A stretch of 64,000 nt of DNA from Protaetiibacter intestinalis (lineage in GTDB: Bacteria > Actinomycetota > Actinomycetes > Actinomycetales > Microbacteriaceae). Shown here in pieces: positions 1 through 64,000 of this stretch. Positions within the stretch are counted from its first letter, which is position 1. The number at the start of each line of letters is the position of its first letter. The notes beneath the pieces are model-generated. The model was not told where the DNA came from. It saw only the letters and a program-made list of their open reading frames with translations, and did no database searches. The position numbers and the translations under genes are program-made. Location: positions 1,240,001 through 1,304,000 of the forward strand of contig NZ_CP032630.1 in NCBI RefSeq assembly GCF_003627075.1, read 5' to 3'.

Positions 1-969
1 CGGCTCGGGGAACACGCTCGGCTCCACCCGCATCGGCACCTCGAGCTCCGGATCCTCGAAGCCGAAGGCGCGGGCCTGCTCGTCGATCGCGTCGTAGCCG
101 AGCTCCTCGCCGAGCTCGGCGAACGGGATGTTGCAGGACAGCCGGAAGGCCGTGGCGATCGTGACCGTCTCGCCGCCGCCGCAGGTGGCGCTGTTCTGGT
201 TGGTGATCGTGGTGCTCGTGCCCGGCAGCACAAGGCTCGTCGGGTTGGGCAGGGTGCTGTCGCCCGTGTAGTCGCCCGTCATGAGGGCGGTCGCGGTCAT
301 GACGACCTTGAAGGTGGAGCCGGGCGGGTTGAGGTCGCCCTGGATGGTGCGGTTGATGAGCGGATCGCGCTCGTCGGCGAGCAGCTGCTCGTAGTTCTGC
401 AGCACGACCGACTGGTCGTGCCCGGCGAGCAGGTTCGGGTCGAACGAGGGCTTCGACACCATCGCGAGGATGCGTCCGGTCGACGGCTCGATCGCGACGA
501 TCGCCCCCTGGTAATCGCCGAGCGCATCCCACGCCGCCTGCTGGATGACGGGGTCGACCGTGACCTGCACGGTCGCGCCCTTCGGGTTCTGCCCCGTGAG
601 GATCGAGTTCAGGCGGTCGAGGAACTGCTGGTTGGCGCGGCCGCTGAGGTACTCGTTGAGGCTGCCCTCGATGCCGGTGTTCTCGCCGTTGAGGGTGAAG
701 TAGCCGGTGACGGGGGCGTACAGCTCGCCCTGCGGGTACACGCGCTGGTACTTGTAGGCGTCATCCGACTTCACGGACTGGGCGATGGTCGTGTCGCCCG
801 CGATGATCTGCCCGCGCTCGGCCGAGAAGCTCGCGTAGAGCGTGCGGACGTTGCGCGAGTCGGCCTGCAGGTTCTCCTGCTCGACCACCTGGATGACGGT
901 CGACGAGGTGAACAGCGCCACGAACATGGCGAGCACGAGCAGGCTGATCCGGCGCAGCTCCTTGTTCAT
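1..969 (-). CDS. pbpA: Penicillin-binding protein 2-type transpeptidase PbpA (C-terminus beyond window)
   Basis: Class B peptidoglycan transpeptidase that cross-links septal or polar wall. The frame is open from an ATG at 969 to the window edge (323 residues, no stop). It begins with a short cytoplasmic tail and one membrane segment (about residues 8-26). The catalytic SxxK is seen as PGSTFK with Ser218, preceded by the family text GAIVAIEPSTGRILAMVSKPSFDPN. The ATG overlaps the rodA stop (ATGA), so the two are probably translationally coupled, as is usual for a SEDS polymerase and its partner PBP. In related actinobacteria pknA and pknB follow; that part lies outside this window. Function is secure, the end is missing. 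Confidence 0.93.
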   Translation of the reverse strand, partial: MNKELRRISLLVLAMFVALFTSSTVIQVVEQENLQADSRNVRTLYASFSAERGQIIAGDTTIAQSVKSDDAYKYQRVYPQGELYAPVTGYFTLNGENTGIEGSLNEYLSGRANQQFLDRLNSILTGQNPKGATVQVTVDPVIQQAAWDALGDYQGAIVAIEPSTGRILAMVSKPSFDPNLLAGHDQSVVLQNYEQLLADERDPLINRTIQGDLNPPGSTFKVVMTATALMTGDYTGDSTLPNPTSLVLPGTSTTITNQNSATCGGGETVTIATAFRLSCNIPFAELGEELGYDAIDEQARAFGFEDPELEVPMRVEPSVFPEP

Positions 970-2396
970 GCGGCACCCCCCTCGACGACGGCGTGCGGCT
1001 GCTGCCGCACCGAGTCGGAGAGTCGCAACAGCAGGGCGACGATGATCCAGTTGGCGACGAGCGAGGAGCCGCCCGCGGCGAGGAACGGGGTCGTGAGGCC
1101 TGTGAGCGGGATGAGGCGGGTCACGCCGCCGACCACGATGAACACCTGCAGGCCCACCACGAACGACAGGCCCACCGCGAGGAGGCGACCGAAGTCGTCC
1201 TGCCCGGCCACGCCGATCCGGAACCCGCGCGCCACGAACACGAGGTAGAGGGCGAGGATCGCGAACAGGCCGATGAGCCCGAGCTCCTCGCCGAGGCTCG
1301 CGATGATGTAGTCGCTCTCGGCGAGCGGCACGATGTCGGGCCGCCCGCGGCCGAGGCCCGTGCCGACGAGGCCGCCGTCGGCGAGGCCGAAGAGGCCCTG
1401 CACGAGCTGGTAGCTGCCGCCGTCGCGGTCGTAGACCTCGGGGTTGAAGGCGTCGAGCCAGTTGTGGAAGCGGCCCTGCACGTAGGGCAGCAGGCGGCTC
1501 GCCAGCCAGCCGCCCGCCGCGAACAGCGCGAGGCCGATGAGCACCCAGCTCGCCCGCCCCGTCGCGACGTACAGCATCACGAGGAACAGGCCGAAGTAGA
1601 GCAGCGCGGTGCCGAGGTCGCGCTGCAGCACGATGACGCCCATCGACAGCACCCAGACGACGAGGATCGGCCCGAGGTCGCGCGCCCGGGGGAAGCGGAT
1701 GCCGAGGATGCGCCGCCCGACGAACGAGAGCGAATCCCGGGCCGTCACGAGGTAGCCGGCGAAGAACACCGCGAGGGCGATCTTCGCGAGCTCGCCCGGC
1801 TGGAACGAGAACACGCCCACGCGGATCCACACGTCGGCGTTCGCCCCCGTGTCGCCGATGCCCGGCAGCACCGGCAGCAGCAGCAGCACGAGCGCCACGA
1901 ACATCGCGATGTAGCGGTAGCGCTGCAGCACGCGGTGGTTGCGCACGATGAGGAGCCCCGCGATGGCGAGCGCGAGCGCGATCGAGGTCCACGCCACCTG
2001 CCGCACCGCGAACGCGGCCCAGCCGGTGTGACCCTCGGCGATGTCGAGCCGGTGGATCATGGCGATGCCGAGGCCGTTGAGGAACGCGGCGATCGGCACG
2101 ACGAACGGGTCCGCCTCGCGTGCGACGACCCGCTCGACCACGTGCAGCAGCAGCACGAGCGCGGCCGGGATCGCCACGAGCGGCAGCATGTCGGGCTGCA
2201 CCTCGCCGATCGCGCCGAGCTCGACGAGCGCGATCGCGGAGGCGGCGAGCCCGAGCGCGACGACGATGAGCCACAGCTCGAGGTTGCGCAGCCGGGCGCG
2301 TGTGCGCAGCCGGATGCGTATGGTTCCGGTGAAGGTCGACACGCGGCCGCCGGCCGGTGCCGGGCTGCCGATCGCGCTCGTCTCGGGCGCCGACAC
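966..2396 (-). CDS. rodA: SEDS-family peptidoglycan polymerase RodA/FtsW
   Basis: Membrane glycosyltransferase that polymerises lipid II and works with the adjacent PbpA. The 476-residue protein has an N-terminal cytoplasmic tail of about 35 residues and then roughly ten to twelve hydrophobic segments. Family signatures visible are RDLGTALLYFGLF and GLGRGRPDIVPLAESDYI followed by ASLGEELGLIG, the conserved extracellular and membrane loops of the SEDS fold. It starts with GTG one base after the pstP stop and its own stop overlaps the pbpA start, so it is the fourth gene of a tight five-gene run. RodA rather than FtsW is inferred from this operon context. Confidence 0.93.
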   Translation of the reverse strand: MSAPETSAIGSPAPAGGRVSTFTGTIRIRLRTRARLRNLELWLIVVALGLAASAIALVELGAIGEVQPDMLPLVAIPAALVLLLHVVERVVAREADPFVVPIAAFLNGLGIAMIHRLDIAEGHTGWAAFAVRQVAWTSIALALAIAGLLIVRNHRVLQRYRYIAMFVALVLLLLPVLPGIGDTGANADVWIRVGVFSFQPGELAKIALAVFFAGYLVTARDSLSFVGRRILGIRFPRARDLGPILVVWVLSMGVIVLQRDLGTALLYFGLFLVMLYVATGRASWVLIGLALFAAGGWLASRLLPYVQGRFHNWLDAFNPEVYDRDGGSYQLVQGLFGLADGGLVGTGLGRGRPDIVPLAESDYIIASLGEELGLIGLFAILALYLVFVARGFRIGVAGQDDFGRLLAVGLSFVVGLQVFIVVGGVTRLIPLTGLTTPFLAAGGSSLVANWIIVALLLRLSDSVRQQPHAVVEGGAA

Positions 2397-2397
2397 G

Positions 2398-3645
2398 TCA
2401 GTCCCCCGCCGCCGCCGAGAGGCGGTCGACGATCTCGTGGGCGTCGCGCAGGCTGTCGGCGCTGATGGTGTTCTCCACCGCCTCCTGCTGGTACAGCGGG
2501 AGGTCGTCGACCGCGATCGAGGTGGTCTGGTAGACCCGCGAGAGCGAGATCGGTCCGATCGACTGCTGCACGCCCTGGAAGATCGCGACGTTGCCCTCGC
2601 TCACCCCGACGAAGTAGTGCATCTGCGTCCAGCGGTAGCCGAGGTAGCCGGCCAGCACGATCGCGGCCGCCGCGAGGCCCACGCCCACCGCCCACAGCAC
2701 GCGACGCCGGATGGCGCGGCGACGGTCCTCCTCGATGAGCTCGTCGAGGTAGCTCTCGCTCTCGGGCTCGAAGTGCGCGTCGTCGGGGGCGCTCGCCTTG
2801 AGCGGATGCAGCAGCAGGGTGGGCAGGCGGATCGGTCGCCGCGCCACCTCCTCCTGGCCGAAGCTGAGCGGCTGCGCGGCCGAGCCGACGAACACGGGTG
2901 CCGCGCCGGACGCCCCCTCGGAGTCGTCGATGTCGATGAGCAGCACGGTGACGTTGTCGGGGGCGCCGTGGTCGAGGCTCTCCTTGACGAGACGGTCGGC
3001 CGCGCCCTGCGCGGTGCGGATCGTGCCGAGGATCTGCACGATCTTCTCGTCGGAGACGTAGCCCGACAGACCGTCGGAGCACAGCATCCACCGGTCGCCC
3101 GGGCGGATGTCGAGCACGGCCGTGTCGATCTCGGGGGAGGCGTCGACGTCGCCGAGCACCCGCATGAGCACCGCGCGCCGGGGGTGCACGGCGGCCTCCT
3201 CGGGGGTGATGCGACCGGATTCGACGAGGCGCTGCACGAAGGTGTGGTCGGTCGTGATCTGCTCGAGCTCGCCCTCGCGGAAGCGGTAGACGCGCGAGTC
3301 GCCGATGTGGGCGAGGGCGAGGCGGTCGCCCACCCGCACGAGCGCCGACACCGTCGTGCCCATGCCGGTGAGCTCGTTGTGCTCGAAGACCGTCTCGGCG
3401 AGGAGCCCGTTGGCGGCGATGAGCGCCGACTGCAGCGCCTCGACCGCCTCCTCGGGGCTCGCGTAGCCCTGGTCGGCCTCGGCCACCCGCTGCGCGGCGA
3501 TCGCGCTCGCGACGTCGCCGCCCGCGTGCCCGCCCATGCCGTCGGCGACGAGGTAGAGGTGGCGACCCAGGTACCCGGAGTCCTGGTTGCTCGCGCGGAT
3601 CTTCCCGACGTGGGAGACGGCCGCGGTCGTGGGAGTCGTCGCCAC
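2398..3645 (-). CDS. pstP: PP2C-type Ser/Thr protein phosphatase PstP
   Basis: Metal-dependent phosphatase that reverses PknA/PknB phosphorylation of division and wall proteins. The catalytic PP2C domain fills residues 1-235, with metal-binding motifs DGMGGHAGGDVAS, GDSRVYR, CSDGLSGYV and DNVTVLLID. A membrane segment (about residues 312-334, after a run of basic residues RRRAIRRR) leaves an extracytoplasmic tail of about 80 residues, the normal actinobacterial PstP topology. The GTG start lies 4 nt after fhaB. The length (415 residues) is somewhat below the mycobacterial form because the external tail is short. Confidence 0.93.
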   Translation of the reverse strand: MATTPTTAAVSHVGKIRASNQDSGYLGRHLYLVADGMGGHAGGDVASAIAAQRVAEADQGYASPEEAVEALQSALIAANGLLAETVFEHNELTGMGTTVSALVRVGDRLALAHIGDSRVYRFREGELEQITTDHTFVQRLVESGRITPEEAAVHPRRAVLMRVLGDVDASPEIDTAVLDIRPGDRWMLCSDGLSGYVSDEKIVQILGTIRTAQGAADRLVKESLDHGAPDNVTVLLIDIDDSEGASGAAPVFVGSAAQPLSFGQEEVARRPIRLPTLLLHPLKASAPDDAHFEPESESYLDELIEEDRRRAIRRRVLWAVGVGLAAAAIVLAGYLGYRWTQMHYFVGVSEGNVAIFQGVQQSIGPISLSRVYQTTSIAVDDLPLYQQEAVENTISADSLRDAHEIVDRLSAAAGD

Positions 3646-3649
3646 CCGG

Positions 3650-4180
3650 TTACCGCCGCAACTCGAAGCTCGTCGTGCCGATCGTCACCGTCGATCCCGG
3701 CGGCACCGGGGTGGGGAGGGTGACGCGGGTGCCGTCGAGGAAGGTGCCGTTGGTGGAGTCGAGGTCCTGCACGACCCACTCGTCGTTCCACAGCATGAGC
3801 CGGGCGTGGTGGGTGGAGGTGTAGTCGTCGCGGATGACGAGCCCCGACTCGCCCGAGCGGCCGATCGTGAGCTGCTCGGCGGGCAGGTCGATCTCCATGC
3901 CCTCCTTCGGGCCGGAGGTGATGACCAGGCGGCGCGGGGTGCCCGCGCCGGCCTGCGGGGCCGCACGGTGCGGCTCGGGCAGCACGGCGACCGGGGCGGG
4001 CGCGGGCGTCGTCGCGACGGGGCTCGCCGGGAACGCGGGTGCGGCGGCCGGCTCGGGGAGCTTCTTGCGGGCGCGGTCGCCGAACAGGTCGGAGCGCAGC
4101 GCGTAGACCACCATGAACACGAACGCCCACATGAGGATGAGGAACGCGAGCCGCAGCACGAGCAGCGTCAACTCGCTCAT
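3650..4180 (-). CDS. fhaB: FHA-domain membrane protein FhaB (FipA)
   Basis: Phosphothreonine-recognising protein linked to cell division and the PknB pathway. The 176-residue product has one N-terminal membrane helix (LTLLVLRLAFLILMWAFVFMV), a Pro/Ala linker of about 45 residues, and a C-terminal FHA domain with the core motifs IGRSGESGLVI, STHHARL and DLDSTNGTFLDG. The ATG at 4180 overlaps the fhaA stop (ATGA), which decides the start: a longer upstream frame exists but would read through fhaA. Stop TAA at 3650. Confidence 0.92.
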   Translation of the reverse strand: MSELTLLVLRLAFLILMWAFVFMVVYALRSDLFGDRARKKLPEPAAAPAFPASPVATTPAPAPVAVLPEPHRAAPQAGAGTPRRLVITSGPKEGMEIDLPAEQLTIGRSGESGLVIRDDYTSTHHARLMLWNDEWVVQDLDSTNGTFLDGTRVTLPTPVPPGSTVTIGTTSFELRR

Positions 4181-4878
4181 CGCTGCCTCCCCGCCTCGGG
4201 GGATGCGGTCTCGGCCGACTGGGCGAGCACGCGGAAGACGATGCGGGTGCGGCCGATCTCGATGACCGAGTCGGGCTCGAGCACCGCCTTCGTGACGGGC
4301 CGCCCGTTGAGCTTCGAGCCGTTCGTCGAGCCGAGGTCGGAGACCTGGCCGCGGGTGCCGTCCCACAGCACCTCGACGTGCTGCCGGGAGGTGCCGGTGT
4401 CGTCGATCGTGATGTCGGCATCCGACCCGCGCCCGATGACGGTGCGGCCCTTGGCGAGCGGGTAGCGCTTGCCGCCGATGTCGAGCACGGGCGCCCAGAC
4501 GACGGCGCCCTTGACGTTCTCGGAGTCGATGCGCACGATGCCGGCCGAGAGGCTCGGGTCGCGCTCGAGGCGGATGTCGATGCCGCCCGCGAACGCGTAG
4601 CGCTGGGCGGTGGCGTGCTGCTGCACGAGCTGCGTGAACTCGTCGACGAGGGCGGGGCCGAGGCCCGTCATCCGCTCGTAGTCGGAGGGCGAGAGCCGCA
4701 CCGCGAACCGGTTGGGCACCAGGATGCGGTCGCGCGAGACGACGGCCGCCTTCGTGTCGAGCTCGCGGCGGAGCGCCGCGGTCACCTCGAGGGGTTGCAG
4801 ACCGCTCTTGAAGGTCTTGGCGAACGCACCGTTGACGACGCGCTCCAAGCCCTTCTCGAACTCGTCGAGAATCCCCAA
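4177..4878 (-). CDS. fhaA: DUF3662 and FHA domain protein FhaA
   Basis: Cytoplasmic regulator of peptidoglycan synthesis that in mycobacteria binds phosphorylated MviN (family knowledge). Residues 1-115 form the DUF3662 domain (GILDEFEKGLERVVNGAFAK is the diagnostic N-terminus) and residues about 135-225 the FHA domain (IGRGSDADITI, SRQHVEV, LGSTNGSKLNG). The start is TTG at 4878, chosen because GAGAGGAGA stands just upstream and because the family begins exactly there; the frame continues upstream but that stretch has no family match. At 233 residues it is typical. It is the first gene of the fhaA-fhaB-pstP-rodA-pbpA run. Confidence 0.92.
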   Translation of the reverse strand: MGILDEFEKGLERVVNGAFAKTFKSGLQPLEVTAALRRELDTKAAVVSRDRILVPNRFAVRLSPSDYERMTGLGPALVDEFTQLVQQHATAQRYAFAGGIDIRLERDPSLSAGIVRIDSENVKGAVVWAPVLDIGGKRYPLAKGRTVIGRGSDADITIDDTGTSRQHVEVLWDGTRGQVSDLGSTNGSKLNGRPVTKAVLEPDSVIEIGRTRIVFRVLAQSAETASPEAGRQR

Positions 4879-5102
4879 GGGTCTCCTCTCGGCAGGCGCG
4901 GCCAGTCCGCCCGGCGCACTCGAACAGTCCGATGGTAGTCGGCTCCTCGCCGCACGGCCTCCGCCGCACGGCTGCGCCGTGTCGCCCGAGCGGCGGATTC
5001 GGGGGTGCGGACAAGTCGGTGCGTCCCCCGGTTCCGCCGCCGATCGGCCTCCCGGGCGGCGCATGATAGTCTCGCTAGGCTGTTCCGCTTCGGCGGTTCC
5101 AC

Positions 5103-5188
5103 GCGCGAGTGGTGAAATGGCAGACACGCTGGCTTCAGGTGCCAGTGCTCGCAAGGGCGTGCGGGTTCAAGTCCCGCCTCGCGCACCA
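5103..5188 (+). tRNA. tRNA-Leu (anticodon CAG)
   Basis: An 86-nt cloverleaf with long variable arm. The acceptor stem is GCGCGAG (5103-5109) with CTCGCGC (5178-5184), discriminator A5185 and encoded CCA at 5186-5188. The anticodon stem CTGGC/GCCAG (5129-5133, 5141-5145) encloses TTCAGGT, giving anticodon CAG at 5136-5138. The T arm GCGGG-TTCAAGT-CCCGC is intact. It is divergent from fhaA, with 224 bp between them; that gap carries two copies of GCCGCACGGC near 4950-4975 and probably the tRNA promoter, but I cannot assign its boxes firmly. Confidence 0.96.
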
Positions 5189-5192
5189 CCCC

Positions 5193-5227
5193 AGGGGCGG
5201 TCATCTTCGGATGCCGCCCCTGTCTCT
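5193..5227 (+). terminator. Intrinsic terminator after tRNA-Leu
   Basis: AGGGGCGG (5193-5200) pairs with CCGCCCCT (5214-5221). A second stem CATC/GATG closes a TTCG tetraloop inside it, and a short T-rich tract (GTCTCTTT) follows. This is a stable hairpin of 8 + 4 bp. It can also serve the convergent rimK gene that ends at 5233. Confidence 0.85.
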
Positions 5228-5232
5228 TTCCC

Positions 5233-6426
5233 CTACTCCTCCGTGGGGATCGGCTCGGCGGGGAGCTTGCGCACCTTGGCGCGGCGACGGCGGCGCTCGG
5301 GGATCATGCCGCGCATCTCCTCGAGCTTGCCGAAGCACAGCAGCCGGTCGCCCGCCTCGAGCAGCTGCCCCTTGCGGGGGTTCGGGATGACGCTCGCGCC
5401 GCGGTGCAGGGTGAGCACCGTGATGTCGCGCTCCCAGAGGCCGGATTCGCCGAGCGTCTTGCCGACGAGCTCGGCGTTGGTGTGCACGAGCAGCTCGGCC
5501 ACGCCGTAGCCGGTCGACACCGAGAGGCGCTGGCGCACGTCGATCTCGGGGAAGGCGACCTGGCCGGCGATGTAGTCGATGATGGCGCCCGCCACATCCA
5601 GCTGCGTCGCCTCCTCGATGCCCTGCAGGCCGGGCGAGGAGTTCACCTCCATGACGAGCGGGCCGTCCGCCCCCTCGAGCATGTCGACGCCCGCCACCCG
5701 GAGGCCCATGATCTGCGCCGAGCGCACGGCGACCTGCGCGTACTCGGGCGAGAGGTCGACCTTCTCGACCGTGCCGCCGCGGTGCACGTTCGAGCGGAAC
5801 TCGTCGCCCTGGGCGGTGCGCCGCATCGCCGCGACGACCCGGTCGCCGACGACGAGCGCGCGGATGTCGCGGCCCTTGCTCTCCTGCACGAAGTGCTGGA
5901 TGAGCACGTTCTGGTTCGTCGACTGCAACGTCTCGATGATCGCCTCGGCGACCTTCACGCCGGGGGCGAGGATGACGCCGATGCCCTGGGTGCCCTCGAG
6001 CAGCTTGATGACGACGGGCGCACCCCCGACGCGTTCGATCGCGGGGCGCACGTCCGCGCGGTTGCGCACGAACGTCGTCGCCGGCATCCCGATGTTGTGC
6101 CGCGACAGGATCTGGGTGGCCCGCAGCTTGTCGCGCGCGTTCGAGATGCCGTTGGCGGTGTTCGGCGTGTAGACGTCCATCTGCTCGAACTGGCGCACCA
6201 CGGCGGTGCCGAAGTAGGTGATGGAGGCGCCGATGCGCGGCAGGATCGCGTCGTAGTCGGAGAGCGGCTTGCCGCGGTACTGCAGGTCGGGCTCGTCGCC
6301 CGTGAGGTCGATCCCGAAGCGCAGGGTGTTGAGCACCCGCACCTCGTGCCCGCGCTGCTGCGCCGCGGCGCGGAGGCGCTGCGTCGAGTAGGCGCGGGGC
6401 GCGCGCGAGAGGATCGCGAGTTTCAT
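5233..6426 (-). CDS. rimK: RimK-family ATP-grasp glutamate ligase fused to a TrkA-C domain
   Basis: ATP-grasp ligase expected to add glutamate to a protein C-terminus (ribosomal S6 for E. coli RimK) or to a related acceptor. Residues 1-285 are RimK-like, with MKLAILSRAPRAYSTQRL, the nucleotide-binding GTQGIGVIL and the Mg-binding MEVNSSPGLQGIEEAT. The last ~110 residues (VAELLVHTNAELVGKTLGES ... LLEAGDRLLCFG) look like a TrkA-C/RCK-C ligand-binding domain, which E. coli RimK lacks. The ATG at 6426 matches the family N-terminus; an upstream ATG at 6474 would add 16 residues without homology. It is divergent from the peptidase gene at 6453. Confidence 0.88.
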   Translation of the reverse strand: MKLAILSRAPRAYSTQRLRAAAQQRGHEVRVLNTLRFGIDLTGDEPDLQYRGKPLSDYDAILPRIGASITYFGTAVVRQFEQMDVYTPNTANGISNARDKLRATQILSRHNIGMPATTFVRNRADVRPAIERVGGAPVVIKLLEGTQGIGVILAPGVKVAEAIIETLQSTNQNVLIQHFVQESKGRDIRALVVGDRVVAAMRRTAQGDEFRSNVHRGGTVEKVDLSPEYAQVAVRSAQIMGLRVAGVDMLEGADGPLVMEVNSSPGLQGIEEATQLDVAGAIIDYIAGQVAFPEIDVRQRLSVSTGYGVAELLVHTNAELVGKTLGESGLWERDITVLTLHRGASVIPNPRKGQLLEAGDRLLCFGKLEEMRGMIPERRRRRAKVRKLPAEPIPTEE

Positions 6427-6452
6427 GGGTGGGCCCCTGCCAGAATGTTGCG

Positions 6453-6932
6453 GTGAGCGAGCGAACCCATTCAAACACCCTCGCGGGCTGGCGCGAGTGG
6501 GTGCAGCTGCCGGATGTGGGCGTGCCGTGGATCAAGGCGAAGCTCGACACCGGCGCGCAGACCTCGTCCATCCACGCCTACGAGGTGGAGGCCTTCGATC
6601 GCGACGGCGAGGCGTGGGTGCGGTTCCGCATCCGCCCCTGGCAGAAGTCGGATGCCGACGAGGCCGAGGTGGAGTGCCCGGTGCTCGACGTGCGCCGCGT
6701 GCGCAGCTCCTCCGGGCACGTCGAGGAGCGCTTCGTGGTGTCGCTGCCGCTCGTGCTCGTCGGCCACCGCGTCGATGCGGAGGTGACCCTCAGCAACCGC
6801 GACGCGATGGGCTTCCGGATGCTCATCGGGCGCGAGGCGCTCAGCCGCGGCTACGTCGTCGACTCGGCCCGCTCGTTCCTCGGCGACCGGGCCCCGCGGC
6901 CCATGCGCCGCCGCAACCGCGGCGCGGCGTAG
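6453..6932 (+). CDS. RimB-type retropepsin-like aspartic peptidase (ATP-dependent zinc protease family)
   Basis: The 159-residue protein matches the Zn_protease/RimB family: LAGWREWVQLPDVGVPWIKA leads into the active-site motif KLDTGAQTSSIHA, and GRSA-type ends are replaced by NRDAMGFRMLIGREAL. In Pseudomonas, RimB removes the glutamates that RimK adds to RpsF (established for that system). Here the two genes are divergent with 26 bp between starts, so an opposing ligase/peptidase pair is a fair inference. The GTG at 6453 is chosen over the ATG at 6429 because CAGAAT sits exactly 6 nt upstream, the leaderless spacing seen at many genes in this window. Confidence 0.85.
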   Translation: MSERTHSNTLAGWREWVQLPDVGVPWIKAKLDTGAQTSSIHAYEVEAFDRDGEAWVRFRIRPWQKSDADEAEVECPVLDVRRVRSSSGHVEERFVVSLPLVLVGHRVDAEVTLSNRDAMGFRMLIGREALSRGYVVDSARSFLGDRAPRPMRRRNRGAA

Positions 6933-6960
6933 TCCCGCGCGCCATAGGACGGCATCCGCT

Positions 6961-7037
6961 CTGTGCCATGCGCACAGTGCGGACCCCGACCCCGGTGTAA
7001 GCGCACCTGGCCCGCGGGCGTGCCGCGCTCCTAGCGT
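6961..7037 (+). promoter_or_regulatory. Promoter and putative operators of the DUF917-hydantoinase operon
   Basis: A -10 box TAGCGT (7032-7037) lies 6 nt before the ATG at 7044, so the mRNA is probably leaderless. CCGGTGTAAGCGCACCTGG (6992-7010, containing GGTG-N6-CACC) ends 21 nt upstream of the -10, the same position as the element shared by other catabolic promoters here, though it is one of the weaker matches. A second dyad CTGTGC-N5-GCACAG lies at 6961-6977. No -35 hexamer is evident. Confidence 0.5.
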
Positions 7038-7043
7038 GGGAGC

Positions 7044-8138
7044 ATGCCGCAGACCGCCGCCCCACCCCGCCTCACCGAGGTGACCGCCGACGACATCGAG
7101 GCGCTCGCCGCCGGAACCGCCGTGTTCGGCACCGGCGGCGGCGGATCCGTCTACACCTCGCGCATCGTCGTCGAGCAGGCGCTGCGCGAGCGTGGACCCG
7201 TGCAGCTCGTGACGGTCGACGAGCTCACCGACGACGACACCGTCATCCTCATGTCGGGCATCGGCGCCCCCACCGTCGGCATCGAGATGCTCACCGCCGC
7301 CGAGCAGGTCGAGACGCTGCTGCGGGTCTCGGAGCGCGCGGCGGGCCGCCCCATCACGACCCTCATGGCGGCCGAGATCGGCGGCAGCAACGGCGTCGGC
7401 CCGATCGGCTGGGCGTCGCAGCTGGGCCTCAAGGTGCTCGACGCCGACGGCATGGGTCGCGCCTACCCGGATGCCGCGATGATCTCCATGAACGTCGCCG
7501 GCCTGCCGTGCGACTTCGCGGTGCTCTCGGATGTGATCGGCAACGTCTCCGTGCTCGAGACGGTCGACCTGCACTGGCTCGAGCGCCTCGCCCGCGTCCT
7601 CACGATCGCGAGCGGCTCCATCTGCCTCGGCACCCACTACCCCATGACGCGCGAGACCGCGCGCGGCGCCGTCATCGAGGGCACCGTGAGCGCCGCCATC
7701 CGCGTCGGCCGAGCGCTGCTCGCCGCCGCCGAGCCGGTGTCGGCGATCGCCGAGGCGATGGGGGGCGAGATCCTCCTGACGGGCAAGATCACCGACCTCG
7801 ACCGGCGCACCGAGACGGGTTTCACGCGTGGCAGCGTCACCATCACGGGTCTCGGCGACGACCGCGGCCGGGTGCAGAGCATCGAGCTGCAGAACGAGAA
7901 CCTCGTCGTGGTCGAAGACGGCCGGGTCGTGGTGAGCGTGCCCGACAACGTCACCCTCGTCGACGCCGAGACCGGCCACGCCATCACGACCGAGATGCTG
8001 CGCTTCGGGCAGCGGGTGGCCGTGCTCGCCTGGCCGGCCGACCCGCTGTGGCGCAGTCCGCGCGGCCTCGAGCTCGCCGGTCCGCGCGCCTTCGGCCTCG
8101 ACATCGACTACACCCCCTTCGAGCTGGGAGCACGATGA
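7044..8138 (+). CDS. DUF917 family protein (S-methyl-thiohydantoin desulfurase-like)
   Basis: The 364-residue protein is a full-length DUF917 member: it opens with DIEALAAGTAVFGTGGGGS, has IGGSNGVGPI and the DADGMGRAYPDAAMISM block, and ends with the usual FGLDIDYTPFE. Related proteins handle hydantoin or thiohydantoin rings and nearly always stand next to a HyuA/oxoprolinase-type gene, as here. The stop overlaps the next ATG (ATGA). The exact substrate cannot be read from sequence; ring-opening or ring-binding in a cyclic amide catabolic pathway is inferred. Confidence 0.88.
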   Translation: MPQTAAPPRLTEVTADDIEALAAGTAVFGTGGGGSVYTSRIVVEQALRERGPVQLVTVDELTDDDTVILMSGIGAPTVGIEMLTAAEQVETLLRVSERAAGRPITTLMAAEIGGSNGVGPIGWASQLGLKVLDADGMGRAYPDAAMISMNVAGLPCDFAVLSDVIGNVSVLETVDLHWLERLARVLTIASGSICLGTHYPMTRETARGAVIEGTVSAAIRVGRALLAAAEPVSAIAEAMGGEILLTGKITDLDRRTETGFTRGSVTITGLGDDRGRVQSIELQNENLVVVEDGRVVVSVPDNVTLVDAETGHAITTEMLRFGQRVAVLAWPADPLWRSPRGLELAGPRAFGLDIDYTPFELGAR

Positions 8139-9709
8139 GCACCGCACGCGACCTCTCCATCGGCGTCGACGTCGGCGGCACCAACACGGATGCCGCGGTC
8201 ATCGACCAGGCGGGCACCGTGCTCGCGCGCACCAAGCAGGCCACGACCGACGACGTGACGGGCGGCATCCGGGCGGGCATCTCGCACGTGCTCGCCGAGC
8301 TCGGCGAAGACCGTTCGCGCGTGGCACGCGTGATGCTCGGCACCACCCACGCCACCAACGCGATCGTGCAGCGGCGCGGCCTCGACCGGGTGGCCGCCAT
8401 CCGGCTCGGCGCGCCGGCGACGACCGCCTACCCGCCGCTGCTCGGCTGGCCGAGCGACCTCGCGCACCTCGTGCTGGCCGGCTCGGCCATGATCCGCGGC
8501 GGCAACATGGTCGACGGCACGCCCATCGCCCCGCTCGACCGCGACGGCATCCGGCGCTTCCTCGACGAGGTCGGGCAGGTCGACGCCGTCGCCGTGGCGG
8601 GGGTGTTCAGCCCCTCGACGCCCGAGCAGGAGCAGGAGGTGGGCGAGCTCATCCGGGCACACCTCGGGGCCGACGCTCGGGTGTTCCTCAGCCACGACAT
8701 CGGCCCCACGGGCCTGCTCGAGCGCGAGAACGCGACCGTGCTGAACGCGGCCCTGTACTCGGTGGCGCGCGCCGTGACCGAGGCGCTCGTCACGGTCGTC
8801 GCCGAGGAGGGGCTGGACGCGCAGACCTTCTTCGCGCAGAACGACGGCACCCTCATGTCGCTCGAGTACGCGGAGCAGTTCCCCGTGCTCACGATCGGCT
8901 CCGGCCCCGCCAACTCGATCCGCGGCGCCGCCTTCCTCTCCGGCGTCGAGAACGGCATCGTCATCGACGTGGGCGGCACCACCTCCGACCTCGGCGTCGT
9001 CGTCGACGGCTTCCCGCGCGAGTCGACCACCCCGCGCGACATCGGGGGCGTGCGCACCAACTTCCGGATGCCCGACATCCTGAGCCTCGGCATCGGCGGC
9101 GGCACGATCGTCGACCCGACCACCGGCGCGGTCGGGCCCGGCTCGGTCGGGCACCGCATCACGAGCGAGGGGCTGCTGTTCGGCGGGGCGACGCCGACGC
9201 TCACGGATGCCGCCTCGCTCGCGGGCGCGGCGGTCGCCGGGCGGCGGCTGCCCGAGCAGCCCGCGGCGATCGCCGACGCGCTGCGGGCCGGCCTCGCCGT
9301 CGCCCACGACCGGCTCGAGGCGGCCGTCGAGGCGCTCTCCTTCGGGCGCGGCGACCTGCCGCTCATCGTGGTCGGCGGGGGCGGGTTCCTCGTGCCGGAC
9401 GCGCTCGCCGGGGTCGCGGACGTCATCCGCCCCCACGACGGCGCAGTCGCCAACGCGGTCGGCGCGGCGATCGCCCTCGCGGGCGGCCGGGCCGAGCACC
9501 TGAGCGTGCAGGAGGACCGCGCGAGCGCGATCGAGACCGCCTCGGCGGCCGCCATCGCGAAGGCCGTGCAGGCGGGCGCCGACCCGCGCACGGTCGAGAT
9601 CGTCGAGGTGCTCGAGGCGCACGTCGCCTACGCGGACCGGCCCACCGTGCGGGTCTCGGTCAAGGCGGCGGGGCCGCTCGCGACCCTCGGGGAGCGGGTC
9701 GCGCGGTGA
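8135..9709 (+). CDS. Hydantoinase/oxoprolinase family protein (HyuA-like)
   Basis: Probably an ATP-dependent enzyme opening a cyclic amide (hydantoin, oxoproline or an analogue). The 524-residue protein has the N-terminal Hydant_A_N domain (SIGVDVGGTNTDAAVID, GTTHATNAIVQRRG) and the Hydantoinase_A core (GSGPANSIRGAAFL, IDVGGTTSDLGVVVDG, SLGIGGGTIVD). No HyuB partner is present; instead the gene is sandwiched by overlaps between DUF917 (ATGA) and an M20 amidohydrolase (GTGA), a combination suggesting ring opening followed by hydrolysis of the open-chain amide. Confidence 0.9.
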   Translation: MSTARDLSIGVDVGGTNTDAAVIDQAGTVLARTKQATTDDVTGGIRAGISHVLAELGEDRSRVARVMLGTTHATNAIVQRRGLDRVAAIRLGAPATTAYPPLLGWPSDLAHLVLAGSAMIRGGNMVDGTPIAPLDRDGIRRFLDEVGQVDAVAVAGVFSPSTPEQEQEVGELIRAHLGADARVFLSHDIGPTGLLERENATVLNAALYSVARAVTEALVTVVAEEGLDAQTFFAQNDGTLMSLEYAEQFPVLTIGSGPANSIRGAAFLSGVENGIVIDVGGTTSDLGVVVDGFPRESTTPRDIGGVRTNFRMPDILSLGIGGGTIVDPTTGAVGPGSVGHRITSEGLLFGGATPTLTDAASLAGAAVAGRRLPEQPAAIADALRAGLAVAHDRLEAAVEALSFGRGDLPLIVVGGGGFLVPDALAGVADVIRPHDGAVANAVGAAIALAGGRAEHLSVQEDRASAIETASAAAIAKAVQAGADPRTVEIVEVLEAHVAYADRPTVRVSVKAAGPLATLGERVAR

Positions 9710-10884
9710 CCGCGTTCACGGCGGATGCCGCGCTCGGCGAGGAGCTCGTCGCGCTGCGCCGCCGCCTGCACGCCCACCCCGAGGTGGGGCTGCAGACGCC
9801 GCGCACCCAGGCGGTGCTGCTCGAGGCGCTCGACGGCCTCGGGCTCGAGCTCACGACCGGCCGCGCGCTCACCTCGGTCACCGGGGTGCTGCGCGGGGCG
9901 CTGCCCGGCCCGACCGTGCTGCTGCGGGCCGACATGGACGGCCTGCCCGTCACCGAGACCACGGGGCTGGAGTTCGCCTCCGCCGACGGCACGATGCACG
10001 CCTGCGGGCACGACCTGCACATGGCGGGGCTCGTGGGCGCCGCCCGGATGCTGGCCGCACGTCGCGCGGAGCTGCCCGGCACCGTGGTGTTCATGTTCGA
10101 GCCCGGCGAGGAGGGCTTCGCGGGCGCCCGCACGATGATCGAGGAGGGCGTGCTCGAGGCCTCGGGCGAGCGACCCGTCGCGGCGTACACGATCCACGTC
10201 GACTGCGTCACGCCGTTCGGCAGCGCCGTCACCCGCACGGGCACGATCATGGCGAGCGCGAGCGTGCTGCGCATCCGGGTCGCGGGCACCGGCGGGCACG
10301 CCGCCTACCCGCACCACGCGGTCGACCCCGTGCCGGTCGCGGCCGAGATCGTGCTCGCCATCCAGACGTTCGCGGCGCGCCGCATCCCCGCGGTCGACCC
10401 GGCCGTCATCTCGGTCACCCGCATCTCGTCCGACTCGCTCGCGAGCAACGTGCTCGCGGCATCCGTCGACCTCGAGGCCAACATCCGCACCCTCTCGCGC
10501 GGGGCGCTCGCGACCATCCGCGGCGAGCTGCCGACGCTCGTCACGGCGATCGGCGAGGCGCACGGCTGCACGATGACGGTCGAGTTCGTCGACTCGTACC
10601 CGGTGACCGTCAACGACCCCGCCGAGACGGCGCGCGTGCTCGAGGTGCTCGGCGAGCGCTACGGCGATCGGCTCGTGCTGCTGCCGGAGCCGGGCATGGC
10701 CTCCGAGGACTTCGCCTTCGTGCTCGAGGAGGTCCCCGGCACGCTCGTGTTCCTCGGGGTGCAGGCCGAGGGCGCGACCGCCCCCATGCACTCGGAGGGC
10801 GCCGTCTTCGACGACTCGGGCCTCGCCGAGCACGCCGCGACCTTCGCCGAGCTCGCCTGGCGCCGCCTCCACGACATCCGCTGA
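9706..10884 (+). CDS. M20-family amidohydrolase (N-acyl-amino acid or carbamoyl hydrolase)
   Basis: Zinc/cobalt-dependent amidohydrolase of the IAA-amino acid hydrolase/hippurate hydrolase group. Metal-site motifs are LRADMDGLPV, MHACGHDLHMAGLVGAARML and FEPGEEGFAGARTMIEEG; GMASEDFAFVLEEVPG supplies the C-terminal ligand region, and GTGGHAAYPHHAVDPV marks the dimerisation domain. The GTG start overlaps the hydantoinase stop. As last gene of a three-gene operon it may cleave the product of the preceding ring-opening step. Its TGA lies inside the arm of a long inverted repeat shared with the convergent dapC. Confidence 0.9.
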   Translation: MTAFTADAALGEELVALRRRLHAHPEVGLQTPRTQAVLLEALDGLGLELTTGRALTSVTGVLRGALPGPTVLLRADMDGLPVTETTGLEFASADGTMHACGHDLHMAGLVGAARMLAARRAELPGTVVFMFEPGEEGFAGARTMIEEGVLEASGERPVAAYTIHVDCVTPFGSAVTRTGTIMASASVLRIRVAGTGGHAAYPHHAVDPVPVAAEIVLAIQTFAARRIPAVDPAVISVTRISSDSLASNVLAASVDLEANIRTLSRGALATIRGELPTLVTAIGEAHGCTMTVEFVDSYPVTVNDPAETARVLEVLGERYGDRLVLLPEPGMASEDFAFVLEEVPGTLVFLGVQAEGATAPMHSEGAVFDDSGLAEHAATFAELAWRRLHDIR

Positions 10885-10941
10885 CCGGTCGGTTTTCGGC
10901 CCCATTCCGGCGGTTTGACGCGAGAAACCGACCGGTCAGCG
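10879..10941. terminator. 17-bp inverted repeat between convergent genes, containing both stop codons
   Basis: Arms 10879-10895 and 10925-10941 are perfectly complementary (core CTGACCGGTCGGTTT) with a 29-nt spacer. The TGA of the M20 gene (10882-10884) and the TGA of dapC (10936-10938, minus strand) both fall in the arms. There is no T tract outside the arms, so a U-less hairpin terminator acting in both directions is the likeliest role. Confidence 0.7.
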
Positions 10942-12042
10942 ACGGGGGCTGAGGCGCTCGGCGGCTCGGGCGATGAGGGCGTCGGGCGCGGTGAGGGAGA
11001 AGCGGACGTGATGCGGGGTGTGGGTGCCGTAGAAGTGGCCCGGCACCGCGAGGACGCCGAGACGCGCGAGGCGGTCGACGCTCTCCCAGGCGTCGCGGTC
11101 CTCGGTGGTCCACAGGAACAGGCCCGCCTCGCTGCCCTCGATGCGGAAGCCCGCGGCGGCGACCGCCTCGGCCAGACGGATGCGGCGGGCCCGGTACAGC
11201 TCCTTCTGGGCCGCCACGTGCGCGTCGTCGCGCAGCGCCGCCACCATCGCGGCCTGCACGGGCGTCGGCGGCCACAGGCCGATGTGCAGGCGCGGCTCCC
11301 GGATGCGGGCGACGATCCCGGCATCCCCCGCGAGGAAGGCGGCGCGGTAGCCGGCGAGGTTCGACTGCTTGCTGAGCGAGTACACCGAGACGAGGCCCGT
11401 GACGTCGCCGTCGCACACCGCCGGGTCGAGGATGCTCGGGATGCGCCCGCTCGCCCACTCCCCCTCCCAGCCGAGCTCGGCGTAGCACTCGTCGAGCGCG
11501 AGGATCGCCCCGAGCTCGCGCGCCCGCGCGACGGCCGCGCGCAGGGCGTCCACGCCGAGCACCCGGCCATCCGGGTTGCCGGGCGAGTTGATCCACGCGA
11601 GCCGGGTGTTCTCGGGCCACTCGGCGGGGTCGTCGCTCGCCACCGGCTCGGCCCCCGCGAGCCGCGCGCCCACGGCGTACGTCGGGTAGGCGGCACGCGG
11701 ATGCACGACCGCGTCGCCCGCGCCGATGCCCACGAGCAGCGGCAGCAGGGCGATGAGCTCCTTCGAGCCGATCGTCGGCAGCACGTTCGCCGTGCCGAGC
11801 CCCGGCACACCCCGGCGTCGGGCGTACCAGGCCACGATCTCCTCGCGCAGCACGGGCGTGCCCTCGAGCTGCGGGTAGGAGTGCGCGTTCGCACCCGCCG
11901 CGATCGCGCGCTGCACGACGTCGGGCACCGGGTCGACGGGGTTCCCGATCGCGAGGTCGACGATGCCCTCCGGATGCGCGCGGGCGAGCTCCGCGTAGGG
12001 CGCGAGCGAGTCCCAGGAGTAGGCGTCGAGAGCGGTTGCCAC
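10936..12042 (-). CDS. dapC: Succinyldiaminopimelate aminotransferase-like PLP enzyme (DapC type)
   Basis: Fold-type I aminotransferase of 368 residues. WDSLAPYAELARAHPEGIVDLAIGNP and DPVPDVVQRAI match actinobacterial DapC; NSPGNPDGRVL, LDECYAELGW and SLSKQSNLAGYR (PLP lysine) complete the active site. DapC transfers an amino group in lysine/meso-diaminopimelate synthesis. It starts with GTG after GGAGGGA, 15 nt behind putA, so it is probably co-transcribed with proline catabolism. That neighbour is unusual (dapC often follows a ferredoxin gene), so a different aminotransferase substrate cannot be excluded. Confidence 0.82.
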   Translation of the reverse strand: MATALDAYSWDSLAPYAELARAHPEGIVDLAIGNPVDPVPDVVQRAIAAGANAHSYPQLEGTPVLREEIVAWYARRRGVPGLGTANVLPTIGSKELIALLPLLVGIGAGDAVVHPRAAYPTYAVGARLAGAEPVASDDPAEWPENTRLAWINSPGNPDGRVLGVDALRAAVARARELGAILALDECYAELGWEGEWASGRIPSILDPAVCDGDVTGLVSVYSLSKQSNLAGYRAAFLAGDAGIVARIREPRLHIGLWPPTPVQAAMVAALRDDAHVAAQKELYRARRIRLAEAVAAAGFRIEGSEAGLFLWTTEDRDAWESVDRLARLGVLAVPGHFYGTHTPHHVRFSLTAPDALIARAAERLSPRR

Positions 12043-12057
12043 GGTGTCCCTCCAGCG

Positions 12058-15000
12058 TCAGGCCGACTCGACGAGCGGCAGCGCCTCGACGAGCACGCTC
12101 GGCGTGCCGAAGCGGTGCGCGGTGATCGCCACGGCCTGCTCGCGCAGGAACGGCAGCAGCTCGACGCGTCCCGACTCGGTCACCTGCTGGTCGTAGACGG
12201 CCACGTCGGGGCGCCCGCCGATCGCCGTCAGCAGCTCCTCCGCGCGCCCGCCCACGAGGCGGATGCGGGCGTCGCGGAGGCCGGCCGTCCCCTGCTGGAA
12301 GGTCGCGGCATCCTCGGTGCGGATGCCGACGCCGGCCGCGCGGAGGGTGGCCTCCTCGGACGGCGAGAGGGCCGCGCTCGACGAGAGGGTGATCGCCGAG
12401 CCGCTCACGAGGCCCGCGAGGATCACCCGCGCCACCTCGACGGGATCCGCTCCGGCCTCGGCGCGCACGGTGACGGGCACGGGGCGGTAGCGGAAGGCGT
12501 TGCGCTCGGCGCTGAGACCGGAGACGTCGCGCACCGTGCCGAACTCGGTCGACCAGGCGCGGCGGTCGCTCGCGGCGGAGCGCAGCAGGCGGGAGCGGGC
12601 GCCCGAGCCGCGGGCGCCGAACACCGAGACGATGCGGTCGGCGCGCGGCTCGAGCGCGGGCATCGCGTCGAGGGCGGGCGCGGGGCGCACCGTGCCGAGC
12701 CCGAGCAGGTAGCTGGGGCCGCCGGCCTTCGTGCCGGGGCCGACGACCGAGCGCTTCCAGCCGCCGAAGGGCTGGCGCTGCACGATGGCACCCGTCGTGC
12801 CGCGGTTGACGTAGAGGTTGCCCGCCTCGACGCGGTCGATCCAGCGGGCGATCTCGCCCGCGTCGAGCGAGTGCAGCCCCGCCGTCAAGCCGTAGTCGAC
12901 CGCGTTCTGCAGCTCGAGGGCCTCGTCGAGGGTGGCGGCTTGCATGATGCCGAGCACCGGCCCGAAGTACTCGGTGAGGTGGAACTCGGATCCGGGACGC
13001 ACGCCGGTCTTGATGCCGGGGGTCCACATCCGCCCCTCCGCGTCGAGCTTGCGCGGCTCGAGCAGCCAGCTCTCGCCGGGGGCGAGGCTCGTGAAGGCGT
13101 CGAGCAGCTTGCCGTCGGCGGGCGCGATGATCGGGCCCATGCGGCTCGCCGGGTCGGCGGCCTCGCCGACCGGCATCGAGCGCACGGCGTCGAGCAGCTG
13201 CTCGCGGAAGCGGCGCGAGTCGGCGACCGAGCCGACGAGGATCACGAGCGAGGCCGCCGAGCACTTCTGGCCCGCGTGCCCGAACGCCGAGTACGCGACG
13301 TCGCGCACGGCGAGGTCGAGGTCGGCCGAGGGGGTGACGACGATCGCGTTCTTGCCGCTCGTCTCGGCGAGCAGCTTCAGCCCCGGCCGGAAGCCGCGGA
13401 ACAGCTCCGCCGTCTCGTAGCCGCCCGTGAGGATCACCTGGTCGACGCGCCCGTCGGCGATGAGCGTCTCGCCGAGCCCCGCGTCGCCGAGCGCCACGAA
13501 CTGCAGCGCCTCGCGCGGCACCCCGGCATCCCACAGCGCCTCGGCGAGCACCGCCGCCGTGCGCGCCGTGCGCCGGGCGGGCTTGAAGACGACGGCCGAA
13601 CCGGCGGCGAGGGCCGCGAGGGCGCCGCCCGCCGGGATCGCGAGCGGGAAGTTCCACGGCGGCACGACGAGCGTCACCTGCGCCGGCACGAACTCGGCGC
13701 CGTCGAGGTGCTCGAGTTCGCGCGAGCGCTCGGCGTAGTAGTGGGCGAAGTCGATCGCCTCCGACACCTCGGGGTCGGACTGGTCGACCGTCTTGCCGCC
13801 CTCGGCGGCCATGATCTCGACGAAGGCGCCGCGGCGCTCTTCGAGCAGCTCGCCCGCGCGGTGCAGGATGGCGGCGCGCTCCGCGGCGCCGCGTGCGGCC
13901 CACGGGCCCGCGGCGGTGACCGCCGTGGCGAGCACGCGGTCGACACCCGCGGCATCCGGGATGGTGGATGCCGCGACGGTCGCGGCCCCGAGCTCGGTGC
14001 TGCGCGAGCGTTCGAGCGCGGCGCGCGCCCAGTCGCGGTTGGCGGCGACGGCCGGGTCGGTGTCGGGTGCGTTGTGGAAGCCGGGCTCCGCGGGCGCGGG
14101 CGGCTGCGTGCGGTCCTGCACGCGGTGCGGCGCGGGCACGGTGTCGTCGACGTCGGCGAGCGAGGCGAGGAAGCGGTCGCGCTCGCGGGCGAACAGCGGC
14201 TTGGAGCTCGCGAGCTCGAACACGGCCGACATGAAGTTCTCCGAGCTCGCGCCCTCCTCCAGGCGCCGGATCAGGTAGGCGATCGCCGAGTCGAAGTCGG
14301 ATGCCGCGACGACGGGCGTGTAGAGCAGCAGAGAGCCGACGTCGCGACGCACCGCCTCGGCCTGCGCGGGGGCCATGCCGAGCAGCATCTCGATCTCCAC
14401 GGCATCCGCGACCCCGCGCTCGGTCGCGAGGTGGCGGGCGTAGGCGAGGTCGAAGAGGTTGTGGCCCGCGACCCCGAGGCGCACGTCGGCGACGTGCTCG
14501 GGGCGGAGGGCGGCATCCAGCACCCGCTTGTAGTTGGTGTCGGTGGCCTGCTTGCTGTGCCAGGTGGCGAGCGGCCAGTCGTGCAGCGAGGCGTCGACGC
14601 GCTCCATGGGCAGGTTCGCGCCCTTCACCAGCCGCACCTTGATGCCCGCGCCGCCGGCCTCGCGGCGGGCGTGCGCCCAGTCGCGCAGCCGCAGGTAGGC
14701 GCCGAGCGCGTCCGGCAGGTAGGCCTGCAGCACGATGCCGGCCTCGAGGTTCCGCAGCTCGGGCTGGTCGAGGATGCGCTGGAAGACGGCGATCGTGAGG
14801 TCGAGGTCCTTGTACTCCTCCATGTCGAGGTTGACGAACTTCGCGGGTCGCGCCTCGACGGCCTGCCGGAAGAGCGGGCTGAGCGCCTCGACGATGTCGT
14901 CGACGGCCTCGTCGAAGGCCCACGGCGAGTGCGGGGCGACGGTCGCCGACACCTTGATCGAGACGTAGTCGACGTCGTCGCGGGCGAGCAGGCGGCGGGT

Positions 15001-15519
15001 GCCGTCGAGGCGGCGGTTCGCCTCGTGCGCGCCGAGCACGGCCTCGCCGAGCAGGTTGACGTTGGGGCGGGCGCCGCGCGCCCGGATGCGGCGGAGGGCC
15101 CGGCCGAGGCCGGGGTCGTTCGCGTCGATGACGAGGTGGGCGACCATGCCGCGCAGCACCGTGCGGGCGATCGGCACGACGATGCCCGGCAGGATCGGCG
15201 CGACGAGCCCGCCGAGGCGCAGCGCCGCGCGCAGCGGCCAGGCGAGGAAGCGCGGCGGGCGGGCGGCGAGGCGCGCGAGGTTGCGGGCGGCGACGCGGGA
15301 GTCCTCCGGGCGGATGACGCCGTCGACGAAGCCGACCGCGAAGTCGAGGCCGGCGGGGTCCTGCAGCAGCCCCGCGAGGTTCTTGGCGGAGGCGTCGACG
15401 GGCAGCTCGGCGGCGGCCTCGAGCCAGCGGCGCACCTGGGCGACGACGGCGTCGGCGGTCGCCTCGCGGTCGGCGAGGGCGGCGGGGGCGGCGGCGGATG
15501 CGGGCTTCGGCGGGGTCAC
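12058..15519 (-). CDS. putA: Bifunctional proline dehydrogenase / glutamate-semialdehyde dehydrogenase PutA
   Basis: Oxidises proline to glutamate through pyrroline-5-carboxylate. The 1,153-residue protein carries an N-terminal arm, a FAD-binding PRODH barrel (VDYVSIKVSA, KVRLVKGANLPME, GVAGHNLFDLAYA; about residues 120-460) and an aldehyde dehydrogenase domain (VVPPWNFPLAIPAGGALAAL, ETSGKNAIVV, catalytic Cys in GHAGQKCSAAS). A C-terminal ~170-residue region follows, and the N-terminal DNA-binding domain of enteric PutA is absent. Start: GTG at 15519, because CATACT lies 6 nt upstream and the longer frame to 15573 runs through the operator. It is divergent from a LysR gene that probably controls it. 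Confidence 0.93.
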   Translation of the reverse strand: MTPPKPASAAAPAALADREATADAVVAQVRRWLEAAAELPVDASAKNLAGLLQDPAGLDFAVGFVDGVIRPEDSRVAARNLARLAARPPRFLAWPLRAALRLGGLVAPILPGIVVPIARTVLRGMVAHLVIDANDPGLGRALRRIRARGARPNVNLLGEAVLGAHEANRRLDGTRRLLARDDVDYVSIKVSATVAPHSPWAFDEAVDDIVEALSPLFRQAVEARPAKFVNLDMEEYKDLDLTIAVFQRILDQPELRNLEAGIVLQAYLPDALGAYLRLRDWAHARREAGGAGIKVRLVKGANLPMERVDASLHDWPLATWHSKQATDTNYKRVLDAALRPEHVADVRLGVAGHNLFDLAYARHLATERGVADAVEIEMLLGMAPAQAEAVRRDVGSLLLYTPVVAASDFDSAIAYLIRRLEEGASSENFMSAVFELASSKPLFARERDRFLASLADVDDTVPAPHRVQDRTQPPAPAEPGFHNAPDTDPAVAANRDWARAALERSRSTELGAATVAASTIPDAAGVDRVLATAVTAAGPWAARGAAERAAILHRAGELLEERRGAFVEIMAAEGGKTVDQSDPEVSEAIDFAHYYAERSRELEHLDGAEFVPAQVTLVVPPWNFPLAIPAGGALAALAAGSAVVFKPARRTARTAAVLAEALWDAGVPREALQFVALGDAGLGETLIADGRVDQVILTGGYETAELFRGFRPGLKLLAETSGKNAIVVTPSADLDLAVRDVAYSAFGHAGQKCSAASLVILVGSVADSRRFREQLLDAVRSMPVGEAADPASRMGPIIAPADGKLLDAFTSLAPGESWLLEPRKLDAEGRMWTPGIKTGVRPGSEFHLTEYFGPVLGIMQAATLDEALELQNAVDYGLTAGLHSLDAGEIARWIDRVEAGNLYVNRGTTGAIVQRQPFGGWKRSVVGPGTKAGGPSYLLGLGTVRPAPALDAMPALEPRADRIVSVFGARGSGARSRLLRSAASDRRAWSTEFGTVRDVSGLSAERNAFRYRPVPVTVRAEAGADPVEVARVILAGLVSGSAITLSSSAALSPSEEATLRAAGVGIRTEDAATFQQGTAGLRDARIRLVGGRAEELLTAIGGRPDVAVYDQQVTESGRVELLPFLREQAVAITAHRFGTPSVLVEALPLVESA

Positions 15520-15525
15520 GGCGCC

Positions 15526-15575
15526 AGTATGCGGCGGCGCATCCCGTAAGGTATAGCAACGAATTCTTCGCAATA
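15526..15575. promoter_or_regulatory. putA promoter and LysR-type operator
   Basis: On the minus strand CATACT (15531-15526) is 6 nt before the putA GTG. The imperfect dyad at 15552-15575 (pattern TATnGCnAnGAATTCnTnGCnATA, centred on GAATTC) ends 20 nt upstream of that box, just where an activator contacting RNA polymerase would sit. It has the partial symmetry typical of LysR-type sites and lies between putA and the regulator gene. Confidence 0.6.
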
Positions 15576-15602
15576 TCCATCAGTTGTGCTTAAGGATCTC
15601 CG

Positions 15603-16499
15603 GTGCTCGACGTCCGCCGCCTTGCCCTGCTGCGCGAGCTCGCGCTGCGCGGCACGATCGCCGCGGTCGCCGCGGCGCTGCACCTGACCCCCTCTGCGGT
15701 GTCGCAGCAGCTCGCGCAGCTGGAGCGCGAGGCCGGGGTGCCGCTGCTGCGCAAGTCGGGGCGGCGCCTGCAGCTCACCCCGCAGGCCGAACTGCTCGTC
15801 GGCCGCACCGAGGAGATCCTCGCGGCGCTCGAGCGCGCCGACACCGAGCTCGCGGCATCCCTCGAGCAGGCGACCGGCGTCATCCGCGTCGCGATCTTCC
15901 AGTCGGTCGCGCTCGCCTTGCTGCCGGCGGCGCTCGACGTGCTCGAACGCGAGCACCCGGCGCTCACGGCCGTCGTGACGCAGCGCGAACCCGAGACGGC
16001 GCTGCACGAGACCTTCGCGCGCGACTTCGACCTCGTCATCGCCGAGGAGTACCCGGGGCACGCGGCGCCGCAGCTCGCGGGCCTCGACCGGCGCCCGCTC
16101 ACGACCGACGCCATCCGGCTCGCCGTGCCGCCCGGCGGCGCCGGGCGCTTCTCGATCCGCGACATCCGCGACGCGCGGGATGCGCCCTGGGTCATGGAGC
16201 CGCACGGCGCGGCGTCGCGGCACTGGGCCGAGCAGGCCTGCCGGCGGGCCGGTTTCGAGCCGCAGGTGCGGTTCGAGACGGCCGACCTGCAGGCGCACGT
16301 GCGGCTCATCCAGACCGGCCACGCCGTGGCGCTGCTGCCCGACCTCATCTGGCAGGGCGCCGCCCCGACCGTCGACCTCGTCGACCTCGACGGCGGCCCG
16401 CGCCGCACGGTGTTCACCTCGACGCGCCTCGCCTCCGCCGGGCACCCCGCCGTCGTCGCGGTGCGCGACGCCCTCGAGCGCGCGGCGCACCAGGGCTAG
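15603..16499 (+). CDS. LysR-family transcriptional regulator
   Basis: 298 residues with an N-terminal winged helix (LLRELALRGTIAAVAAALHLTPSAVSQQLAQLEREAGVPLL) and a substrate-binding effector domain from about residue 90. The position, divergent from putA across 83 bp with a dyad in between, makes it the likely proline-responsive activator of putA-dapC; that is inference from layout. The GTG start follows AAGGA by 6 nt. The next operon begins 136 bp downstream and has its own promoter, so co-transcription is not needed. Confidence 0.9.
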   Translation: MLDVRRLALLRELALRGTIAAVAAALHLTPSAVSQQLAQLEREAGVPLLRKSGRRLQLTPQAELLVGRTEEILAALERADTELAASLEQATGVIRVAIFQSVALALLPAALDVLEREHPALTAVVTQREPETALHETFARDFDLVIAEEYPGHAAPQLAGLDRRPLTTDAIRLAVPPGGAGRFSIRDIRDARDAPWVMEPHGAASRHWAEQACRRAGFEPQVRFETADLQAHVRLIQTGHAVALLPDLIWQGAAPTVDLVDLDGGPRRTVFTSTRLASAGHPAVVAVRDALERAAHQG

Positions 16500-16543
16500 C
16501 CGCACCCGCCGGAGGGGCGACCGCACACCGTCCCGCGGGAAGC

Positions 16544-16589
16544 GTGGGCGTACCGCCCATGGAGGGCGCCTCGTCGGGCCTCGGAGACT
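16544..16589 (+). promoter_or_regulatory. Shared-element promoter of the amino-acid ABC operon
   Basis: GTGGGCGTACCGCCCATGG (16544-16562) ends 21 nt upstream of GAGACT (16584-16589). The element contains the dyad TGGGCG-N3-CGCCCA. No -35 hexamer is recognisable at 17 nt from the -10. The layout matches promoters at 19.4, 26.2, 35.1 and 37.0 kb. Confidence 0.55.
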
Positions 16590-16634
16590 GGCGGGAGGCG
16601 GTCGATGAAGCCCGCCCCAGACAGGAGACACAGC

Positions 16635-17519
16635 ATGCAACGACGCATCACCGCCCTGGCCGCCGTCTCGGCGGCAGCCCTCGCCCTCGTCCTCGTGGGC
16701 TGTTCGAGCGACGGAGGATCCGGCGGAGGCGAGGCCTCCGGCCCCAACGGCTTCGGCGACTGCGACCTCCCCGGCGAGGCGGGCAGCATCGAGCTCGACC
16801 CGATCGTCGACGGTCAGCTCTCCGTCGTGACGGTGCTGCCGAACCCCGGATGGTGGAACGGCACGACGCCCGAGAACCTCACCGACGGCTTCGAGATGTG
16901 CATGCTCGCCGACATCGCGCACCGCGCCGGTCTCGAGAAGATGACCATCAAGGTGCTCTCGTGGGATCAGTACATCTCCGGCTCGTTCACCGACTACGAC
17001 CTCGGCGCGGTCGTCACGAGCATCACCGAGGAGCGCAAGGCGATCTTCACCTTCTCCGACCCGTACTACACCTCGAACCGCTCCGTCACGGTGCAGAAGG
17101 ACTCGAAGTACGACGAGACCAACATCCGCGACGCGAAGATCGGCACGATCCAGAGCACCACGAACTCGAAGTGGCTGACGGATGTGCTGAAGCCGACCCA
17201 GGACCTCGCCCTGTTCAGCGACGGCCCCGAGATGTTCGCGGCCCTCGCCGCGGGACAGGTCGACGCGATCGTCACCGACACCGAGACCGCCCTCACCCAG
17301 TCGAAGCCGTACGCCGACCAGCTCGAGATCATCGGGCAGTGGAAGGCGGATGACGACTGGGGCATGGTCATGCCGCTCGACACCCCGAACGTCGACGCGG
17401 TCAACGAGGCGCTCGCGGCCATGAAGGCCGACGGCACGATGGACTTCCTTTCCGAGAAGTACCTCGCGCCGCTGTTCGGCATTGACCCGGCCAGCATCCG
17501 GTTCCTGGACGCGCCTTGA
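16635..17519 (+). CDS. Amino-acid ABC transporter substrate-binding lipoprotein (family 3)
   Basis: Extracytoplasmic receptor for a polar amino acid or opine-like compound. Residues 1-23 are a lipoprotein signal ending LVGC (Cys23), followed by a Gly/Ser linker and an SBP_bac_3 domain (FTFSDPYYTSNRSVTVQ, AALAAGQVDAIVTDTETALTQ). ATG 16635 is preferred over 16605 because CAGGAG precedes it and it places the signal peptide at the terminus. It is the first gene of a three-gene importer with 4-nt overlaps. Ligand unknown; the downstream flavin oxidase suggests an amino acid or N-methyl amino acid. Confidence 0.92.
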   Translation: MQRRITALAAVSAAALALVLVGCSSDGGSGGGEASGPNGFGDCDLPGEAGSIELDPIVDGQLSVVTVLPNPGWWNGTTPENLTDGFEMCMLADIAHRAGLEKMTIKVLSWDQYISGSFTDYDLGAVVTSITEERKAIFTFSDPYYTSNRSVTVQKDSKYDETNIRDAKIGTIQSTTNSKWLTDVLKPTQDLALFSDGPEMFAALAAGQVDAIVTDTETALTQSKPYADQLEIIGQWKADDDWGMVMPLDTPNVDAVNEALAAMKADGTMDFLSEKYLAPLFGIDPASIRFLDAP

Positions 17520-18624
17520 CCTCAGTCGACACCGGGGAGGCGCCGGCGGTCGCCGGCGCCTCCCGCCTGAGTCCCCCGCCGCCCTCCCGCGCGATCGCCG
17601 TCGTCGCGCTCGTCGTGCCGCTCGCGCTGCTCCTCTGGGCGGGGATGCTCGGCACGGTCGCCTCGCACCCGGCCGAGGACGAGTTCTCGGCGACCGGCCT
17701 CGCGTTCGGCGTCCTCGCCTCCCTCGTCGCCGTCGGCATCGCCGGGTACGCGGCCCGCGGCCTGCGGTTCGCGCTCGCCGCCGGTCGGCAGGATGCCGCG
17801 GGCGAGCGTCTCGAGGCGCGCGCCCTCGCCTCGCGCTCACGCGCGCACAGCTTCGGCGCACTCAGCAGCTCGCTCGCGCTCGCCCTCGTGCTCGCGATCG
17901 TGATGGTGCTGACCGCCAACCAGGCGAAGATCATCACCACCTTCTTCAACGTCGACTTCATGGTGAAGAGCGCCGAGAACATCGTCCGGGCGTTCGGGCT
18001 CAACATCTTCATCGCGGTGATCTCGATGGTGTTCGTGCTCGCCTTCGGCCTCGTGCTCGCCGTCGTGCGGATGGTGCCCGGCGACGGCGCACGGCCGCTG
18101 CGCGCGCTCGCCATCGCCTACATCGACGGGTTCCGCGCGATCCCCTCGATCATCGTGCTGTACCTCATCGGCTTCGGGCTGCCGCTCGCCGGCCTCCCCT
18201 TCTTCGCGGGCCTGCCCCAGGCCTGGTACGCGATCATCGCGCTCACGCTCACCTACAGCGCCTACGTCGCCGAGATCTACCGGGCGGGCATCGAAGCCGT
18301 GCACCTCTCGCAGGTCGGTGCCTCGCGCTCGCTCGGGATGTCGTACGGGCTCACCCTGCGGCACGTCGTGCTGCCGCAGGCGGTGCGCGCGGTGATCCCT
18401 CCGCTGCTCTCGGCGTTCATCGCGCTCCAGAAGGACACGGCGCTCGTGAGCATCATCGGCGCGGTCGACGCCTTCAGCCAGGCGAAGTTCTTCGCCTCGT
18501 CCAACTTCAACCTCTCGTCGGTCGCCGTGGTCGCCGCGCTCTTCGTGCTCATCACGATCCCGCAGGCGCGCCTCGTCGACTGGCTGCTGGCCCGAGGCGC
18601 CGCCCGGCGCGCGAGGAGGACCCG

Positions 18625-18628
<4 letters not shown>
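17516..18628 (+). CDS. Amino-acid ABC transporter permease (HisM/GlnP family)
   Basis: 370-residue inner-membrane subunit. After a 25-residue tail there are two hydrophobic segments and a 40-residue loop, then the usual five-helix core with the coupling (EAA) motif GASRSLGMSYGLTLRHVVLPQAVR. The extra two N-terminal helices make it longer than the usual ~220-residue form. It begins with TTG overlapping the stop of the binding-protein gene (TTGA) and overlaps the ATPase gene (ATGA). A single permease implies a homodimer. Confidence 0.92.
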
Positions 18629-19356
<728 letters not shown>

Positions 19357-19391
19357 GCGGCGGGTGCGCGGCACACCGCGGCGCGGCATCC

Positions 19392-19436
19392 GTGGGCAGA
19401 CCGTACATGGGGGCGGATGCCGCGTTGCCGCAGACT
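19392..19436 (+). promoter_or_regulatory. Shared-element promoter of the flavin oxidase gene
   Basis: GTGGGCAGACCGTACATGG (19392-19410) ends 20 nt upstream of CAGACT (19431-19436). It differs from the element at 16544 in four of 19 positions, and the sequence around the -10 (AGACTGG) is shared with that promoter too. A 48-nt leader with a GGAG site precedes the ATG at 19485. Confidence 0.55.
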
Positions 19437-19484
19437 GGGCCTCGGACGCATCCGCCGCGTCCCGGGACAGGAGCCGCGCACAGC

Positions 19485-20621
19485 ATGGAGACCTTCGACG
19501 TCGCCGTCGTCGGGATGGGGGCGCTCGGCAGCGCCGCCGCCTACCACCTCGCCCGGCGCGGGGCGAAGGTCGTCGCCTTCGAGCAGTTCGAGCTCGGGCA
19601 CGTGCGGGGGGCCTCGCACGACACCTCGCGCATCATCCGCACCTCCTACGGCGAGGAGCGCTACGTGCGCCTCGCGCAGTCCGCCTACCGCGACTGGGCC
19701 GAGCTCGAGGCGGCCACCGGCGAGCGCCTCACCACCATCACGGGCGGCGTCGTCTTCATCCGCACCGGCGGACCGTACGCGGCATCCGACTTCGCCCGCG
19801 CGCTCACCGCGACGGGCGTCCCGCACGAGCTGCTGAGCCCGGCCGAGGTGCACGAGCGCTGGCCGCAGTTCGCCATCCCGGAGGGCGTCGAGACCGTCTA
19901 CACCCCCGACTCGGGCATCGCCCACGCCGCCCGCACGGTCGCGACGCTGCAGCTGCACGCGCGCGTGAACGGCGCCGACATCCGCGACCGCACGCGCGTC
20001 GAGGCGGTCGAGCCGGATGCCGAGGGCGTCGTCGTGCGCACCTCCGGCGGCGAGGTGCGGGCTCGCAAGGTCGTCATCGCGGCCGACGCGTGGACGAACG
20101 AGCTGCTCGCCCCCCTCGGCGCCGAGATCCCGCTCGTGGTCATGCAGGAGCAGGTGAGCTACTTCGCGCCGGCCGACGCCGCCCCCTACGACCCCGCGCG
20201 CTTCCCGGTGTGGATCTGGGAGGACGACCACTGCTTCTACGGCTTCCCGACGTACGGCGAGCCGAGCATCAAGGCGGCGCGCGACGTCTCCGAGAACCTC
20301 ATGACGCCCGCCGAGCGCACCTTCGTGCCCTCGCCCGAACTGCTCGACGAGCTGCGCGGCTTCATGGGCGAGGTGATCCCCGGCTCGGGCGAGGTGCTGC
20401 GCACCGTCACCTGCCAGTACGCGCTCACCCCTGACCGCGAGTTCGTGCTCGGCCCGCTGCCCGCGCATCCGGAGGTGCTGGTCGCCCTCGCCGCGGGCCA
20501 CGGCTTCAAGTTCACCCCCGCGATCGGCCGCGTGCTCGCCGAGCTCGCCCTCGACGGCACCACGAGCGACGACATCTCGGGGTTCGCGGTGCCGGTGGCC
20601 GCGGCACCGCCGGCCGGGTAG
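19485..20621 (+). CDS. Monomeric sarcosine / N-methyl-tryptophan oxidase-like flavoenzyme
   Basis: FAD-dependent amine oxidase of the DAO/MSOX family, expected to oxidise a secondary amino acid with release of peroxide. The Rossmann motif VAVVGMGALGSAAAYHLARRG is at the start, HDTSRIIRTSYGEERYV follows, and WEDDHCFYGFPTYGEPSIKAA is the substrate-side motif. TCQYALTPDREFVLGPLP places Cys310 where MSOX carries its covalent flavin (Cys315 there), so covalent FAD is likely. 378 residues is normal. Start at 19485 has ACAGGAG upstream; the frame opens earlier but without homology. It stands alone between the importer and a convergent hydrolase 8 nt away. Confidence 0.9.
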   Translation: METFDVAVVGMGALGSAAAYHLARRGAKVVAFEQFELGHVRGASHDTSRIIRTSYGEERYVRLAQSAYRDWAELEAATGERLTTITGGVVFIRTGGPYAASDFARALTATGVPHELLSPAEVHERWPQFAIPEGVETVYTPDSGIAHAARTVATLQLHARVNGADIRDRTRVEAVEPDAEGVVVRTSGGEVRARKVVIAADAWTNELLAPLGAEIPLVVMQEQVSYFAPADAAPYDPARFPVWIWEDDHCFYGFPTYGEPSIKAARDVSENLMTPAERTFVPSPELLDELRGFMGEVIPGSGEVLRTVTCQYALTPDREFVLGPLPAHPEVLVALAAGHGFKFTPAIGRVLAELALDGTTSDDISGFAVPVAAAPPAG

Positions 20622-20629
20622 GGGACGCG

Positions 20630-21463
20630 CTACGCCCGCCGCGCCGTGCGCACGATGCCGGCGACGAGGTCCGGCCAGAGCTCCCACGGGATGAAGTGCC
20701 CCATGCCGGGGTGCACCTGCAGCTCGGCGGCGGGCATGGCATCCGCGATATCGAACGCCGCGTACCAGTGCAACGTGCGGTCCTCGCGGCCGTGGAAGAC
20801 GAGGGCCGGCACGGTCACGGAGCGGAGCGCCTCGAGGCGGTCGGGCGCGCGGTAGAGGGCCGACCACTGCCGCATGAACCCCTCCGGCGCGTAGCCGCGG
20901 TCGTAGGCCTCGCCGGCCCGTGCGACGTGCCACTCGAGCTGCGGGTCGTACGCGGTGCCGTCCGCCCAGGCGAGCGCCATCGGTTCGGCGAAGGCGACGA
21001 TCTGCTCGCGCGTGTACCGCTCGGGCACCTCGACGACGGGGTGCTCGTGCAGCACGTAGCGGTCGCTCTTGTCGGGGATCGTGGAGAGCAGCCCGAGGCT
21101 CAGCACCCGCTCCGGGTGCCGGATCGCGGCCATCTGCGCGATCATGCCGCCCATCGAGTGGCCCACGATGTGCGCCGCCGGCACCCCGAGCTCGTCGAGC
21201 ACGCGCACGACGTCGTCGGCCATGTCCTCGAGGCCGTAGCCGCCGTCGACGTCCTCCGGCCCGCCGAAGCGGTGCGACATCCCGGTGTCGCGGTTGTCGA
21301 ACCGCACCACGCGGAACCCCTCGGCGGTGAGCAGCGCGATGAAGCGCTCGTCCCAGCTGAGCAGCTGCGCGCCCCCGCCCGAGACGAGCACGACGAGCGG
21401 ATGCGCCGGGTCGCCGAACGCCTCGAAGTAGATGCGGATGTCGTCGGTCGCGGTGTACGGCAT
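20630..21463 (-). CDS. Alpha/beta hydrolase
   Basis: 277-residue alpha/beta-hydrolase fold protein with oxyanion region LVSGGGAQLLSWDERF, nucleophile elbow GHSMGGM (Ser about residue 102) and the C-terminal acid/His pair in FHGREDRTLHWY and HPGMGHFIPWELWPDLV. It resembles esterases and enol-lactone hydrolases of catabolic clusters; the substrate is not evident. It follows the cupin gene with a 2-nt gap and should be its operon partner. A paralogous type of hydrolase occurs at 41447. Confidence 0.86.
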   Translation of the reverse strand: MPYTATDDIRIYFEAFGDPAHPLVVLVSGGGAQLLSWDERFIALLTAEGFRVVRFDNRDTGMSHRFGGPEDVDGGYGLEDMADDVVRVLDELGVPAAHIVGHSMGGMIAQMAAIRHPERVLSLGLLSTIPDKSDRYVLHEHPVVEVPERYTREQIVAFAEPMALAWADGTAYDPQLEWHVARAGEAYDRGYAPEGFMRQWSALYRAPDRLEALRSVTVPALVFHGREDRTLHWYAAFDIADAMPAAELQVHPGMGHFIPWELWPDLVAGIVRTARRA

Positions 21464-21465
21464 GC

Positions 21466-21906
21466 TCAGTCCTCCTCCGCCCGGGCGGGGTTCACGGTGT
21501 ACGGGGTCTGTCCGGTCGGCTCGCCGAACAGCAGCACGAGCTCGGCGGGCGCGTCCGTCTCGTTGGCGACGCCGTGCGGCACGCCCTCGGGCACGTAGAC
21601 GGCATCCCCGGGGCCGAGCACCGCGCGCTCGCCGTCGACCGTCATGACCACCTCGCCCGAGACGACGAGGTAGAGCTCGTGCTGGGTCTCGACCGAGCAG
21701 CTGGCGGGGTCGCCCTCGAGGTGCAGGTGCTCACCCTCCGAGGTGCCGGGTTCGAGGTGGTACAGCATCACCGAGGTCGGCAGGGCGGAGGCCTCGCGGA
21801 AGTACCACTCGATGCCGACGCGCCCCTCGCCGCGGTACAGCGCCCAGTCGTGGTGCTCGTCGCCGCGTCGCTGGATCGGACTGCGGGCGCCCGCGTACTC
21901 GGTCAC
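21466..21906 (-). CDS. Cupin-domain protein
   Basis: 146-residue small beta-barrel with the cupin motifs GEHLHLEGD ... HELYLVVSGE and LGPGDAVYVPEGVPHGVAN, the His/Glu residues of which normally bind a metal. GTG start, 6 nt after a GAGGCT -10 box, so a leaderless first gene of a two-gene operon with the hydrolase. Could be a small dioxygenase, isomerase or sensor; the sequence does not decide. Confidence 0.86.
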   Translation of the reverse strand: MTEYAGARSPIQRRGDEHHDWALYRGEGRVGIEWYFREASALPTSVMLYHLEPGTSEGEHLHLEGDPASCSVETQHELYLVVSGEVVMTVDGERAVLGPGDAVYVPEGVPHGVANETDAPAELVLLFGEPTGQTPYTVNPARAEED

Positions 21907-21912
21907 CCCCCG

Positions 21913-21958
21913 AGCCTCGCAGGAGGGTGTGCGCGGCGCACATGGTGGAGCGGACCAG
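21913..21958 (-). promoter_or_regulatory. Leaderless promoter of the cupin-hydrolase operon with a weak shared element
   Basis: On the minus strand GAGGCT (21918-21913) is 6 nt from the GTG. CTGGTCCGCTCCACCATGT (21958-21940) ends 21 nt upstream and has the TGG-N9-CCA pattern seen at other sites. An adjacent dyad TGTGCG-N3-CGCACA spans 21929-21943. This is one of the weaker matches to the shared element. Confidence 0.42.
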
Positions 21959-21982
21959 GTGCGCCCGGCGGCGGTGTGGCGT

Positions 21983-23365
21983 TCACCCTGAGGCTGCGGC
22001 GCGCACCGCCCGCCGCAGCAGCTCGAGGCGCACGGCCGCCTGCACGCGGAAGCGGCGCTCGGGGTCGGCGAGGGCGCCGTCGAGCAGGGCCTGGATGCGG
22101 TCGAGACGCTGCTGCACCGTGTTGGGGTGGATGCGCAGGGTGGCCGCCGTCGCCCCGCGGCTCTCGCCCGCGTCGAAGTAGGCGCCGAGGGTGTCGACGA
22201 GGCGGGCGCCCCGCCGCTCGTCCCAGGCGAGCACGGGCCCGAGGAGCTCGGCGATGAAGCCGTCGAGCGCGGCGGGGTCGGCCGGGGCGAGCACCTGGTA
22301 GGGCGCGAAGGCGTCCGACGACACGGTCGCCCCCGTCACGCCGAGCGCGGGCAGCAGCTCGAGGTCGCGCACCGCGCGCTCGAGGCCCTCGCGCAGTCCG
22401 GCGCGCGCGAGCTCCCGCCGCAACGCGACCGCCGTGAGGCCGGGGTCGCGCAGCGCGTCGGCCGCGATCCGGCGCACCCGCTCCGTCTCGGCGACCACCT
22501 CGGGTGCGGTCCAGGCGATCGCGATCCGGCCGTTCCACGCCGCCACGAATCCCGCATCGCCCACCGCGCGCTCCACGACGCGCACCGCGTCGACCAGGCC
22601 GCGGGCGGCCACCGCGAGCACCGCGCACCCCGTGAACCCGGCGGGCGCGGCGACGCCGTCGTCGGCATCCGCGGGGGCGCGCCCGTCGATCGCGTCGAGC
22701 AGCCACCCGGCCCGGCGTTCCGCGACCACGGCGAGGGCGGATGCCGAGAGGTGCCGTTCCAGCTCGCGGTAGGCCTCCTCGGCGCGGATCGTCGCGGCCG
22801 AGGCGGCCGCGAGCAACCGCGCACTGTGCAGCACGGCCGCCGCGTGGTCGGCGAAGGCCGACAGCAGCAGCACCTGCTCGGGGGCGAACTCGTGCGGTGA
22901 GCGGTTGCAGGCGAACAGGGCGCCGAGCACCTCGTCGCCGACCGCGAGCGGCACCCCGAGGAACGACACGAGCCCCTCCGCCCGCACGACCGCGTCGATG
23001 TGCGCGTCGTGCGGTGCCTCGCTCATCGCCTCGTAGCGCGGCACGCGCACCGGCTCGCGGGTGCGCACGACGAGGCTCGCGAGCCCGACCCCGGCCGGCA
23101 CCCGCAGCCGGCGGAACTCGGGGGTCACGGTGCCTGCGGTGTAGCGCACCCGCAGCTCGCCGTCGGCGCCCTGCGCCTCGGAGAGGTAGGTGACGTCGGT
23201 GCCCATGAGCGCGTGAGCCCGCTCGACGAGGCGGCTCAGCACCTCGTCGACGTCCCGCAGCCGTACGAGCTCGCGCGCCGTCGAGAACAGCGCCTCGAGC
23301 TCCGCCGCCCGCCGCCGCAGCCGCCCGTTCTCAGCGAGGGCTGCCGCGAGCGCGTCGTCGGTCAT
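21983..23365 (-). CDS. GAF-PucR transcriptional regulator (copy 1)
   Basis: 460-residue regulator: a short coiled N-terminus, a GAF sensor domain (about residues 25-190; ALFSTARELVRLRDVDEVLSRLVERAH, DVTYLSE), a middle domain, and a C-terminal PucR-type HTH (GESRGATAATLRIHPNTVQQRLDRIQALL). Such proteins activate catabolic operons after binding a small ligand. It lies 19 nt after the enoyl-CoA hydratase gene on the same strand and also has TAGGCT 6 nt before its ATG, so it may be both co-transcribed and independently leaderless. The N-terminal 200 residues closely resemble those of the regulator at 35200. Confidence 0.88.
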   Translation of the reverse strand: MTDDALAAALAENGRLRRRAAELEALFSTARELVRLRDVDEVLSRLVERAHALMGTDVTYLSEAQGADGELRVRYTAGTVTPEFRRLRVPAGVGLASLVVRTREPVRVPRYEAMSEAPHDAHIDAVVRAEGLVSFLGVPLAVGDEVLGALFACNRSPHEFAPEQVLLLSAFADHAAAVLHSARLLAAASAATIRAEEAYRELERHLSASALAVVAERRAGWLLDAIDGRAPADADDGVAAPAGFTGCAVLAVAARGLVDAVRVVERAVGDAGFVAAWNGRIAIAWTAPEVVAETERVRRIAADALRDPGLTAVALRRELARAGLREGLERAVRDLELLPALGVTGATVSSDAFAPYQVLAPADPAALDGFIAELLGPVLAWDERRGARLVDTLGAYFDAGESRGATAATLRIHPNTVQQRLDRIQALLDGALADPERRFRVQAAVRLELLRRAVRAAASG

Positions 23366-23384
23366 GACGGCAGCCTAGGGACCG

Positions 23385-24170
23385 TCACCCCGCGCCCGAG
23401 GGGAAGCGGGGCGCGCGGCGGGCGGCGAAGGCGGCGAGGCCCTCGCGGGCGTCGGGGGAGGTGAAGGCCTGCTGGCCGAGTTCGGCCTCGCGGTCGAAGG
23501 CCGCGTCGAGCGGCAGCGCCCCCAGTTCGCGCACCGAGCGGATCACCGTGGCGACGGCCGTGCGGCTGAGCTCGAGCACCCGGCGCGCCATCGCCCACGC
23601 CGCCTCCTGCAGCTCGGCATCCGGCACGACGCGGTTGAGGATGCCGTAGCGCAGCGCCGTCGCGGCGTCGATGCGCGTGCCGAGCAGCATGAGCTCCATC
23701 GCCCACGGGTACGGGATCTGCCGCGTGAGCCGCGCGAGGGTGCCGCCCGCCGGCACCACGCCGACGCCGGTCTCGGGCAGCGCGAACACGGCCGACGCGG
23801 CCGCGATCCGCAGCTCGGTCGACAGCACGATCTCGAACCCGCCGCCGAGGCACAGCCCGTTGACCGCGGCGATGACGGGCTTCTCGAGCCGGGTGTGCTT
23901 CTGGTGCGCGGCGTCCCACTCGCGGATGTCGAACCTCCCGGAGGCGAGGGCCGGGATCGACTCGCCGAGGTCGGCGCCCACGCAGAAGGCGCGGTCTCCC
24001 GTTCCCGTGAGGATCGCGACCCCGATGCCGGGGTCGTCGCGCACCTCGGCGAAGGCCGCCCCGAGCTCGTCGTACATGGCGAGGGTCAGCGCCCCCAGCT
24101 TCGCGGGGCGGTCGATCGTGATCACCCCGACCCCGTCGACGCGCTCGAGGGTGACGCGCCCGTCGCTCAC
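23385..24170 (-). CDS. Enoyl-CoA hydratase/isomerase family protein
   Basis: 261-residue crotonase-fold protein: ITIDRPAKLGALTLAMYDEL, oxyanion-hole residues in DRAFCVGADL and VNGLCLGGGFEIVLS, and the acid/base region LPETGVGVVPAGGTLARLTRQI. It acts on an acyl-CoA thioester. GTG at 24170 overlaps the CoA-transferase stop (GTGA), so the pair should act in sequence: acid activation by CoA transfer, then hydration or isomerisation. The start removes a long upstream frame that shadows the CoA-transferase. Confidence 0.89.
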   Translation of the reverse strand: MSDGRVTLERVDGVGVITIDRPAKLGALTLAMYDELGAAFAEVRDDPGIGVAILTGTGDRAFCVGADLGESIPALASGRFDIREWDAAHQKHTRLEKPVIAAVNGLCLGGGFEIVLSTELRIAAASAVFALPETGVGVVPAGGTLARLTRQIPYPWAMELMLLGTRIDAATALRYGILNRVVPDAELQEAAWAMARRVLELSRTAVATVIRSVRELGALPLDAAFDREAELGQQAFTSPDAREGLAAFAARRAPRFPSGAG

Positions 24171-25432
24171 GAGATCGTCCCGTCCGCGCGCAGCGCCGCG
24201 AGCTCCGAGGCCGGCATCCCGAGCAGCGCGTCGAGCACGGCATCCGTGTGCGCGCCGATCGCGGGCGCCTCGCCGCGCGTGCGGGGCGGGGTCGCCCCGA
24301 GCTTGACGGGCGAGCCGAAGGTGCCGAGCGTGCCGATGCCGGGGTACTCGGTCTCGACCACCATGTCGCGCGCCGCGATGTGCGGGTCGGCCACCACCTC
24401 GGCGATGTCCTTGATGGCGCTGAGCGGCACCGCATCCCCCGCGAGCTCCTCGAGCTCGGCCTTGGTGCGGTGCGCGAACCAGCCGTCGACGAGCGGCTTC
24501 GCGCGCTCGCGGTAGACGTCGGCGTCGAACCGGTCGGCCATGGCGTGCAGCTCGGGATGCGCCTCGTACTCCCCCGGGCCGCCGAAGATGTCGCAGGAGA
24601 TCCGCCAGAACTTGTCGGTGTAACCGCCGAAGAAGACGTAGCCGTCGGCGCACGAGAACAGCTCGTACGGGCGCACGAAGGGGTGCGCGTTGCCGAGCGG
24701 GCGGGCGACGGCGCCCGTCGCGAGGTGGTTGACGACGGCGTTCTCGGTGAGGGTCATGACCGAGTCCTGCTGCGAGATGTCGACGAGCTGGCCCTCGCCG
24801 GTGCGTTCGGCGTGCCGGATGGCGGCGAGCACGCCGATGGCGCCGTAGAGGCTCGCGGCGAGGTCGCCGATGATGGTGCCGACGCGCGTGGGCTCGCCGT
24901 CGGCCGGGCCGTTCATCGACCACAGCCCGCCGGTGGCCTGGGCGGAGTTGTCGTAGGCGGGTTTGCCGCGCGAGGGTCCCGTCTGACCGAAGCCGCTGAG
25001 CGCCGCGTAGACGAGCCGCGGGTTCACCTCGCGCAACCGCTCGTAGCCGAGGCCGAGTCGGTCCATCGTGCCGGGGCGGAAGTTCTCGACGAGCACGTCG
25101 GCGGAGGCGACCAGCCGCTCGAGCAGCGCGCGGCCCCCGGGGTGCCGCAGGTTGAGGGTGGCGCCGAGCTTGTTGCGGTTGAACTGAGCGAAGAAGCCGC
25201 TCACCGTGCCCGCCTCCCCCTCGAGCTGCGGGGGGAAGGTGCGGGCGTAGTCGGGGTCGTCGGGGTGCTCGATCTTCACGACCGTCGCCCCGAGGTCCGC
25301 GAGCAGCATCGAGCAGTACGGGCCGGCCACGACGCGCGTGATGTCGATCACGACGACGCCCGCGAGGGCGCCGGGGGTCGGGTCGTGGCGGCCGAGTTCC
25401 GCGAGTCGGATGCGCAGGGTCTCGTCGATCAT
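24167..25432 (-). CDS. CaiB/BaiF family (class III) CoA-transferase, copy 1
   Basis: 421-residue class III CoA-transferase that moves CoA from one acyl-CoA to a free acid. Motifs: DITRVVAGPYCSMLLADLGA near the N-terminus, FNRNKLGATLNL, NFRPGTMDRLGLGYERL, and the catalytic aspartate in KPAYDNSAQATGG. First gene of an operon with the hydratase and GAF-PucR regulator. It is clearly paralogous to the protein at 39398 (shared blocks YELFSCADGYVFFGGYTDKFWR / YELFPCADGQ), and both stand with a GAF-PucR gene nearby. The acid substrate is unknown. Confidence 0.91.
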   Translation of the reverse strand: MIDETLRIRLAELGRHDPTPGALAGVVVIDITRVVAGPYCSMLLADLGATVVKIEHPDDPDYARTFPPQLEGEAGTVSGFFAQFNRNKLGATLNLRHPGGRALLERLVASADVLVENFRPGTMDRLGLGYERLREVNPRLVYAALSGFGQTGPSRGKPAYDNSAQATGGLWSMNGPADGEPTRVGTIIGDLAASLYGAIGVLAAIRHAERTGEGQLVDISQQDSVMTLTENAVVNHLATGAVARPLGNAHPFVRPYELFSCADGYVFFGGYTDKFWRISCDIFGGPGEYEAHPELHAMADRFDADVYRERAKPLVDGWFAHRTKAELEELAGDAVPLSAIKDIAEVVADPHIAARDMVVETEYPGIGTLGTFGSPVKLGATPPRTRGEAPAIGAHTDAVLDALLGMPASELAALRADGTIS

Positions 25433-25463
25433 GCGGCGATCGTGTCACCGCGCCGCACCCGTC

Positions 25464-25508
25464 GATATGGCGCGGGCGCTATAGATGCCCGGCTGGATGT
25501 GTTCCCAC
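25464..25508 (-). promoter_or_regulatory. Operator/promoter region of the CoA-transferase operon
   Basis: On the minus strand GTGGGAACACATCCAGCC (25508-25491) ends 21 nt upstream of CATATC (25469-25464), one base shorter than the other shared elements. A second, different dyad (TATnGCGC-N2-GCGCnATA type) covers 25465-25482 and overlaps that -10. An alternative leaderless -10, CACGAT, is 6 nt before the ATG. Which start point is used cannot be decided by eye. Confidence 0.42.
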
Positions 25509-25520
25509 CGACATAAAGCG

Positions 25521-26141
25521 TCAGCGGGCGTCGCGCATGCGGGCGGCGAGGGCGGGGTTCGTGTACGGACCGCCCTCCGCCTCGAGCTCGGCGAGGATGC
25601 GGTCCACGACCTCGGGGCTCTTGTCCTGGCTCATCTTGTCCTTTCCGACGAAACGGGTCACCCGCATCCGGAACCCGACGGTGCCGTCGACGATGCGGTC
25701 GGCGTAGGCGGAGTTCTCGAGCGTGCCGCGCATGCGGAACGGGTTCGGCAGGCGGTCCTCGAAGTGGTCGACGAGGCGCTCGAGCACGGCGAGGTTCTCG
25801 TGCCGGTCGAGGATCTCGGGTGTTCCGTAGGCGTGCACGGTGGCGAAGTTCCAGGTGGGCACGGCGTGCGGCAGCCCGTACCAGGAGGGGGAGATGTAGC
25901 CGGAGGGGCCGGAGAAGACGACGGCGAGCTCGGACTCCCCGAGCCGGTGCAGACGTTCGTCGGGGCGCCCGACGTGGCTCAGCAGCACGATCCCGTCGGC
26001 GTCCTCGTCGAGCAGGAACGGGTAGTGCGAGACGACGACGCCGTCGGGGGTGGCGCTGGCCATGGTGGCCCACGGGTGGGCGCGGATGAGGCGCTTGGCC
26101 TCCTCGGGATCGGTCAGGGCGTAGTCCGGGTTCTCGCGCAC
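25521..26141 (-). CDS. PaiB-type FMN-binding split-barrel protein
   Basis: 206 residues, the usual PaiB length. NPDYALTDPEEAKRLIRAHPWATM, SHYPFLLDED, GPSGYISPSWY and VPTWNFATVHAYG are the family signatures. Proteins of this group bind flavin or heme-like cofactors; B. subtilis PaiB represses sporulation and protease genes, but most members are uncharacterised. GTG at 26141 is chosen because GATGCT lies 6 nt upstream and the family begins there; the frame extends to 26222 without homology. Confidence 0.85.
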   Translation of the reverse strand: MRENPDYALTDPEEAKRLIRAHPWATMASATPDGVVVSHYPFLLDEDADGIVLLSHVGRPDERLHRLGESELAVVFSGPSGYISPSWYGLPHAVPTWNFATVHAYGTPEILDRHENLAVLERLVDHFEDRLPNPFRMRGTLENSAYADRIVDGTVGFRMRVTRFVGKDKMSQDKSPEVVDRILAELEAEGGPYTNPALAARMRDAR

Positions 26142-26207
26142 GCCCCCAGCATCCGGGGTCGCGGCGCCCCGCGGGAGCGGTGGTTCGCACACCCGGGCCC
26201 CGACCCT

Positions 26208-26253
26208 GTGGGTGGACTCCACATACGCACCCGCTTGACGGCGTGATTAGCCT
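26208..26253 (+). promoter_or_regulatory. Shared-element promoter of the peptide ABC operon
   Basis: GTGGGTGGACTCCACATAC (26208-26226) ends 21 nt upstream of TAGCCT (26248-26253). With the preceding T it forms TGTGG-N7-CCACA (26207-26223). This is the clearest dyad of the set and shares 13 of 19 positions with the element at 35093-35111 and 15 with that at 37030. Confidence 0.6.
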
Positions 26254-26315
26254 CAGAGCACCCGAAACACCTCCGCACCAACCTGATCGCAGCCAGAGCC
26301 GAGGAGGCCCCCGCA

Positions 26316-27959
26316 ATGACGCACCACCGCCGCAGCCGCAGACTCGTCGGAGTCGCCGCCGCCTTGACAGCCACCGCCCTCGCCATCACCGGCTGCACCG
26401 CCGGCGGAGGCGACACGGGCGACGGCGAGCAGACCCTCTACATCCTGAGCACCGACACGACGCTCGGATGGGACCCCGCCATCAACGTCAACTTCCCGAG
26501 CACCTGGGAGGGGCTGATCGCCCGCCGCCTCACCACGTGGAAGGTCACCGACAGCGGCGTCGAGGTCGTGCCCGACCTCGCGACCGACACCGGCACCGTC
26601 AGCGAAGACGGCCTCAGCTGGACCTACACCCTCAAGGACGGCATCGAGTTCGAGGACGGCACCCCGATCACCTCGGCCGACATCAAGTACGGCGTCGAGC
26701 GCACCTACTCGCCCGACCTCGCGGGCGGCCTGCACTACCACCAGAGCCTCATCCAGGGCGGCGACAGCTACGCCGGCCCGTTCGACGGCGCCGAGCTCGA
26801 CGGCATCGAGACGCCCGACGACAAGACGATCGTCTTCCACCTCACCACCTCCTACGGCGACTGGCCGTGGCTCGCGGCGATGAACGCCTTCGCGCCCGTG
26901 CCGGTGGGTGAGGGCACCGACCTGGCCGCCTACGACGAGCAGCCCATCGCATCCGGCCCCTACCGGATCGAGTCGAACGTGGCCGGCTCCGAGACGGTGT
27001 TCGTGCGCAACGAGCACTGGGACCAGTCGACCGACGAGGTGCGCACCGCCGGGCCCGACAAGATCGTCATCCGGCAGAGCCAGAACCCGTCGACGACCGC
27101 CCAGTCGCTCATCTCCGACACGGGCGACGCGAAGACCTCGATCAACGCCTACCCGCTGAGCGCGGCCGAGCTCGCCCTCGTGAACGCCGACCCGTCGGCG
27201 CAGGAGCGGCTCGTGACCTCCGACGGCGGGATGCTGTACTACGTGGCGCTCAACAACGACAGCCCGACCCTGTCGAACCCGCTCGTGCGCCAGGCCGTGC
27301 AGTACGCGACCGACCGGGCCGCCATCGTGCTCGCCCAGGGCGGCGACCAGGCCGCCGTCGCGGCGACCACCCTCATCCCGGGCGGCATCGCCGGCCACGA
27401 GGACTTCGACCTCTACCCGGAGGACGTCGACAAGGCCAAGGAGCTGCTCGCCGAGGCGGGCTACCCCGACGGCGTCACCCTCAACCTGTGGGTCGCCAAC
27501 GAGGACACCGCCGCAGCCGAGGCGCTGCAGCAGGGACTCGCCCGCGCGGACATCACCGTCAACATCAACCCCCTCGACATCGGGGTCATGTACGGTGACG
27601 CGATGGGCGGCAACCCCGACTACGACATGTTCCTGTCGTACTGGATCGGCGACTACCCGAGCGCCAACTCGTACATCAGCCTCATGTTCGACTCGGCCTA
27701 CATCGACGGCGGGTACAACCTGTCCCGCACGAACGACGCGGCCGTCGACGAGGCGATGCACGCGGCCATCGCGGAGACCGACCCCGACCAGGCGGCATCC
27801 GACTGGACGGCGATCGACAAGCAGATCATGGGCCTCGGCTCGATGCTGCCGCTCTACCTCACGCGCAACTCCTACCTCGGGGGCAGCGACGTGGAGCCGT
27901 TCACCATCCCCGGCTACCCGCCGTTCCCGGACTTCACCACGCTGAGTCTGGCCGGATGA
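26316..27959 (+). CDS. Peptide/nickel-type ABC transporter substrate-binding lipoprotein (SBP_bac_5)
   Basis: 547-residue extracytoplasmic receptor. The signal ends AITGC (Cys27), and the SBP_bac_5 fold is shown by YTLKDGIEFEDGTPITSADIKYGVERTYSP-type text, LSNPLVRQAVQYATDR and YWIGDYPSANSYI. It opens a five-gene operon with a fused ATPase, two permeases and an amidohydrolase, each overlapping the last by 1-4 nt. The amidohydrolase suggests an imported amide or short peptide rather than nickel. Confidence 0.93.
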   Translation: MTHHRRSRRLVGVAAALTATALAITGCTAGGGDTGDGEQTLYILSTDTTLGWDPAINVNFPSTWEGLIARRLTTWKVTDSGVEVVPDLATDTGTVSEDGLSWTYTLKDGIEFEDGTPITSADIKYGVERTYSPDLAGGLHYHQSLIQGGDSYAGPFDGAELDGIETPDDKTIVFHLTTSYGDWPWLAAMNAFAPVPVGEGTDLAAYDEQPIASGPYRIESNVAGSETVFVRNEHWDQSTDEVRTAGPDKIVIRQSQNPSTTAQSLISDTGDAKTSINAYPLSAAELALVNADPSAQERLVTSDGGMLYYVALNNDSPTLSNPLVRQAVQYATDRAAIVLAQGGDQAAVAATTLIPGGIAGHEDFDLYPEDVDKAKELLAEAGYPDGVTLNLWVANEDTAAAEALQQGLARADITVNINPLDIGVMYGDAMGGNPDYDMFLSYWIGDYPSANSYISLMFDSAYIDGGYNLSRTNDAAVDEAMHAAIAETDPDQAASDWTAIDKQIMGLGSMLPLYLTRNSYLGGSDVEPFTIPGYPPFPDFTTLSLAG

Positions 27960-29668
27960 CCCGGACGGATCGCGCCGAGACCGTCCTGGCGGTGAACGGA
28001 CTTCGCATCGAGTTCACCCGCCAGGCCGGTCCGGCCGATCCGGTTCCGCCCGCCGTCGACGGCATCTCGTTCGAGGTGCACCGCGGCCAGGTGCTCGCCC
28101 TCGTGGGCGAGTCCGGGTCCGGCAAGAGCGCGACGGCCATGTCGATCCTCGGGCTGCTGCCCGGCACCGCCCGGGTGTCCGGCAGCGTGCGGCTCGAGGG
28201 CCGCGAACTGCGCGGGGCGGATGCGGCAGAGCTGCGCCGGGTGCGCGGCGGCCGCATCGGCACGATCTTCCAGGAGCCGATGAGCGCCTTCACCCCCGCC
28301 TACCGCATCGGCTGGCAGGTGGCGGAGGCGATCCGCGCCCACCACCCGCGGATGCCGCGGGCCGAGGTGCGGGCGCGCACGCTCGAGCTGCTCGGCTCGG
28401 TCGGGTTGAGGGATCCCGACCGGGTCGGGCGTTCGTTCCCGCACGAGCTCTCGGGCGGCCAGCTGCAGCGCGCGATGATCGCGATGGCGATCTCGTGCGA
28501 CCCCGTCGTGCTCATCGCCGACGAGCCGACGACCGCGCTCGACGTGACCGTGCAGGCCGGCATCCTCGAACTGCTGCGGGGGCTGCGCACGACGCACGGC
28601 ACCGCGATCCTGCTCATCACGCACGACATGGGCGTGGTGGCCGACCTCGCCGACGACGTGGTCGTCATGCGGCAGGGCAAGGTGGTCGAGACCGGCTCGG
28701 TCGAGTCGGTGTTCGCCGCACCCGCCGAGGACTACACGCGCGAGCTGCTCGCCGCCGTGCCGAGCCTGTCGAGTCTGCAGACGGCCCCCCGGATGCCGTC
28801 GGCGGAGGCCGTGCCGGGCGACGCCGCGCTCGCGGCGGAGGCGCGCGACGCCGTCATCGCCTACGGCCGGGCCGGACTGCGCGGCGGGGGTGTGGTCGCC
28901 GTGGAGGGCGCCTCGTTCCGCATCGCGCGGGGCAAGACCTTCGGACTCGTCGGCGAGTCGGGCTCCGGCAAGTCGACCCTCGGCCGGGCGTTCGCGGGCC
29001 TGCTGCCGCTGCGCTCCGGCTCCATCGAGGTCGCCGGCGTCGACCTCGCGACCGCCCCGTCGGCGCGGATGCGCAGCCTCCGCAGCACGCTCGGCTACGT
29101 CTTCCAGGACCCGGCATCCTCGCTCAACCCGCGCTCGCTCGTGGGCGACGCCATCACCGAGCCGCTGCGACTGCACACCCGCGCGCCCGAGCGGGAGCGT
29201 CGGCGGCGCGCCGCCGAGCTCATCGACGCCGTGCGGCTGCCGGCCTCCACGATCGACCGCTTCCCGCACGAGCTGTCGGGCGGCCAACGCCAGCGCGTCG
29301 CGATCGCGCGGGCGATCGCCCTCGAGCCCACCCTGCTCATCGCCGACGAGCCCACGAGCGCCCTCGACGTCTCGGTGCAGGCGCGGGTGCTCGAACTGCT
29401 CGCCGAGCTGCAGCGCGAGCTCGGCTTCGCGTGCCTCTTCATCAGCCACGACCTCGCGGTCGTGCAGGAGCTCGCCGACGAGGTCGCCGTGATGCGGCTC
29501 GGGCGCATCGTCGAGCAGGGGCCCGCCGGCCGGGTGCTCGCCGCCCCCGAGAACGCCTACACCCGCCGGCTGCTCGCCGCGGCCCCCGTCGCCGACCCGG
29601 CGGCGCAGCGGCAGCGGCGCGAGCTGTGGCTCGCCCTCGACGCCGACGACCCCGAGGCGGCCGCATGA
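27956..29668 (+). CDS. Peptide ABC transporter ATPase, fused DppD-DppF
   Basis: 570 residues with two complete nucleotide-binding domains in one chain. Domain 1 has GESGSGKSATAM, LSGGQLQRAMIA and LIADEPTTALDVTVQ; domain 2 (from about residue 300) has GESGSGKSTLGR, LSGGQRQRVAIA and LIADEPTSALDVSVQ. Both carry the oppDF C-terminal extension (AAPAEDYTRELLAAVPSL; AAPENAYTRRLLAAAP). The fusion replaces the usual separate DppD and DppF. ATGA overlaps on both sides couple it to its neighbours. Confidence 0.94.
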   Translation: MTRTDRAETVLAVNGLRIEFTRQAGPADPVPPAVDGISFEVHRGQVLALVGESGSGKSATAMSILGLLPGTARVSGSVRLEGRELRGADAAELRRVRGGRIGTIFQEPMSAFTPAYRIGWQVAEAIRAHHPRMPRAEVRARTLELLGSVGLRDPDRVGRSFPHELSGGQLQRAMIAMAISCDPVVLIADEPTTALDVTVQAGILELLRGLRTTHGTAILLITHDMGVVADLADDVVVMRQGKVVETGSVESVFAAPAEDYTRELLAAVPSLSSLQTAPRMPSAEAVPGDAALAAEARDAVIAYGRAGLRGGGVVAVEGASFRIARGKTFGLVGESGSGKSTLGRAFAGLLPLRSGSIEVAGVDLATAPSARMRSLRSTLGYVFQDPASSLNPRSLVGDAITEPLRLHTRAPERERRRRAAELIDAVRLPASTIDRFPHELSGGQRQRVAIARAIALEPTLLIADEPTSALDVSVQARVLELLAELQRELGFACLFISHDLAVVQELADEVAVMRLGRIVEQGPAGRVLAAPENAYTRRLLAAAPVADPAAQRQRRELWLALDADDPEAAA

Positions 29669-30603
29669 CCGCCACGACCGCCGGCCGCGACGACCTCGCC
29701 GTCTCGGCCCGCAAGACCGGATTCCGCACCCTCGTCGGCAAGCTCGCCCGCGATCCGTTCGCCGTGGCATCCGCCGTCACGATCGCCGTCTTCCTGCTCG
29801 CCGCGATCCTCGCCGACCCGATCACCGCGATCACCGGCAACGACCCCTTCACCTACCACCAGGACCTGCTCGACGGGCAGGGGCAGCCGCTCGGCTGGGG
29901 CGGCGGCATCAGCGCCGACCACTGGTTCGGCGTCGAGCCGCTCACCGGCCGCGACCTGTTCTCGATCGTCGTGTACGGCGCCCGCACCTCGCTCTTCATC
30001 GGCATCTCGGCGACGCTGCTCTCGGTGCTCATCGGCACGATCGTCGGCATCACCTCCGGCTACTTCGGCGGCTGGTACGACCGGATCATGAGCCGCATCG
30101 TCGACGTCATGTTCGGCTTCCCGGTGCTCGTCTTCCTCATCGCGCTCATGGCGATCATCCCCGCCGACCTGCCGCGGCCCCCGTTCATCGTGCTCGTCAT
30201 CGGCCTGTTCGGCTGGCCCGGGATCTCGCGCATCGTGCGCGGGCAGGCGCTCGCGCTGCGCGAGCGCAACTTCGTCGTCGCCTCGAAGGCGATGGGCGCG
30301 CGCTCCGGGCGCATCGTGCTCGGCCAGGTGCTGCCGAACGTGGGCGCGACGATCATCGTCGTCACCTCGCTCATCATCCCCGGGATGATCGCGGCCGAGG
30401 CGGCGCTGTCGTTCCTCGGCGTCGGGGTGACCCCGCCGACGCCGTCATGGGGCCGCACGATCGGCGACGCGATCCTGTGGGTGCGCACGAGCCCCATGTA
30501 CCTCGTCTTCCCGGGCGCCGCCCTGTTCCTCGTGACCCTCGCGTTCAACGTGTTCGGCGACAGCCTGCGCGACGCCCTCGACCCGCGGACGGCCCGCCGA
30601 TGA
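29665..30603 (+). CDS. Peptide ABC transporter permease, DppC type
   Basis: 312 residues; an N-terminal cytoplasmic tail and first helix (DPFAVASAVTIAVFLLAAILA), a ~65-residue periplasmic loop ending WFGVEPLTGRDLFSIVVYGARTSL, and five core helices. The EAA coupling motif is ASKAMGARSGRIVLGQVLPN, and the C-terminus (NVFGDSLRDALDPR) is the DppC signature. It pairs with the DppB-type subunit encoded next. Confidence 0.93.
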   Translation: MTATTAGRDDLAVSARKTGFRTLVGKLARDPFAVASAVTIAVFLLAAILADPITAITGNDPFTYHQDLLDGQGQPLGWGGGISADHWFGVEPLTGRDLFSIVVYGARTSLFIGISATLLSVLIGTIVGITSGYFGGWYDRIMSRIVDVMFGFPVLVFLIALMAIIPADLPRPPFIVLVIGLFGWPGISRIVRGQALALRERNFVVASKAMGARSGRIVLGQVLPNVGATIIVVTSLIIPGMIAAEAALSFLGVGVTPPTPSWGRTIGDAILWVRTSPMYLVFPGAALFLVTLAFNVFGDSLRDALDPRTARR

Positions 30604-31592
30604 CCCTGTTGCGCTACCTCTCCTTCCGTCTGCTCGGCATCGTCGTCGTGCTGTTCGTGATCGCCGTCGTGACCTTCGCCCTGTTCTACCTGCTGCCCTC
30701 CGACCCGGCGCGGCTCGCCTGCGGGCGGCCGTGCACCGAGGCGAACCTTGCGAAGGTGCGCGAGTACATGGGCGTCGACCAGCCCTGGTTCGTGCAGCTC
30801 GGCGAGTTCCTGCGCGGCATCCTGTTCGGCCGCACCTTCGGCTCGACCGTCACGATCGACTGCGACGCCCCGTGCTTCGGCTACTCGTTCCTGCGGAACG
30901 CGACCGTCACCGAGCTCATCTCGGACCGCTTCCCGGCGACCGCCTCGATCGCCCTCGGCGCCGCCATCCTGTTCCTCGTGACGGGCGTGATCGGCGGGCT
31001 CATCGCCTCGCTGCGCCGCAACAGCGTCGTCGACCGCGGCATCATGACCTTCTCGATCGCGGGCGTCTCGACCCCCGTGTACCTCGCCGGCATCCTCGTG
31101 ATCCTGATCTTCGGCTTCACGCTGCGCTGGCTGCCGACCTCCGGCTACGTGCCCTTCGAGGACTCGCCCGTCGAGTGGCTCACCCACCTGATCCTGCCGT
31201 GGGTGTCGGTCGCCTTCGTCTCGGCGGCCGTCTACGCGCGGCTCACCCGCAGCGAGATGCTCGAGGTGATGGGGCTCGACTACATCCGCACGGCCCGCGC
31301 GAAGGGGCTCGCTGAGGCGCGCGTCATCGGCCGGCACGGCCTGCGCACGGCGCTGCTGCCGGTGGTGACCGTGTTCGGCCTCGACCTCGGCGTGCTGCTC
31401 GGCGGCGCGGTCATCACGGAGCGGGTGTTCGCGATCCCGGGGATCGGCTCGCTGCTCATCGAGGCGGTGGGGGCGGTCGACGTGCAGCTCATCGTCGGGC
31501 TCACGCTCTTCGCGGCGTTCCTCGTGGTGACGCTCAACCTGCTCATCGACCTCGTCTACGGCATCCTCGACCCCCGCGTGCGGGTGGGCTGA
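30600..31592 (+). CDS. Peptide ABC transporter permease, DppB type
   Basis: 330 residues. YLSFRLLGIVVVLFVIAVVTFALFYLLPSDP is the typical DppB first helix, IRTARAKGLAEARVIGRHGLRTALLPV the coupling loop and VYGILDPRVRVG the C-terminus. The periplasmic loop between helices 1 and 2 contains four cysteines (ACGRPC, DCDAPC), which is unusual for the family and could form disulfides. The order permease C before permease B is the reverse of E. coli dppBC. Confidence 0.92.
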   Translation: MTLLRYLSFRLLGIVVVLFVIAVVTFALFYLLPSDPARLACGRPCTEANLAKVREYMGVDQPWFVQLGEFLRGILFGRTFGSTVTIDCDAPCFGYSFLRNATVTELISDRFPATASIALGAAILFLVTGVIGGLIASLRRNSVVDRGIMTFSIAGVSTPVYLAGILVILIFGFTLRWLPTSGYVPFEDSPVEWLTHLILPWVSVAFVSAAVYARLTRSEMLEVMGLDYIRTARAKGLAEARVIGRHGLRTALLPVVTVFGLDLGVLLGGAVITERVFAIPGIGSLLIEAVGAVDVQLIVGLTLFAAFLVVTLNLLIDLVYGILDPRVRVG

Positions 31593-33163
31593 TGCTCGTC
31601 ACGAACGCGACGGTCGTCACGGGCGAGGGTGCGCTCGCCTCCGCGTTCCGGGTGGAGGACGGGCTCGTCACCTGGGTGGGCGAGGCCGCGGATGCCCCGG
31701 ATGCGGTGGGCGAGGAGGTCGTCGACCTCGGCGGGCGCACGGTGCTGCCGGGCCTGCTCGACCTGCACACGCATCCGGCGCTGATGGCCGAGGCGGCGGA
31801 CGCCGCCGACTGCCTGCCGCCCGCCGTCACCTCGCTCGCGGGGCTCGTGGAGGTGCTTCGGGCGCACGCCGCGGCGCGGCCCGACGACGCCTGGATCGTG
31901 GGGCGCGGCTACGACGACTCGCGGTTCCCGGAGGGGCGCTCGCCGAACGCGGCCGACCTCGACGCGGTCTCGACCGAGCGGCCGATCATCGTGTGGCGCT
32001 GCGACGCGCACTCGGCCGTGTGCAACACGCGGGCGCTCGACGTCGCCGGCATCACGGCCGCGACGCCCGACCCGCCCGGCGCGCGCTTCGAGCGCGACGC
32101 CGACGGGAACCCGACCGGGGTGCTCACCGAGCTCGCGGCCGTCGCCGCGGTCGCCGACCGCCGCCCCGAGCCCGACCACGCCGAGCTCGTGCGGCGCGTC
32201 GTCTCGCTCGATGCGCACTTCCTCTCGCACGGCATCGTCGGGGTGTGCGACCTGTTCTCCGGTGTCATCCCCGAGCCGCTGCGGGTGTTCCGCGACGCAT
32301 CCGCCGCCGGGTTCCGGCCGCGCGTCGCCCTCTACCCCGGGTGGGTGCACGGCGTGCCCGAGACGCTCACCGACGACGACCGCACCGGCCGGGTGCGGAT
32401 CGCGGGGGTCAAGATCCTCATGGACGGCGCGTTCTCGAACCGCACCGCCTGGGTGCGCGAGCCGTACCCCGACTCGGACGGGTGCGGCATCCAGATGACC
32501 TCCGACGCGGAGGCGCTCGCCGCGGGCGCGTGGGCGCGCCGCAACGGCGTGCAGCTCGCCGTCCACGCGATGGGCGACCGGGCGCTCGAGCGGGTGCTCG
32601 AGCTGTTCGGCGATCAGGAGCCGTGGCTCGACGCGGTGCCCTCGGTGCGGCTCGAGCACGTGACGCTCGTGCCGGAGGAGCTGCTGCGGCGGCTCGAGGG
32701 GGCGCGGATGCGGTTCGGCGTCGCGACGCACACGGTGTTCCTGTTCGCCGAGTACGAGGCCTACAAGCAGAACCTGCCCGACGTCTCCGACGGGCGCGCC
32801 TACCCGCTGCGCACCCTGTACGGCAGCTCGCTGCCGCTCGCGCTCTCCTCCGACCGGCCGGCGACCGCGTGGAGCGACGCCGACGACGTGTTCCTCTCGG
32901 TGCAGGCGGCGGTCGACCGGCGGGCCGCCGACGGCACGGACGTGGGCGCCTCCGCCGCGATCACGGTCGCGCAGGCGCTCGAGCTCTACGCCTCGCGCGC
33001 CGCCCGGCTGGCACCCCTCGGCACCCCCGCCGCGCTCGTGCCGGGCGCCCCCGCCGACTTCGTCGTGCTCGACGCCCCCGTGCTCACGGTGCCCACCGCC
33101 GACATCGCCCGCACCCGCGTCGCCGAGACCTGGCTCGCCGGCGAGCGCGTCTGGGCGCGCTGA
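31592..33163 (+). CDS. Amidohydrolase family protein (YtcJ/DUF1081-like), copy 1
   Basis: 523-residue metal-dependent hydrolase of the N-substituted formamide deformylase/YtcJ group: LPGLLDLHTHPALM (metal HxH), GVKILMDGAFSNRTAW, LAVHAMGDRALERVLELF, RLEHVTLVPEELL and the C-terminal VPGAPADFVVLDAP. Last gene of the peptide-type importer operon (TGATG overlap), so it probably hydrolyses the imported compound in the cytoplasm. A relative of the same group is encoded convergently at 33569; between them lie three large inverted repeats. Confidence 0.88.
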   Translation: MLVTNATVVTGEGALASAFRVEDGLVTWVGEAADAPDAVGEEVVDLGGRTVLPGLLDLHTHPALMAEAADAADCLPPAVTSLAGLVEVLRAHAAARPDDAWIVGRGYDDSRFPEGRSPNAADLDAVSTERPIIVWRCDAHSAVCNTRALDVAGITAATPDPPGARFERDADGNPTGVLTELAAVAAVADRRPEPDHAELVRRVVSLDAHFLSHGIVGVCDLFSGVIPEPLRVFRDASAAGFRPRVALYPGWVHGVPETLTDDDRTGRVRIAGVKILMDGAFSNRTAWVREPYPDSDGCGIQMTSDAEALAAGAWARRNGVQLAVHAMGDRALERVLELFGDQEPWLDAVPSVRLEHVTLVPEELLRRLEGARMRFGVATHTVFLFAEYEAYKQNLPDVSDGRAYPLRTLYGSSLPLALSSDRPATAWSDADDVFLSVQAAVDRRAADGTDVGASAAITVAQALELYASRAARLAPLGTPAALVPGAPADFVVLDAPVLTVPTADIARTRVAETWLAGERVWAR

Positions 33164-33186
33164 CACCCGCCCTCCCGCATCCGCCC

Positions 33187-33278
33187 CACTCCAGAAATGC
33201 AGGAGATTCGCGCCCCGCGCGCATCCCTCCCCCCGACTTCCGGGCCGCCGACCCCACATCTCCTGCATTTCTGGAGTG
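33187..33278. repeat. Inverted repeat element A (AGAAATGCAGGAG family)
   Basis: Perfect 21-bp arms at 33187-33207 and 33258-33278 (5' arm begins CACTCCAGAAATGCAGGAG), spacer 50 nt. The A-rich part of the 5' arm and T-rich part of the 3' arm would let it act as a terminator in both directions. First of three related elements between convergent amidohydrolase genes. Confidence 0.85.
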
Positions 33279-33298
33279 CGTCGTCTCGGGGGTCGAAC

Positions 33299-33378
33299 AG
33301 AAATGCAGGAGATTCGCCTCGAGGAGCCCGCAGGGTTGCGGGATGCCGGCAGCGCCGGATGAGATCTCCTGCATTTCT
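33299..33378. repeat. Inverted repeat element B (AGAAATGCAGGAG family)
   Basis: Perfect 15-bp arms AGAAATGCAGGAGAT at 33299-33313 and its complement at 33364-33378, spacer 50 nt, the same as element A. The outer CACTCC part present in A and C is missing. Confidence 0.82.
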
Positions 33379-33453
33379 CGCGGGTGGTGACCGGGTTCGC
33401 TGAGGTGCTCGCGCCGCCCCCGTCGCGTCGGTCGCGTACCGCAGCATCCGCCT

Positions 33454-33545
33454 CACTCCAGAAATGCAGGAGATTCTGCGGCGGCGTGCACTACTTCGGC
33501 CGGATTCCGGGGCGCGGCGGCCGCAGCTCCTGCATTTCTGGAGTG
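33454..33545. repeat. Inverted repeat element C (AGAAATGCAGGAG family)
   Basis: Perfect 19-bp arms CACTCCAGAAATGCAGGAG (33454-33472) and complement (33527-33545), spacer 54 nt. With A and B it gives six copies of the motif in 360 bp. The 405-bp gap 33164-33568 holds no reading frame that looks like a gene. Confidence 0.84.
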
Positions 33546-33568
33546 CCCGAGTGGGCGGGCGGCGGGGC

Positions 33569-35059
33569 TCAGAGGGCGCGGTGGGTGAAGCGGCCGGCGA
33601 GCCAGGTCGCGGCGACCGGCATCGTGCGCAGGGCATCGGGGTCGAGGGTCGCGGGGTCGAGGTCGACCGCCACGAGGTCGGCGGGGTCGCCCACGGCGAC
33701 GGTCGCGCGGCCGCGGGTGGAGGCGGCGAGCGCCACCTCGAACGGGATGCGCTGCTCCGGATGCCAGGGCGCGCGGTCGCCGCGGCGGCGCGCGACGGCG
33801 GCCGACATCGAGATCCACGGGTCGAGCGGCGCGACGGGCGCGTCCGAGCCGAGGCGCAGTTCGGCGCCCGCGGCGTGCAGCGAGCCGAAGGCGAAGGCGC
33901 GGTCGGTGCGGCCCGCCCAGTGGTGGTCGGCGACGTCGCGGTCGTCCATGGCGTGCTCGGGCTGCACGCTCGCGACCACGCCGAGCGCGGCGAAGCGCGG
34001 GAAGTCGCGTTCGGCCACGAGCTGGGCGTGCTCGATGCGGCCCGCCATGCCGAGCTCGGCGAAGGCGTCGAGCGCCTCGCTGTTCGCCCGGTCGCCGATC
34101 GCGTGCACGGCCGCCGAGATGCCGTGGTCACGCGCCCGTCGCAGCAGCTCGCGCAGCTCGGAGGGGGCGGTCGTGATGACGCCGCAGGCGTGCTCGGCGT
34201 GCGGGTCGAGGTCGGGATACGGCTCCCAGCACCAGGCCGTGCGGGTGTTGAGCGAGCCGTCGACGACGATCTTGAGCGGCCCCATGCGCACGAGGCCCGC
34301 GGGGTCGAGTGCGTCGCCCGTGCGGTGCCCCGCGGCGATCGCCGCCTCGAGCCGGTCGGGCCAGACGGCGGCCTCGACGCGCAGCTGCTCCACGCCCGCC
34401 GCGACGCGGGCCGGCCACTCGGCGATGTTGTCGGCGTGCTCGAGCTCGACGACCCCCACGACCCCGCGCCGGGCGGCATCCTCGGCGGCCTCGCGGTAGG
34501 CCGAGGCGGGCAGCGTGCTCGAACTCTCGAGCCGGGCGGAGGCGGCGATCCACGGGCCCTCGCGCACGAGGCCCGAGGCATCCGGGGCGAGCCCCAGCAT
34601 CCGGGCGCCCGCGGTGTTGAGCCACGCGCAGTGCAGGTCGCCGCTCACGAGCGCGACGGGCACCCGCGGCGCGACGAGGTCGATCGCGGCGAGGCTCGGC
34701 GCCTCGGTCCACAACCCGTCGCGGAAGCCGTATCCGACGAGCAGCTCGTCGGGCGCGGCCTCCCCGCGTCGCGCGAGCTCCGCGCCCAGCCGCTCGAGCA
34801 CCTCGCGGGGGCTCGCGGTGTCGGCGAGGTCGAAGCGGCGGCGACGGATGACGTGCTGGGTGAGGTGCACGTGCTCGTCCCACAGCCCCGGCAGCAGCAG
34901 GCGTCCCCCGAGCTCGACCGGCTCGGCGCCCGCCGTCTCGGCGCGGTCGCGCGGGTCGACGGCGGCGATCCGCCCGTCGCGCAGCAGCACCGCGTGCTCG
35001 CCCTCGGCCCCGGGAAGTCGCGCCCCGCGCAGCAGCAGCGGCGGCGCGGCGGTGGTCAC
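33569..35059 (-). CDS. Amidohydrolase family protein (YtcJ-like), copy 2
   Basis: 496 residues; LPGLWDEHVHLTQHV (metal HxH), GPLKIVVDGSLNTRTAWCWE, HAIGDRANSEALDAFAEL, RIEHAQLVAERDF and LGSDAPVAPLDPW mark the same family as the protein at 31592. The GTG start is 6 nt after a TAGGGT box, so the mRNA is leaderless. It is divergent from the GAF-PucR gene at 35200, with the clearest shared operator in between, which makes it a likely direct target of that regulator. Confidence 0.87.
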   Translation of the reverse strand: MTTAAPPLLLRGARLPGAEGEHAVLLRDGRIAAVDPRDRAETAGAEPVELGGRLLLPGLWDEHVHLTQHVIRRRRFDLADTASPREVLERLGAELARRGEAAPDELLVGYGFRDGLWTEAPSLAAIDLVAPRVPVALVSGDLHCAWLNTAGARMLGLAPDASGLVREGPWIAASARLESSSTLPASAYREAAEDAARRGVVGVVELEHADNIAEWPARVAAGVEQLRVEAAVWPDRLEAAIAAGHRTGDALDPAGLVRMGPLKIVVDGSLNTRTAWCWEPYPDLDPHAEHACGVITTAPSELRELLRRARDHGISAAVHAIGDRANSEALDAFAELGMAGRIEHAQLVAERDFPRFAALGVVASVQPEHAMDDRDVADHHWAGRTDRAFAFGSLHAAGAELRLGSDAPVAPLDPWISMSAAVARRRGDRAPWHPEQRIPFEVALAASTRGRATVAVGDPADLVAVDLDPATLDPDALRTMPVAATWLAGRFTHRAL

Positions 35060-35065
35060 CCTGTC

Positions 35066-35111
35066 ACCCTACGCAGCCGCCCCGACGCAGGAGTATGTGA
35101 CATACCGCCAC
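35066..35111 (-). promoter_or_regulatory. Shared-element promoter of amidohydrolase 2 (divergent from GAF-PucR copy 2)
   Basis: Minus strand: GTGGCGGTATGTCACATAC (35111-35093) ends 21 nt upstream of TAGGGT (35071-35066), which is 6 nt from the GTG. The same DNA contains the dyad GTATG-N3-CATAC and, with 35120-35126, GAGTATG/CATACTC. On the plus strand CATGTGAAATCCGCCCTGC (35126-35144) lies 20 nt before GAGACT (35165-35170), a weaker candidate for the regulator's own promoter. Confidence 0.6.
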
Positions 35112-35199
35112 CTCCGCGGCATACTCATGTGAAATCCGCCCTGCCCGGACCGCGGCCCGCCCGCGAGACTGGGAGGGCCGGCGGACGACGGAGGACCCG

Positions 35200-37005
35200 A
35201 TGAGCGAGGACGCACCCGCGCGCGCCGCCGACGAGCTCGAACGCCTGCGCCGCGAGAACACCCGCCTGCGCCGCCGCGAGCACGAGTTGAGCGCCCTGTT
35301 CGCGAGCGCCCGCGAGCTCGCCGAGCTGCGCGACTCGGATGCCGTGCTCGCCCGCCTCGTGCAGCGCGCCCACGAGATGATGGGCGCCGACGTCACCTAC
35401 CTCTCCGAGTTCGACCCCGCATCCCGTGAACTCCGGGTGCGCGAGACGAGCGGCTCGGTGAGTGCCGCCTTCCAGCAGCTGCGCGTGCCGGCCGGTGCGG
35501 GCCTCGCGAGCGCGATCGTCGAGACGCGTGCCGCCCAGTGGGTGTCGCGCTACGCCGACTACGCGAGCGACCGCCACGAGCGCGGCATCGACGACGCCGT
35601 CTCGGCCGAGGGGCTCGTGTCGATCCTCGGTGTGCCGATGCTGACCGACGACGAGGTGCTCGGCGTGCTGTTCGTCGCCGACCGCGACGAGCACGTGTTC
35701 ACCCCCGAGGAGATCGCGCTGCTCTCGGCGCTCGCCGACCACGCCTCGATCGTGCTGCAGACGGCGCGCACCCTGCGCGAGCTGCGCAGCTCGGAGGACG
35801 AGACCCGCCACGCCCTCGAGAGCCTCACCGAGCACCTCACCGAGCGCGACCGGGCCAACACGGTGCACCAGGAGCTCGTGCACGCCGTGCTCGCGGGCGG
35901 CGGCTTCTCGCCGGTGGCCGAGACGCTCTCCTCCGCCCTCGACCGCACGGTCGCGATCGTCGACGCGGGCGGCCGACTCATCGCCGCCGCGGGCCTGCCG
36001 CTGCCGGAGGGCATGGTCGAGCTCGCGGATGCGACGCGCGCCGCGATCGAGGAGAGCCGTGCATCCGGGCACTGCGTGCTCGTCGAGGGGGTGCCGGGCG
36101 TGCACGCGGTCGCGGCGCTCACCGCCGGCCCCCAGTTCTTCGGCACGGTGCTGCTCGGCGACGGCGACTTCGCGCTCGGCGCCGTCGACCGTCGCACGGT
36201 GGAGCGCGCCGCGCAGGTGGGTGCCCTGCTCGCCCTGCAGCAGGAGGCCGTTGCGGGGGCCGAGCACCGCACCCAGAGCGAGCTCGTCGCCGAACTGCTG
36301 GATGCCGTGCCCGAGCGCCGCGGCGACGTCGAGCGTCGCGTGCGCCGCCTCGGCATCGACCCCGAACGGCTCGACGCGCTCGCCCTGTTCGTGGTGCCGG
36401 GCGAGCATCGGGCGGGCGCCGCACGGACCCTCGCCCCCTCCTTCGACCAGCGGGCGCTCGTGGGCGAGTACCGCGGTTTCGTGGTGGTCTGCTACGACGG
36501 CGACACCGTCTCGCCCGACCTCGAGCAGTTGCGGGCGCGGGTCGCGCGGGCCGTGCAGCGCCCCGTGCTCGCGGTCGTGCCGCCGCGGGCCGCCGGGGCG
36601 CTCCCGGCGGCGGCCGGTCAGGCGCTGCGCACAGCCCGGCTGCTCGCCGCCCTCGGCGCCGACGACCTCACCGCCCGCACCGAGGACTACCTGCCGTACT
36701 CCGCCATCCTCGACGCCGACGAGCGTGCGCTCGCGGCGTTCCTCGACGGCACGATCGGGGCCGTGCGGCGCTACGACGAGAGCCGCGGCACCGACCTGCT
36801 CGGCACCCTGCGGGCGTTCGTGCGGCACAACGCGAGCCCCACCCGCACGGCGCGCGCGCTCAACTTCCACACCAACACGATCCTGCAGCGCCTCGAGCGC
36901 CTGGATGCCGTGCTCGGCGAGGGCTGGCGCGACGACGAGCGGCTGTTCCGCATCGGTCTGGCCACCCGGCTCGACGAGTTGAGCGAGCAGCTCGGGGGCG
37001 GTTGA
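35200..37005 (+). CDS. GAF-PucR transcriptional regulator (copy 2)
   Basis: 601-residue regulator: coiled N-terminus (ELERLRRENTRLRRREHEL), GAF domain (about residues 25-195; DVTYLSEFDPASRELRVRET), a longer middle region than copy 1, and a C-terminal PucR HTH (FVRHNASPTRTARALNFHTNTILQRLERLDAVL). The first 200 residues parallel copy 1 (ELAELRDSDAVLARLVQRAHEMMGADVTYLSE versus ELVRLRDVDEVLSRLVERAHALMGTDVTYLSE). GAG-GAC Shine-Dalgarno, ATG start. It stands between amidohydrolase 2 and the mevalonate-type operon and probably activates one or both. Confidence 0.89.
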   Translation: MSEDAPARAADELERLRRENTRLRRREHELSALFASARELAELRDSDAVLARLVQRAHEMMGADVTYLSEFDPASRELRVRETSGSVSAAFQQLRVPAGAGLASAIVETRAAQWVSRYADYASDRHERGIDDAVSAEGLVSILGVPMLTDDEVLGVLFVADRDEHVFTPEEIALLSALADHASIVLQTARTLRELRSSEDETRHALESLTEHLTERDRANTVHQELVHAVLAGGGFSPVAETLSSALDRTVAIVDAGGRLIAAAGLPLPEGMVELADATRAAIEESRASGHCVLVEGVPGVHAVAALTAGPQFFGTVLLGDGDFALGAVDRRTVERAAQVGALLALQQEAVAGAEHRTQSELVAELLDAVPERRGDVERRVRRLGIDPERLDALALFVVPGEHRAGAARTLAPSFDQRALVGEYRGFVVVCYDGDTVSPDLEQLRARVARAVQRPVLAVVPPRAAGALPAAAGQALRTARLLAALGADDLTARTEDYLPYSAILDADERALAAFLDGTIGAVRRYDESRGTDLLGTLRAFVRHNASPTRTARALNFHTNTILQRLERLDAVLGEGWRDDERLFRIGLATRLDELSEQLGGG

Positions 37006-37029
37006 TCCGCACACGAGACACCCTCAGGC

Positions 37030-37074
37030 GTGGGTGGACGTTCCATACGCCGTCGTGCGGCGGATTCCTAGGGT
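37030..37074 (+). promoter_or_regulatory. Shared-element promoter of the HMG-CoA operon
   Basis: GTGGGTGGACGTTCCATAC (37030-37048) ends 20 nt upstream of TAGGGT (37069-37074). It is the closest relative of the element at 26208 (identical in the first ten positions and the last five). A 64-nt leader with GGAGGAG precedes the GTG at 37139. Confidence 0.6.
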
Positions 37075-37138
37075 GAACTCGATGCGGTCGGTCGCGGGGA
37101 CGCGGCTCGATCGACGACCGATCCGTGGAGGAGCACCA

Positions 37139-38410
37139 GTGTCGATCAACAGCCGACTGTCGGGACTGCGGGATCTCGACGCCACCGCACGGCGTGCCGC
37201 GGTGACCGAGGCCGCCGGCCTCGACGCGGGCGCCCTCGACGCCCTCGACCCCGCGCGCGGCCTCACGCTGGAGGCCGCCGACCACCTCATCGAGAACGTC
37301 GTGGGGATCATCGGCATCCCGGTCGGCGTCGCCACCAACTTCACGATCGACGGCGTCGACCGCCTCGTGCCGATGGCCACCGAGGAGCCGAGCGTCGTCG
37401 CTGCGGCCTCGAACGCCGCCCGGATGACGCGCGGCCACGGCGGCTTCCGCACCTCCACGACGGGCCCCGTGATGATCGCCCAGATCCAGGTGGTCGACGC
37501 GGCGGACCCCGAGGCGGCGCGCCTGCGACTGCTCGAGGCGCGCGAGGAGCTGCTCGCACTCGCCGACGCGCAGGACCCGATGCTCACGAGCCTCGGCGGC
37601 GGCGCCCGCGACCTCGTCGTGCGCACCCTGCCCACCCGCACGGGCGTGCACCTCGTCGCCCACCTGCACGTCGACGTGCGGGATGCCATGGGCGCGAACG
37701 CGGTCAACACGATGGCCGAGGCGCTCGCCCCGCGCGTCGCCGAGCTCGCCGACGGTCGCTCGCTGCTGCGCATCCTCTCCAACAAGGCCGACCAGCGGCT
37801 CATCCGGGCGCGGGCCGTGTTCGACGCCGAGCTGCTCGGCGGCGCGCAGGTGGTGCGCGACATCGTGCACGCGAGCGCCTTCGCCGAGGCCGACCCGTAC
37901 CGCGCCGCGACCCACAACAAGGGCATCATGAACGGCATCACGGCCGTCGTGCTCGCGACCGGCAACGACACCCGCGCCGTCGAGTCGGGTGCCCACTCGC
38001 ACGCCGCGCGCGGGGGCGGCTACACCGCGCTGTCGCACTTCGAGCTCGGCGAGGGCGGGCACCTCGCGGGCACGCTCGAGCTGCCGCTCGCGGTCGGGCT
38101 CGTCGGCGGCGCGACGCGCGCGCACCCGGTGGCGCAGGCCGCCATCCGCCTGCTCGGCATCCGCACGGCGGCCGAGCTGGCCGCGGTCATCGCCTCGGTG
38201 GGTCTCGCCCAGAACCTCGCGGCGCTGCGGGCGCTCGCGGCCGAGGGCATCCAGCGCGGCCACATGACCCTGCACGCCCGCACGATCGCCGCCTCCGCGG
38301 GCGCCGCCGGCGAGGAGATCACGCGCGTCGCGGAGCGCATCGTGGCCGACAAGCTCATCCGGCTCGAACACGCCCAGGACGTGCTCGCCGAGCTGCGTTC
38401 CGTGCGATGA
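37139..38410 (+). CDS. mvaA: Hydroxymethylglutaryl-CoA reductase, class II (degradative type)
   Basis: 423 residues. Class II HMG-CoA reductase interconverts mevalonate + CoA and HMG-CoA. The catalytic set is present: ENVVGIIGIPVGVATNFTIDG (Glu), DAMGANAVNTM, SNKADQRLIRA, HNKGIMNGITAV (Lys), ATGNDTRAVE (Asp) and GHMTLHARTIA (His). Start: GTG after GGAGGAG; an earlier ATG at 37034 lies in the promoter. No mevalonate kinase or HMG-CoA synthase is near, while HMG-CoA lyase overlaps the stop (ATGA), so the direction is most likely catabolic (mevalonate to HMG-CoA to acetyl-CoA + acetoacetate), as in Pseudomonas mevalonii. Confidence 0.92.
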   Translation: MSINSRLSGLRDLDATARRAAVTEAAGLDAGALDALDPARGLTLEAADHLIENVVGIIGIPVGVATNFTIDGVDRLVPMATEEPSVVAAASNAARMTRGHGGFRTSTTGPVMIAQIQVVDAADPEAARLRLLEAREELLALADAQDPMLTSLGGGARDLVVRTLPTRTGVHLVAHLHVDVRDAMGANAVNTMAEALAPRVAELADGRSLLRILSNKADQRLIRARAVFDAELLGGAQVVRDIVHASAFAEADPYRAATHNKGIMNGITAVVLATGNDTRAVESGAHSHAARGGGYTALSHFELGEGGHLAGTLELPLAVGLVGGATRAHPVAQAAIRLLGIRTAAELAAVIASVGLAQNLAALRALAAEGIQRGHMTLHARTIAASAGAAGEEITRVAERIVADKLIRLEHAQDVLAELRSVR

Positions 38411-39375
38411 CCGATCCCGACGCCCGGCCGCTCTGGCATCCGCGCCCCCAGCCGGTGGCCGACCCGGGCCTGCCGACGCGCGTGCGCGTCTTCGAGGTCG
38501 GCCCGCGGGACGGCCTGCAGGCCGAGCCCGAGATCCTCTCGCCCGAGGTCAAGATCGAGTTCTGCCGTCGGCTGCTCGCGACGGGCCTCGGGGCCGTCGA
38601 GCTGACGAGCTTCGTGCCGGCACGCTGGATTCCGCAGCTCGCGGATGCCGAGGAGGTCGTCGCCGGCGTCGCGGTGCCCGAGGGGGTGCGCGGCGTCGCG
38701 CTCGTGCCCAACCGCCGCGGCCTCGACCGCGCGCTCGCGGCCGGCCTCGACGAGGTCTCGGTGGTCGTGAGCGCCACCGAGAGCTTCGCCCACGCGAACC
38801 TCAACACGACCGTCGAGGGCGCCCTCGCGACCGCCGCCGAGGTGATCGCGGCCGCCGGCGAGGTGGGGGTGCCCGTCCGCGGCTACGTCTCGATGTCGTT
38901 CGGCGACCCGTGGGAGGGCCCGGTGCCCGTCGCCCGCGTCGCCGAGCTCGCCGGCCGCCTGCACGCCGCGGGCGCCTCCACGATCGCCCTCGGCGACACG
39001 ATCGGCACCGGCACCCCCGGCCACGTCGTCGACCTCGTCGAACGCACCGTCGACGCCGGCGTGCCCCGTGACGTGCTCGCCCTGCACCTGCACGACACCT
39101 ACGGCCAGGCGCTCGGCAACGTGCAGGCCGCCCTGCGGGTCGGCATCACCGAGTTCGACAGCTCGGCCGGCGGCCTCGGGCGCTGCCCCTTCGCGAAGGG
39201 CGCCACGGGTAACCTCGCAACCGAGGAGCTCGTCTGGCTGCTGCACGGCCTCGGCATCGAGACCGGCGTCGACCTCGAGGGCCTCGTGCGCACCTCGCAG
39301 TGGATGTCGCGCGTGCTCGGTCGGCCGCTCGCCTCCCGGGTCGCCACGGCGCTCACCGCAGCAGGGGTCTCCTGA
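38407..39375 (+). CDS. mvaB: Hydroxymethylglutaryl-CoA lyase
   Basis: 322-residue HMGL-like TIM-barrel enzyme cleaving HMG-CoA to acetyl-CoA and acetoacetate. VGPRDGLQAEPEILS (metal and catalytic Arg/Asp), ELTSFVPARWIPQLADAEEV, HLHDTYGQALGNVQAAL (metal histidines) and the flexible catalytic-cysteine loop GGLGRCPFAKGATGNLATEEL are all present. A citramalyl-CoA or related lyase activity is possible for the family, but the HMG-CoA reductase immediately upstream favours HMG-CoA. Confidence 0.9.
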   Translation: MTDPDARPLWHPRPQPVADPGLPTRVRVFEVGPRDGLQAEPEILSPEVKIEFCRRLLATGLGAVELTSFVPARWIPQLADAEEVVAGVAVPEGVRGVALVPNRRGLDRALAAGLDEVSVVVSATESFAHANLNTTVEGALATAAEVIAAAGEVGVPVRGYVSMSFGDPWEGPVPVARVAELAGRLHAAGASTIALGDTIGTGTPGHVVDLVERTVDAGVPRDVLALHLHDTYGQALGNVQAALRVGITEFDSSAGGLGRCPFAKGATGNLATEELVWLLHGLGIETGVDLEGLVRTSQWMSRVLGRPLASRVATALTAAGVS

Positions 39376-39397
39376 ACCGCCCGAACGGAGCCGCACC

Positions 39398-40639
39398 ATG
39401 AACCTCCCGACACCGCATCCGCTGCTCGCCGCCTCCGCGGGCTCGCTCTCGGGGGTCGTCGTGCTCGACCTCTCGCGCGTGCTCGCCGGGCCGTACGCGG
39501 CGTCGCTGCTCGCCGACCTCGGCGCGACCGTCATCAAGGTCGAGAACCCCGCCGACCCGGATGTGTCGCGCGGCTTCCCGCCCTACCTGCGCGACGGCGA
39601 GGAGGAGTTCAGCGGCTACTACGGCCAGTACAACCGCGGCAAGCTCGGCCTCGCCCTCGACCTCGCGAACGAGCAGGGCAAGGCCGTGCTGAAGGACCTC
39701 GTGGCGGGCGCCGACCTGCTCGTCGAGAACTTCCGACCCGGCACCATGGCGAAGCTCGGCCTCTCCTACGAGACGCTCGCGGCGATCAACCCGCGGCTCG
39801 TGTACCTCGCGATCTCCGGCTACGGGCAGACCGGTTCGCGCAGCCGCCGACCGGCGTTCGACAACACGGCGCAGGCGGCGGGCGGCATCTGGTCGATGAA
39901 CGGCTACCCGGGCGAGGCGCCCGTGCGCGTCGGCGTGACGATCGGCGACCTGTCGGCATCCCTGTTCGGCGTGATCGGGGCGCTCGCGGCGCTGCGGCAC
40001 GCGGAGGCGACGGGCGAGGGCCAGCTCGTCGACGTCGCGCAGGTCGACAGCATCATCGCGATGACGGAGACCGCGGTCGTCGACTACACGGTCGAGGGCA
40101 AGGTGGCGTCGCCGCAGGGCAACGCGCACGCCTGGGTGCGCCCCTACGAGCTGTTCCCGTGCGCCGACGGCCAGGTGTTCTTCGGCGCCTACACCGACAA
40201 GCTGTGGCGGGCCGCGTGCGAACTGTTCGGCACGCCCGAGGCGGCCGACGACCCCGAACTCGACACCATGCGCAAGCGCTTCGACCCCGAGGTGTACGAG
40301 CGGCGCGTGAAGCCGCTCGTCGTCGCCTGGTTCGCCGACCGCACGCGCGCCGAGCTCGAGCGGCTCGCGGGCGACGTGATCCCGCTCACCGCCGTGCGCG
40401 ACATCGGCGAGGTCGTCGAGGAGCCCGGCACCGCCGAGCGCGAGATGGTCGTCGAGGCCGACTACGGCCCGCTCGGGGTGCTGCGGATGTTCGGCCAGCC
40501 GATCAAGCTGAGCGCCACCCCCGCCACCCCGGCCCGCACGGCGAACCGCATGGGCGAGCACGCCGACATCGTGCTGGCGGGCCTCGCCGGCTACGACGCC
40601 GAGCGCATCGCCGTGCTCCGGGCGGACGGCGTGATCTGA
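39398..40639 (+). CDS. CaiB/BaiF family (class III) CoA-transferase, copy 2
   Basis: 413 residues; DLSRVLAGPYAASLLADLGA, YNRGKLGLALDLAN, NFRPGTMAKLGLSYETL and the catalytic aspartate in RPAFDNTAQAAGG. It would load CoA onto an acid for the neighbouring enzymes, e.g. free 3-hydroxy-3-methylglutarate or an unsaturated C6 relative, using a CoA-ester donor (inference). Paralogue of the transferase at 24167. Start ATG 39398 after CGGAG, 22 nt behind the lyase; the earlier frame overlaps the lyase and has no homology. Confidence 0.91.
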   Translation: MNLPTPHPLLAASAGSLSGVVVLDLSRVLAGPYAASLLADLGATVIKVENPADPDVSRGFPPYLRDGEEEFSGYYGQYNRGKLGLALDLANEQGKAVLKDLVAGADLLVENFRPGTMAKLGLSYETLAAINPRLVYLAISGYGQTGSRSRRPAFDNTAQAAGGIWSMNGYPGEAPVRVGVTIGDLSASLFGVIGALAALRHAEATGEGQLVDVAQVDSIIAMTETAVVDYTVEGKVASPQGNAHAWVRPYELFPCADGQVFFGAYTDKLWRAACELFGTPEAADDPELDTMRKRFDPEVYERRVKPLVVAWFADRTRAELERLAGDVIPLTAVRDIGEVVEEPGTAEREMVVEADYGPLGVLRMFGQPIKLSATPATPARTANRMGEHADIVLAGLAGYDAERIAVLRADGVI

Positions 40640-41463
40640 TGCCGACCCGCCGCGAGACCCTCTCCGCCGTGCCGGCGGCGCAGTACCGCGGCACCTTCGC
40701 GCCGAGCGCCGTCATCCCGGTGTCGGGCGGCGCGCTGCCGCCCGGCTGGGAGGGGCTGTACTTCCCCTTCGACGCCGACCTCGCCGCGCTGCGCCCCGAC
40801 GGCACGCCCGCCCGCGACGGCATCCTGCCCGAGATCGAGCTGCCGCGGCGCATGTACGCGGGCGAGGACACGGTCTTCCACGCCCCGCTGCGGTTCGGGG
40901 AGCGCGTCGAGCAGTCCGCCCGCGCGGGGGCGGTCGTGGAGAAGACGGGACGCTCGGGGCGGCTCGTGTTCGCCGACATCGTGCGCGAGTACCGCGTCGA
41001 CGGGCGGCTCGCGATCGAGAGCACCTGGCACGACGTGTTCCTGGAGGCGGCGGAACCGGGTGCGGCCGCCGCGCCCGTGGCGGCCCCGGAGGAGCCCGCC
41101 GACTGGGAGCGGAGGGTCACGGTCGACGTCCGTCAGCTTTTCCGCTTCTCGGCCATCACCTTCAACACGCACCGCATCCACTACGACCGCGACTGGGCGC
41201 AGCGCGTCGAGGGGCTCGCCGAGCTGCTGGTGCACGGCCCGCTGCTGCGCATCCTGCTGCTCGACGCGGTCGCGGCGCACGAGCCGGACCTCGCGCCGCG
41301 CACCGTCGCCTACCGCTCCCACGCGCCCGTGCTCGTGGACGCCGAGGTGCGGCTGCGCGGCCGCCGGACGGGCGCCGGGGTCGAGGTGAGCGCGCTCGGC
41401 CCGGCCGGCGAGCTCGTGGCGCGGGCGAGCGTGCAGGGCGAGGGCGTCAGCCGCCGGCGCTGA
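40639..41463 (+). CDS. HTD2/mesaconyl-CoA hydratase-like hot-dog dehydratase
   Basis: 274 residues with two hot-dog halves. The N-terminal half resembles FAS1-like dehydratase domains (PPGWEGLYFPFDADLAALRPDG), the C-terminal half has the MaoC-like active-site region FSAITFNTHRIHYDRDWAQRVEG. Relatives hydrate mesaconyl-C4-CoA or dehydrate 3-hydroxyacyl thioesters. In this operon it could interconvert HMG-CoA and 3-methylglutaconyl-CoA, or feed a different acid into the pathway; neither can be decided from sequence. Start overlaps the CoA-transferase stop; the last 17 bp overlap a convergent hydrolase gene. Confidence 0.82.
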   Translation: MPTRRETLSAVPAAQYRGTFAPSAVIPVSGGALPPGWEGLYFPFDADLAALRPDGTPARDGILPEIELPRRMYAGEDTVFHAPLRFGERVEQSARAGAVVEKTGRSGRLVFADIVREYRVDGRLAIESTWHDVFLEAAEPGAAAAPVAAPEEPADWERRVTVDVRQLFRFSAITFNTHRIHYDRDWAQRVEGLAELLVHGPLLRILLLDAVAAHEPDLAPRTVAYRSHAPVLVDAEVRLRGRRTGAGVEVSALGPAGELVARASVQGEGVSRRR

Positions 41464-42181
41464 GGAAGCCGAGCGCCTCGGCGGCCACGGCATCCGGTCG
41501 CTCGCTCACGAGCATGTGCGTGGTGCCCGGCACCACGACGAGCCGTGCTCCCGGGATGGATGAGGCGATCAGCTCGCTGTGGTCGCGGCGGATCGCGTCG
41601 TGCTCGCCCGCCATGACGAGCGTCGGCACCCGGATGCCGGCGAGCGACGCGACGGGGATGTCGGGCTCGGCCGTCCACATCGCGAGCAGCTTCTCGAGCA
41701 CGACCGCGCCGTGCTCCGCGCCGTCGGGCGAGAGTTCGGCGTACTCGCGGTCGAGCCGCTCGTGGGCGGCCTGCGGCACGGTCTCGTGCGGGTAGTCCTC
41801 GGGCACGAAGGCGTCGGTGTGGATGTTGGCGCTGATCGGCACGATGCGGCGCACCCGCCCCGGGTGCTCGAGGGCGAGCAGCAGCGCGAGGATGCCGCCG
41901 TCGCTGAAACCGACGACGTGCACGGAGTCGAGACCCACGGCATCCAGGTAGGCCACGGTCTCCTCGAGCATGCGGCCGTAGCCGTAGGGGCCCTCGCGGT
42001 CGGGCGTCCGGCCGTGGCCGGCGCGCTCGGGGGCGTGCACCTCGTAGCGCTCGGCGAGCAGCCCGCCGAGCGGGCGCATGTTCTCGAGCGAGCAGTACCC
42101 GCCGTGCAGCAGCAGGAGCGGCTCACCGGTGCCGTGCACCTCGTGGTAGATCGTCTCGGGCCCAACGCGCAGGTACGGCAT
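41447..42181 (-). CDS. Alpha/beta hydrolase (lactonase/esterase-like)
   Basis: 244 residues; LLLLHGGYCSLENMRPLGG (oxyanion), VVGFSDGGILALLLAL (nucleophile Ser in GFSDGG), MAGEHDAIRRDHSELI and VPGTTHMLVSERPDAVA (acid and His). Resembles 3-oxoadipate enol-lactonase-like hydrolases. ATG start 6 nt after TAGGGT, so leaderless, with a candidate shared operator upstream. Its 3' end overlaps the dehydratase gene by 17 bp, leaving no room for a terminator between the two convergent genes. Confidence 0.87.
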   Translation of the reverse strand: MPYLRVGPETIYHEVHGTGEPLLLLHGGYCSLENMRPLGGLLAERYEVHAPERAGHGRTPDREGPYGYGRMLEETVAYLDAVGLDSVHVVGFSDGGILALLLALEHPGRVRRIVPISANIHTDAFVPEDYPHETVPQAAHERLDREYAELSPDGAEHGAVVLEKLLAMWTAEPDIPVASLAGIRVPTLVMAGEHDAIRRDHSELIASSIPGARLVVVPGTTHMLVSERPDAVAAEALGFLSAGG

Positions 42182-42187
42182 GGCGCC

Positions 42188-42232
42188 ACCCTACGGGGCG
42201 CCATGCCGTACCGATATGTGCCGGAGACACAG
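42188..42232 (-). promoter_or_regulatory. Leaderless promoter of alpha/beta hydrolase 2 with a shared-type element
   Basis: Minus strand: CTGTGTCTCCGGCACATAT (42232-42214), containing TGTG-N7-CACA, ends 20 nt upstream of TAGGGT (42193-42188), which is 6 nt from the ATG. It matches the element at 26208 in 11 of 19 positions. A small hairpin CAGGG-N6-CCCTG at 42245-42260 may end the upstream padR transcript. Confidence 0.5.
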
Positions 42233-42283
42233 CTCGGGGACCGCCAGGGTGTGCGCCCTGACCGCCCCCGAGGGGATGCCGAC

Positions 42284-42907
42284 TCAGTCGGCGAGGATGA
42301 GGTACAGCGCGCGGCGGGCCTCGTCGAGCTTCTCGATCGCGGCCTGACGCTGGGCGTCGCTCGCGGCGTGGTGGAACTGGCCCACGACGCCCATGAGCTT
42401 GCCCACGCTCTGCTGGAAGGCGAGCTCCTGCTCGCTGCGCTTCGGTGCGCCGGACTCCCACGCACGGGCGAGCTCCTCGGCGTGCTCCTTCACGTAGGTG
42501 GCGCCCGCCTCGGTGAGGGTGAACTCGGTGCGGCGGCCTTCGCCGCTCGACTCGATGAGCTCCTCGTCGACGAGCTGCTGCAGCGTCGGGTAGACCGAGC
42601 CGGGGCTCGGGCGCCAGACGCCGCCGCTGCGCTCGGCGATGGTCTTGATGATGCCGTAGCCGTTGGAGGGTCCGTCGGTGAGCAGGGACAGGATGACGGC
42701 GCGGATGTCTCCGCGGCCGGCGCGGCCACGACCGCGTCCCCGGGGGCCGAAGGGGGGCACGAGGCCGGGACCCATCAGTCCGGGGGTGAAGTACCGCCCG
42801 GCGGCGTGGACGCCGAACTCGGCGTGCGGGCCGTGCGCGGCGGGGTTGGTGGGGTCGTGGTGGAACTTGGCGGGACGCTCGTGGCGTCGGAAAGCCTGGG
42901 GGTGCAT
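42284..42907 (-). CDS. PadR-family transcriptional regulator
   Basis: 207 residues: a 65-residue His/Gly/Arg-rich N-terminal extension (FGPRGRGRGRAGRGD), then the PadR winged helix (IRAVILSLLTDGPSNGYGIIKTIAERSGGVWRPSPGSVYPTLQQLVDEELIESSGEGRRTEFTLTEAG) and a Vir_act_alpha-like helical C-terminus. AAAGGAG precedes the ATG. Palindromic operators upstream point to autorepression. No efflux pump sits beside it; the divergent genes encode secreted proteins, which could be its targets. Confidence 0.9.
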   Translation of the reverse strand: MHPQAFRRHERPAKFHHDPTNPAAHGPHAEFGVHAAGRYFTPGLMGPGLVPPFGPRGRGRGRAGRGDIRAVILSLLTDGPSNGYGIIKTIAERSGGVWRPSPGSVYPTLQQLVDEELIESSGEGRRTEFTLTEAGATYVKEHAEELARAWESGAPKRSEQELAFQQSVGKLMGVVGQFHHAASDAQRQAAIEKLDEARRALYLILAD

Positions 42908-42934
42908 GATCGATCTCCTTTCGCAGACCATGAC

Positions 42935-42971
42935 TCGCGAGGTATCGCGATAGGTTAACGATATATCGTTA
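42935..42971. promoter_or_regulatory. PadR operator region with perfect 16-bp palindrome
   Basis: TAACGATATATCGTTA (42956-42971) is a perfect palindrome and the most AT-rich spot for kilobases around. TCGCGA occurs twice just beside it (42935-42940, 42945-42950). It lies 50 bp upstream of the padR ATG and 105 bp upstream of the divergent secreted-protein gene, fitting an operator that could control both. Confidence 0.68.
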
Positions 42972-43075
42972 GTCACGATCGCGCAAGCGGAGGCTGGAGA
43001 TCGAGTCGTGCTCGGCGTATCGTGACCCCCATCCGGGGGTGGCCCCGGCACCTGCTCGACGACGAGGAGGAGACG

Positions 43076-43840
43076 ATGAACCCGGCGGACGGCGCCGCCC
43101 TCGACGCGGTCATCACGAGACGAAGCCCCTGGCGCGGCGCCCTCATCGGCGTCGGCGTGGCGATCGCCGCCGGTCTGCTCGTGCTCCTCGCCCCCTCCCC
43201 GGCGCACGCCGACGACGCCCCCGTGCTGCCCGGCATCCCCGTCGACGTGGGCGCGGCCGTCGCCTCCGTCGTCGCCCCGCCGCCCACGGTGCGCGAGCTG
43301 CCGCTCGTCGGCGCGACGGCCGGCGTGATCGCCGACAGCTCGCCCGCGCAGACCGTCACGCAGCCGGTGGCGGAGACGCTCGACGGGCTGCTCGGCGTCG
43401 GAGAACCCACCGCACCCGTCGCCGGAGTCGTGGACGACACGCTCGCGACGGTCGTCGGTGTCACGGTGCCGGAGGTGCCGCCGGTCCCGGTGCTCGTCCC
43501 CGAACCCGCGTCGGCCGAACCCGCGCCCGTGCCCGCGGCCGCTTCCACCGGAGCCCTCGCATCCGCCGCCGTGCTGCTCGCCCGGACCGCGGCGCCCGCC
43601 GTCGTCGCACTCGACGTGCTCACGGCATCCGCCGACGCGTCGCCGCTCGGCCTGCTGCCGGGCGGGACCCCCGCCGACCCACCGCCGAGCGCCCTCGCCG
43701 GCGCGGGAGGCGCCCCCGGACTGCTCGCCATCGCGGTGCTCGGCGCCGCGCTGCTGCTGCTCGCCGCGGGACGACCGCGCCCGGACGCCTTCCGTGCGCC
43801 GCGCCCGCCCACCCTCGACATCGACACCTCGCCCGCCTGA
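43076..43840 (+). CDS. Secreted, C-terminally membrane-anchored protein of unknown function
   Basis: 254 residues. A cationic N-region (ITRRSPWR), a hydrophobic segment (ALIGVGVAIAAGLLVLLAPS) and PAHADDAP give a clear signal peptide with cleavage near residue 46. The mature part is almost only Pro, Val, Ala, Asp and Thr and contains loose VPVDVG/VVAPP-type repeats. A final hydrophobic helix (LLAIAVLGAALLLLAAG) and a basic tail (RPRPDAFRAPR) anchor it; no LPxTG is seen. GAGGAGGAG precedes the ATG. I recognise no domain. It pairs with the chaplin-like gene 85 bp downstream. Confidence 0.75.
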   Translation: MNPADGAALDAVITRRSPWRGALIGVGVAIAAGLLVLLAPSPAHADDAPVLPGIPVDVGAAVASVVAPPPTVRELPLVGATAGVIADSSPAQTVTQPVAETLDGLLGVGEPTAPVAGVVDDTLATVVGVTVPEVPPVPVLVPEPASAEPAPVPAAASTGALASAAVLLARTAAPAVVALDVLTASADASPLGLLPGGTPADPPPSALAGAGGAPGLLAIAVLGAALLLLAAGRPRPDAFRAPRPPTLDIDTSPA

Positions 43841-43850
43841 CACGGGACGA

Positions 43851-43901
43851 GTCCGCCTGTCGGGCGGACAGACGTTCCGTCGCGCCCGTCCGGACGCGAC
43901 G
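43851..43901 (+). promoter_or_regulatory. Two tandem hairpins in the leader of the chaplin-like gene
   Basis: GTCCGCC-N5-GGCGGAC (43851-43869) and CGTCGCG-N10-CGCGACG (43878-43901, with GTCCGGAC inside the loop) fill the 85-bp gap between the two secreted-protein genes, ending 24 nt before the second ATG. They may be a partial terminator or mRNA-stability element. Confidence 0.55.
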
Positions 43902-43925
43902 TCAAGCCAGGCAAGGAGTCGAATC

Positions 43926-44693
43926 ATGAACAAGTACGTCTCGCGAGGACTGTGGACGGTCCTCGTCACCGGGGGCTTCATGGCCCTCGGAGTCGGCGTC
44001 GCGCACGCCGACACCGGAACCAGCGGCGAGGACGGCCTCGCCTCGGGAACCCAGGGCATCGTCGGGCTCGTCGCCCCCGTGCAGCTCGGGGGCAACGCGA
44101 TCTCGATCCTCGGCGACGCCGACAGCTCGGGCGCGCAGGCGGGCTCGTCGGCGAGCGGGTCCGGCGGATCCGCCTCGACCGATGGAAGCGACGCGACCGC
44201 CTCGGGCACTCAGCTGCTCGCGGATGCGGGGGTGCCGATCACCGTCGGCGGCAACGCGATCTCGGTGCTGGGGGACGCGTCGACGAGCGACGCGGGCACG
44301 GCATCCGGGTCCACCGCCGAAGGCGACCAGGAGGGGTCGACCGGCGGAGCGGACGCGGTGCTCGGGGGTACCCAGCTGCTCGCGGATGCGGGGGCGCCGG
44401 TGGCCGTCGGGGGCAACGCGATCTCGGTGCTGGGGGACGCCGAGACCTCGGGGAGCGGAGCCGGTGGAGGCGCCGGCACCGGCGGCGATGACCCGGGAGA
44501 GGAGCCGGGCGACGACCCCGGTGACGACCCCGGCGCATCCGGCGGCGAGGTGCAGACCCTCGCGCTCGGCGAGGTGCGACTGCTCGCCGAGGCCGGCGTC
44601 GACGGGGCGCTCACCTCGCTCGTGCTGGCCGTGCTGATGCTGACCGCGGGGGTCGCGGTCGTCGCGCGGGCGCGGACGGTGCGGCGTCCCTGA
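43926..44693 (+). CDS. Chaplin-like repeat surface protein
   Basis: 255 residues with a signal peptide (WTVLVTGGFMALGVGVAHAD) and three copies of a unit ending PVxxGGNAISxLGDA, starting about residues 41, 94 and 148 (GGNAIS at 56, 109 and 163, period 53-54). The unit resembles the chaplin core VPVNVCGNTVNVIG of Streptomyces, without its cysteines. Linkers are Gly/Ser/Asp rich, including PGEEPGDDPGDDPG. A last hydrophobic helix (LTSLVLAVLMLTAGVAVVA) and basic end (RARTVRRP) suggest membrane retention; no LPxTG. AAGGAG precedes the ATG. Amyloid or coat function is only an inference. Confidence 0.75.
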   Translation: MNKYVSRGLWTVLVTGGFMALGVGVAHADTGTSGEDGLASGTQGIVGLVAPVQLGGNAISILGDADSSGAQAGSSASGSGGSASTDGSDATASGTQLLADAGVPITVGGNAISVLGDASTSDAGTASGSTAEGDQEGSTGGADAVLGGTQLLADAGAPVAVGGNAISVLGDAETSGSGAGGGAGTGGDDPGEEPGDDPGDDPGASGGEVQTLALGEVRLLAEAGVDGALTSLVLAVLMLTAGVAVVARARTVRRP

Positions 44694-44778
44694 CGCGAGT
44701 GTGTCCTCGTATGACCGTCGGTGACGGTCTGTGACCGAATGGGTCGACGGGGCGCGTGACGGCAGGCACCATACATCG

Positions 44779-46215
44779 GTGCCCACCGACAACGCGCCCC
44801 GTCAGATCCGCTTCAACGCGTTCGACATGAACTGCGTCGCCCACCAGTCCTCCGGGATGTGGCGGCACCCCGACGACCGTTCGGACACCTACAAGGACAT
44901 CGAGTACTGGACGCACCTCGCCCGGCTGCTCGAGCGGGGCACCTTCGACGGCGTCTTCATCGCGGATGTGCTCGGCACCTACGACGTCTACGGCGGCACG
45001 AACGAAGCCGCCATCCGCAACGGCGCCCAGGTGCCCGTGAACGACCCGGTGCTGCTCATCTCGGCGATGGCCGCCGTCACCGAGAACCTCGGCTTCGGCA
45101 TCACCGCGGGCACCGCCTACGAGCACCCGTACCCCTTTGCCCGGCGGATGTCGACGCTCGACCACCTGACGAAGGGCCGCGTCGGCTGGAACGTCGTCAC
45201 CGGCTACCTGCCGAGCGCCGCGCGCAACATGGGCCACGACGACCAGCTCGAGCACGACGACCGCTACGACCAGGCCGACGAGTACCTCGAGGTGCTCTAC
45301 AAGCTGTGGGAGGGGTCGTGGGAGGACGACGCCGTCGTGCGCGACCGCGAGACCGGGGTCTTCACGCACCCGGAGAAGGTGCACGAGATCCGCCACTACG
45401 GCAAGCACTACACGGTGCCCGGCATCCACATCACCGAGCCCTCGCCCCAGCGCTCCCCCGTCATCTACCAGGCGGGCGCCTCCCCGCGCGGCATCGCCTT
45501 CGCGGCGGGCAACGCCGAGGCGATCTTCGTCGCCGCGCCCACCAAGGAGGTGCTCAAGGGCACCGTCTCGCGCATCCGCGACGCCCTCGAGGCGGCGGGC
45601 CGCGACCGCTACGCGGCGCGCATCTACACGCTCATCACGGTGATCACCGACGAGACCGACGAGAAGGCCCAGGCCAAGTACGAGGACTTCCTGCAGTACG
45701 CCTCGCCCGAGGGTGCGCTCGTGTTCATGTCGGGGTGGATGGGCGTCGACCTCTCGCAGTACGCGCTCGACGAGCCGGTCGGGAACGTCAAGTCGAACGC
45801 CATCCAGTCGGCCGTGCAGAACTTCGCCGAGTCGGCGAAGCACGGCGAGGAGTTCACGGTGCGCGACATCGCGATCAACGGGGCGATCGGCGGCCTCGGC
45901 CCGACCCTCGTGGGCGGCGCCGAGACGATCGCCGACCAGCTGCAGGAGTGGGTGGCATACACCGACGTCGACGGCTTCAACCTCGCCTACGCCATCACCC
46001 CCGGCACCTTCGAGGACATCGTCGAGTACCTGATCCCCGTGCTGCAGGCGCGCGGTGCCTACCCGAGCTCCTACGCGCCCGGCACCCTCCGCAACAAGCT
46101 GCACGGCGCGGGCGACCGCCTGCCCGACGACCACCAGGGCGCGCGCTACCGCATCGGGGGCGACCTCTCCACCGCGGTCGCCACCACCTCCGACCGCGTC
46201 GCCCTGCAGGTCTGA
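44779..46215 (+). CDS. NtaA/SnaA/DszA-type flavin-dependent monooxygenase (LLM class)
   Basis: 478-residue bacterial-luciferase-like oxidoreductase using reduced FMN. FNAFDMNCVAHQSSGMWRHP, GTFDGVFIADVLGTYDVYGG, HPYPFARRMSTLDHLTKGRVGWNVVTGYL and YQAGASPRGIAFAAGNAEAIF are the NtaA/DszA signatures; relatives attack nitrilotriacetate, EDTA or organosulfur compounds. The start is uncertain: GTG 44779 fits the family, a GTG at 44731 is also in frame. GTG 44779 lies inside a hairpin GGCACC-N7-GGTGCC (44765-44783). The convergent transporter gene ends 4 nt downstream. A separate flavin reductase is not present. Confidence 0.88.
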   Translation: MPTDNAPRQIRFNAFDMNCVAHQSSGMWRHPDDRSDTYKDIEYWTHLARLLERGTFDGVFIADVLGTYDVYGGTNEAAIRNGAQVPVNDPVLLISAMAAVTENLGFGITAGTAYEHPYPFARRMSTLDHLTKGRVGWNVVTGYLPSAARNMGHDDQLEHDDRYDQADEYLEVLYKLWEGSWEDDAVVRDRETGVFTHPEKVHEIRHYGKHYTVPGIHITEPSPQRSPVIYQAGASPRGIAFAAGNAEAIFVAAPTKEVLKGTVSRIRDALEAAGRDRYAARIYTLITVITDETDEKAQAKYEDFLQYASPEGALVFMSGWMGVDLSQYALDEPVGNVKSNAIQSAVQNFAESAKHGEEFTVRDIAINGAIGGLGPTLVGGAETIADQLQEWVAYTDVDGFNLAYAITPGTFEDIVEYLIPVLQARGAYPSSYAPGTLRNKLHGAGDRLPDDHQGARYRIGGDLSTAVATTSDRVALQV

Positions 46216-46218
46216 GGG

Positions 46219-47091
46219 TTACGCGGCCGCGGCCGCGACAGGCACCAGGCGGCGGATGAGGAAGCCCCAGCCGAGCGCGACGAAGAACATCAGCACGCCG
46301 TAGACGGCGCCCGGTAGCGACATCTCCATGCTGCCGATCACCGTCTGCGCGATCACGATCGCGAGCGTCGCGTTGTGGATGCCGATCTCGAACGAGCTCG
46401 CCACCGCCTGCCGCGGCTCCACCCGGAACAGGCGCGGCACGAAGAAGCCGAGCGCGAGCGAGCACAGGCAGAACACGACCGTGATGATCGCGAGGCGGCC
46501 GACGTTCTCCACCAGCAGCGCCCAGTTCGACACGATCGCCCCGGCGATCACCACCGCGAGGATCACCATCGAGGCGATGCGCACCGGCTTGTCCATCCGC
46601 TCGGCGAAGCCCGGCCTCCACCAGCGCACCAGCATCCCGACGAGCACCGGCAGCAGCACGATCGCGAACACCTCGACCGCCTTCGCGAACTGCACCCCGA
46701 GCTCGTCCTGGGCGGGCATGAACCACCAGATGGCGAGGTTCGTGATGAGCGGCAGGGTGAACACCGCGATCACCGAGTTGATCGCGGTGAGCGAGATGTT
46801 GAGGGCGACGTCGCCGCGGAACAGGTGGCTGTAGAGGTTCGCGGTGGTGCCGCCGGGGGATGCCGCGAGCAGCATCATGCCGACCGCGAGCACCGGCGGC
46901 AGCTGGAACAGCACCACGAGGCCGAGGCACAGTGCGGGCAGTATCAGCAGCTGGCAGACGAGGGCGATGATCACCGCCTTCGGATGCTTCGCCACGCGGG
47001 CGAAGTCGCGCGGGGTGAGTGAGAGGCCGAGCCCGAACATGATGATGCCGAGGGCGACCGGAAGTCCGATGGAGGTCAACGCTGATCCCAT
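46219..47091 (-). CDS. Bile acid:sodium symporter (BASS) family transporter
   Basis: 290 residues, about nine to ten hydrophobic segments. GLSLTPRDFARVAKHPKAV, LLAASPGGTTANLYSHLFRGDVALNISLTAINSVIAVFTLPL and EIGIHNATLAIVIAQT are the BASS/YocS motifs, including the conserved core GG-TAN region. Sodium-coupled uptake of an organic anion (keto-pantoate, pyruvate and bile acids are known for relatives) is likely, substrate unknown. Monocistronic, divergent from the rhodanese gene. Confidence 0.9.
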   Translation of the reverse strand: MGSALTSIGLPVALGIIMFGLGLSLTPRDFARVAKHPKAVIIALVCQLLILPALCLGLVVLFQLPPVLAVGMMLLAASPGGTTANLYSHLFRGDVALNISLTAINSVIAVFTLPLITNLAIWWFMPAQDELGVQFAKAVEVFAIVLLPVLVGMLVRWWRPGFAERMDKPVRIASMVILAVVIAGAIVSNWALLVENVGRLAIITVVFCLCSLALGFFVPRLFRVEPRQAVASSFEIGIHNATLAIVIAQTVIGSMEMSLPGAVYGVLMFFVALGWGFLIRRLVPVAAAAA

Positions 47092-47151
47092 GCCCCATCC
47101 TGACCCGCCGCCCGCATCCGGCGCCAGCTAGACAACCCCGTCCCGATGTGT

Positions 47152-47227
47152 GGTCAAACGCTGTAGCGCTTCCCCTCGCGCGCCACGGATGCCTGGCGCG
47201 GCAGGCCGAGCGCTGCAGCGTTTGACC
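47152..47227. repeat. Inverted repeat, GTCAAACGCTGTAGCG family, copy 1
   Basis: Arms 47152-47170 and 47209-47227 match at 18 of 19 positions (the odd one is a G-U pair in RNA), spacer 38 nt. It lies in the 216-bp gap between divergent BASS and rhodanese genes, so it is not simply a terminator. The same 16-bp arm core recurs at 51365-51438. Confidence 0.8.
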
Positions 47228-47307
47228 CTCCGGAGCTTGGCGGGAACTCGGGGACGTGTGGCGGATGCGGGAGGGCGCTCGCCGCCGCCCGCGGGTAGCG
47301 TCGGGGC

Positions 47308-47778
47308 ATGACCGACACGCTCGCCGCATCCGTCTCGCCGCTCAGCGCCGCCGAGCGCGAGGCCGCCGTCGCCCACTTCGCCGCCAAGCTCCGCTACGAG
47401 ACCGACGCCTCGGATGTCGCCGAGGCCCTCGCCGCCGGCGAGCGTCTCGCGCTCGTCGACACCCGTAACCACGCCTCCTGGCACCAGGGGCATGCGGCCG
47501 GGGCCCTGCACATCCCGCGGCGCGAGGTCGCCTCGCGGGCGCCCGCCGAGATCCCGCTCGACACCCCGGTCGTCGTCTACTGCTGGAGCCCCGGCTGCAA
47601 CGGCGCCGACAAGGCGGCGCTCGAGTTCGCGAAGCTCGGCTACGAGGTGAAGCTGATGATCGGCGGCTTCGAGTACTGGGCGCGCGAGGGCTACGACGTG
47701 GTCTCGGATGCCGGCCCCGTCATCCGCGGCGTCGACGCCCTCGTCGGGCCGGTGTCGGCGGAGGACTGCGGCTGCTGA
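47308..47778 (+). CDS. Rhodanese-like domain protein
   Basis: 156-residue single-domain rhodanese. LVDTRNHASWHQGHAAGALHIP is the CH2A-like start of the domain and VVYCWSPGCNGADKAALEFAKLGYEV the active-site loop with its catalytic cysteine. Sulfur transfer or a related thiol role is expected; the partner is unknown. TAGCGT lies 6 nt before the ATG, so translation is probably leaderless. Confidence 0.9.
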   Translation: MTDTLAASVSPLSAAEREAAVAHFAAKLRYETDASDVAEALAAGERLALVDTRNHASWHQGHAAGALHIPRREVASRAPAEIPLDTPVVVYCWSPGCNGADKAALEFAKLGYEVKLMIGGFEYWAREGYDVVSDAGPVIRGVDALVGPVSAEDCGC

Positions 47779-47782
47779 GTCG

Positions 47783-47856
47783 TTGCGAAAGCAGGGCGGA
47801 TCGCCTCGTTCGCGGCCGACGGCGGCCGGAGACGTCGATCCAGCCTGCTTTCGGAA
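47783..47856. terminator. Inverted repeat between convergent rhodanese and HAD genes
   Basis: Arms 47783-47802 (TTGCGAAAGCAGGGCGGATC) and 47837-47856 are complementary at 17 of 20 positions, spacer 34 nt with a further GGCCG/CGGCC stem. It starts 5 nt after the rhodanese stop and ends 10 nt before the HAD stop, the position of a bidirectional terminator. The arm recalls the AGAAATGCAGGAGATTC arms at 33.2 kb. Confidence 0.7.
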
Positions 47857-47865
47857 TGGGCCGCC

Positions 47866-48522
47866 CTACAGCGCGAGCTTCGCGAGCAGTTCGGCGGCCG
47901 TGTCGACGGTCGCGATCGCGCCGGATGCCTCGGCGGGGGCACCGTAGCCCCACGTGACGAAGATGGTGGGCACGCCGTGCTCGGCCGCCCCCTCGACGTC
48001 GTGGATGCGGTCGCCCACCATGACCGGACGCGACAGGTCGGCCCCGTCGGCCGCGAGGCGACGCAGCGCCTCGGCTACCACATCCGGCTTCGACGAGCGC
48101 ACCTCGTCCTCGGAGGCGCCGGTGATCTCGGTGAACGCATCCGCGACGTGGAGGTCGTCGAGGATGAGCTTCGCGAGCGACTCGGGCTTCGAGGTGGCGA
48201 GCGAGAGCGGCAGCCCCGCCGCGCGGATGGCGCGCAGCGCGTCGAGCACGCCCGGGTACGCGGGGGCGTCGTACACGCCGCGCGAACGGTAGTCCTCGCG
48301 GTAGAGGGCGAGCGCGTAGCGCGACTCGTCCTCGTCGAGCTTCGCGAGGTCGCGGAACGAGTCGAGGATGGGCGGCCCGACCCACTTGAGCAGCTCGGCG
48401 GGGGCGGGCACGGGCAGCCGCAGCTGCTCGTAGGTGTGGGCGAGGCTCGAGAGGATGCCGGGCGCCGAGTCGACGATGGTGCCGTCGAGGTCGAACAGCA
48501 CCGCGGTGAAGGGTCGGGTCAT
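47866..48522 (-). CDS. HAD-family hydrolase (phosphoglycolate phosphatase-like)
   Basis: 218-residue HAD subfamily IA phosphatase: FDLDGTIVDSAPGI (nucleophile Asp), LATSKPESLAKLIL, and VMVGDRIHDVEGAAEHGVPTIFVTWGYG (motif IV). An alpha-helical cap follows motif I. Gph or a nucleotide 5'-phosphatase are the usual activities. It lies 23 nt downstream of nucS on the same strand and is probably co-transcribed. The ATG was chosen to begin directly before the DxD motif as in relatives. Confidence 0.88.
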   Translation of the reverse strand: MTRPFTAVLFDLDGTIVDSAPGILSSLAHTYEQLRLPVPAPAELLKWVGPPILDSFRDLAKLDEDESRYALALYREDYRSRGVYDAPAYPGVLDALRAIRAAGLPLSLATSKPESLAKLILDDLHVADAFTEITGASEDEVRSSKPDVVAEALRRLAADGADLSRPVMVGDRIHDVEGAAEHGVPTIFVTWGYGAPAEASGAIATVDTAAELLAKLAL

Positions 48523-48545
48523 GGGGTTCTCGGGTCGGGGGCGGG

Positions 48546-49241
48546 TCAGAACAGGCGCGCGTGGCCGGTCTCGAGGCCGCGCATGGCGTCGTAGTCGAGC
48601 ACGAGGCAGCGGATGCCGCGGTCCTCGGCGAGGGTGCGCGCCTGCGGCTTGATCTCCTGCGCCGCGAACACTCCCGTGACGGGCGCGAGCAGCGGGTCGC
48701 GGTTCATGAGCTCGAGGTAGCGGGTGAGCTGCTCGACTCCGTCGATGTCGCCGCGGCGCTTGATCTCGACCGCCACGGAGCGGCCCTCCGCATCCGTCGC
48801 GAGGATGTCGACGGGGCCGATCGCGGTCATGTACTCGCGGCGCACGAGGTGGTGGCCCTCGCCCAGCAGCTCGATCTGCTCGGCGAGCAGGCGCTGCAGC
48901 TCGGCCTCCACGCCGTCCTTCTGCAGGCCCGGGTCGACGCCGAGCTCGTGGCTCGAGTCGTGCAGGATCTCGTGGATCGAGATCAGCAGGATGTCGGCGG
49001 TCTTCACGTTCGACACCCGCCAGAGCTCGACGACGCCGGCGGAGGCGCGCTCCTCGTCGACCTCGTCGAGGCTGAACGCGGTGGGCGGGCTCATCCAGTT
49101 GAGCGGCTTGTAGCTGAGCGCGTCGGCGTGCACGAGCACCGAGCCGTCGGCCTTCACGACGAGCAGTCGCGTCGCGAGCGGCAGATGTGCCGAGAGTCGC
49201 CCCGCGTAATCCACCGAGCACCGGGCCACCACGAGACGCAC
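48546..49241 (-). CDS. nucS: Mismatch-specific endonuclease NucS (EndoMS)
   Basis: 231 residues; replaces MutS/MutL mismatch repair in actinobacteria (established in Mycobacterium, Streptomyces and Corynebacterium). It has the N-terminal dimerisation/DNA-binding domain ([44 protein letters not shown]) and the RecB-like nuclease domain with [23 protein letters not shown] (catalytic Asp-Glu-Lys). The C-terminus GHARLF fits a beta-clamp-binding tail. GTG start with TAGACT 6 nt upstream (leaderless). Confidence 0.94.
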
Positions 49242-49290
49242 CCGTCGAGTCTATTTCGCGGAGCGCACTCCGTGGCGCGAGGATGGGGCC

Positions 49291-49956
49291 GTGCGCGGGT
49301 ACACGGCCGGCGAGGTGCGGGCGGCGGAGGCGCCGCTGCTGGCGGCGGGCGTGCCGCTCATGGCGCGCGCCTCGGGGGCGCTCGCGGATGCCGTGTCGGC
49401 CGAGCTGAGCCGGCTCGGCGTGCCGCTGCACGAGGCGCGCGTGCTGCTGCTCGTCGGATCCGGCGACAACGGCGGCGACACCCTGTATGCGGGTGCCCTG
49501 CTCGCGGGGCGTGGCGCCGACGTCGACTACGTGTCGCTCGGCGACCGCATCCACCGGGAGGGCGAGGCTGCGGCGCTCGCGGCGGGTGCCACCCGCGTCG
49601 ACGACGCCCCCGACGGCCCGGAGTTCGCGGCGGCGCTCGCGGCGGCGGATGCCGTGCTCGACGGGGTGGTCGGCATCGGCGCCCAGCCGGGTCTGCGCGA
49701 GCCGGCGCGCTCCGCGGTGGCCGCCGCCCGCGCCCGCGTGCTCGCCCGGGAGGGCGCGCTTCCGCTCGCGGTCGCGGTCGATCTGCCGAGCGGCATCCAC
49801 CCCGACACGGGCGGGGTGCCGGATGCGGAGGGCGTGCTCCCCGCCGACCTCACCGTCACCTTCGGCGCCTGCAAGGCGGGCCTGCTCCGCTCCCCCGCCG
49901 CCGAGCTCGCGGGCCGCATCCACCTCGTCGACATCGGCCTGGCGCTCGAGCCGTAG
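49291..49956 (+). CDS. nnrE: NAD(P)H-hydrate epimerase (YjeF_N domain)
   Basis: 221-residue single-domain epimerase that repairs damaged NAD(P)HX. YTAGEVRAAEAPLLAAG, LLLVGSGDNGGDTLYAGALLAGRG (nucleotide loop), DGVVGIGAQPGLREPAR and VAVDLPSGIHPDTG with FGACKAGLL are the YjeF_N features. The dehydratase half (NnrD), fused in many bacteria, is absent here. GTG start, GAGGAT exactly 6 nt before it. Divergent from nucS across 49 bp. Confidence 0.89.
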   Translation: MRGYTAGEVRAAEAPLLAAGVPLMARASGALADAVSAELSRLGVPLHEARVLLLVGSGDNGGDTLYAGALLAGRGADVDYVSLGDRIHREGEAAALAAGATRVDDAPDGPEFAAALAAADAVLDGVVGIGAQPGLREPARSAVAAARARVLAREGALPLAVAVDLPSGIHPDTGGVPDAEGVLPADLTVTFGACKAGLLRSPAAELAGRIHLVDIGLALEP

Positions 49957-50015
49957 CGCGCGTGCCCTTCACCCCCTGCGGCAGCTCACCCCCACCGCCC
50001 GCAAGGTCGAGCGAA

Positions 50016-50127
50016 GCGGCGGGCCGAGGGATCTGCGAGACGCTGGCATCGGGTCTGGCGGGAGCGCGCCGACGCGTCAGCGGCGGCACGCGGGGGTATG
50101 CGTCTCGCAGATCCCTCGGCCCGCCGC
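50016..50127. terminator. Perfect 28-bp inverted repeat between convergent nnrE and rlmN
   Basis: Arms 50016-50043 and 50100-50127 are perfectly complementary over 28 bp, with a 56-nt spacer. The 5' arm starts GCGGCGGGCCGAGGGATC. It fills most of the 180-bp gap between the convergent genes and ends 9 nt before the rlmN stop. No open frame is present in the spacer. Confidence 0.82.
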
Positions 50128-50136
50128 GAAGCGGAA

Positions 50137-51327
50137 TCAGCCGTCGGCAGCGGCGAGCTGGCCGCAGGCGCCGTCGATCTCCTTGCCGCGGGTGTCGCGC
50201 AGCGTGGTCGGGATGCCCGACTCCTCGAGCCGACGGATGAACTCGGCCGTGACATCCGCCTCAGAGGAGGTCCACACCGAACCGGGCGTGGGGTTGAGGG
50301 GGATGGGGTTCACGTGCACCCAGCCGCGCCCGCGCTCGTTGAGCTTCTGGGCGAGCAGGTCGGCGCGCCAGGCGTGGTCGTTCATGTCCTTGATGAGGGC
50401 GTACTCGATGGAGACACGGCGGCCGGTGACCTCGTAGTAGTGGTACGCGGCGTCGAGGGCCTCGTCGACCTTCCAGCGCGAGTTCACGGGGATGAGCTCG
50501 TCGCGCAGCTGGTCGTCGGGGGCGTGCAGGCTGAGGGCGAAGGTGAGCGGCAGGTCCTCGTCGGCGAGCTTGCGGATGGCGGGGGCGAGCCCCACGGACG
50601 ACACCGTGATGTTGCGCGCCGACATCCCGAGCCCGTTGGGTTGCGGGGCGACCATGACGCGCACGGCCTTCATGAGGCGGTTGTAGTTGGCGAGCGGCTC
50701 GCCCATGCCCATGAACACGATGTTGGTGACGCGGGGCGCGTCGTGGCCGCCGTCGCGGCGCAGGCCGCCGAGCTCGCCGTTCGCGATGGCGCGGTTCGCC
50801 TCCACCACCTGGGCGACGATCTCGGCCGCCGACATGTTGCGGGTGAGGCCGGCTTGGCCGGTGGCGCAGAACGGGCAGTTCATGCCGCATCCGGCCTGGC
50901 TCGACACGCACAGCGTGACGCGGCCGGGGTAGCGCATGAGCACCGACTCGACCAGCGCCCCGTCGAAGAGGCGCCAGAGGAACTTGATCGTCTCGCCCTT
51001 GTCGGTGCGCAGGCGTCGCACCTCGGTGAGCAGCGGCGGCAGCATCGCCGCGACGAGCTCCTCGCGTCCGGATGCGGGCAGGTCGGTCATCTCGGCCGGG
51101 TCGCTCGTGTAGTGGGTGAAGTAGTGGGTGGCGAGCTGCTTGGCGCGGAAGGCGGGCACGCCGAGTTCGACGGCTTTCGCGGCGCGCTCCTCGGGCGTGA
51201 GGTCGGCGAGGTGGGTGGGCGGCTGGGTGCGCCGCGGGGAGGCGAACTGCAGCACGGGGCGGCCGTCGGCCTCCACCTTCTGCGTCCAGCCTTCGGTGCG
51301 GGGCCGGACCTGCTTGATCTCGCTCAC
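50137..51327 (-). CDS. rlmN: Dual-specificity 23S rRNA/tRNA m2A methyltransferase RlmN
   Basis: 396-residue radical SAM enzyme that methylates C2 of A2503 in 23S rRNA. The cluster motif is CGMNCPFC, with [15 protein letters not shown] and [15 protein letters not shown] as family blocks and a catalytic cysteine region at the C-terminal side ([18 protein letters not shown]). The N-terminus ([29 protein letters not shown]) is the RlmN-specific domain. GTG at 51327 is supported by GAGAAT 6 nt upstream; an upstream ATG at 51405 lies inside the inverted repeat. Confidence 0.95.
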
Positions 51328-51364
51328 CCCGTGATTCTCGCAGGCCCAAGCTGGGAGCGGAGGT

Positions 51365-51438
51365 GTCAAACGCTGTAGCGGTCGGCCACCCGCTGCGGTC
51401 ATCACCGGCGCCGGTGGCCAGGCGCTACAGCGTTTGAC
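51365..51438. repeat. Inverted repeat, GTCAAACGCTGTAGCG family, copy 2
   Basis: Perfect 16-bp arms GTCAAACGCTGTAGCG (51365-51380) and complement (51423-51438); an inner GGCCACC/GGTGGCC stem lies at 51384-51390 and 51413-51419. The 3' arm overlaps the end of the MATE gene and provides its TAG stop (51425-51427) and last residues QTL. Confidence 0.82.
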
Positions 51439-52744
51439 CCATCCACCGGGAGCCGAGGGTGCGGAGGCCGAGGGTCAGGGCGCGGATGCCGTAGAAGCCG
51501 ATGCAGTAGGCGAGCTGGATGGCGAGCACGGCGGCGGGGGCGCCCGCGGATGCCGGGGTCTGGGCGGCGAGCCACAGCAGCGGCAGGTAGACGGCGATGT
51601 TGACGACGCCGGCGAGGGCGAGGAAGCGGCCGTCGGCGGCGCCGATGAGCACCCCGTCGAGCACGAACACGAGCGCGCCGAGCGGCATCGTGGCGGCGAT
51701 CACCCAGGCGCCGACGGGCACCGCCTCGACGACCGCGGCATCCGAGCTGAACACGCGCCCGAGCCAGGGCGCCACCACCGCGAGCAGCGCACCGAGCACG
51801 ACACCCGAGACGAGCCCCCAGCCGACGAGCCGACGCACGGTCACCCGCACCTGCGCCCCCGTGCCCGCCCCGAGGTCGTACCCGATCATCGCCTGGGCGG
51901 CGATCGCGAAGGCGTCGAGGGCGAGCGCGAACAGGAACGTCAGCTGGAACAGCACCTGGGTGGAGGCGAGCGTCACCGTGCCGAGGCCCGTCGCCGCGAC
52001 CGTGGTGGCGACGAGCGCGATGCGCAGCGTGAGGGTGCGCAGCAGCATCCACCCCCCGGCGCGCGCGGCGGAGGCCACCCCCGGCAGCCCCGGACGGATG
52101 CTCGCCCCCTCGCGGCGGGCGTGGCGCACGGCGATCGCGACGCAGGCCGCCGCCATCCCCCACTGGGCCACGACGGTGCCGACCGCCGAACCCGCGATGC
52201 CCCAGCCGACTCCGTAGATCAGCACGGCGTTGAGGGCGCCGTTCGCCGCGAAGCCGGCGACCGCGATGACGAGCGGGGTGCGGGTGTCCTGCAGCCCGCG
52301 GAAGAGTCCCGTGGCGGCGATCACGGCGAGCATCGCGGGGATGCCGGCGCACGAGATCCCGAGGTAGCGCGCCGCGAGCTCGGTGACGGCGTCGCTCGCA
52401 CCGAACGCGGCGGCGAGCGGGTGCGCCGCGAACACCCCGGCGACGGCGAGCACGGCGCCGAGCGCGAGGGCCAGCCAGATGCCGTCGGCGCCCGCGCGCA
52501 CGGCGCCCGCGCGGTCGCCGGCTCCCAGCATCCGGGCGACCGCCGGGGTCGTGGCGTAGGCGAGGAAGACGAGCAGCCCGATCGCGGTGCTGAGCACGGT
52601 GCTCGCGATGCCGAGGGCCGCGAGCGGGTCGACCCCGAGGTGGCCGACGAGGGCCGTGTCGGTGGCGAGGAAGAGCGGCTCGGCGACGAGCGCCCCGAGC
52701 GCGGGCACGGCGAGCGCGAGGATGCGTCGGTCGATCGCTCTCAC
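51425..52744 (-). CDS. MATE family (DinF-like) efflux transporter
   Basis: 439 residues, twelve hydrophobic segments. [29 protein letters not shown] is the standard MatE start, [31 protein letters not shown] and [23 protein letters not shown] mark the repeated MatE domains. It probably exports a cationic drug or metabolite with Na+ or H+. GTG start with TAGCGT 6 nt upstream. The stop codon is supplied by a repeat arm, which may have trimmed or replaced the original C-terminus. Confidence 0.9.
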
Positions 52745-52810
52745 GTCACCACGCTATCCGGGCGTTCGGACACCGCTGCGGGCTCTCGGATACCCGCGCG
52801 CGCTTGTCCA

Positions 52811-52838
52811 GGTGGTCATAGACATGTCTATGACCACC
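52811..52838. promoter_or_regulatory. Perfect 28-bp palindrome between MFS and MATE genes
   Basis: The 28 bases at 52811-52838 read the same on both strands (half-site GGTGGTCATAGACA). They begin 66 bp upstream of the MATE start and end 4 nt after the MFS stop. As RNA it would be a 12-bp stem with a CAUG loop. Operator for an unseen dimeric regulator of the MATE gene, or a terminator of the MFS-SDR operon; no T tract follows. Confidence 0.75.
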
Positions 52839-52842
52839 AAAT

Positions 52843-54096
52843 TCAGCCCCTCGACTCCGAGGCCGCGGGCTCGGATGCGGCAGCCCGGCCGCGGGCGCCG
52901 CGCGGCGGGCGGGCGGCCGGCGCCGCGAGCGTCGCCAGCACGATCAGCACGAACACGATGAGGAGCGCGTTGAGGATGCCGACGTGCTCGCCGACGAGGC
53001 CGATGAGCGGCGGGCCCACGAGGAACGCGCAGTAGCCGAGGGTCGCGACGGCGGAGACGCGGGCGGCGGCGCGGGCCGGATCGTCGGCGGCGGCCGACAT
53101 GGCGATGGGGAAGCCGAGCGAGGCGCCGACGCCCCACAGCACGATGCCGACGACGGCGACCGGGATGACCGGCACGAAGATGACGAGCGCGACCCCGACC
53201 GCGGCGGCCGCGCCCGTGATCCAGAGCACGACGACGCGGCCGAAGCGGTCGATGAGCGGTCCGCCCGCGATCCGGCCCACCATCATCGCTGCCGTGAACA
53301 CGGTGAACAGCGCCGCGCCCTGGCCGTTCTCGAGCCCGCGGTCGTCGACCATGCCGAGGGCGAGCCAGTCGTTCGCCGAACCCTCGGTGAAGGCCATGCC
53401 GAGCGCGATGAGGCCGATCGCGAGGGTGCGCGGCTCGAGCCAGATCGCCATCCGGTCGCGGAACGACACGTGCGCGACGGCCTCGCCGGTGTCGGCGTGG
53501 GTGGCGACCCGCGGGATGGCGCGCGGGGCGAGCAGGGCGCCCACGAGCAGCAGCGCGGCCATCCCGATCGTGTGCACGGCGATGTCGACGTGCGCGAACA
53601 CGAGCGCGGTGCCGATCGTGGTGCCGACCACCATGCCGGCCGACCAGCTCGCGTGGAACAGCGGCATGAGGGTGCGGCCGATCACCTTCTCGACGGCCGC
53701 GCCCTCGACGTTCATCGCGACGTCGCAGATGGCGCTGCCGAAGCCGTACGCGGCCATCGCGGCCACCACGACGCCGAACGAGCCGAGCACGCTCGTGCCG
53801 AGGCCGATGCCGACGAGCGCGAGGGCGCAGACGAGCAGCATGGCGGCGATCGTGCGCCGGCCGCCGATCCACTGGATGACGTGGCTCGCGAGCACGAGCC
53901 CCACGATGGAGCCGATCGACACCCCGAGGATGAGGTAGCCGACGAACGAGGTCGAGAGCTCGAGCTGGTCGCGGATGCTGGGGATGCGGATCGCCCAGGT
54001 CGCCGCCCCCAGCCCGTTGAGGGCGAAGGTCGCGAACACGGCGTTGCGCCACGCGGTGGTGTGCGCGGGGCGGGTGGTGGACGGTGTCGTGGTCAT
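52843..54096 (-). CDS. Major facilitator superfamily transporter
   Basis: 417 residues with twelve hydrophobic segments in two halves. FATFALNGLGAATWAIRIPSIRDQLELS and YGFGSAICDVAMNVEGAAVEK resemble the YbjJ-type MFS group; GRIAGGPLIDRFGRVVVLW is the loop motif of the second half. Substrate unknown. ATG 54096 was selected 7 nt after the SDR stop; a longer frame to 54207 overlaps that gene. A charged tail (ARPPRGARGRAAASEP) ends the protein. Confidence 0.88.
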   Translation of the reverse strand: MTTTPSTTRPAHTTAWRNAVFATFALNGLGAATWAIRIPSIRDQLELSTSFVGYLILGVSIGSIVGLVLASHVIQWIGGRRTIAAMLLVCALALVGIGLGTSVLGSFGVVVAAMAAYGFGSAICDVAMNVEGAAVEKVIGRTLMPLFHASWSAGMVVGTTIGTALVFAHVDIAVHTIGMAALLLVGALLAPRAIPRVATHADTGEAVAHVSFRDRMAIWLEPRTLAIGLIALGMAFTEGSANDWLALGMVDDRGLENGQGAALFTVFTAAMMVGRIAGGPLIDRFGRVVVLWITGAAAAVGVALVIFVPVIPVAVVGIVLWGVGASLGFPIAMSAAADDPARAAARVSAVATLGYCAFLVGPPLIGLVGEHVGILNALLIVFVLIVLATLAAPAARPPRGARGRAAASEPAASESRG

Positions 54097-54103
54097 GCTG
54101 CGC

Positions 54104-55090
54104 TCAGCGGGCGGATGCGGCGAGCCGGTCGAAGGCCGCGTCGAGCTCGGCGTCGACCGTCTGGCGCGCGGGGTCGGCGAGGTACCACTCGGCGATCTCG
54201 CGGGCACCGTCCGCGAACGGGGTCGTCGCGACCCAGCCGGGGACGAGCTGCTTGATGCGGGTGTTGTCGAAGAGCACCGAGTGCGCCTTGTCGCCCACGA
54301 GCCCGGGGCCGATCGCGGGCAGCTCGCGCGCGATCCGCTCGGATGCCACGTGCACGATGTCGGGTTCGACCCCGAGGGCGCGGCCGAAGAGGCGGGCGAT
54401 CGCGTCCCAGGTGAGCGACTCGTCGGAGGTGATGTGCACGGGCGAGCCGATCGCGTGCGGGTTGCCGAACAGGCCGACGAAGGCGCGCGCGAAGTCGCGG
54501 GCGTGGGTGAGGGTCCACCAGCTGGTGCCGTCGCCGTGGACGACGATCGGCCTGCCGTCGCGGATGCGCTGCAGCGTCGTCCAGCCGCCCTCGAGCGGGA
54601 TGAGGGTCGCGTCGTAGGTGTGCGAGGGCCGCACGATCGTCATGGGGAAGCCCGTGTCGCGGTGGGCGGCGACGAGCACGTCCTCGCACGCGATCTTGTC
54701 ACGCGAGTACTGCCAGAACGGGTTCACGAGCGGCGTCGACTCGACGATCGGCAGCTGCGCGATCGGCTTCTGGTACGCGGATGCCGAGGAGATGAAGAGG
54801 TACTGGCCGGTCCGTCCCGAGAAGAGCGCCACATCCGCCTCGACCTGGGCAGGCACGAAGGCGCGGAAGTTGGCGACGACGTCGAACTCGCGCGACCCGA
54901 TGGCGGCGGAGATGGTGGCGGGGTCGTCCGCGTCGCCGACGATCACCTCGGCGCCCTCGACGGCGGGCCGCGTCGTCGAGCGCCCCCGGTTGAGCAGGGT
55001 CACCTCGTAGCCGCGCTCCACGGCGAGCCTCGACACCGAGGAGCTGATGATCCCGTTACCGCCGATGATGAGCACCCGCTGCGCTGCCAT
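54104..55090 (-). CDS. NAD-dependent epimerase/dehydratase (extended SDR, RNA-binding-protein-like group)
   Basis: 328 residues. RVLIIGGNGIISSSVSRLAVERG is the Rossmann loop and LFISSASAYQK the catalytic Ser region; the usual YxxxK is seen as YSRDK. The group resembles NAD-dependent epimerases acting on nucleotide sugars, but the substrate is not evident. TAGACT is 6 nt before the ATG (leaderless). Followed by the MFS gene after 7 nt, so a product-export link is possible. Divergent from the M13 peptidase, with overlapping -10 boxes. Confidence 0.86.
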   Translation of the reverse strand: MAAQRVLIIGGNGIISSSVSRLAVERGYEVTLLNRGRSTTRPAVEGAEVIVGDADDPATISAAIGSREFDVVANFRAFVPAQVEADVALFSGRTGQYLFISSASAYQKPIAQLPIVESTPLVNPFWQYSRDKIACEDVLVAAHRDTGFPMTIVRPSHTYDATLIPLEGGWTTLQRIRDGRPIVVHGDGTSWWTLTHARDFARAFVGLFGNPHAIGSPVHITSDESLTWDAIARLFGRALGVEPDIVHVASERIARELPAIGPGLVGDKAHSVLFDNTRIKQLVPGWVATTPFADGAREIAEWYLADPARQTVDAELDAAFDRLAASAR

Positions 55091-55096
55091 GAGCCG

Positions 55097-55106
55097 AGTC
55101 TAGGCT
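55097..55106. promoter_or_regulatory. Overlapping divergent -10 boxes of the SDR and M13 genes
   Basis: AGTCTAGGCT holds TAGACT on the minus strand (55102-55097, 6 nt from the SDR ATG) and TAGGCT on the plus strand (55101-55106, 7 nt from the M13 ATG). The two boxes share the TA at 55101-55102, and only 23 bp separate the start codons. Confidence 0.65.
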
Positions 55107-55113
55107 GGCAGGC

Positions 55114-57066
55114 ATGACCGCTTCCGGCATCGCCCTCGACGAGCTCGACCCCGCCATCCGCCCGCAGGACGACCTGTTCCGCCACGTCAACGGACGCTGG
55201 ATCGAGCGCACCGAGATCCCCTCCGACAAGGCGCGCTACGGCTCCTTCTACCTGCTCGCCGAGGCGGCGGAGCAGGCGGTGCGCGACATCATCGTCGAGG
55301 CGCAGGGCGCCGACGCCGGCACCGAGGAACGCAAGCTCGGCGACCTGTACGCGAGCTTCATGGACGACGAGCGCATCGAGGCGCTCGGCTGGGAGCCGAT
55401 CCGCGCCGAGCTCGCCGAGGTCGCGACGCTCGAGAGCATCCCCGCGTTCCTGCACGCGCTCGGCGCGCTCGAGCGGCAGGGCGTCGGCGGCTTCTTCGCC
55501 GCCTTCGTCGACAACGACCCGGGCGACCCCGAGCGCTACCTGGTCTTCCTCGAGCAGGCCGGCCTCGGCCTCCCCGACGAGTCGTACTACCGCGAGGAGA
55601 AGTTCGCCGAGATCCGGGATGCCTACCTCGGCTATCTGGAGCGGATGCTGACCCTCGCGGGGTTCGACAAGGCCGCCAAGCGCGCTGCCCGCATCCTCGA
55701 CCTCGAGACCCGGGTCGCCTCCCACCACTGGGACAACGTGCGCACGCGCGACAGCCAGGCCACCTACAACCCGCTCGGCTGGGCCGAGACGGCGGCGCTC
55801 GCCGAGGGCGCCCCGCTCGACGTCTGGCTCGAGGGCCTCGGCGCGCCCGCGGGCTCCTTCGACACGGTCGTGGTGCGCGAGCCGAGCTTCGTGACCGGCC
55901 TCGCGAGCCTCCTCACCGAGGAGCACCTGGCCGCCTGGCGCGACTGGCTGCGCTTCCAGCTCATCCGCTCGGTCGCCCCCTACCTGCACGCCGAGGTGGT
56001 CGACACCAACTTCGCCTTCTACGGCAAGACCCTCACCGGCACCCCCGAGCTGCGCGCCCGGTGGAAGCGCGGCGTGAGCCTCGTCGAGGGCGCCATGGGG
56101 GAGGCGGTCGGCAAGGTCTACGTCGCGCGGCACTTCAGCCCGGATGCCAAGACCGCGATGGACGAGCTCGTCGCCTACCTCGTCGAGGCGTACCGGCGAA
56201 GCATCGAGACGCTCGACTGGATGACCGACGAGACCCGCGCCCGGGCCCTCGACAAGCTCGCCAAGTTCACGCCCAAGATCGGCTACCCCGTGACGTGGCG
56301 CGACTACTCCACGCTCGCGATCGACGCATCCGACCTCATCGGCAACGTGCGGGCGACGGCGGCGTTCGAGTTCGCGCGCGAGCTCGGCAAGATCGGCAAG
56401 CCGATCGACCGCGACGAGTGGTTCATGACGCCGCAGACCATCAACGCCTATTACAACCCGGGCTTCAACGAGATCGTGTTCCCCGCGGCGATCCTGCAGT
56501 TCCCCTTCTTCGACGAGGCTCGGGACGCGGCGGCCAACTACGGCGCGATCGGCGCCGTCATCGGCCACGAGATCGGGCACGGCTTCGACGACCAGGGCTC
56601 GCGCTTCGACGGCGACGGCCGGCTCACCGACTGGTGGACGGAGCAGGACCGCGCGGCCTTCGAGGAGCGCACCTCGAAGCTCATCGCCCAGTACGACGCG
56701 CTCGAGCCCGCGCAGCTGCCCGGCCACCACGTCAACGGCGCCCTCACGATCGGCGAGAACATCGGCGACCTCGGCGGCCTCGGCATCGCGTGGAAGGCCT
56801 ACCTGCTCTCGCTCGGGGGCGAGGAGCCGCCCGTCGTCGACGGGCTCACGGGTGCCGAGCGCTTCTTCCTCAGCTGGGCGCAGGCGTGGCAGATCAAGGT
56901 GCGCGACGAGGAGGCGCTGCGGCTGCTGTCGATCGACCCGCATTCGCCGAACGAGTTCCGCTGCAACCAGATCGTCCGTAACCTGGACGTGTTCGCCTCC
57001 GCCTTCGCGTTGACACCCGCCGACGCTCTCTGGCTCGAACCCGACGACAGGGTCACCATTTGGTAG
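55114..57066 (+). CDS. M13-family zinc metallopeptidase (PepO-type endopeptidase)
   Basis: 650 residues, typical for bacterial neprilysin-like enzymes. The N-terminal domain begins RPQDDLFRHVNGRWIERTEIPSDKARYGSF; the active site is HEIGH (His485) with the third ligand in ENIGDLGG, and NAYYNPGFNEIVFPAAILQ is the substrate-binding strand. There is no signal peptide, so it should be a cytoplasmic oligopeptidase. ATG start with TAGGCT 7 nt upstream. It ends with TAG overlapping the serine hydrolase start. Confidence 0.94.
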   Translation: MTASGIALDELDPAIRPQDDLFRHVNGRWIERTEIPSDKARYGSFYLLAEAAEQAVRDIIVEAQGADAGTEERKLGDLYASFMDDERIEALGWEPIRAELAEVATLESIPAFLHALGALERQGVGGFFAAFVDNDPGDPERYLVFLEQAGLGLPDESYYREEKFAEIRDAYLGYLERMLTLAGFDKAAKRAARILDLETRVASHHWDNVRTRDSQATYNPLGWAETAALAEGAPLDVWLEGLGAPAGSFDTVVVREPSFVTGLASLLTEEHLAAWRDWLRFQLIRSVAPYLHAEVVDTNFAFYGKTLTGTPELRARWKRGVSLVEGAMGEAVGKVYVARHFSPDAKTAMDELVAYLVEAYRRSIETLDWMTDETRARALDKLAKFTPKIGYPVTWRDYSTLAIDASDLIGNVRATAAFEFARELGKIGKPIDRDEWFMTPQTINAYYNPGFNEIVFPAAILQFPFFDEARDAAANYGAIGAVIGHEIGHGFDDQGSRFDGDGRLTDWWTEQDRAAFEERTSKLIAQYDALEPAQLPGHHVNGALTIGENIGDLGGLGIAWKAYLLSLGGEEPPVVDGLTGAERFFLSWAQAWQIKVRDEEALRLLSIDPHSPNEFRCNQIVRNLDVFASAFALTPADALWLEPDDRVTIW

Positions 57067-57968
57067 ACACCCCCGTGCTCAGCGGTCGCCGCGCACGTGT
57101 GCAACTCGCACGCGCGCCACGGCACCGCGCCGAGCACCGGGTGCCGAGCTTCGCGGGCGCCTTCACGGCCCTCGGCGAGCTGGCCTACGGCGGCGCGCAG
57201 GTGTCGGCGTCGGTCATCGACCTCGACTCGGATGAGCGGGTGCTGTCGATCGACGACCGGATCGTGTTGCCCACGGCATCCGTCGGCAAGATCCTGCTGC
57301 TCATCGAGGTGTCGGCGCGGCTCTCCGAGCAGGCGGCGCCGGCGCTCGAGGTGCTCGACAAGACCCCGAAGGACGCGGTCGGCGACTCGGGGCTGTGGCG
57401 GCACCTGCAGGCGCGGTCGCTGCCGCTCGCCGACGTGGCGACGCTCGTGGGCGCGACGAGCGACAACCTCGCCACCAACGTGCTGCTGCGCGAGGTGGGG
57501 CTGGATGCCGTGCGCGAGCGCACCGAGGCGCTCGGGCTCATGCGCACGGCGCTGCTCGACCTCGTGCGCGACACCCGCGGACCGGACGACGCCCCGCAGC
57601 TCTCGGTGGGTTCGACCGCCGAGCTCGCCTGGCTGTTCGCGTCGCTCGCGCGAGGGCAGGTCGTGGATGCGCTGACCTCGTCGCGCGTGCTCGGCTGGCT
57701 CTCGCTCAACACCGACCTCTCGATGGTGGCGAGCGCCTTCGGCGTCGACCCCCTCTCGCACCGCGGCGTCGACCACGGGCTGCAGCTCGTGAACAAGACC
57801 GGCACGGACTCCGGGGTGCGCTCGGAGGTGGGCGTGCTGCGGGGGCCGCGGCGCGGCATCGCCTACGCCGTCTCGGTGCAGTTCAGCGACCGATCGATCG
57901 CCTCGCGGCTGCGGGTGCTGGAGGCGCTGCGCGCGGTCGGGTTCGATCTGCTCGAGTACGTGCACTGA
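57060..57968 (+). CDS. Serine hydrolase of the class A beta-lactamase fold
   Basis: 302 residues with the penicillin-recognising triad: SVGK (Ser74), SDN and KTG in order and at normal spacing. The ExxLN motif that supplies Glu166 in true class A beta-lactamases is not seen in the region LLDLVRDTRGPDDAPQLSVG. No signal peptide is present; the first 28 residues are basic and without homology. TTG 57060 overlaps the M13 stop by 7 bp; GTG 57141 is an alternative start. Cytoplasmic esterase or peptidase activity is more likely than antibiotic resistance. Confidence 0.82.
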   Translation: MVDTPVLSGRRARVQLARAPRHRAEHRVPSFAGAFTALGELAYGGAQVSASVIDLDSDERVLSIDDRIVLPTASVGKILLLIEVSARLSEQAAPALEVLDKTPKDAVGDSGLWRHLQARSLPLADVATLVGATSDNLATNVLLREVGLDAVRERTEALGLMRTALLDLVRDTRGPDDAPQLSVGSTAELAWLFASLARGQVVDALTSSRVLGWLSLNTDLSMVASAFGVDPLSHRGVDHGLQLVNKTGTDSGVRSEVGVLRGPRRGIAYAVSVQFSDRSIASRLRVLEALRAVGFDLLEYVH

Positions 57969-58016
57969 TTCGGGCGGGGTGTTCTACCCCACTTGTCCCC
58001 AGTCGCGAATTAGGGC

Positions 58017-58046
58017 TTGCGCCCCCCATATGGGGGCCCCTATGTT
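58017..58046 (+). promoter_or_regulatory. Probable promoter of the large surface protein with a palindrome in the spacer
   Basis: TTGCGC (58017-58022) and TATGTT (58041-58046) are separated by 18 nt. Inside the spacer lies the perfect palindrome CCCCCATATGGGGG (58023-58036). The box is 190 nt upstream of the GTG at 58236, leaving a long C-rich leader in which I find no known riboswitch. A repressor site between -35 and -10 is the simplest reading. Confidence 0.5.
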
Positions 58047-58235
58047 GAGGCTTGCACCGCTACGGGCCGTACCCGCGGATCCCCACCGTCCGGTGTGCAC
58101 CACCGCATCACCCCCCGATAAACCCCCCACATCCCACACCTGGACGCATCCCTCTCGGTCCCTCCCGAGGCGTCGTCGTGTGCCTTGCTCGTGCGCCGCC
58201 ATACGCACGAGTCCCCCCTGCAAGGACACATCACC

Positions 58236-61200
58236 GTGCTCAAGAAGACCCCTGCCTCCCTGCTCGCCCTCGCCCTCGCCGTCGGTCTGACGTTCGCGAC
58301 CGTCGCGCCCGCGCAGGCCGCCTCCGACGGCCGCCCCGGTGGCGGCGGCGGTCACAACTCCTCACGCGGCTACGATCGCTGGTGGTCGAACCCGACGCCG
58401 ACCCAGAGCCCGACGCCGACCCAGAGCCCCAGCCCGTCGTCGAGCCCCAGCCCGTCGCCGAGCCCGAGCGCATCGCCGTCGGCGAAGCCCTCCCCGGCGC
58501 CGTCGACCGCACCGTCCCCGGTGCCGTCGACCTCCCCCTCCCCCGCGCCGTCCTCGTCCCCCTCGCCGAGCACGGCGCCGGCATCCCGCAGCGTCGCGAC
58601 GACCTCGAAGACCACGCAGCCCACCACCACCTACGGCGTGGCGGCGTACATCTACAAGAAGCTCGACCCGAACAAGCCCGCCTCGTGGGGTAACTCGGGG
58701 GCGCAGCGTCTGCTCGTGCAGGTGCTCGACAACCCGAGCAAGGAGGCGAACTCCTGGTTCTCCTCGCTCGATCCGGCCCTGCTGCCCGATGACGTCTGCG
58801 GCGCCGGCTGGGCGATCCAGCAGGACAAGGCGAAGGTCGCGAACGGCTTCAGCTTCCCCGACGACATCCCCCAGCAGGTCGACAACATCGGCTGGCCGCC
58901 GCTCTACGACGCGAAGCACACCGACCTCAGCGCACTCATGACCGTGCCGCTGTGCGCGGGCGCCGAGGCGAGCCTGACGATCACCCCCGCCACCTGCACG
59001 GCGCCCGAGAAGGTCGTGCTCGGCGCGACGAGCCACGCCGCGTGGGGCGCCCTCGACCGCGTGAGCGGTCCGGGCAGCTACACGGTCACCGCGACCGCCG
59101 ACCCCGGCTACCGCTTCGCCGACGACAGCACCGCGAAGACTTTCTCGGGAACCCTCGCCGGGGTGCTCCCGAAGAGCGACCCGAGCTGTGCGCCGCCGCC
59201 GAAGTGCATCCCGAACTCCTCGGTGAGCTACACCTACGACCCGGCGAGGAACAGCGGCGTGATCACGGTGCCGAACCCGGCCAACTCGACCGGAGAGCTG
59301 TGCCGCTCGTTCTGGGTGACCGCGGCGAGCTGGAAGTACCTCGGCTCGAGCCAGTGGGCGCAGAAGATCGATGTGGTCGACAAGCTGGGCGAGATCTCCA
59401 CGCCGGGCGACTACCCCTACACCGCTCCCGTGACGTGCGGTCAGGGCGACATCTACGCCTCGTACGACGGCGCCGACGCGACCCTCGACCCGGGTCCCTA
59501 CCTGTGGGGTCCCGACAACCCCTTCGACGAGAAGTTCCTGCACGAGATGGGCTTCACCGGGCCCCGGCCGACGTACACCACGACCGAGCTCGGCTGCAAC
59601 GAGGTGACGGCCGAGCCGTCCACGACACCGCCCACCTGCACCGCGGCGGGCCAGTACACGCTGCCCGACGTCGACAAGGTGACGTGGTGGGTCGACGGTG
59701 TCGAGACCGAGCCGGGCACCTACACCGTGAAGGCCGGCACGAAGGTGACCGTCGTCGCCCGGGCGACCGAGGGCACGGTGCTGAAGGGCGGCGTGCAGGA
59801 TCCGCGCACCCTGCTGTGGAGCTACACGTGGAAGCTCGACTTCCCGAAGCCGGAGTGCCAGAGCCCGGAGCTCACGGGCCAGATCACCGCGATCTGCGAG
59901 AACGACGTGCCGTGGATCAGCTACACGGTGACGCTCGTCGACCCCGACCACCAGTCGACGGGTGACACCGCGGAGCTCACCTTCCAGAGCGGCTCCGACA
60001 GCTTCACCTTCATCCCGGCGCTCGGCACCATCCACGACGGGGAGACCCTCTCGGGCCGCGTGCTGTGGCCGGGTGCCGCGATCGACGGCGACGGCGACCC
60101 CATCGGCTGGCCGGGCTGGTCGAACGAGGGCGGCGTCTGGCACGAGATCGACGGCAACTACGCCTGGACCCGTGACGGCGTGACGGCGATCATCTCCGTC
60201 AACCCCTCGATCAGCGACGACCTCGAGTACCCGAGCGGCAACCCGTACTGCAACCCGGGACCGACCGTCATCGAGCCCACGCTGAGCTCCGTGCCGGCCA
60301 CCTGCGACGCGACCACGAGCGGCACCTTCACGCTGCCCGACATCGAGGGCATCGTCTGGAAGGTCGACGGGGTGGTGACCGAGCCGGGCACCTACTCGGG
60401 CGGCACGCCGAGCACGAAGATCGTGACCGCGGAACTCGACCAGTCGGACGGTCCGGTGGTGCTCGCGCCCGGAGCGCAGACACGCTGGGAGCTCGAGTTC
60501 ACCGCGCCGAAGGAGTGCCTCACGATCGAGGGCTCCACGGCGACGGGCGAATGCCTCGCCGACTCCCCGTGGATCTTCTACACGATCACGCTGACCGACC
60601 CGTACAACCAGGCCAGCGACCACGACGCCGACATCATCATGACCGACGGGACCAACACCGTGACGCTGCCGCTCGGCACCGTCCCGCCGTCGGGCGTGCT
60701 GACCGGCAAGGTGCTCTGGCCCGGCGCATCCGTCGATCCGGACACGGGCGAGGCGAACGGCTGGCCCGGCTGGGTGCAGGTGGACGGCGAGTGGACGACC
60801 ACTACCGACCCCGCGCACTACGGCTGGACGCGCGTCATCACGACGGCGACCCTCTCGGTGAACCCCGAGATGCAGGTCGACCTCACGTATCCGCCGGCCA
60901 CGCCCGACTGCAACACGAACCCGCCGGAGGACCCGCCGACGTACGGCATCTTCCCGACGAGCGCCGTGCTCGCGCAGCAGTGCACCACCGACGGGCGGGG
61001 CGTGCTGACGCTCGGCCAGGTCGACGGCGTCTCGTTCTTCGAGGACGTGAACTACTTCATCGACGGCGTGCCGGCGACGAGCTCGACGGTGTACCTGCGT
61101 GCAGGCACCTACGAGGTGACGGTGACCACCAAGTCGCCGAACGACGGGCTCCAGGGGGCGACCGCGTGGCGGGTGACCGTCACCGGGGCGCAGGTCTGCG

Positions 61201-61328
61201 GTGAGCTCGAGACGCTCGCGCTGACCGGTGCGGATGCCGGGGTGCTGCTCGCCCTCGGCGGCATCCTCGTCGCGGCCGGTGCGGCCGCCGCGGTGACCGC
61301 CCGGGTGCGGATGCGCCGGGCGGAGTGA
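58236..61328 (+). CDS. Large cell-wall-anchored surface protein with LAxTG sorting signal
   Basis: 1,030 residues. Signal peptide residues 1-29 (ASLLALALAVGLTFATVAPAQAA), then a Gly-rich piece and a Pro/Ser/Thr stalk (about residues 50-125, TPTQSPSPSSSP...). A globular N-terminal part (YIYKKLDPNKPASWGNSGAQ) follows, then alternating repeats of two Cys-paired domains: one containing TLPDVDKVTWWVDGVETEPGTY / TLPDIEGIVWKVDGVVTEPGTY, the other GRVLWPGAAIDGDGDPIGWPGW / GKVLWPGASVDPDTGEANGWPGW. The end is LALTG, a hydrophobic helix and RVRMRRAE, a class E-type sortase signal. GTG start with AAGGA upstream; the frame extends 17 codons further without homology. Adhesin-like role inferred. Confidence 0.86.
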   Translation: MLKKTPASLLALALAVGLTFATVAPAQAASDGRPGGGGGHNSSRGYDRWWSNPTPTQSPTPTQSPSPSSSPSPSPSPSASPSAKPSPAPSTAPSPVPSTSPSPAPSSSPSPSTAPASRSVATTSKTTQPTTTYGVAAYIYKKLDPNKPASWGNSGAQRLLVQVLDNPSKEANSWFSSLDPALLPDDVCGAGWAIQQDKAKVANGFSFPDDIPQQVDNIGWPPLYDAKHTDLSALMTVPLCAGAEASLTITPATCTAPEKVVLGATSHAAWGALDRVSGPGSYTVTATADPGYRFADDSTAKTFSGTLAGVLPKSDPSCAPPPKCIPNSSVSYTYDPARNSGVITVPNPANSTGELCRSFWVTAASWKYLGSSQWAQKIDVVDKLGEISTPGDYPYTAPVTCGQGDIYASYDGADATLDPGPYLWGPDNPFDEKFLHEMGFTGPRPTYTTTELGCNEVTAEPSTTPPTCTAAGQYTLPDVDKVTWWVDGVETEPGTYTVKAGTKVTVVARATEGTVLKGGVQDPRTLLWSYTWKLDFPKPECQSPELTGQITAICENDVPWISYTVTLVDPDHQSTGDTAELTFQSGSDSFTFIPALGTIHDGETLSGRVLWPGAAIDGDGDPIGWPGWSNEGGVWHEIDGNYAWTRDGVTAIISVNPSISDDLEYPSGNPYCNPGPTVIEPTLSSVPATCDATTSGTFTLPDIEGIVWKVDGVVTEPGTYSGGTPSTKIVTAELDQSDGPVVLAPGAQTRWELEFTAPKECLTIEGSTATGECLADSPWIFYTITLTDPYNQASDHDADIIMTDGTNTVTLPLGTVPPSGVLTGKVLWPGASVDPDTGEANGWPGWVQVDGEWTTTTDPAHYGWTRVITTATLSVNPEMQVDLTYPPATPDCNTNPPEDPPTYGIFPTSAVLAQQCTTDGRGVLTLGQVDGVSFFEDVNYFIDGVPATSSTVYLRAGTYEVTVTTKSPNDGLQGATAWRVTVTGAQVCGELETLALTGADAGVLLALGGILVAAGAAAAVTARVRMRRAE

Positions 61329-61332
61329 GGCT

Positions 61333-61371
61333 CCGCATCCCCGTCCGCTGCAGGGGCGGACGGGGATGCGG
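61333..61371. terminator. Bidirectional terminator hairpin
   Basis: Perfect 16-bp arms 61333-61348 (CCGCATCCCCGTCCGC) and 61356-61371 around a 7-nt loop, 5 nt after the surface-protein stop and 15 nt before the hemA stop. Confidence 0.88.
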
Positions 61372-61386
61372 TCTCGTCGGCGGGCG

Positions 61387-62622
61387 TCAGGCGCTCGCCG
61401 AATCCTGTTCCGCGTGCGTGACGGGTGCGGGCTCGACGCCGTAGACCGCCTCGAGGCCCGCGGCGAACTCGTCGATCCGGCCCTCGGCGGCGAGCATCCT
61501 CGCCCGCTCGGACGGGCCGTGCACGAGCACGCCGGCGAAGTGGCGCAGGGCCGCCTCGGTGCGGCCGTCGTCGCCGCGGACGCGGGCCCGCTCGAGCTCC
61601 GCCTCGAGCAGCGCCTCCACGTGGCGACGCAGCGCCACGATCGACGGCGCCGCAGCCTCGTCGGCCGCGTACCCGGCGACGGCACCGCCCACGAGGGCGT
61701 GCGCCGAGTCGGCGAGCTCGGGCAGCGGGGCGTGCAGGGCGAGCAGCTCGAGGTCGAGCAGTTCGACGCCGGGCAGGGCGCCCACGGCGGGGTCGACGTT
61801 GCGCGGCAGCCCCAGGTCGATCACGAGCAGCCTCCGTCCCGCGGGGATCGCCTCGGGGGTGACCGTGTAGCGGGCGGTGCAGGTGATGACGACGTCGACG
61901 TCGGCGAGCGCCGCGGGCAGTTCGGCCTCGGCGCGCACCCCGTACTTGCCGGCGAACATCGCGGCGCGGCCGGTGGCCGAGTAGACCCGTACATCCGCGG
62001 CGCCGCGGGCGCGCAGCGAGGCGATCGTGGTGGCGGCGTAGCGCCCCGTGCCGACGAGCAGCACGCGGGCGGCCGACCAGTCGGGGATGCGCGAGGAGGC
62101 GAGGTCGAGGGCGAGCCGGGCGAGCGAGCGGTCGGCGCCGCTCAGGTCGCCGGCGGAGCGCACGGTGCGCGAGGTGCGGGCGGCCTGCTGGAAGAGGCGG
62201 TCGAGGGGGCCGCTCACGGTGCCCGCGCGGCGGGCGTCCTGGGCGGCGCGCTGCACCTGCCCGGCGATCTCCTCCTCGCCGACGACCATCGACTCGAGCC
62301 CCGCGGTCACGGCGAAGAGGTGCCGCACGGCGCCGTCGCCCGTGTGCACGGTCGCGCGCGCCCGCAGCTCGGCGGCATCCTCGGGGGCGAGCCCGCCGAG
62401 CGCCGACACCACGGCCTCCGCGGCGATCGCGTCGGCGGCCGCGAGCGGGTCGTCGAGGTCGAGGTAGGCCTCGAAGCGGTTGCACGTCGAGAGCACGACC
62501 GCCCCGCGCACGAACTCGAGCTCCGCCAGCCGACGGCTCGCCTCGTCGGCCGGGATGCGGGAGACCCGGTCGAGGAGGGGGAAGTCGGCGTTCGCGTGGT
62601 TCGCCGTCAGACAGAACAGCAC
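61387..62622 (-). CDS. hemA: Glutamyl-tRNA reductase
   Basis: First step of C5 heme synthesis: reduces glutamyl-tRNA to glutamate-1-semialdehyde. Catalytic cysteine in VVLSTCNRFEAY, the dimer/tRNA motif MVVGEEEIAGQVQRA and the NADPH-binding VLLVGTGRYAATTIASLRARGA are present; the C-terminal dimerisation helix is intact. The GTG at 62622 gives the family-like start VLFCLTANH and has TACGAT 7 nt upstream; an ATG three codons earlier (62631) is the alternative. 411 residues. Divergent from hemE. Confidence 0.93.
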   Translation of the reverse strand: MLFCLTANHANADFPLLDRVSRIPADEASRRLAELEFVRGAVVLSTCNRFEAYLDLDDPLAAADAIAAEAVVSALGGLAPEDAAELRARATVHTGDGAVRHLFAVTAGLESMVVGEEEIAGQVQRAAQDARRAGTVSGPLDRLFQQAARTSRTVRSAGDLSGADRSLARLALDLASSRIPDWSAARVLLVGTGRYAATTIASLRARGAADVRVYSATGRAAMFAGKYGVRAEAELPAALADVDVVITCTARYTVTPEAIPAGRRLLVIDLGLPRNVDPAVGALPGVELLDLELLALHAPLPELADSAHALVGGAVAGYAADEAAAPSIVALRRHVEALLEAELERARVRGDDGRTEAALRHFAGVLVHGPSERARMLAAEGRIDEFAAGLEAVYGVEPAPVTHAEQDSASA

Positions 62623-62661
62623 GCGCCTCATCGTACCGGGCATGGATGGGAGGATGGTCGG

Positions 62662-63717
62662 GTGCTGTCCCCTCACCATCCGCTCGTCGACGGGCGCACC
62701 GCCGCCGCCCCCTTCATCCGCGCGGTGCGCGGCGACCGGCCCGAGCGCACCCCCGTCTGGTTCATGCGTCAGGCCGGACGCTCGCTGCCCGAGTACCGCG
62801 CCTCGCGTGCGGGCGTCGACATGCTCGACGCGTGCCTGACGCCCGAGCTCGCGGCCGAGATCACCCTGCAGCCGGTGCGCCGGCACGGGGTGGACGCCGC
62901 GATCCTGTTCAGCGACATCGTCGTGCCCGTGCTGCTCGCGGGCGTCGACGTGCGTATCGTGCCGGGCCGCGGCCCCGTGCTCGACTCCCCCATCCGCACG
63001 GCATCCGACGTGCTGCGGCTGCGCCCGATCGACCCCGAGGCGCTCGCCCCGATCGCGGAGGCCGTGCGGCTGACGGTCGCCGAGCTCGGCTCGACGCCGC
63101 TCATCGCCTTCGGCGGCGCGCCCTTCACGCTCGCCTCCTACCTCGTCGAGGGCGGCCCCTCGAAGGATCAGCTGCGGGCGCGCTCCCTCATGTACAGCGA
63201 CCCGCACGCCTGGGCCGCGCTGCTGAACTGGTGCGCGGATGTCACGGGCGCCTTCCTGCGCGCGCAGGTCGAGGCGGGCGCGAGCGCCGCCCAGCTGTTC
63301 GACTCGTGGATCGGCTCGCTCGCGCGCCGTGACTACCAGCGACGCGTGGCGCCGCACTCGAAGCGGGCGCTCGACGCGCTGCGCGGGTTCGAAGTTCCGC
63401 GCATCCACTTCGGCGTCGGCAGCGGCGAGGTCATCGACCTGCTGCCGGGGCTCGGCGTCGACGCCGTGGGCGTCGACTGGCGGCTGCCGCTCGACGAGGC
63501 GAGCGCCCGGCTCGGCGGCGGCGTGCCCCTGCAGGGCAACATCGACCCGGCCCTGCTCGCGGCGCCGTGGTCCGTGCTGCAGTCGCATCTCGAGGACGTG
63601 CTCGACCGCGGGCTCGCCGCACCCGCGCACGTCGCGAACCTCGGCCACGGGGTGCCGCCGGACACCGACCCCGAGGTGCTCACCCGCGTCGTGGAGTTCG
63701 TGCATGCCCGAGGGTGA
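62662..63717 (+). CDS. hemE: Uroporphyrinogen III decarboxylase
   Basis: 351 residues; converts uroporphyrinogen III to coproporphyrinogen III. RTPVWFMRQAGRSLPEYRA is the diagnostic N-terminal motif, ILFSDIVVPVLLAGVDVRI, FGGAPFTLASYLVEGGPSKD and LQGNIDPALLAAPW follow. GTG start with GAGGAT exactly 6 nt upstream and also GGGAGGA as a possible ribosome site. The last 14 bp overlap the protoporphyrinogen oxidase gene, so the two are coupled. Confidence 0.95.
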   Translation: MLSPHHPLVDGRTAAAPFIRAVRGDRPERTPVWFMRQAGRSLPEYRASRAGVDMLDACLTPELAAEITLQPVRRHGVDAAILFSDIVVPVLLAGVDVRIVPGRGPVLDSPIRTASDVLRLRPIDPEALAPIAEAVRLTVAELGSTPLIAFGGAPFTLASYLVEGGPSKDQLRARSLMYSDPHAWAALLNWCADVTGAFLRAQVEAGASAAQLFDSWIGSLARRDYQRRVAPHSKRALDALRGFEVPRIHFGVGSGEVIDLLPGLGVDAVGVDWRLPLDEASARLGGGVPLQGNIDPALLAAPWSVLQSHLEDVLDRGLAAPAHVANLGHGVPPDTDPEVLTRVVEFVHARG

Positions 63718-64000
63718 GTCACCGCGCGTCGTCGTGGTGGGCGGCGGCGTCGCCGGCCTCGTGGCGGCGCGCGAGCTCGCGCGCGCCGGTCGCGAGGTCA
63801 CGGTGCTCGAGGCGGGCGAGCGGCTCGGCGGGCAGCTCGCCAGACATTCCGTAGCAGGCATAGAACTGGATGCGGGAGCCGAGGCGTACGCCACGCGCGG
63901 TGACGACATCCCCCGGCTGCTGCGCGAGCTGCACCTCGACACCGACATCGTGACCCCCGCCCCGGCGCCGGCCTGGCTGCACCGTCGCGACGGCTCGGCC
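63704..64000 (+). CDS. hemY: FAD-dependent (proto/copro)porphyrinogen oxidase, N-terminal part
   Basis: Only 99 residues are in the window; the frame is open at the right edge. PRVVVVGGGVAGLVAARELARAGREVTVLEAGERLGGQL is the FAD-binding GxGxxG of the HemY/HemG oxidases, and AGIELDAGAEAYATRG is the next conserved strand. In Gram-positive bacteria the enzyme acts on coproporphyrinogen III; that would suit the hemE neighbour. Start ATG 63704 overlaps hemE in another frame. Confidence 0.88.
   Translation, partial: MPEGESPRVVVVGGGVAGLVAARELARAGREVTVLEAGERLGGQLARHSVAGIELDAGAEAYATRGDDIPRLLRELHLDTDIVTPAPAPAWLHRRDGSA

Follow-up and report, generated by a model that had tools for sequence, protein, structure and literature searches.

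A three-part promoter element recurs through a catabolic island in the window (the whole 64,000-nucleotide stretch of Protaetiibacter intestinalis DNA analyzed here), and comparison between genomes indicates that it is very probably the operator of PucR-A, a GAF-domain regulator encoded in the same island. The repeated element is real, its exact form is restricted within its own genome to the island, and the island regulon lies around an HMG-CoA reductase operon of degradative type. The data below support the element, its spacing, its island restriction, its conservation and its co-occurrence with PucR-A. The promoters, the genes they precede and the two regulator genes are:

Possible promoter 8 (weak), 6972..7037, plus strand: GCACAG, GGTG, GCACCTGG, -10 TAGCGT 7032-7037; precedes an S-Me-THD-type gene (7044-8138).
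Promoter 1, 16524..16589, plus strand: CACAC 16524-16528, core GTGGGCGTACCGCCCATGG 16544-16562, -10 GAGACT 16584-16589; precedes an SBP3-type ABC importer (16605-19356; ATPase assigned by reading the translation).
Promoter 2, 19372..19436, plus strand: CACAC 19372-19376, core 19392-19410, -10 CAGACT 19431-19436; precedes a DAO-family flavin oxidase (about 19485-20621).
Promoter 3 (weaker), 21913..21978, minus strand: CACAC 21978-21974, core CTGGTCCGCTCCACCATGT 21958-21940, -10 GAGGCT 21918-21913; precedes a cupin and an alpha/beta hydrolase.
PucR-B, 21983..23365, minus strand: second GAF/HTH_30 protein, with a different recognition helix.
Promoter 4, 26188..26253, plus strand: CACAC 26188-26192, core GTGGGTGGACTCCACATAC 26208-26226, -10 TAGCCT 26248-26253; precedes an SBP5-type ABC importer and an amidohydrolase (26316-33163).
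Promoter 5, 35066..35131, minus strand: CACAT 35131-35127, core GTGGCGGTATGTCACATAC 35111-35093, -10 TAGGGT 35071-35066; precedes an amidohydrolase (33569-35059) and shares its DNA with the divergent PucR-A gene.
PucR-A, 35200..37005, plus strand: 601 aa, GAF (about 45-187) and HTH_30 (533-590); the element is proposed to be its operator.
Promoter 6, 37010..37074, plus strand: CACAC 37010-37014, core GTGGGTGGACGTTCCATAC 37030-37048, -10 TAGGGT 37069-37074; precedes HMG-CoA reductase, HMG-CoA lyase, CoA-transferase III and a FAS1/MaoC-like dehydratase (about 37139 to 41463).
Promoter 7, 42188..42253, minus strand: CACAC 42253-42249 (one base farther from the core than usual), core CTGTGTCTCCGGCACATAT 42232-42214, -10 TAGGGT 42193-42188; precedes an alpha/beta hydrolase (41447-42181).

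The first-pass annotation had reported one element at seven or more promoters and listed seven strings, all of which were found at their coordinates and strands, 20-21 nt 5' of the hexamers assigned to them. Six hold as members (16544, 19392, 26208, 37030, 35111 minus and 42232 minus), and these carry an additional block, CACA[C/T], 20-21 nt 5' of GTGG, which is a third part of the element absent from that annotation (binomial p 6.7e-16 for CACA at -20 or -21 from GTGG in 6/7 elements, the seven being the earlier reader's choice and CACA no part of the choice criteria). The seventh, 25508 minus (25491..25508), failed the three tests applied: it has no CACA block, scores -2.7 under the independent model described below and shows no conservation. 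No -35 box had been visible to the earlier reader; at the six good promoters the best match to TTGACA 16-18 nt from the -10 indeed comprises only 2 or 3 of 6 letters.

Searching the 3.10-Mb genome (3,097,107 bases) for CACA-N16-GTGG-N10-CATRS returned five exact matches, all inside the window and none at unrelated genes elsewhere, compared to none for the reversed control. Allowing up to one mismatch gave 11 matches (5 exact and 6 background) versus 5 in the control. One background match lies in the window, within a gene. An off-island match with one mismatch, at genome position 2925602, was discarded as spurious because its TAG coincides with the stop codon at an apparent gene end.

The window was also scored with a model that excluded its own sites and drew on 22 other-genus and 6 same-genus orthologous cores; the null was 200 column-permuted models (95% point 18.2, maximum 21.4). 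All six elements exceeded this null (37030, 31.0; 35111 minus, 29.1; 26208, 29.1; 19392, 23.8; 16544, 21.9; 42232 minus, 21.5) and rose to 29-39 once the CACA block was added. An AT-rich palindrome at 42950 scored 26.4, exceeding three of the six, but it lies 5' of a PadR-like gene without a CACA block and dropped to 24.2 when that block was included; we take it as another operator. The weaker candidates named earlier fared unevenly. That at 21958 minus (promoter 3) has the full architecture and scores 11.7 with the CACA block, under the 95% point, and its counterparts are clearer: a site in the aligned DNA of relative G008 (17.8) and one at the matching place in relative G001 (13.7), there preceding an ornithine cyclodeaminase gene that itself stands before the cupin gene. 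The candidate at 6992 (possible promoter 8) retains GCACAG, GGTG and a -10 directly before the ATG in both relatives and is not significant alone (7.8), and 35126 is simply the DNA of 35111 minus.

The element is kept in relatives at the same spacing. Across three orthologous promoters in three species, 76/90 columns were conserved within the blocks versus 51/106 in the gaps (Fisher p 1e-7), and 18/19 columns of the promoter 4 core were identical; an importer promoter in genome G037 has the same architecture. Conservation differs by promoter: promoter 1 is conserved in G008 and has no match in G001, where the importer stretch is absent; the promoter 2 element is not kept in either alignment; and promoter 7 has a held-out score of 18.7, the gene downstream of it having no match in the G008 and G001 stretches compared. 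DAO promoters of Microbacterium and Plantibacter nonetheless carry the core in 7/7 cases, with CA[C/G]ACT 20-21 nt further and CACA at exactly -20.

Beyond the genus, a held-out model from 12 same-genus sites (-10 at 19-22 nt) exceeded permuted models at 17 of 22 loci, comprising all 21 out-of-genus PucR-A loci and G037 and including near-duplicates (four Plantibacter, four Pseudonocardia). The other five (L101, L107, L109, L115 and L119) did not exceed this null, and many fewer loci stood out when only the core was scored. Best matches lay upstream of an island gene at 16/17 loci; the exception, in L104 (17492 plus), is oriented against its neighboring genes and may be a chance match. De novo motif discovery in 38 other-genus promoters recovered the same palindrome, RTGKG-N7-CMCAT. 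These promoters were hand-chosen from 17 loci, L103, L105, L108, L112 and L113 having been left out after visual inspection as near-duplicates. One palindrome may be counted twice where a divergent pair shares DNA, and the null comprised 6 mononucleotide-shuffled sets with 30 starts versus 120 for the real data. Among the best sites, 15/38 had TA[G/C/T]NNT at the expected distance, 4 had it at other distances and 19 were without it, 7 of these being DAO rows with CA[C/G]ACT.

Judged by sequence matches, element and PucR-A co-occur in other genera. Relative to the PucR-A gene, the element lies 5' in Plantibacter, just downstream in Gordonia and on both sides in Pseudonocardia; in several Microbacterium it lies 5' of the hydrolase gene immediately preceding PucR-A. 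Because PucR-A served to retrieve the other-genus loci, co-occurrence in them is to some extent inherent in the sampling; a freer control is provided by six same-genus genomes without PucR-A, which had 0 or 1 exact tripartite match each. The exact pattern was found 10 times in G000, G008 and G001 (control, 1) and 21 times in the 146 other genomes searched (reversed control, 29). In G083, where a PucR protein of 36% identity sits beside the HMG-CoA reductase, no comparable site was found within 20 kb (best, 7.9).

PucR-A ends in an HTH_30 domain (PF13556, E 4e-14, residues 533-590) and otherwise matched only GAF families, with no PF07905 match at E<=0.01. We therefore file it as a GAF-HTH_30 regulator working like PucR-type activators, not as a canonical PucR, and for the same reason it may act differently from the PucR proteins studied. 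A GGDEF-like middle domain, found in about half of PucR-type regulators according to PMC7652997, was sought, and residues 417-576 matched 3onq weakly (E 1.6e-4). As for PucR-type activators, an inverted-repeat operator is present just 5' of the -35 position of neighboring catabolic genes. The helix SPT[R/K]TAR.L..H.NT[I/V]LQRL occurs in PucR-A of 21/23 PucR-A loci (L102 and L103 are unmatched by the pattern), including the five below the held-out null. PucR-B, alone or jointly with PucR-A, might instead own the element: it is encoded in the island, its GAF part is 52% identical to that of PucR-A, and a relative adjoins the DAO gene in Plantibacter. This is unlikely: G001 and G037 keep the element and have no PucR-B, matches at E<=1e-10 there being confined to the two halves of PucR-A, and among 9 Microbacterium loci only L118 has a second PucR within 10 kb. 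By this comparison PucR-B appears not to be needed, and the owner is most probably PucR-A alone of the two GAF-PucR proteins.

We infer that a PucR-A dimer would bind the imperfect palindrome RTGKG-N7-CMCAT, centered about 43 nt 5' of the presumed transcription start, with a further subunit of a putative oligomer contacting CACA[C/T] as a half-site two helical turns upstream, at about -70. As a class II activator, PucR-A would then touch RNA polymerase where a -35 box would be, presumably once its GAF domain has bound a pathway metabolite, and in this way switch on six or more of the island's transcription units; it probably affects its own gene too. The earlier proposal of a local regulon whose activator-like element replaces the -35 is supported by exact matches only in the window and by the spacing kept in relatives. 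The element could alternatively serve a repressor, or PucR-A could repress some units, since Bacillus subtilis PucR is both activator and repressor (PMC7652997); its position just 5' of -34, the lack of a recognizable -35 and the constant 20-21 nt to the -10 argue against this, and we regard it as unlikely. Ownership by a LysR-type protein (15603-16499) is very unlikely: its gene ends ~45 nt 5' of the promoter 1 core and a relative lies near PutA in 5/23 PucR-A loci, but the 10-kb flanks of the other 18 loci, the G037 stretch and two G058 stretches gave no LysR match at E<=1e-5, and the element occurs in several of them. The fixed distance to the -10 would also fit a general promoter or sigma-factor feature, a reading that can practically be dismissed, given no exact tripartite match outside the island in 3.1 Mb and control-level counts in other genomes.

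Degradative HMG-CoA reductase and HMG-CoA lyase also form the inducible mevalonate-catabolism operon mvaAB of Pseudomonas mevalonii. The regulator class differs there, and here the two genes are joined to CoA-transferase III, dehydratase, amidohydrolases and importers. The kind of regulator is already known from Corynebacterium glutamicum GabR, a PucR-type activator of a divergent catabolic operon. Its binding sites, two 21-bp inverted repeats, lie within -87 to -23, and strong binding needs both (PMC7652997). Both proteins have a C-terminal PucR HTH, and PucR-A is likewise proposed to activate a divergent catabolic operon, whereas GabR is placed in PF07905 and is said to serve one operon; the proposed PucR-A site, one palindrome plus a half-site, recurs over 26 kb in front of at least six units. 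Amino-acid catabolism in B. subtilis is activated by two other PucR-type proteins, PutR and AdeR, whose inverted-repeat sites measure 17 and 24 bp (PMC7652997); they resemble PucR-A by this description and control different genes. Mycobacterium tuberculosis MabR is also an actinobacterial PucR-type protein but has a globin-like N-terminal domain and controls mycolic acid synthesis (PMC11617747). According to PMC7652997, studies of PucR-type regulators cover few of them to date. In literature searches mostly outside subscription journals, GabR was the only actinobacterial PucR-type operator study recognized, no work on mevalonate catabolism, anhydromevalonate or siderophore degradation was recognized as describing the island, and no Homoserinibacter paper was found. 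Cross-genus comparison defines a regulator together with its site and a regulon of at least six units, making the island substrate directly testable by induction and the motif usable to find further members.

Fusarinine- and coprogen-type siderophores are built of N5-anhydromevalonyl-N5-hydroxyornithine. SidI, SidH and SidF are named in PMC3709128. Because mevalonate and ornithine breakdown are combined, we tentatively raise the possibility, itself rather doubtful, that PucR-A, through its three-part operator, governs a so far undescribed bacterial pathway consuming such fungal hydroxamate siderophores. Importers would take them up, hydrolases and amidohydrolases would release acid and amino acid, and CoA-transferase III and the FAS1/MaoC-like enzyme would convert anhydromevalonate via its CoA ester to mevalonate, whose breakdown HMG-CoA reductase and lyase would complete. 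Reduction of the hydroxylamine may fall to a PaiB-like FMN protein, ornithine cyclodeaminase would turn ornithine into proline for PutA to burn, and the N-methyl-amino-acid-oxidase-like DAO could remove N-methyl groups from methylated coprogens. If true, this would link actinobacteria and fungi trophically in a new way. A search of the own genome, run without internal positive control, gave no match to the G008 ornithine cyclodeaminase; the suggestion gains weight from the relatives, where this gene follows the element or is part of the same run of genes. In G008 it stands directly behind the element (NF005762, 512.6 bits, cutoff 350), with relatives of 90% and 72-74% in G001, M. oxydans and M. 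fluvii, the last two having it between the reductase genes and the amidohydrolases.

All seven elements listed in the first-pass annotation were recovered in a sequence check at their positions and strands, 20-21 nt upstream of the named -10 hexamers, and its remark that a -35 is not visible held, as the -35 place carries at most three of the six TTGACA letters. A third block, CACA[C/T], lies exactly 20 nt 5' of the GTGG of the 19-nt core (GTGG...CATRS) at 16544, 19392, 26208, 37030 and 35111 (minus), and 21 nt 5' of it at 42232 (minus). The seven-member set stands for six sites, but not for 25508 (minus), where the block was looked for and is absent. In the genome (3.10 Mb, one contig, with the window at positions 1,240,001-1,304,000), CACA-N16-GTGG-N10-CATRS has five exact matches, all inside the window. 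Core plus -10 at 20 or 21 nt with at most one mismatch occurs at six places genome-wide, five of them in the window and the sixth at the end of a gene. Allowing up to two mismatches, which brings in 42232 (minus), gives totals of 17 and 18, similar to the control (16 and 21). At least one exact tripartite match is present in 22 of 149 genomes including this one, with five matches here, three and two in the same-genus genomes G008 and G001, and one or two in each of the remaining 19; the other 146 genomes hold 21 matches versus 29 for the reversed control (rows summed).

Genes of the proposed regulon
SBP3 importer
DAO oxidase (NF008425 N-methyl-L-tryptophan oxidase, 313 bits, cutoff 257)
cupin-hydrolase
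SBP5 importer with amidohydrolase
second amidohydrolase
alpha/beta hydrolase
degradative HMG-CoA reductase (TIGR00532, 406 bits, cutoff 260), first of an operon with HMG-CoA lyase, CoA-transferase III and a FAS1/MaoC-like gene (weak match, 25 bits, cutoff 22)

Gene order around the island is mostly kept in G008 and G001, with other genes inserted. Columns kept at 26208, 37030 and 35111 (minus) number 76 of 90 in the blocks and -10, against 51 of 106 in the gaps. The 16544 element is kept in G008, and the G001 stretch does not have the importer that it precedes; the 19392 element is kept in the aligned DNA of neither. For 21958 (minus), a clearer site is seen in the aligned G008 DNA and a site at the matching place in G001; in both, an ornithine cyclodeaminase gene separates this site from the cupin gene.

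Two of the best elements flank the gene of the GAF/HTH_30 regulator PucR-A (35200-37005, 601 aa), and the DNA upstream of this gene is the 35111 element. Relatives occur in 14 of 398 family genomes (E<=1e-120). A separate search gave relatives in 23 loci, 21 of them outside the genus (in Microbacterium, Plantibacter, Frigoribacterium, Salinibacterium, Phytoactinopolyspora, Gordonia and Pseudonocardia). The recognition helix is kept in 21 of the 23, the search pattern having no match in L102 and L103; LysR relatives are present in five, and the second GAF/HTH_30 protein, PucR-B (21983-23365, minus), is absent from G001 and a further genome, G037. In the Microbacteriaceae loci and L117, PucR-A is accompanied by varying parts of a set made up of the reductase operon, amidohydrolases, DAO, importers and PutA; reductase and lyase lie near it in Gordonia, and Pseudonocardia loci have a CoA-transferase relative, with no reductase match in the flanking DNA searched. 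A PaiB-like FMN-binding protein (PF04299) is encoded at 25521-26222, and several other loci also have one, beside either the reductase operon or amidohydrolase genes. Many island genes align piecewise in L114 (Microbacterium sp. NIBRBAC000506063), suggesting frameshift errors in the record.

De novo motif discovery in other genera, along the lines of the MEME run proposed in the first-pass annotation, was done by expectation-maximisation on 38 promoters and returned caTGtGtgattgaCACATacc, well above shuffled sets (log-likelihood 282 versus 81 to 92 in six sets); in 15 of the 38 rows the 19-base core has TA[G/C/T]NNT 20-21 nt downstream. Scores for core plus -10 in 22 held-out loci were compared with those of 300 column-permuted models; in 17 loci no more than 5 of these models equalled or beat the best score, the exceptions being L101, L107, L109, L115 and L119. 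Far fewer loci stand out with the core alone, which places much of the signal in the spacing to the -10. With a model of 12 sites (five from the window, four from G008, three from G001), the G037 importer promoter ranks first in 20 kb (33.7; the next, at 4.8, is an inverted second copy), and the regulator and DAO promoters of Plantibacter G058 rank first in their stretches (19.8 and 14.5); two further G058 stretches and genome G083 give no score >7.9. The cores at the G037 promoter (L058, reverse complement; 5727-5745 minus and 5802-5820 plus) face opposite ways 56 nt apart, both with TGGGTGAACGGCACAT. All seven DAO promoters examined in other genera have CA[C/G]ACT 20-21 nt downstream of the core and CACA exactly 20 nt upstream, and all blocks match window 19392.

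Three predicted minus-strand genes begin 7 nt past the last base of the -10 (longest-ORF start codons 35059, 42181 and 21906), a distance resembling leaderless messages; if so, the core would span roughly -52 to -34, with the CACA block near -72 to -68. The region bound by GabR, a PucR-type activator, extends from -87 to -23 and has two inverted repeats (PMC7652997). PucR-A probably acts as a class II activator at the element, with a second contact upstream. A separate operator is suggested by an AT-rich palindrome, TAACGATATATCGTTA (42950-42975), that precedes a PadR-like gene (Pfam PadR match within ORF 42284-44209, minus).

Ornithine cyclodeaminase genes
L037:12118-13146, minus
L041:7956-8978
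L101:3150-4154 (Microbacterium)
L106:2886-3887 (Microbacterium)

We favour, at less than even odds, a substrate built from ornithine and a mevalonate-derived acid because ornithine cyclodeaminase joins the gene set in G008, G001, L101 and L106: it stands behind the element in the first two and within the reductase-amidohydrolase gene run in the two Microbacterium loci. The gene was not found in the own genome. A siderophore-type importer (Peripla_BP_2/FecCD/ABC) lies near the island in Plantibacter G058 (L044:2295-6361).
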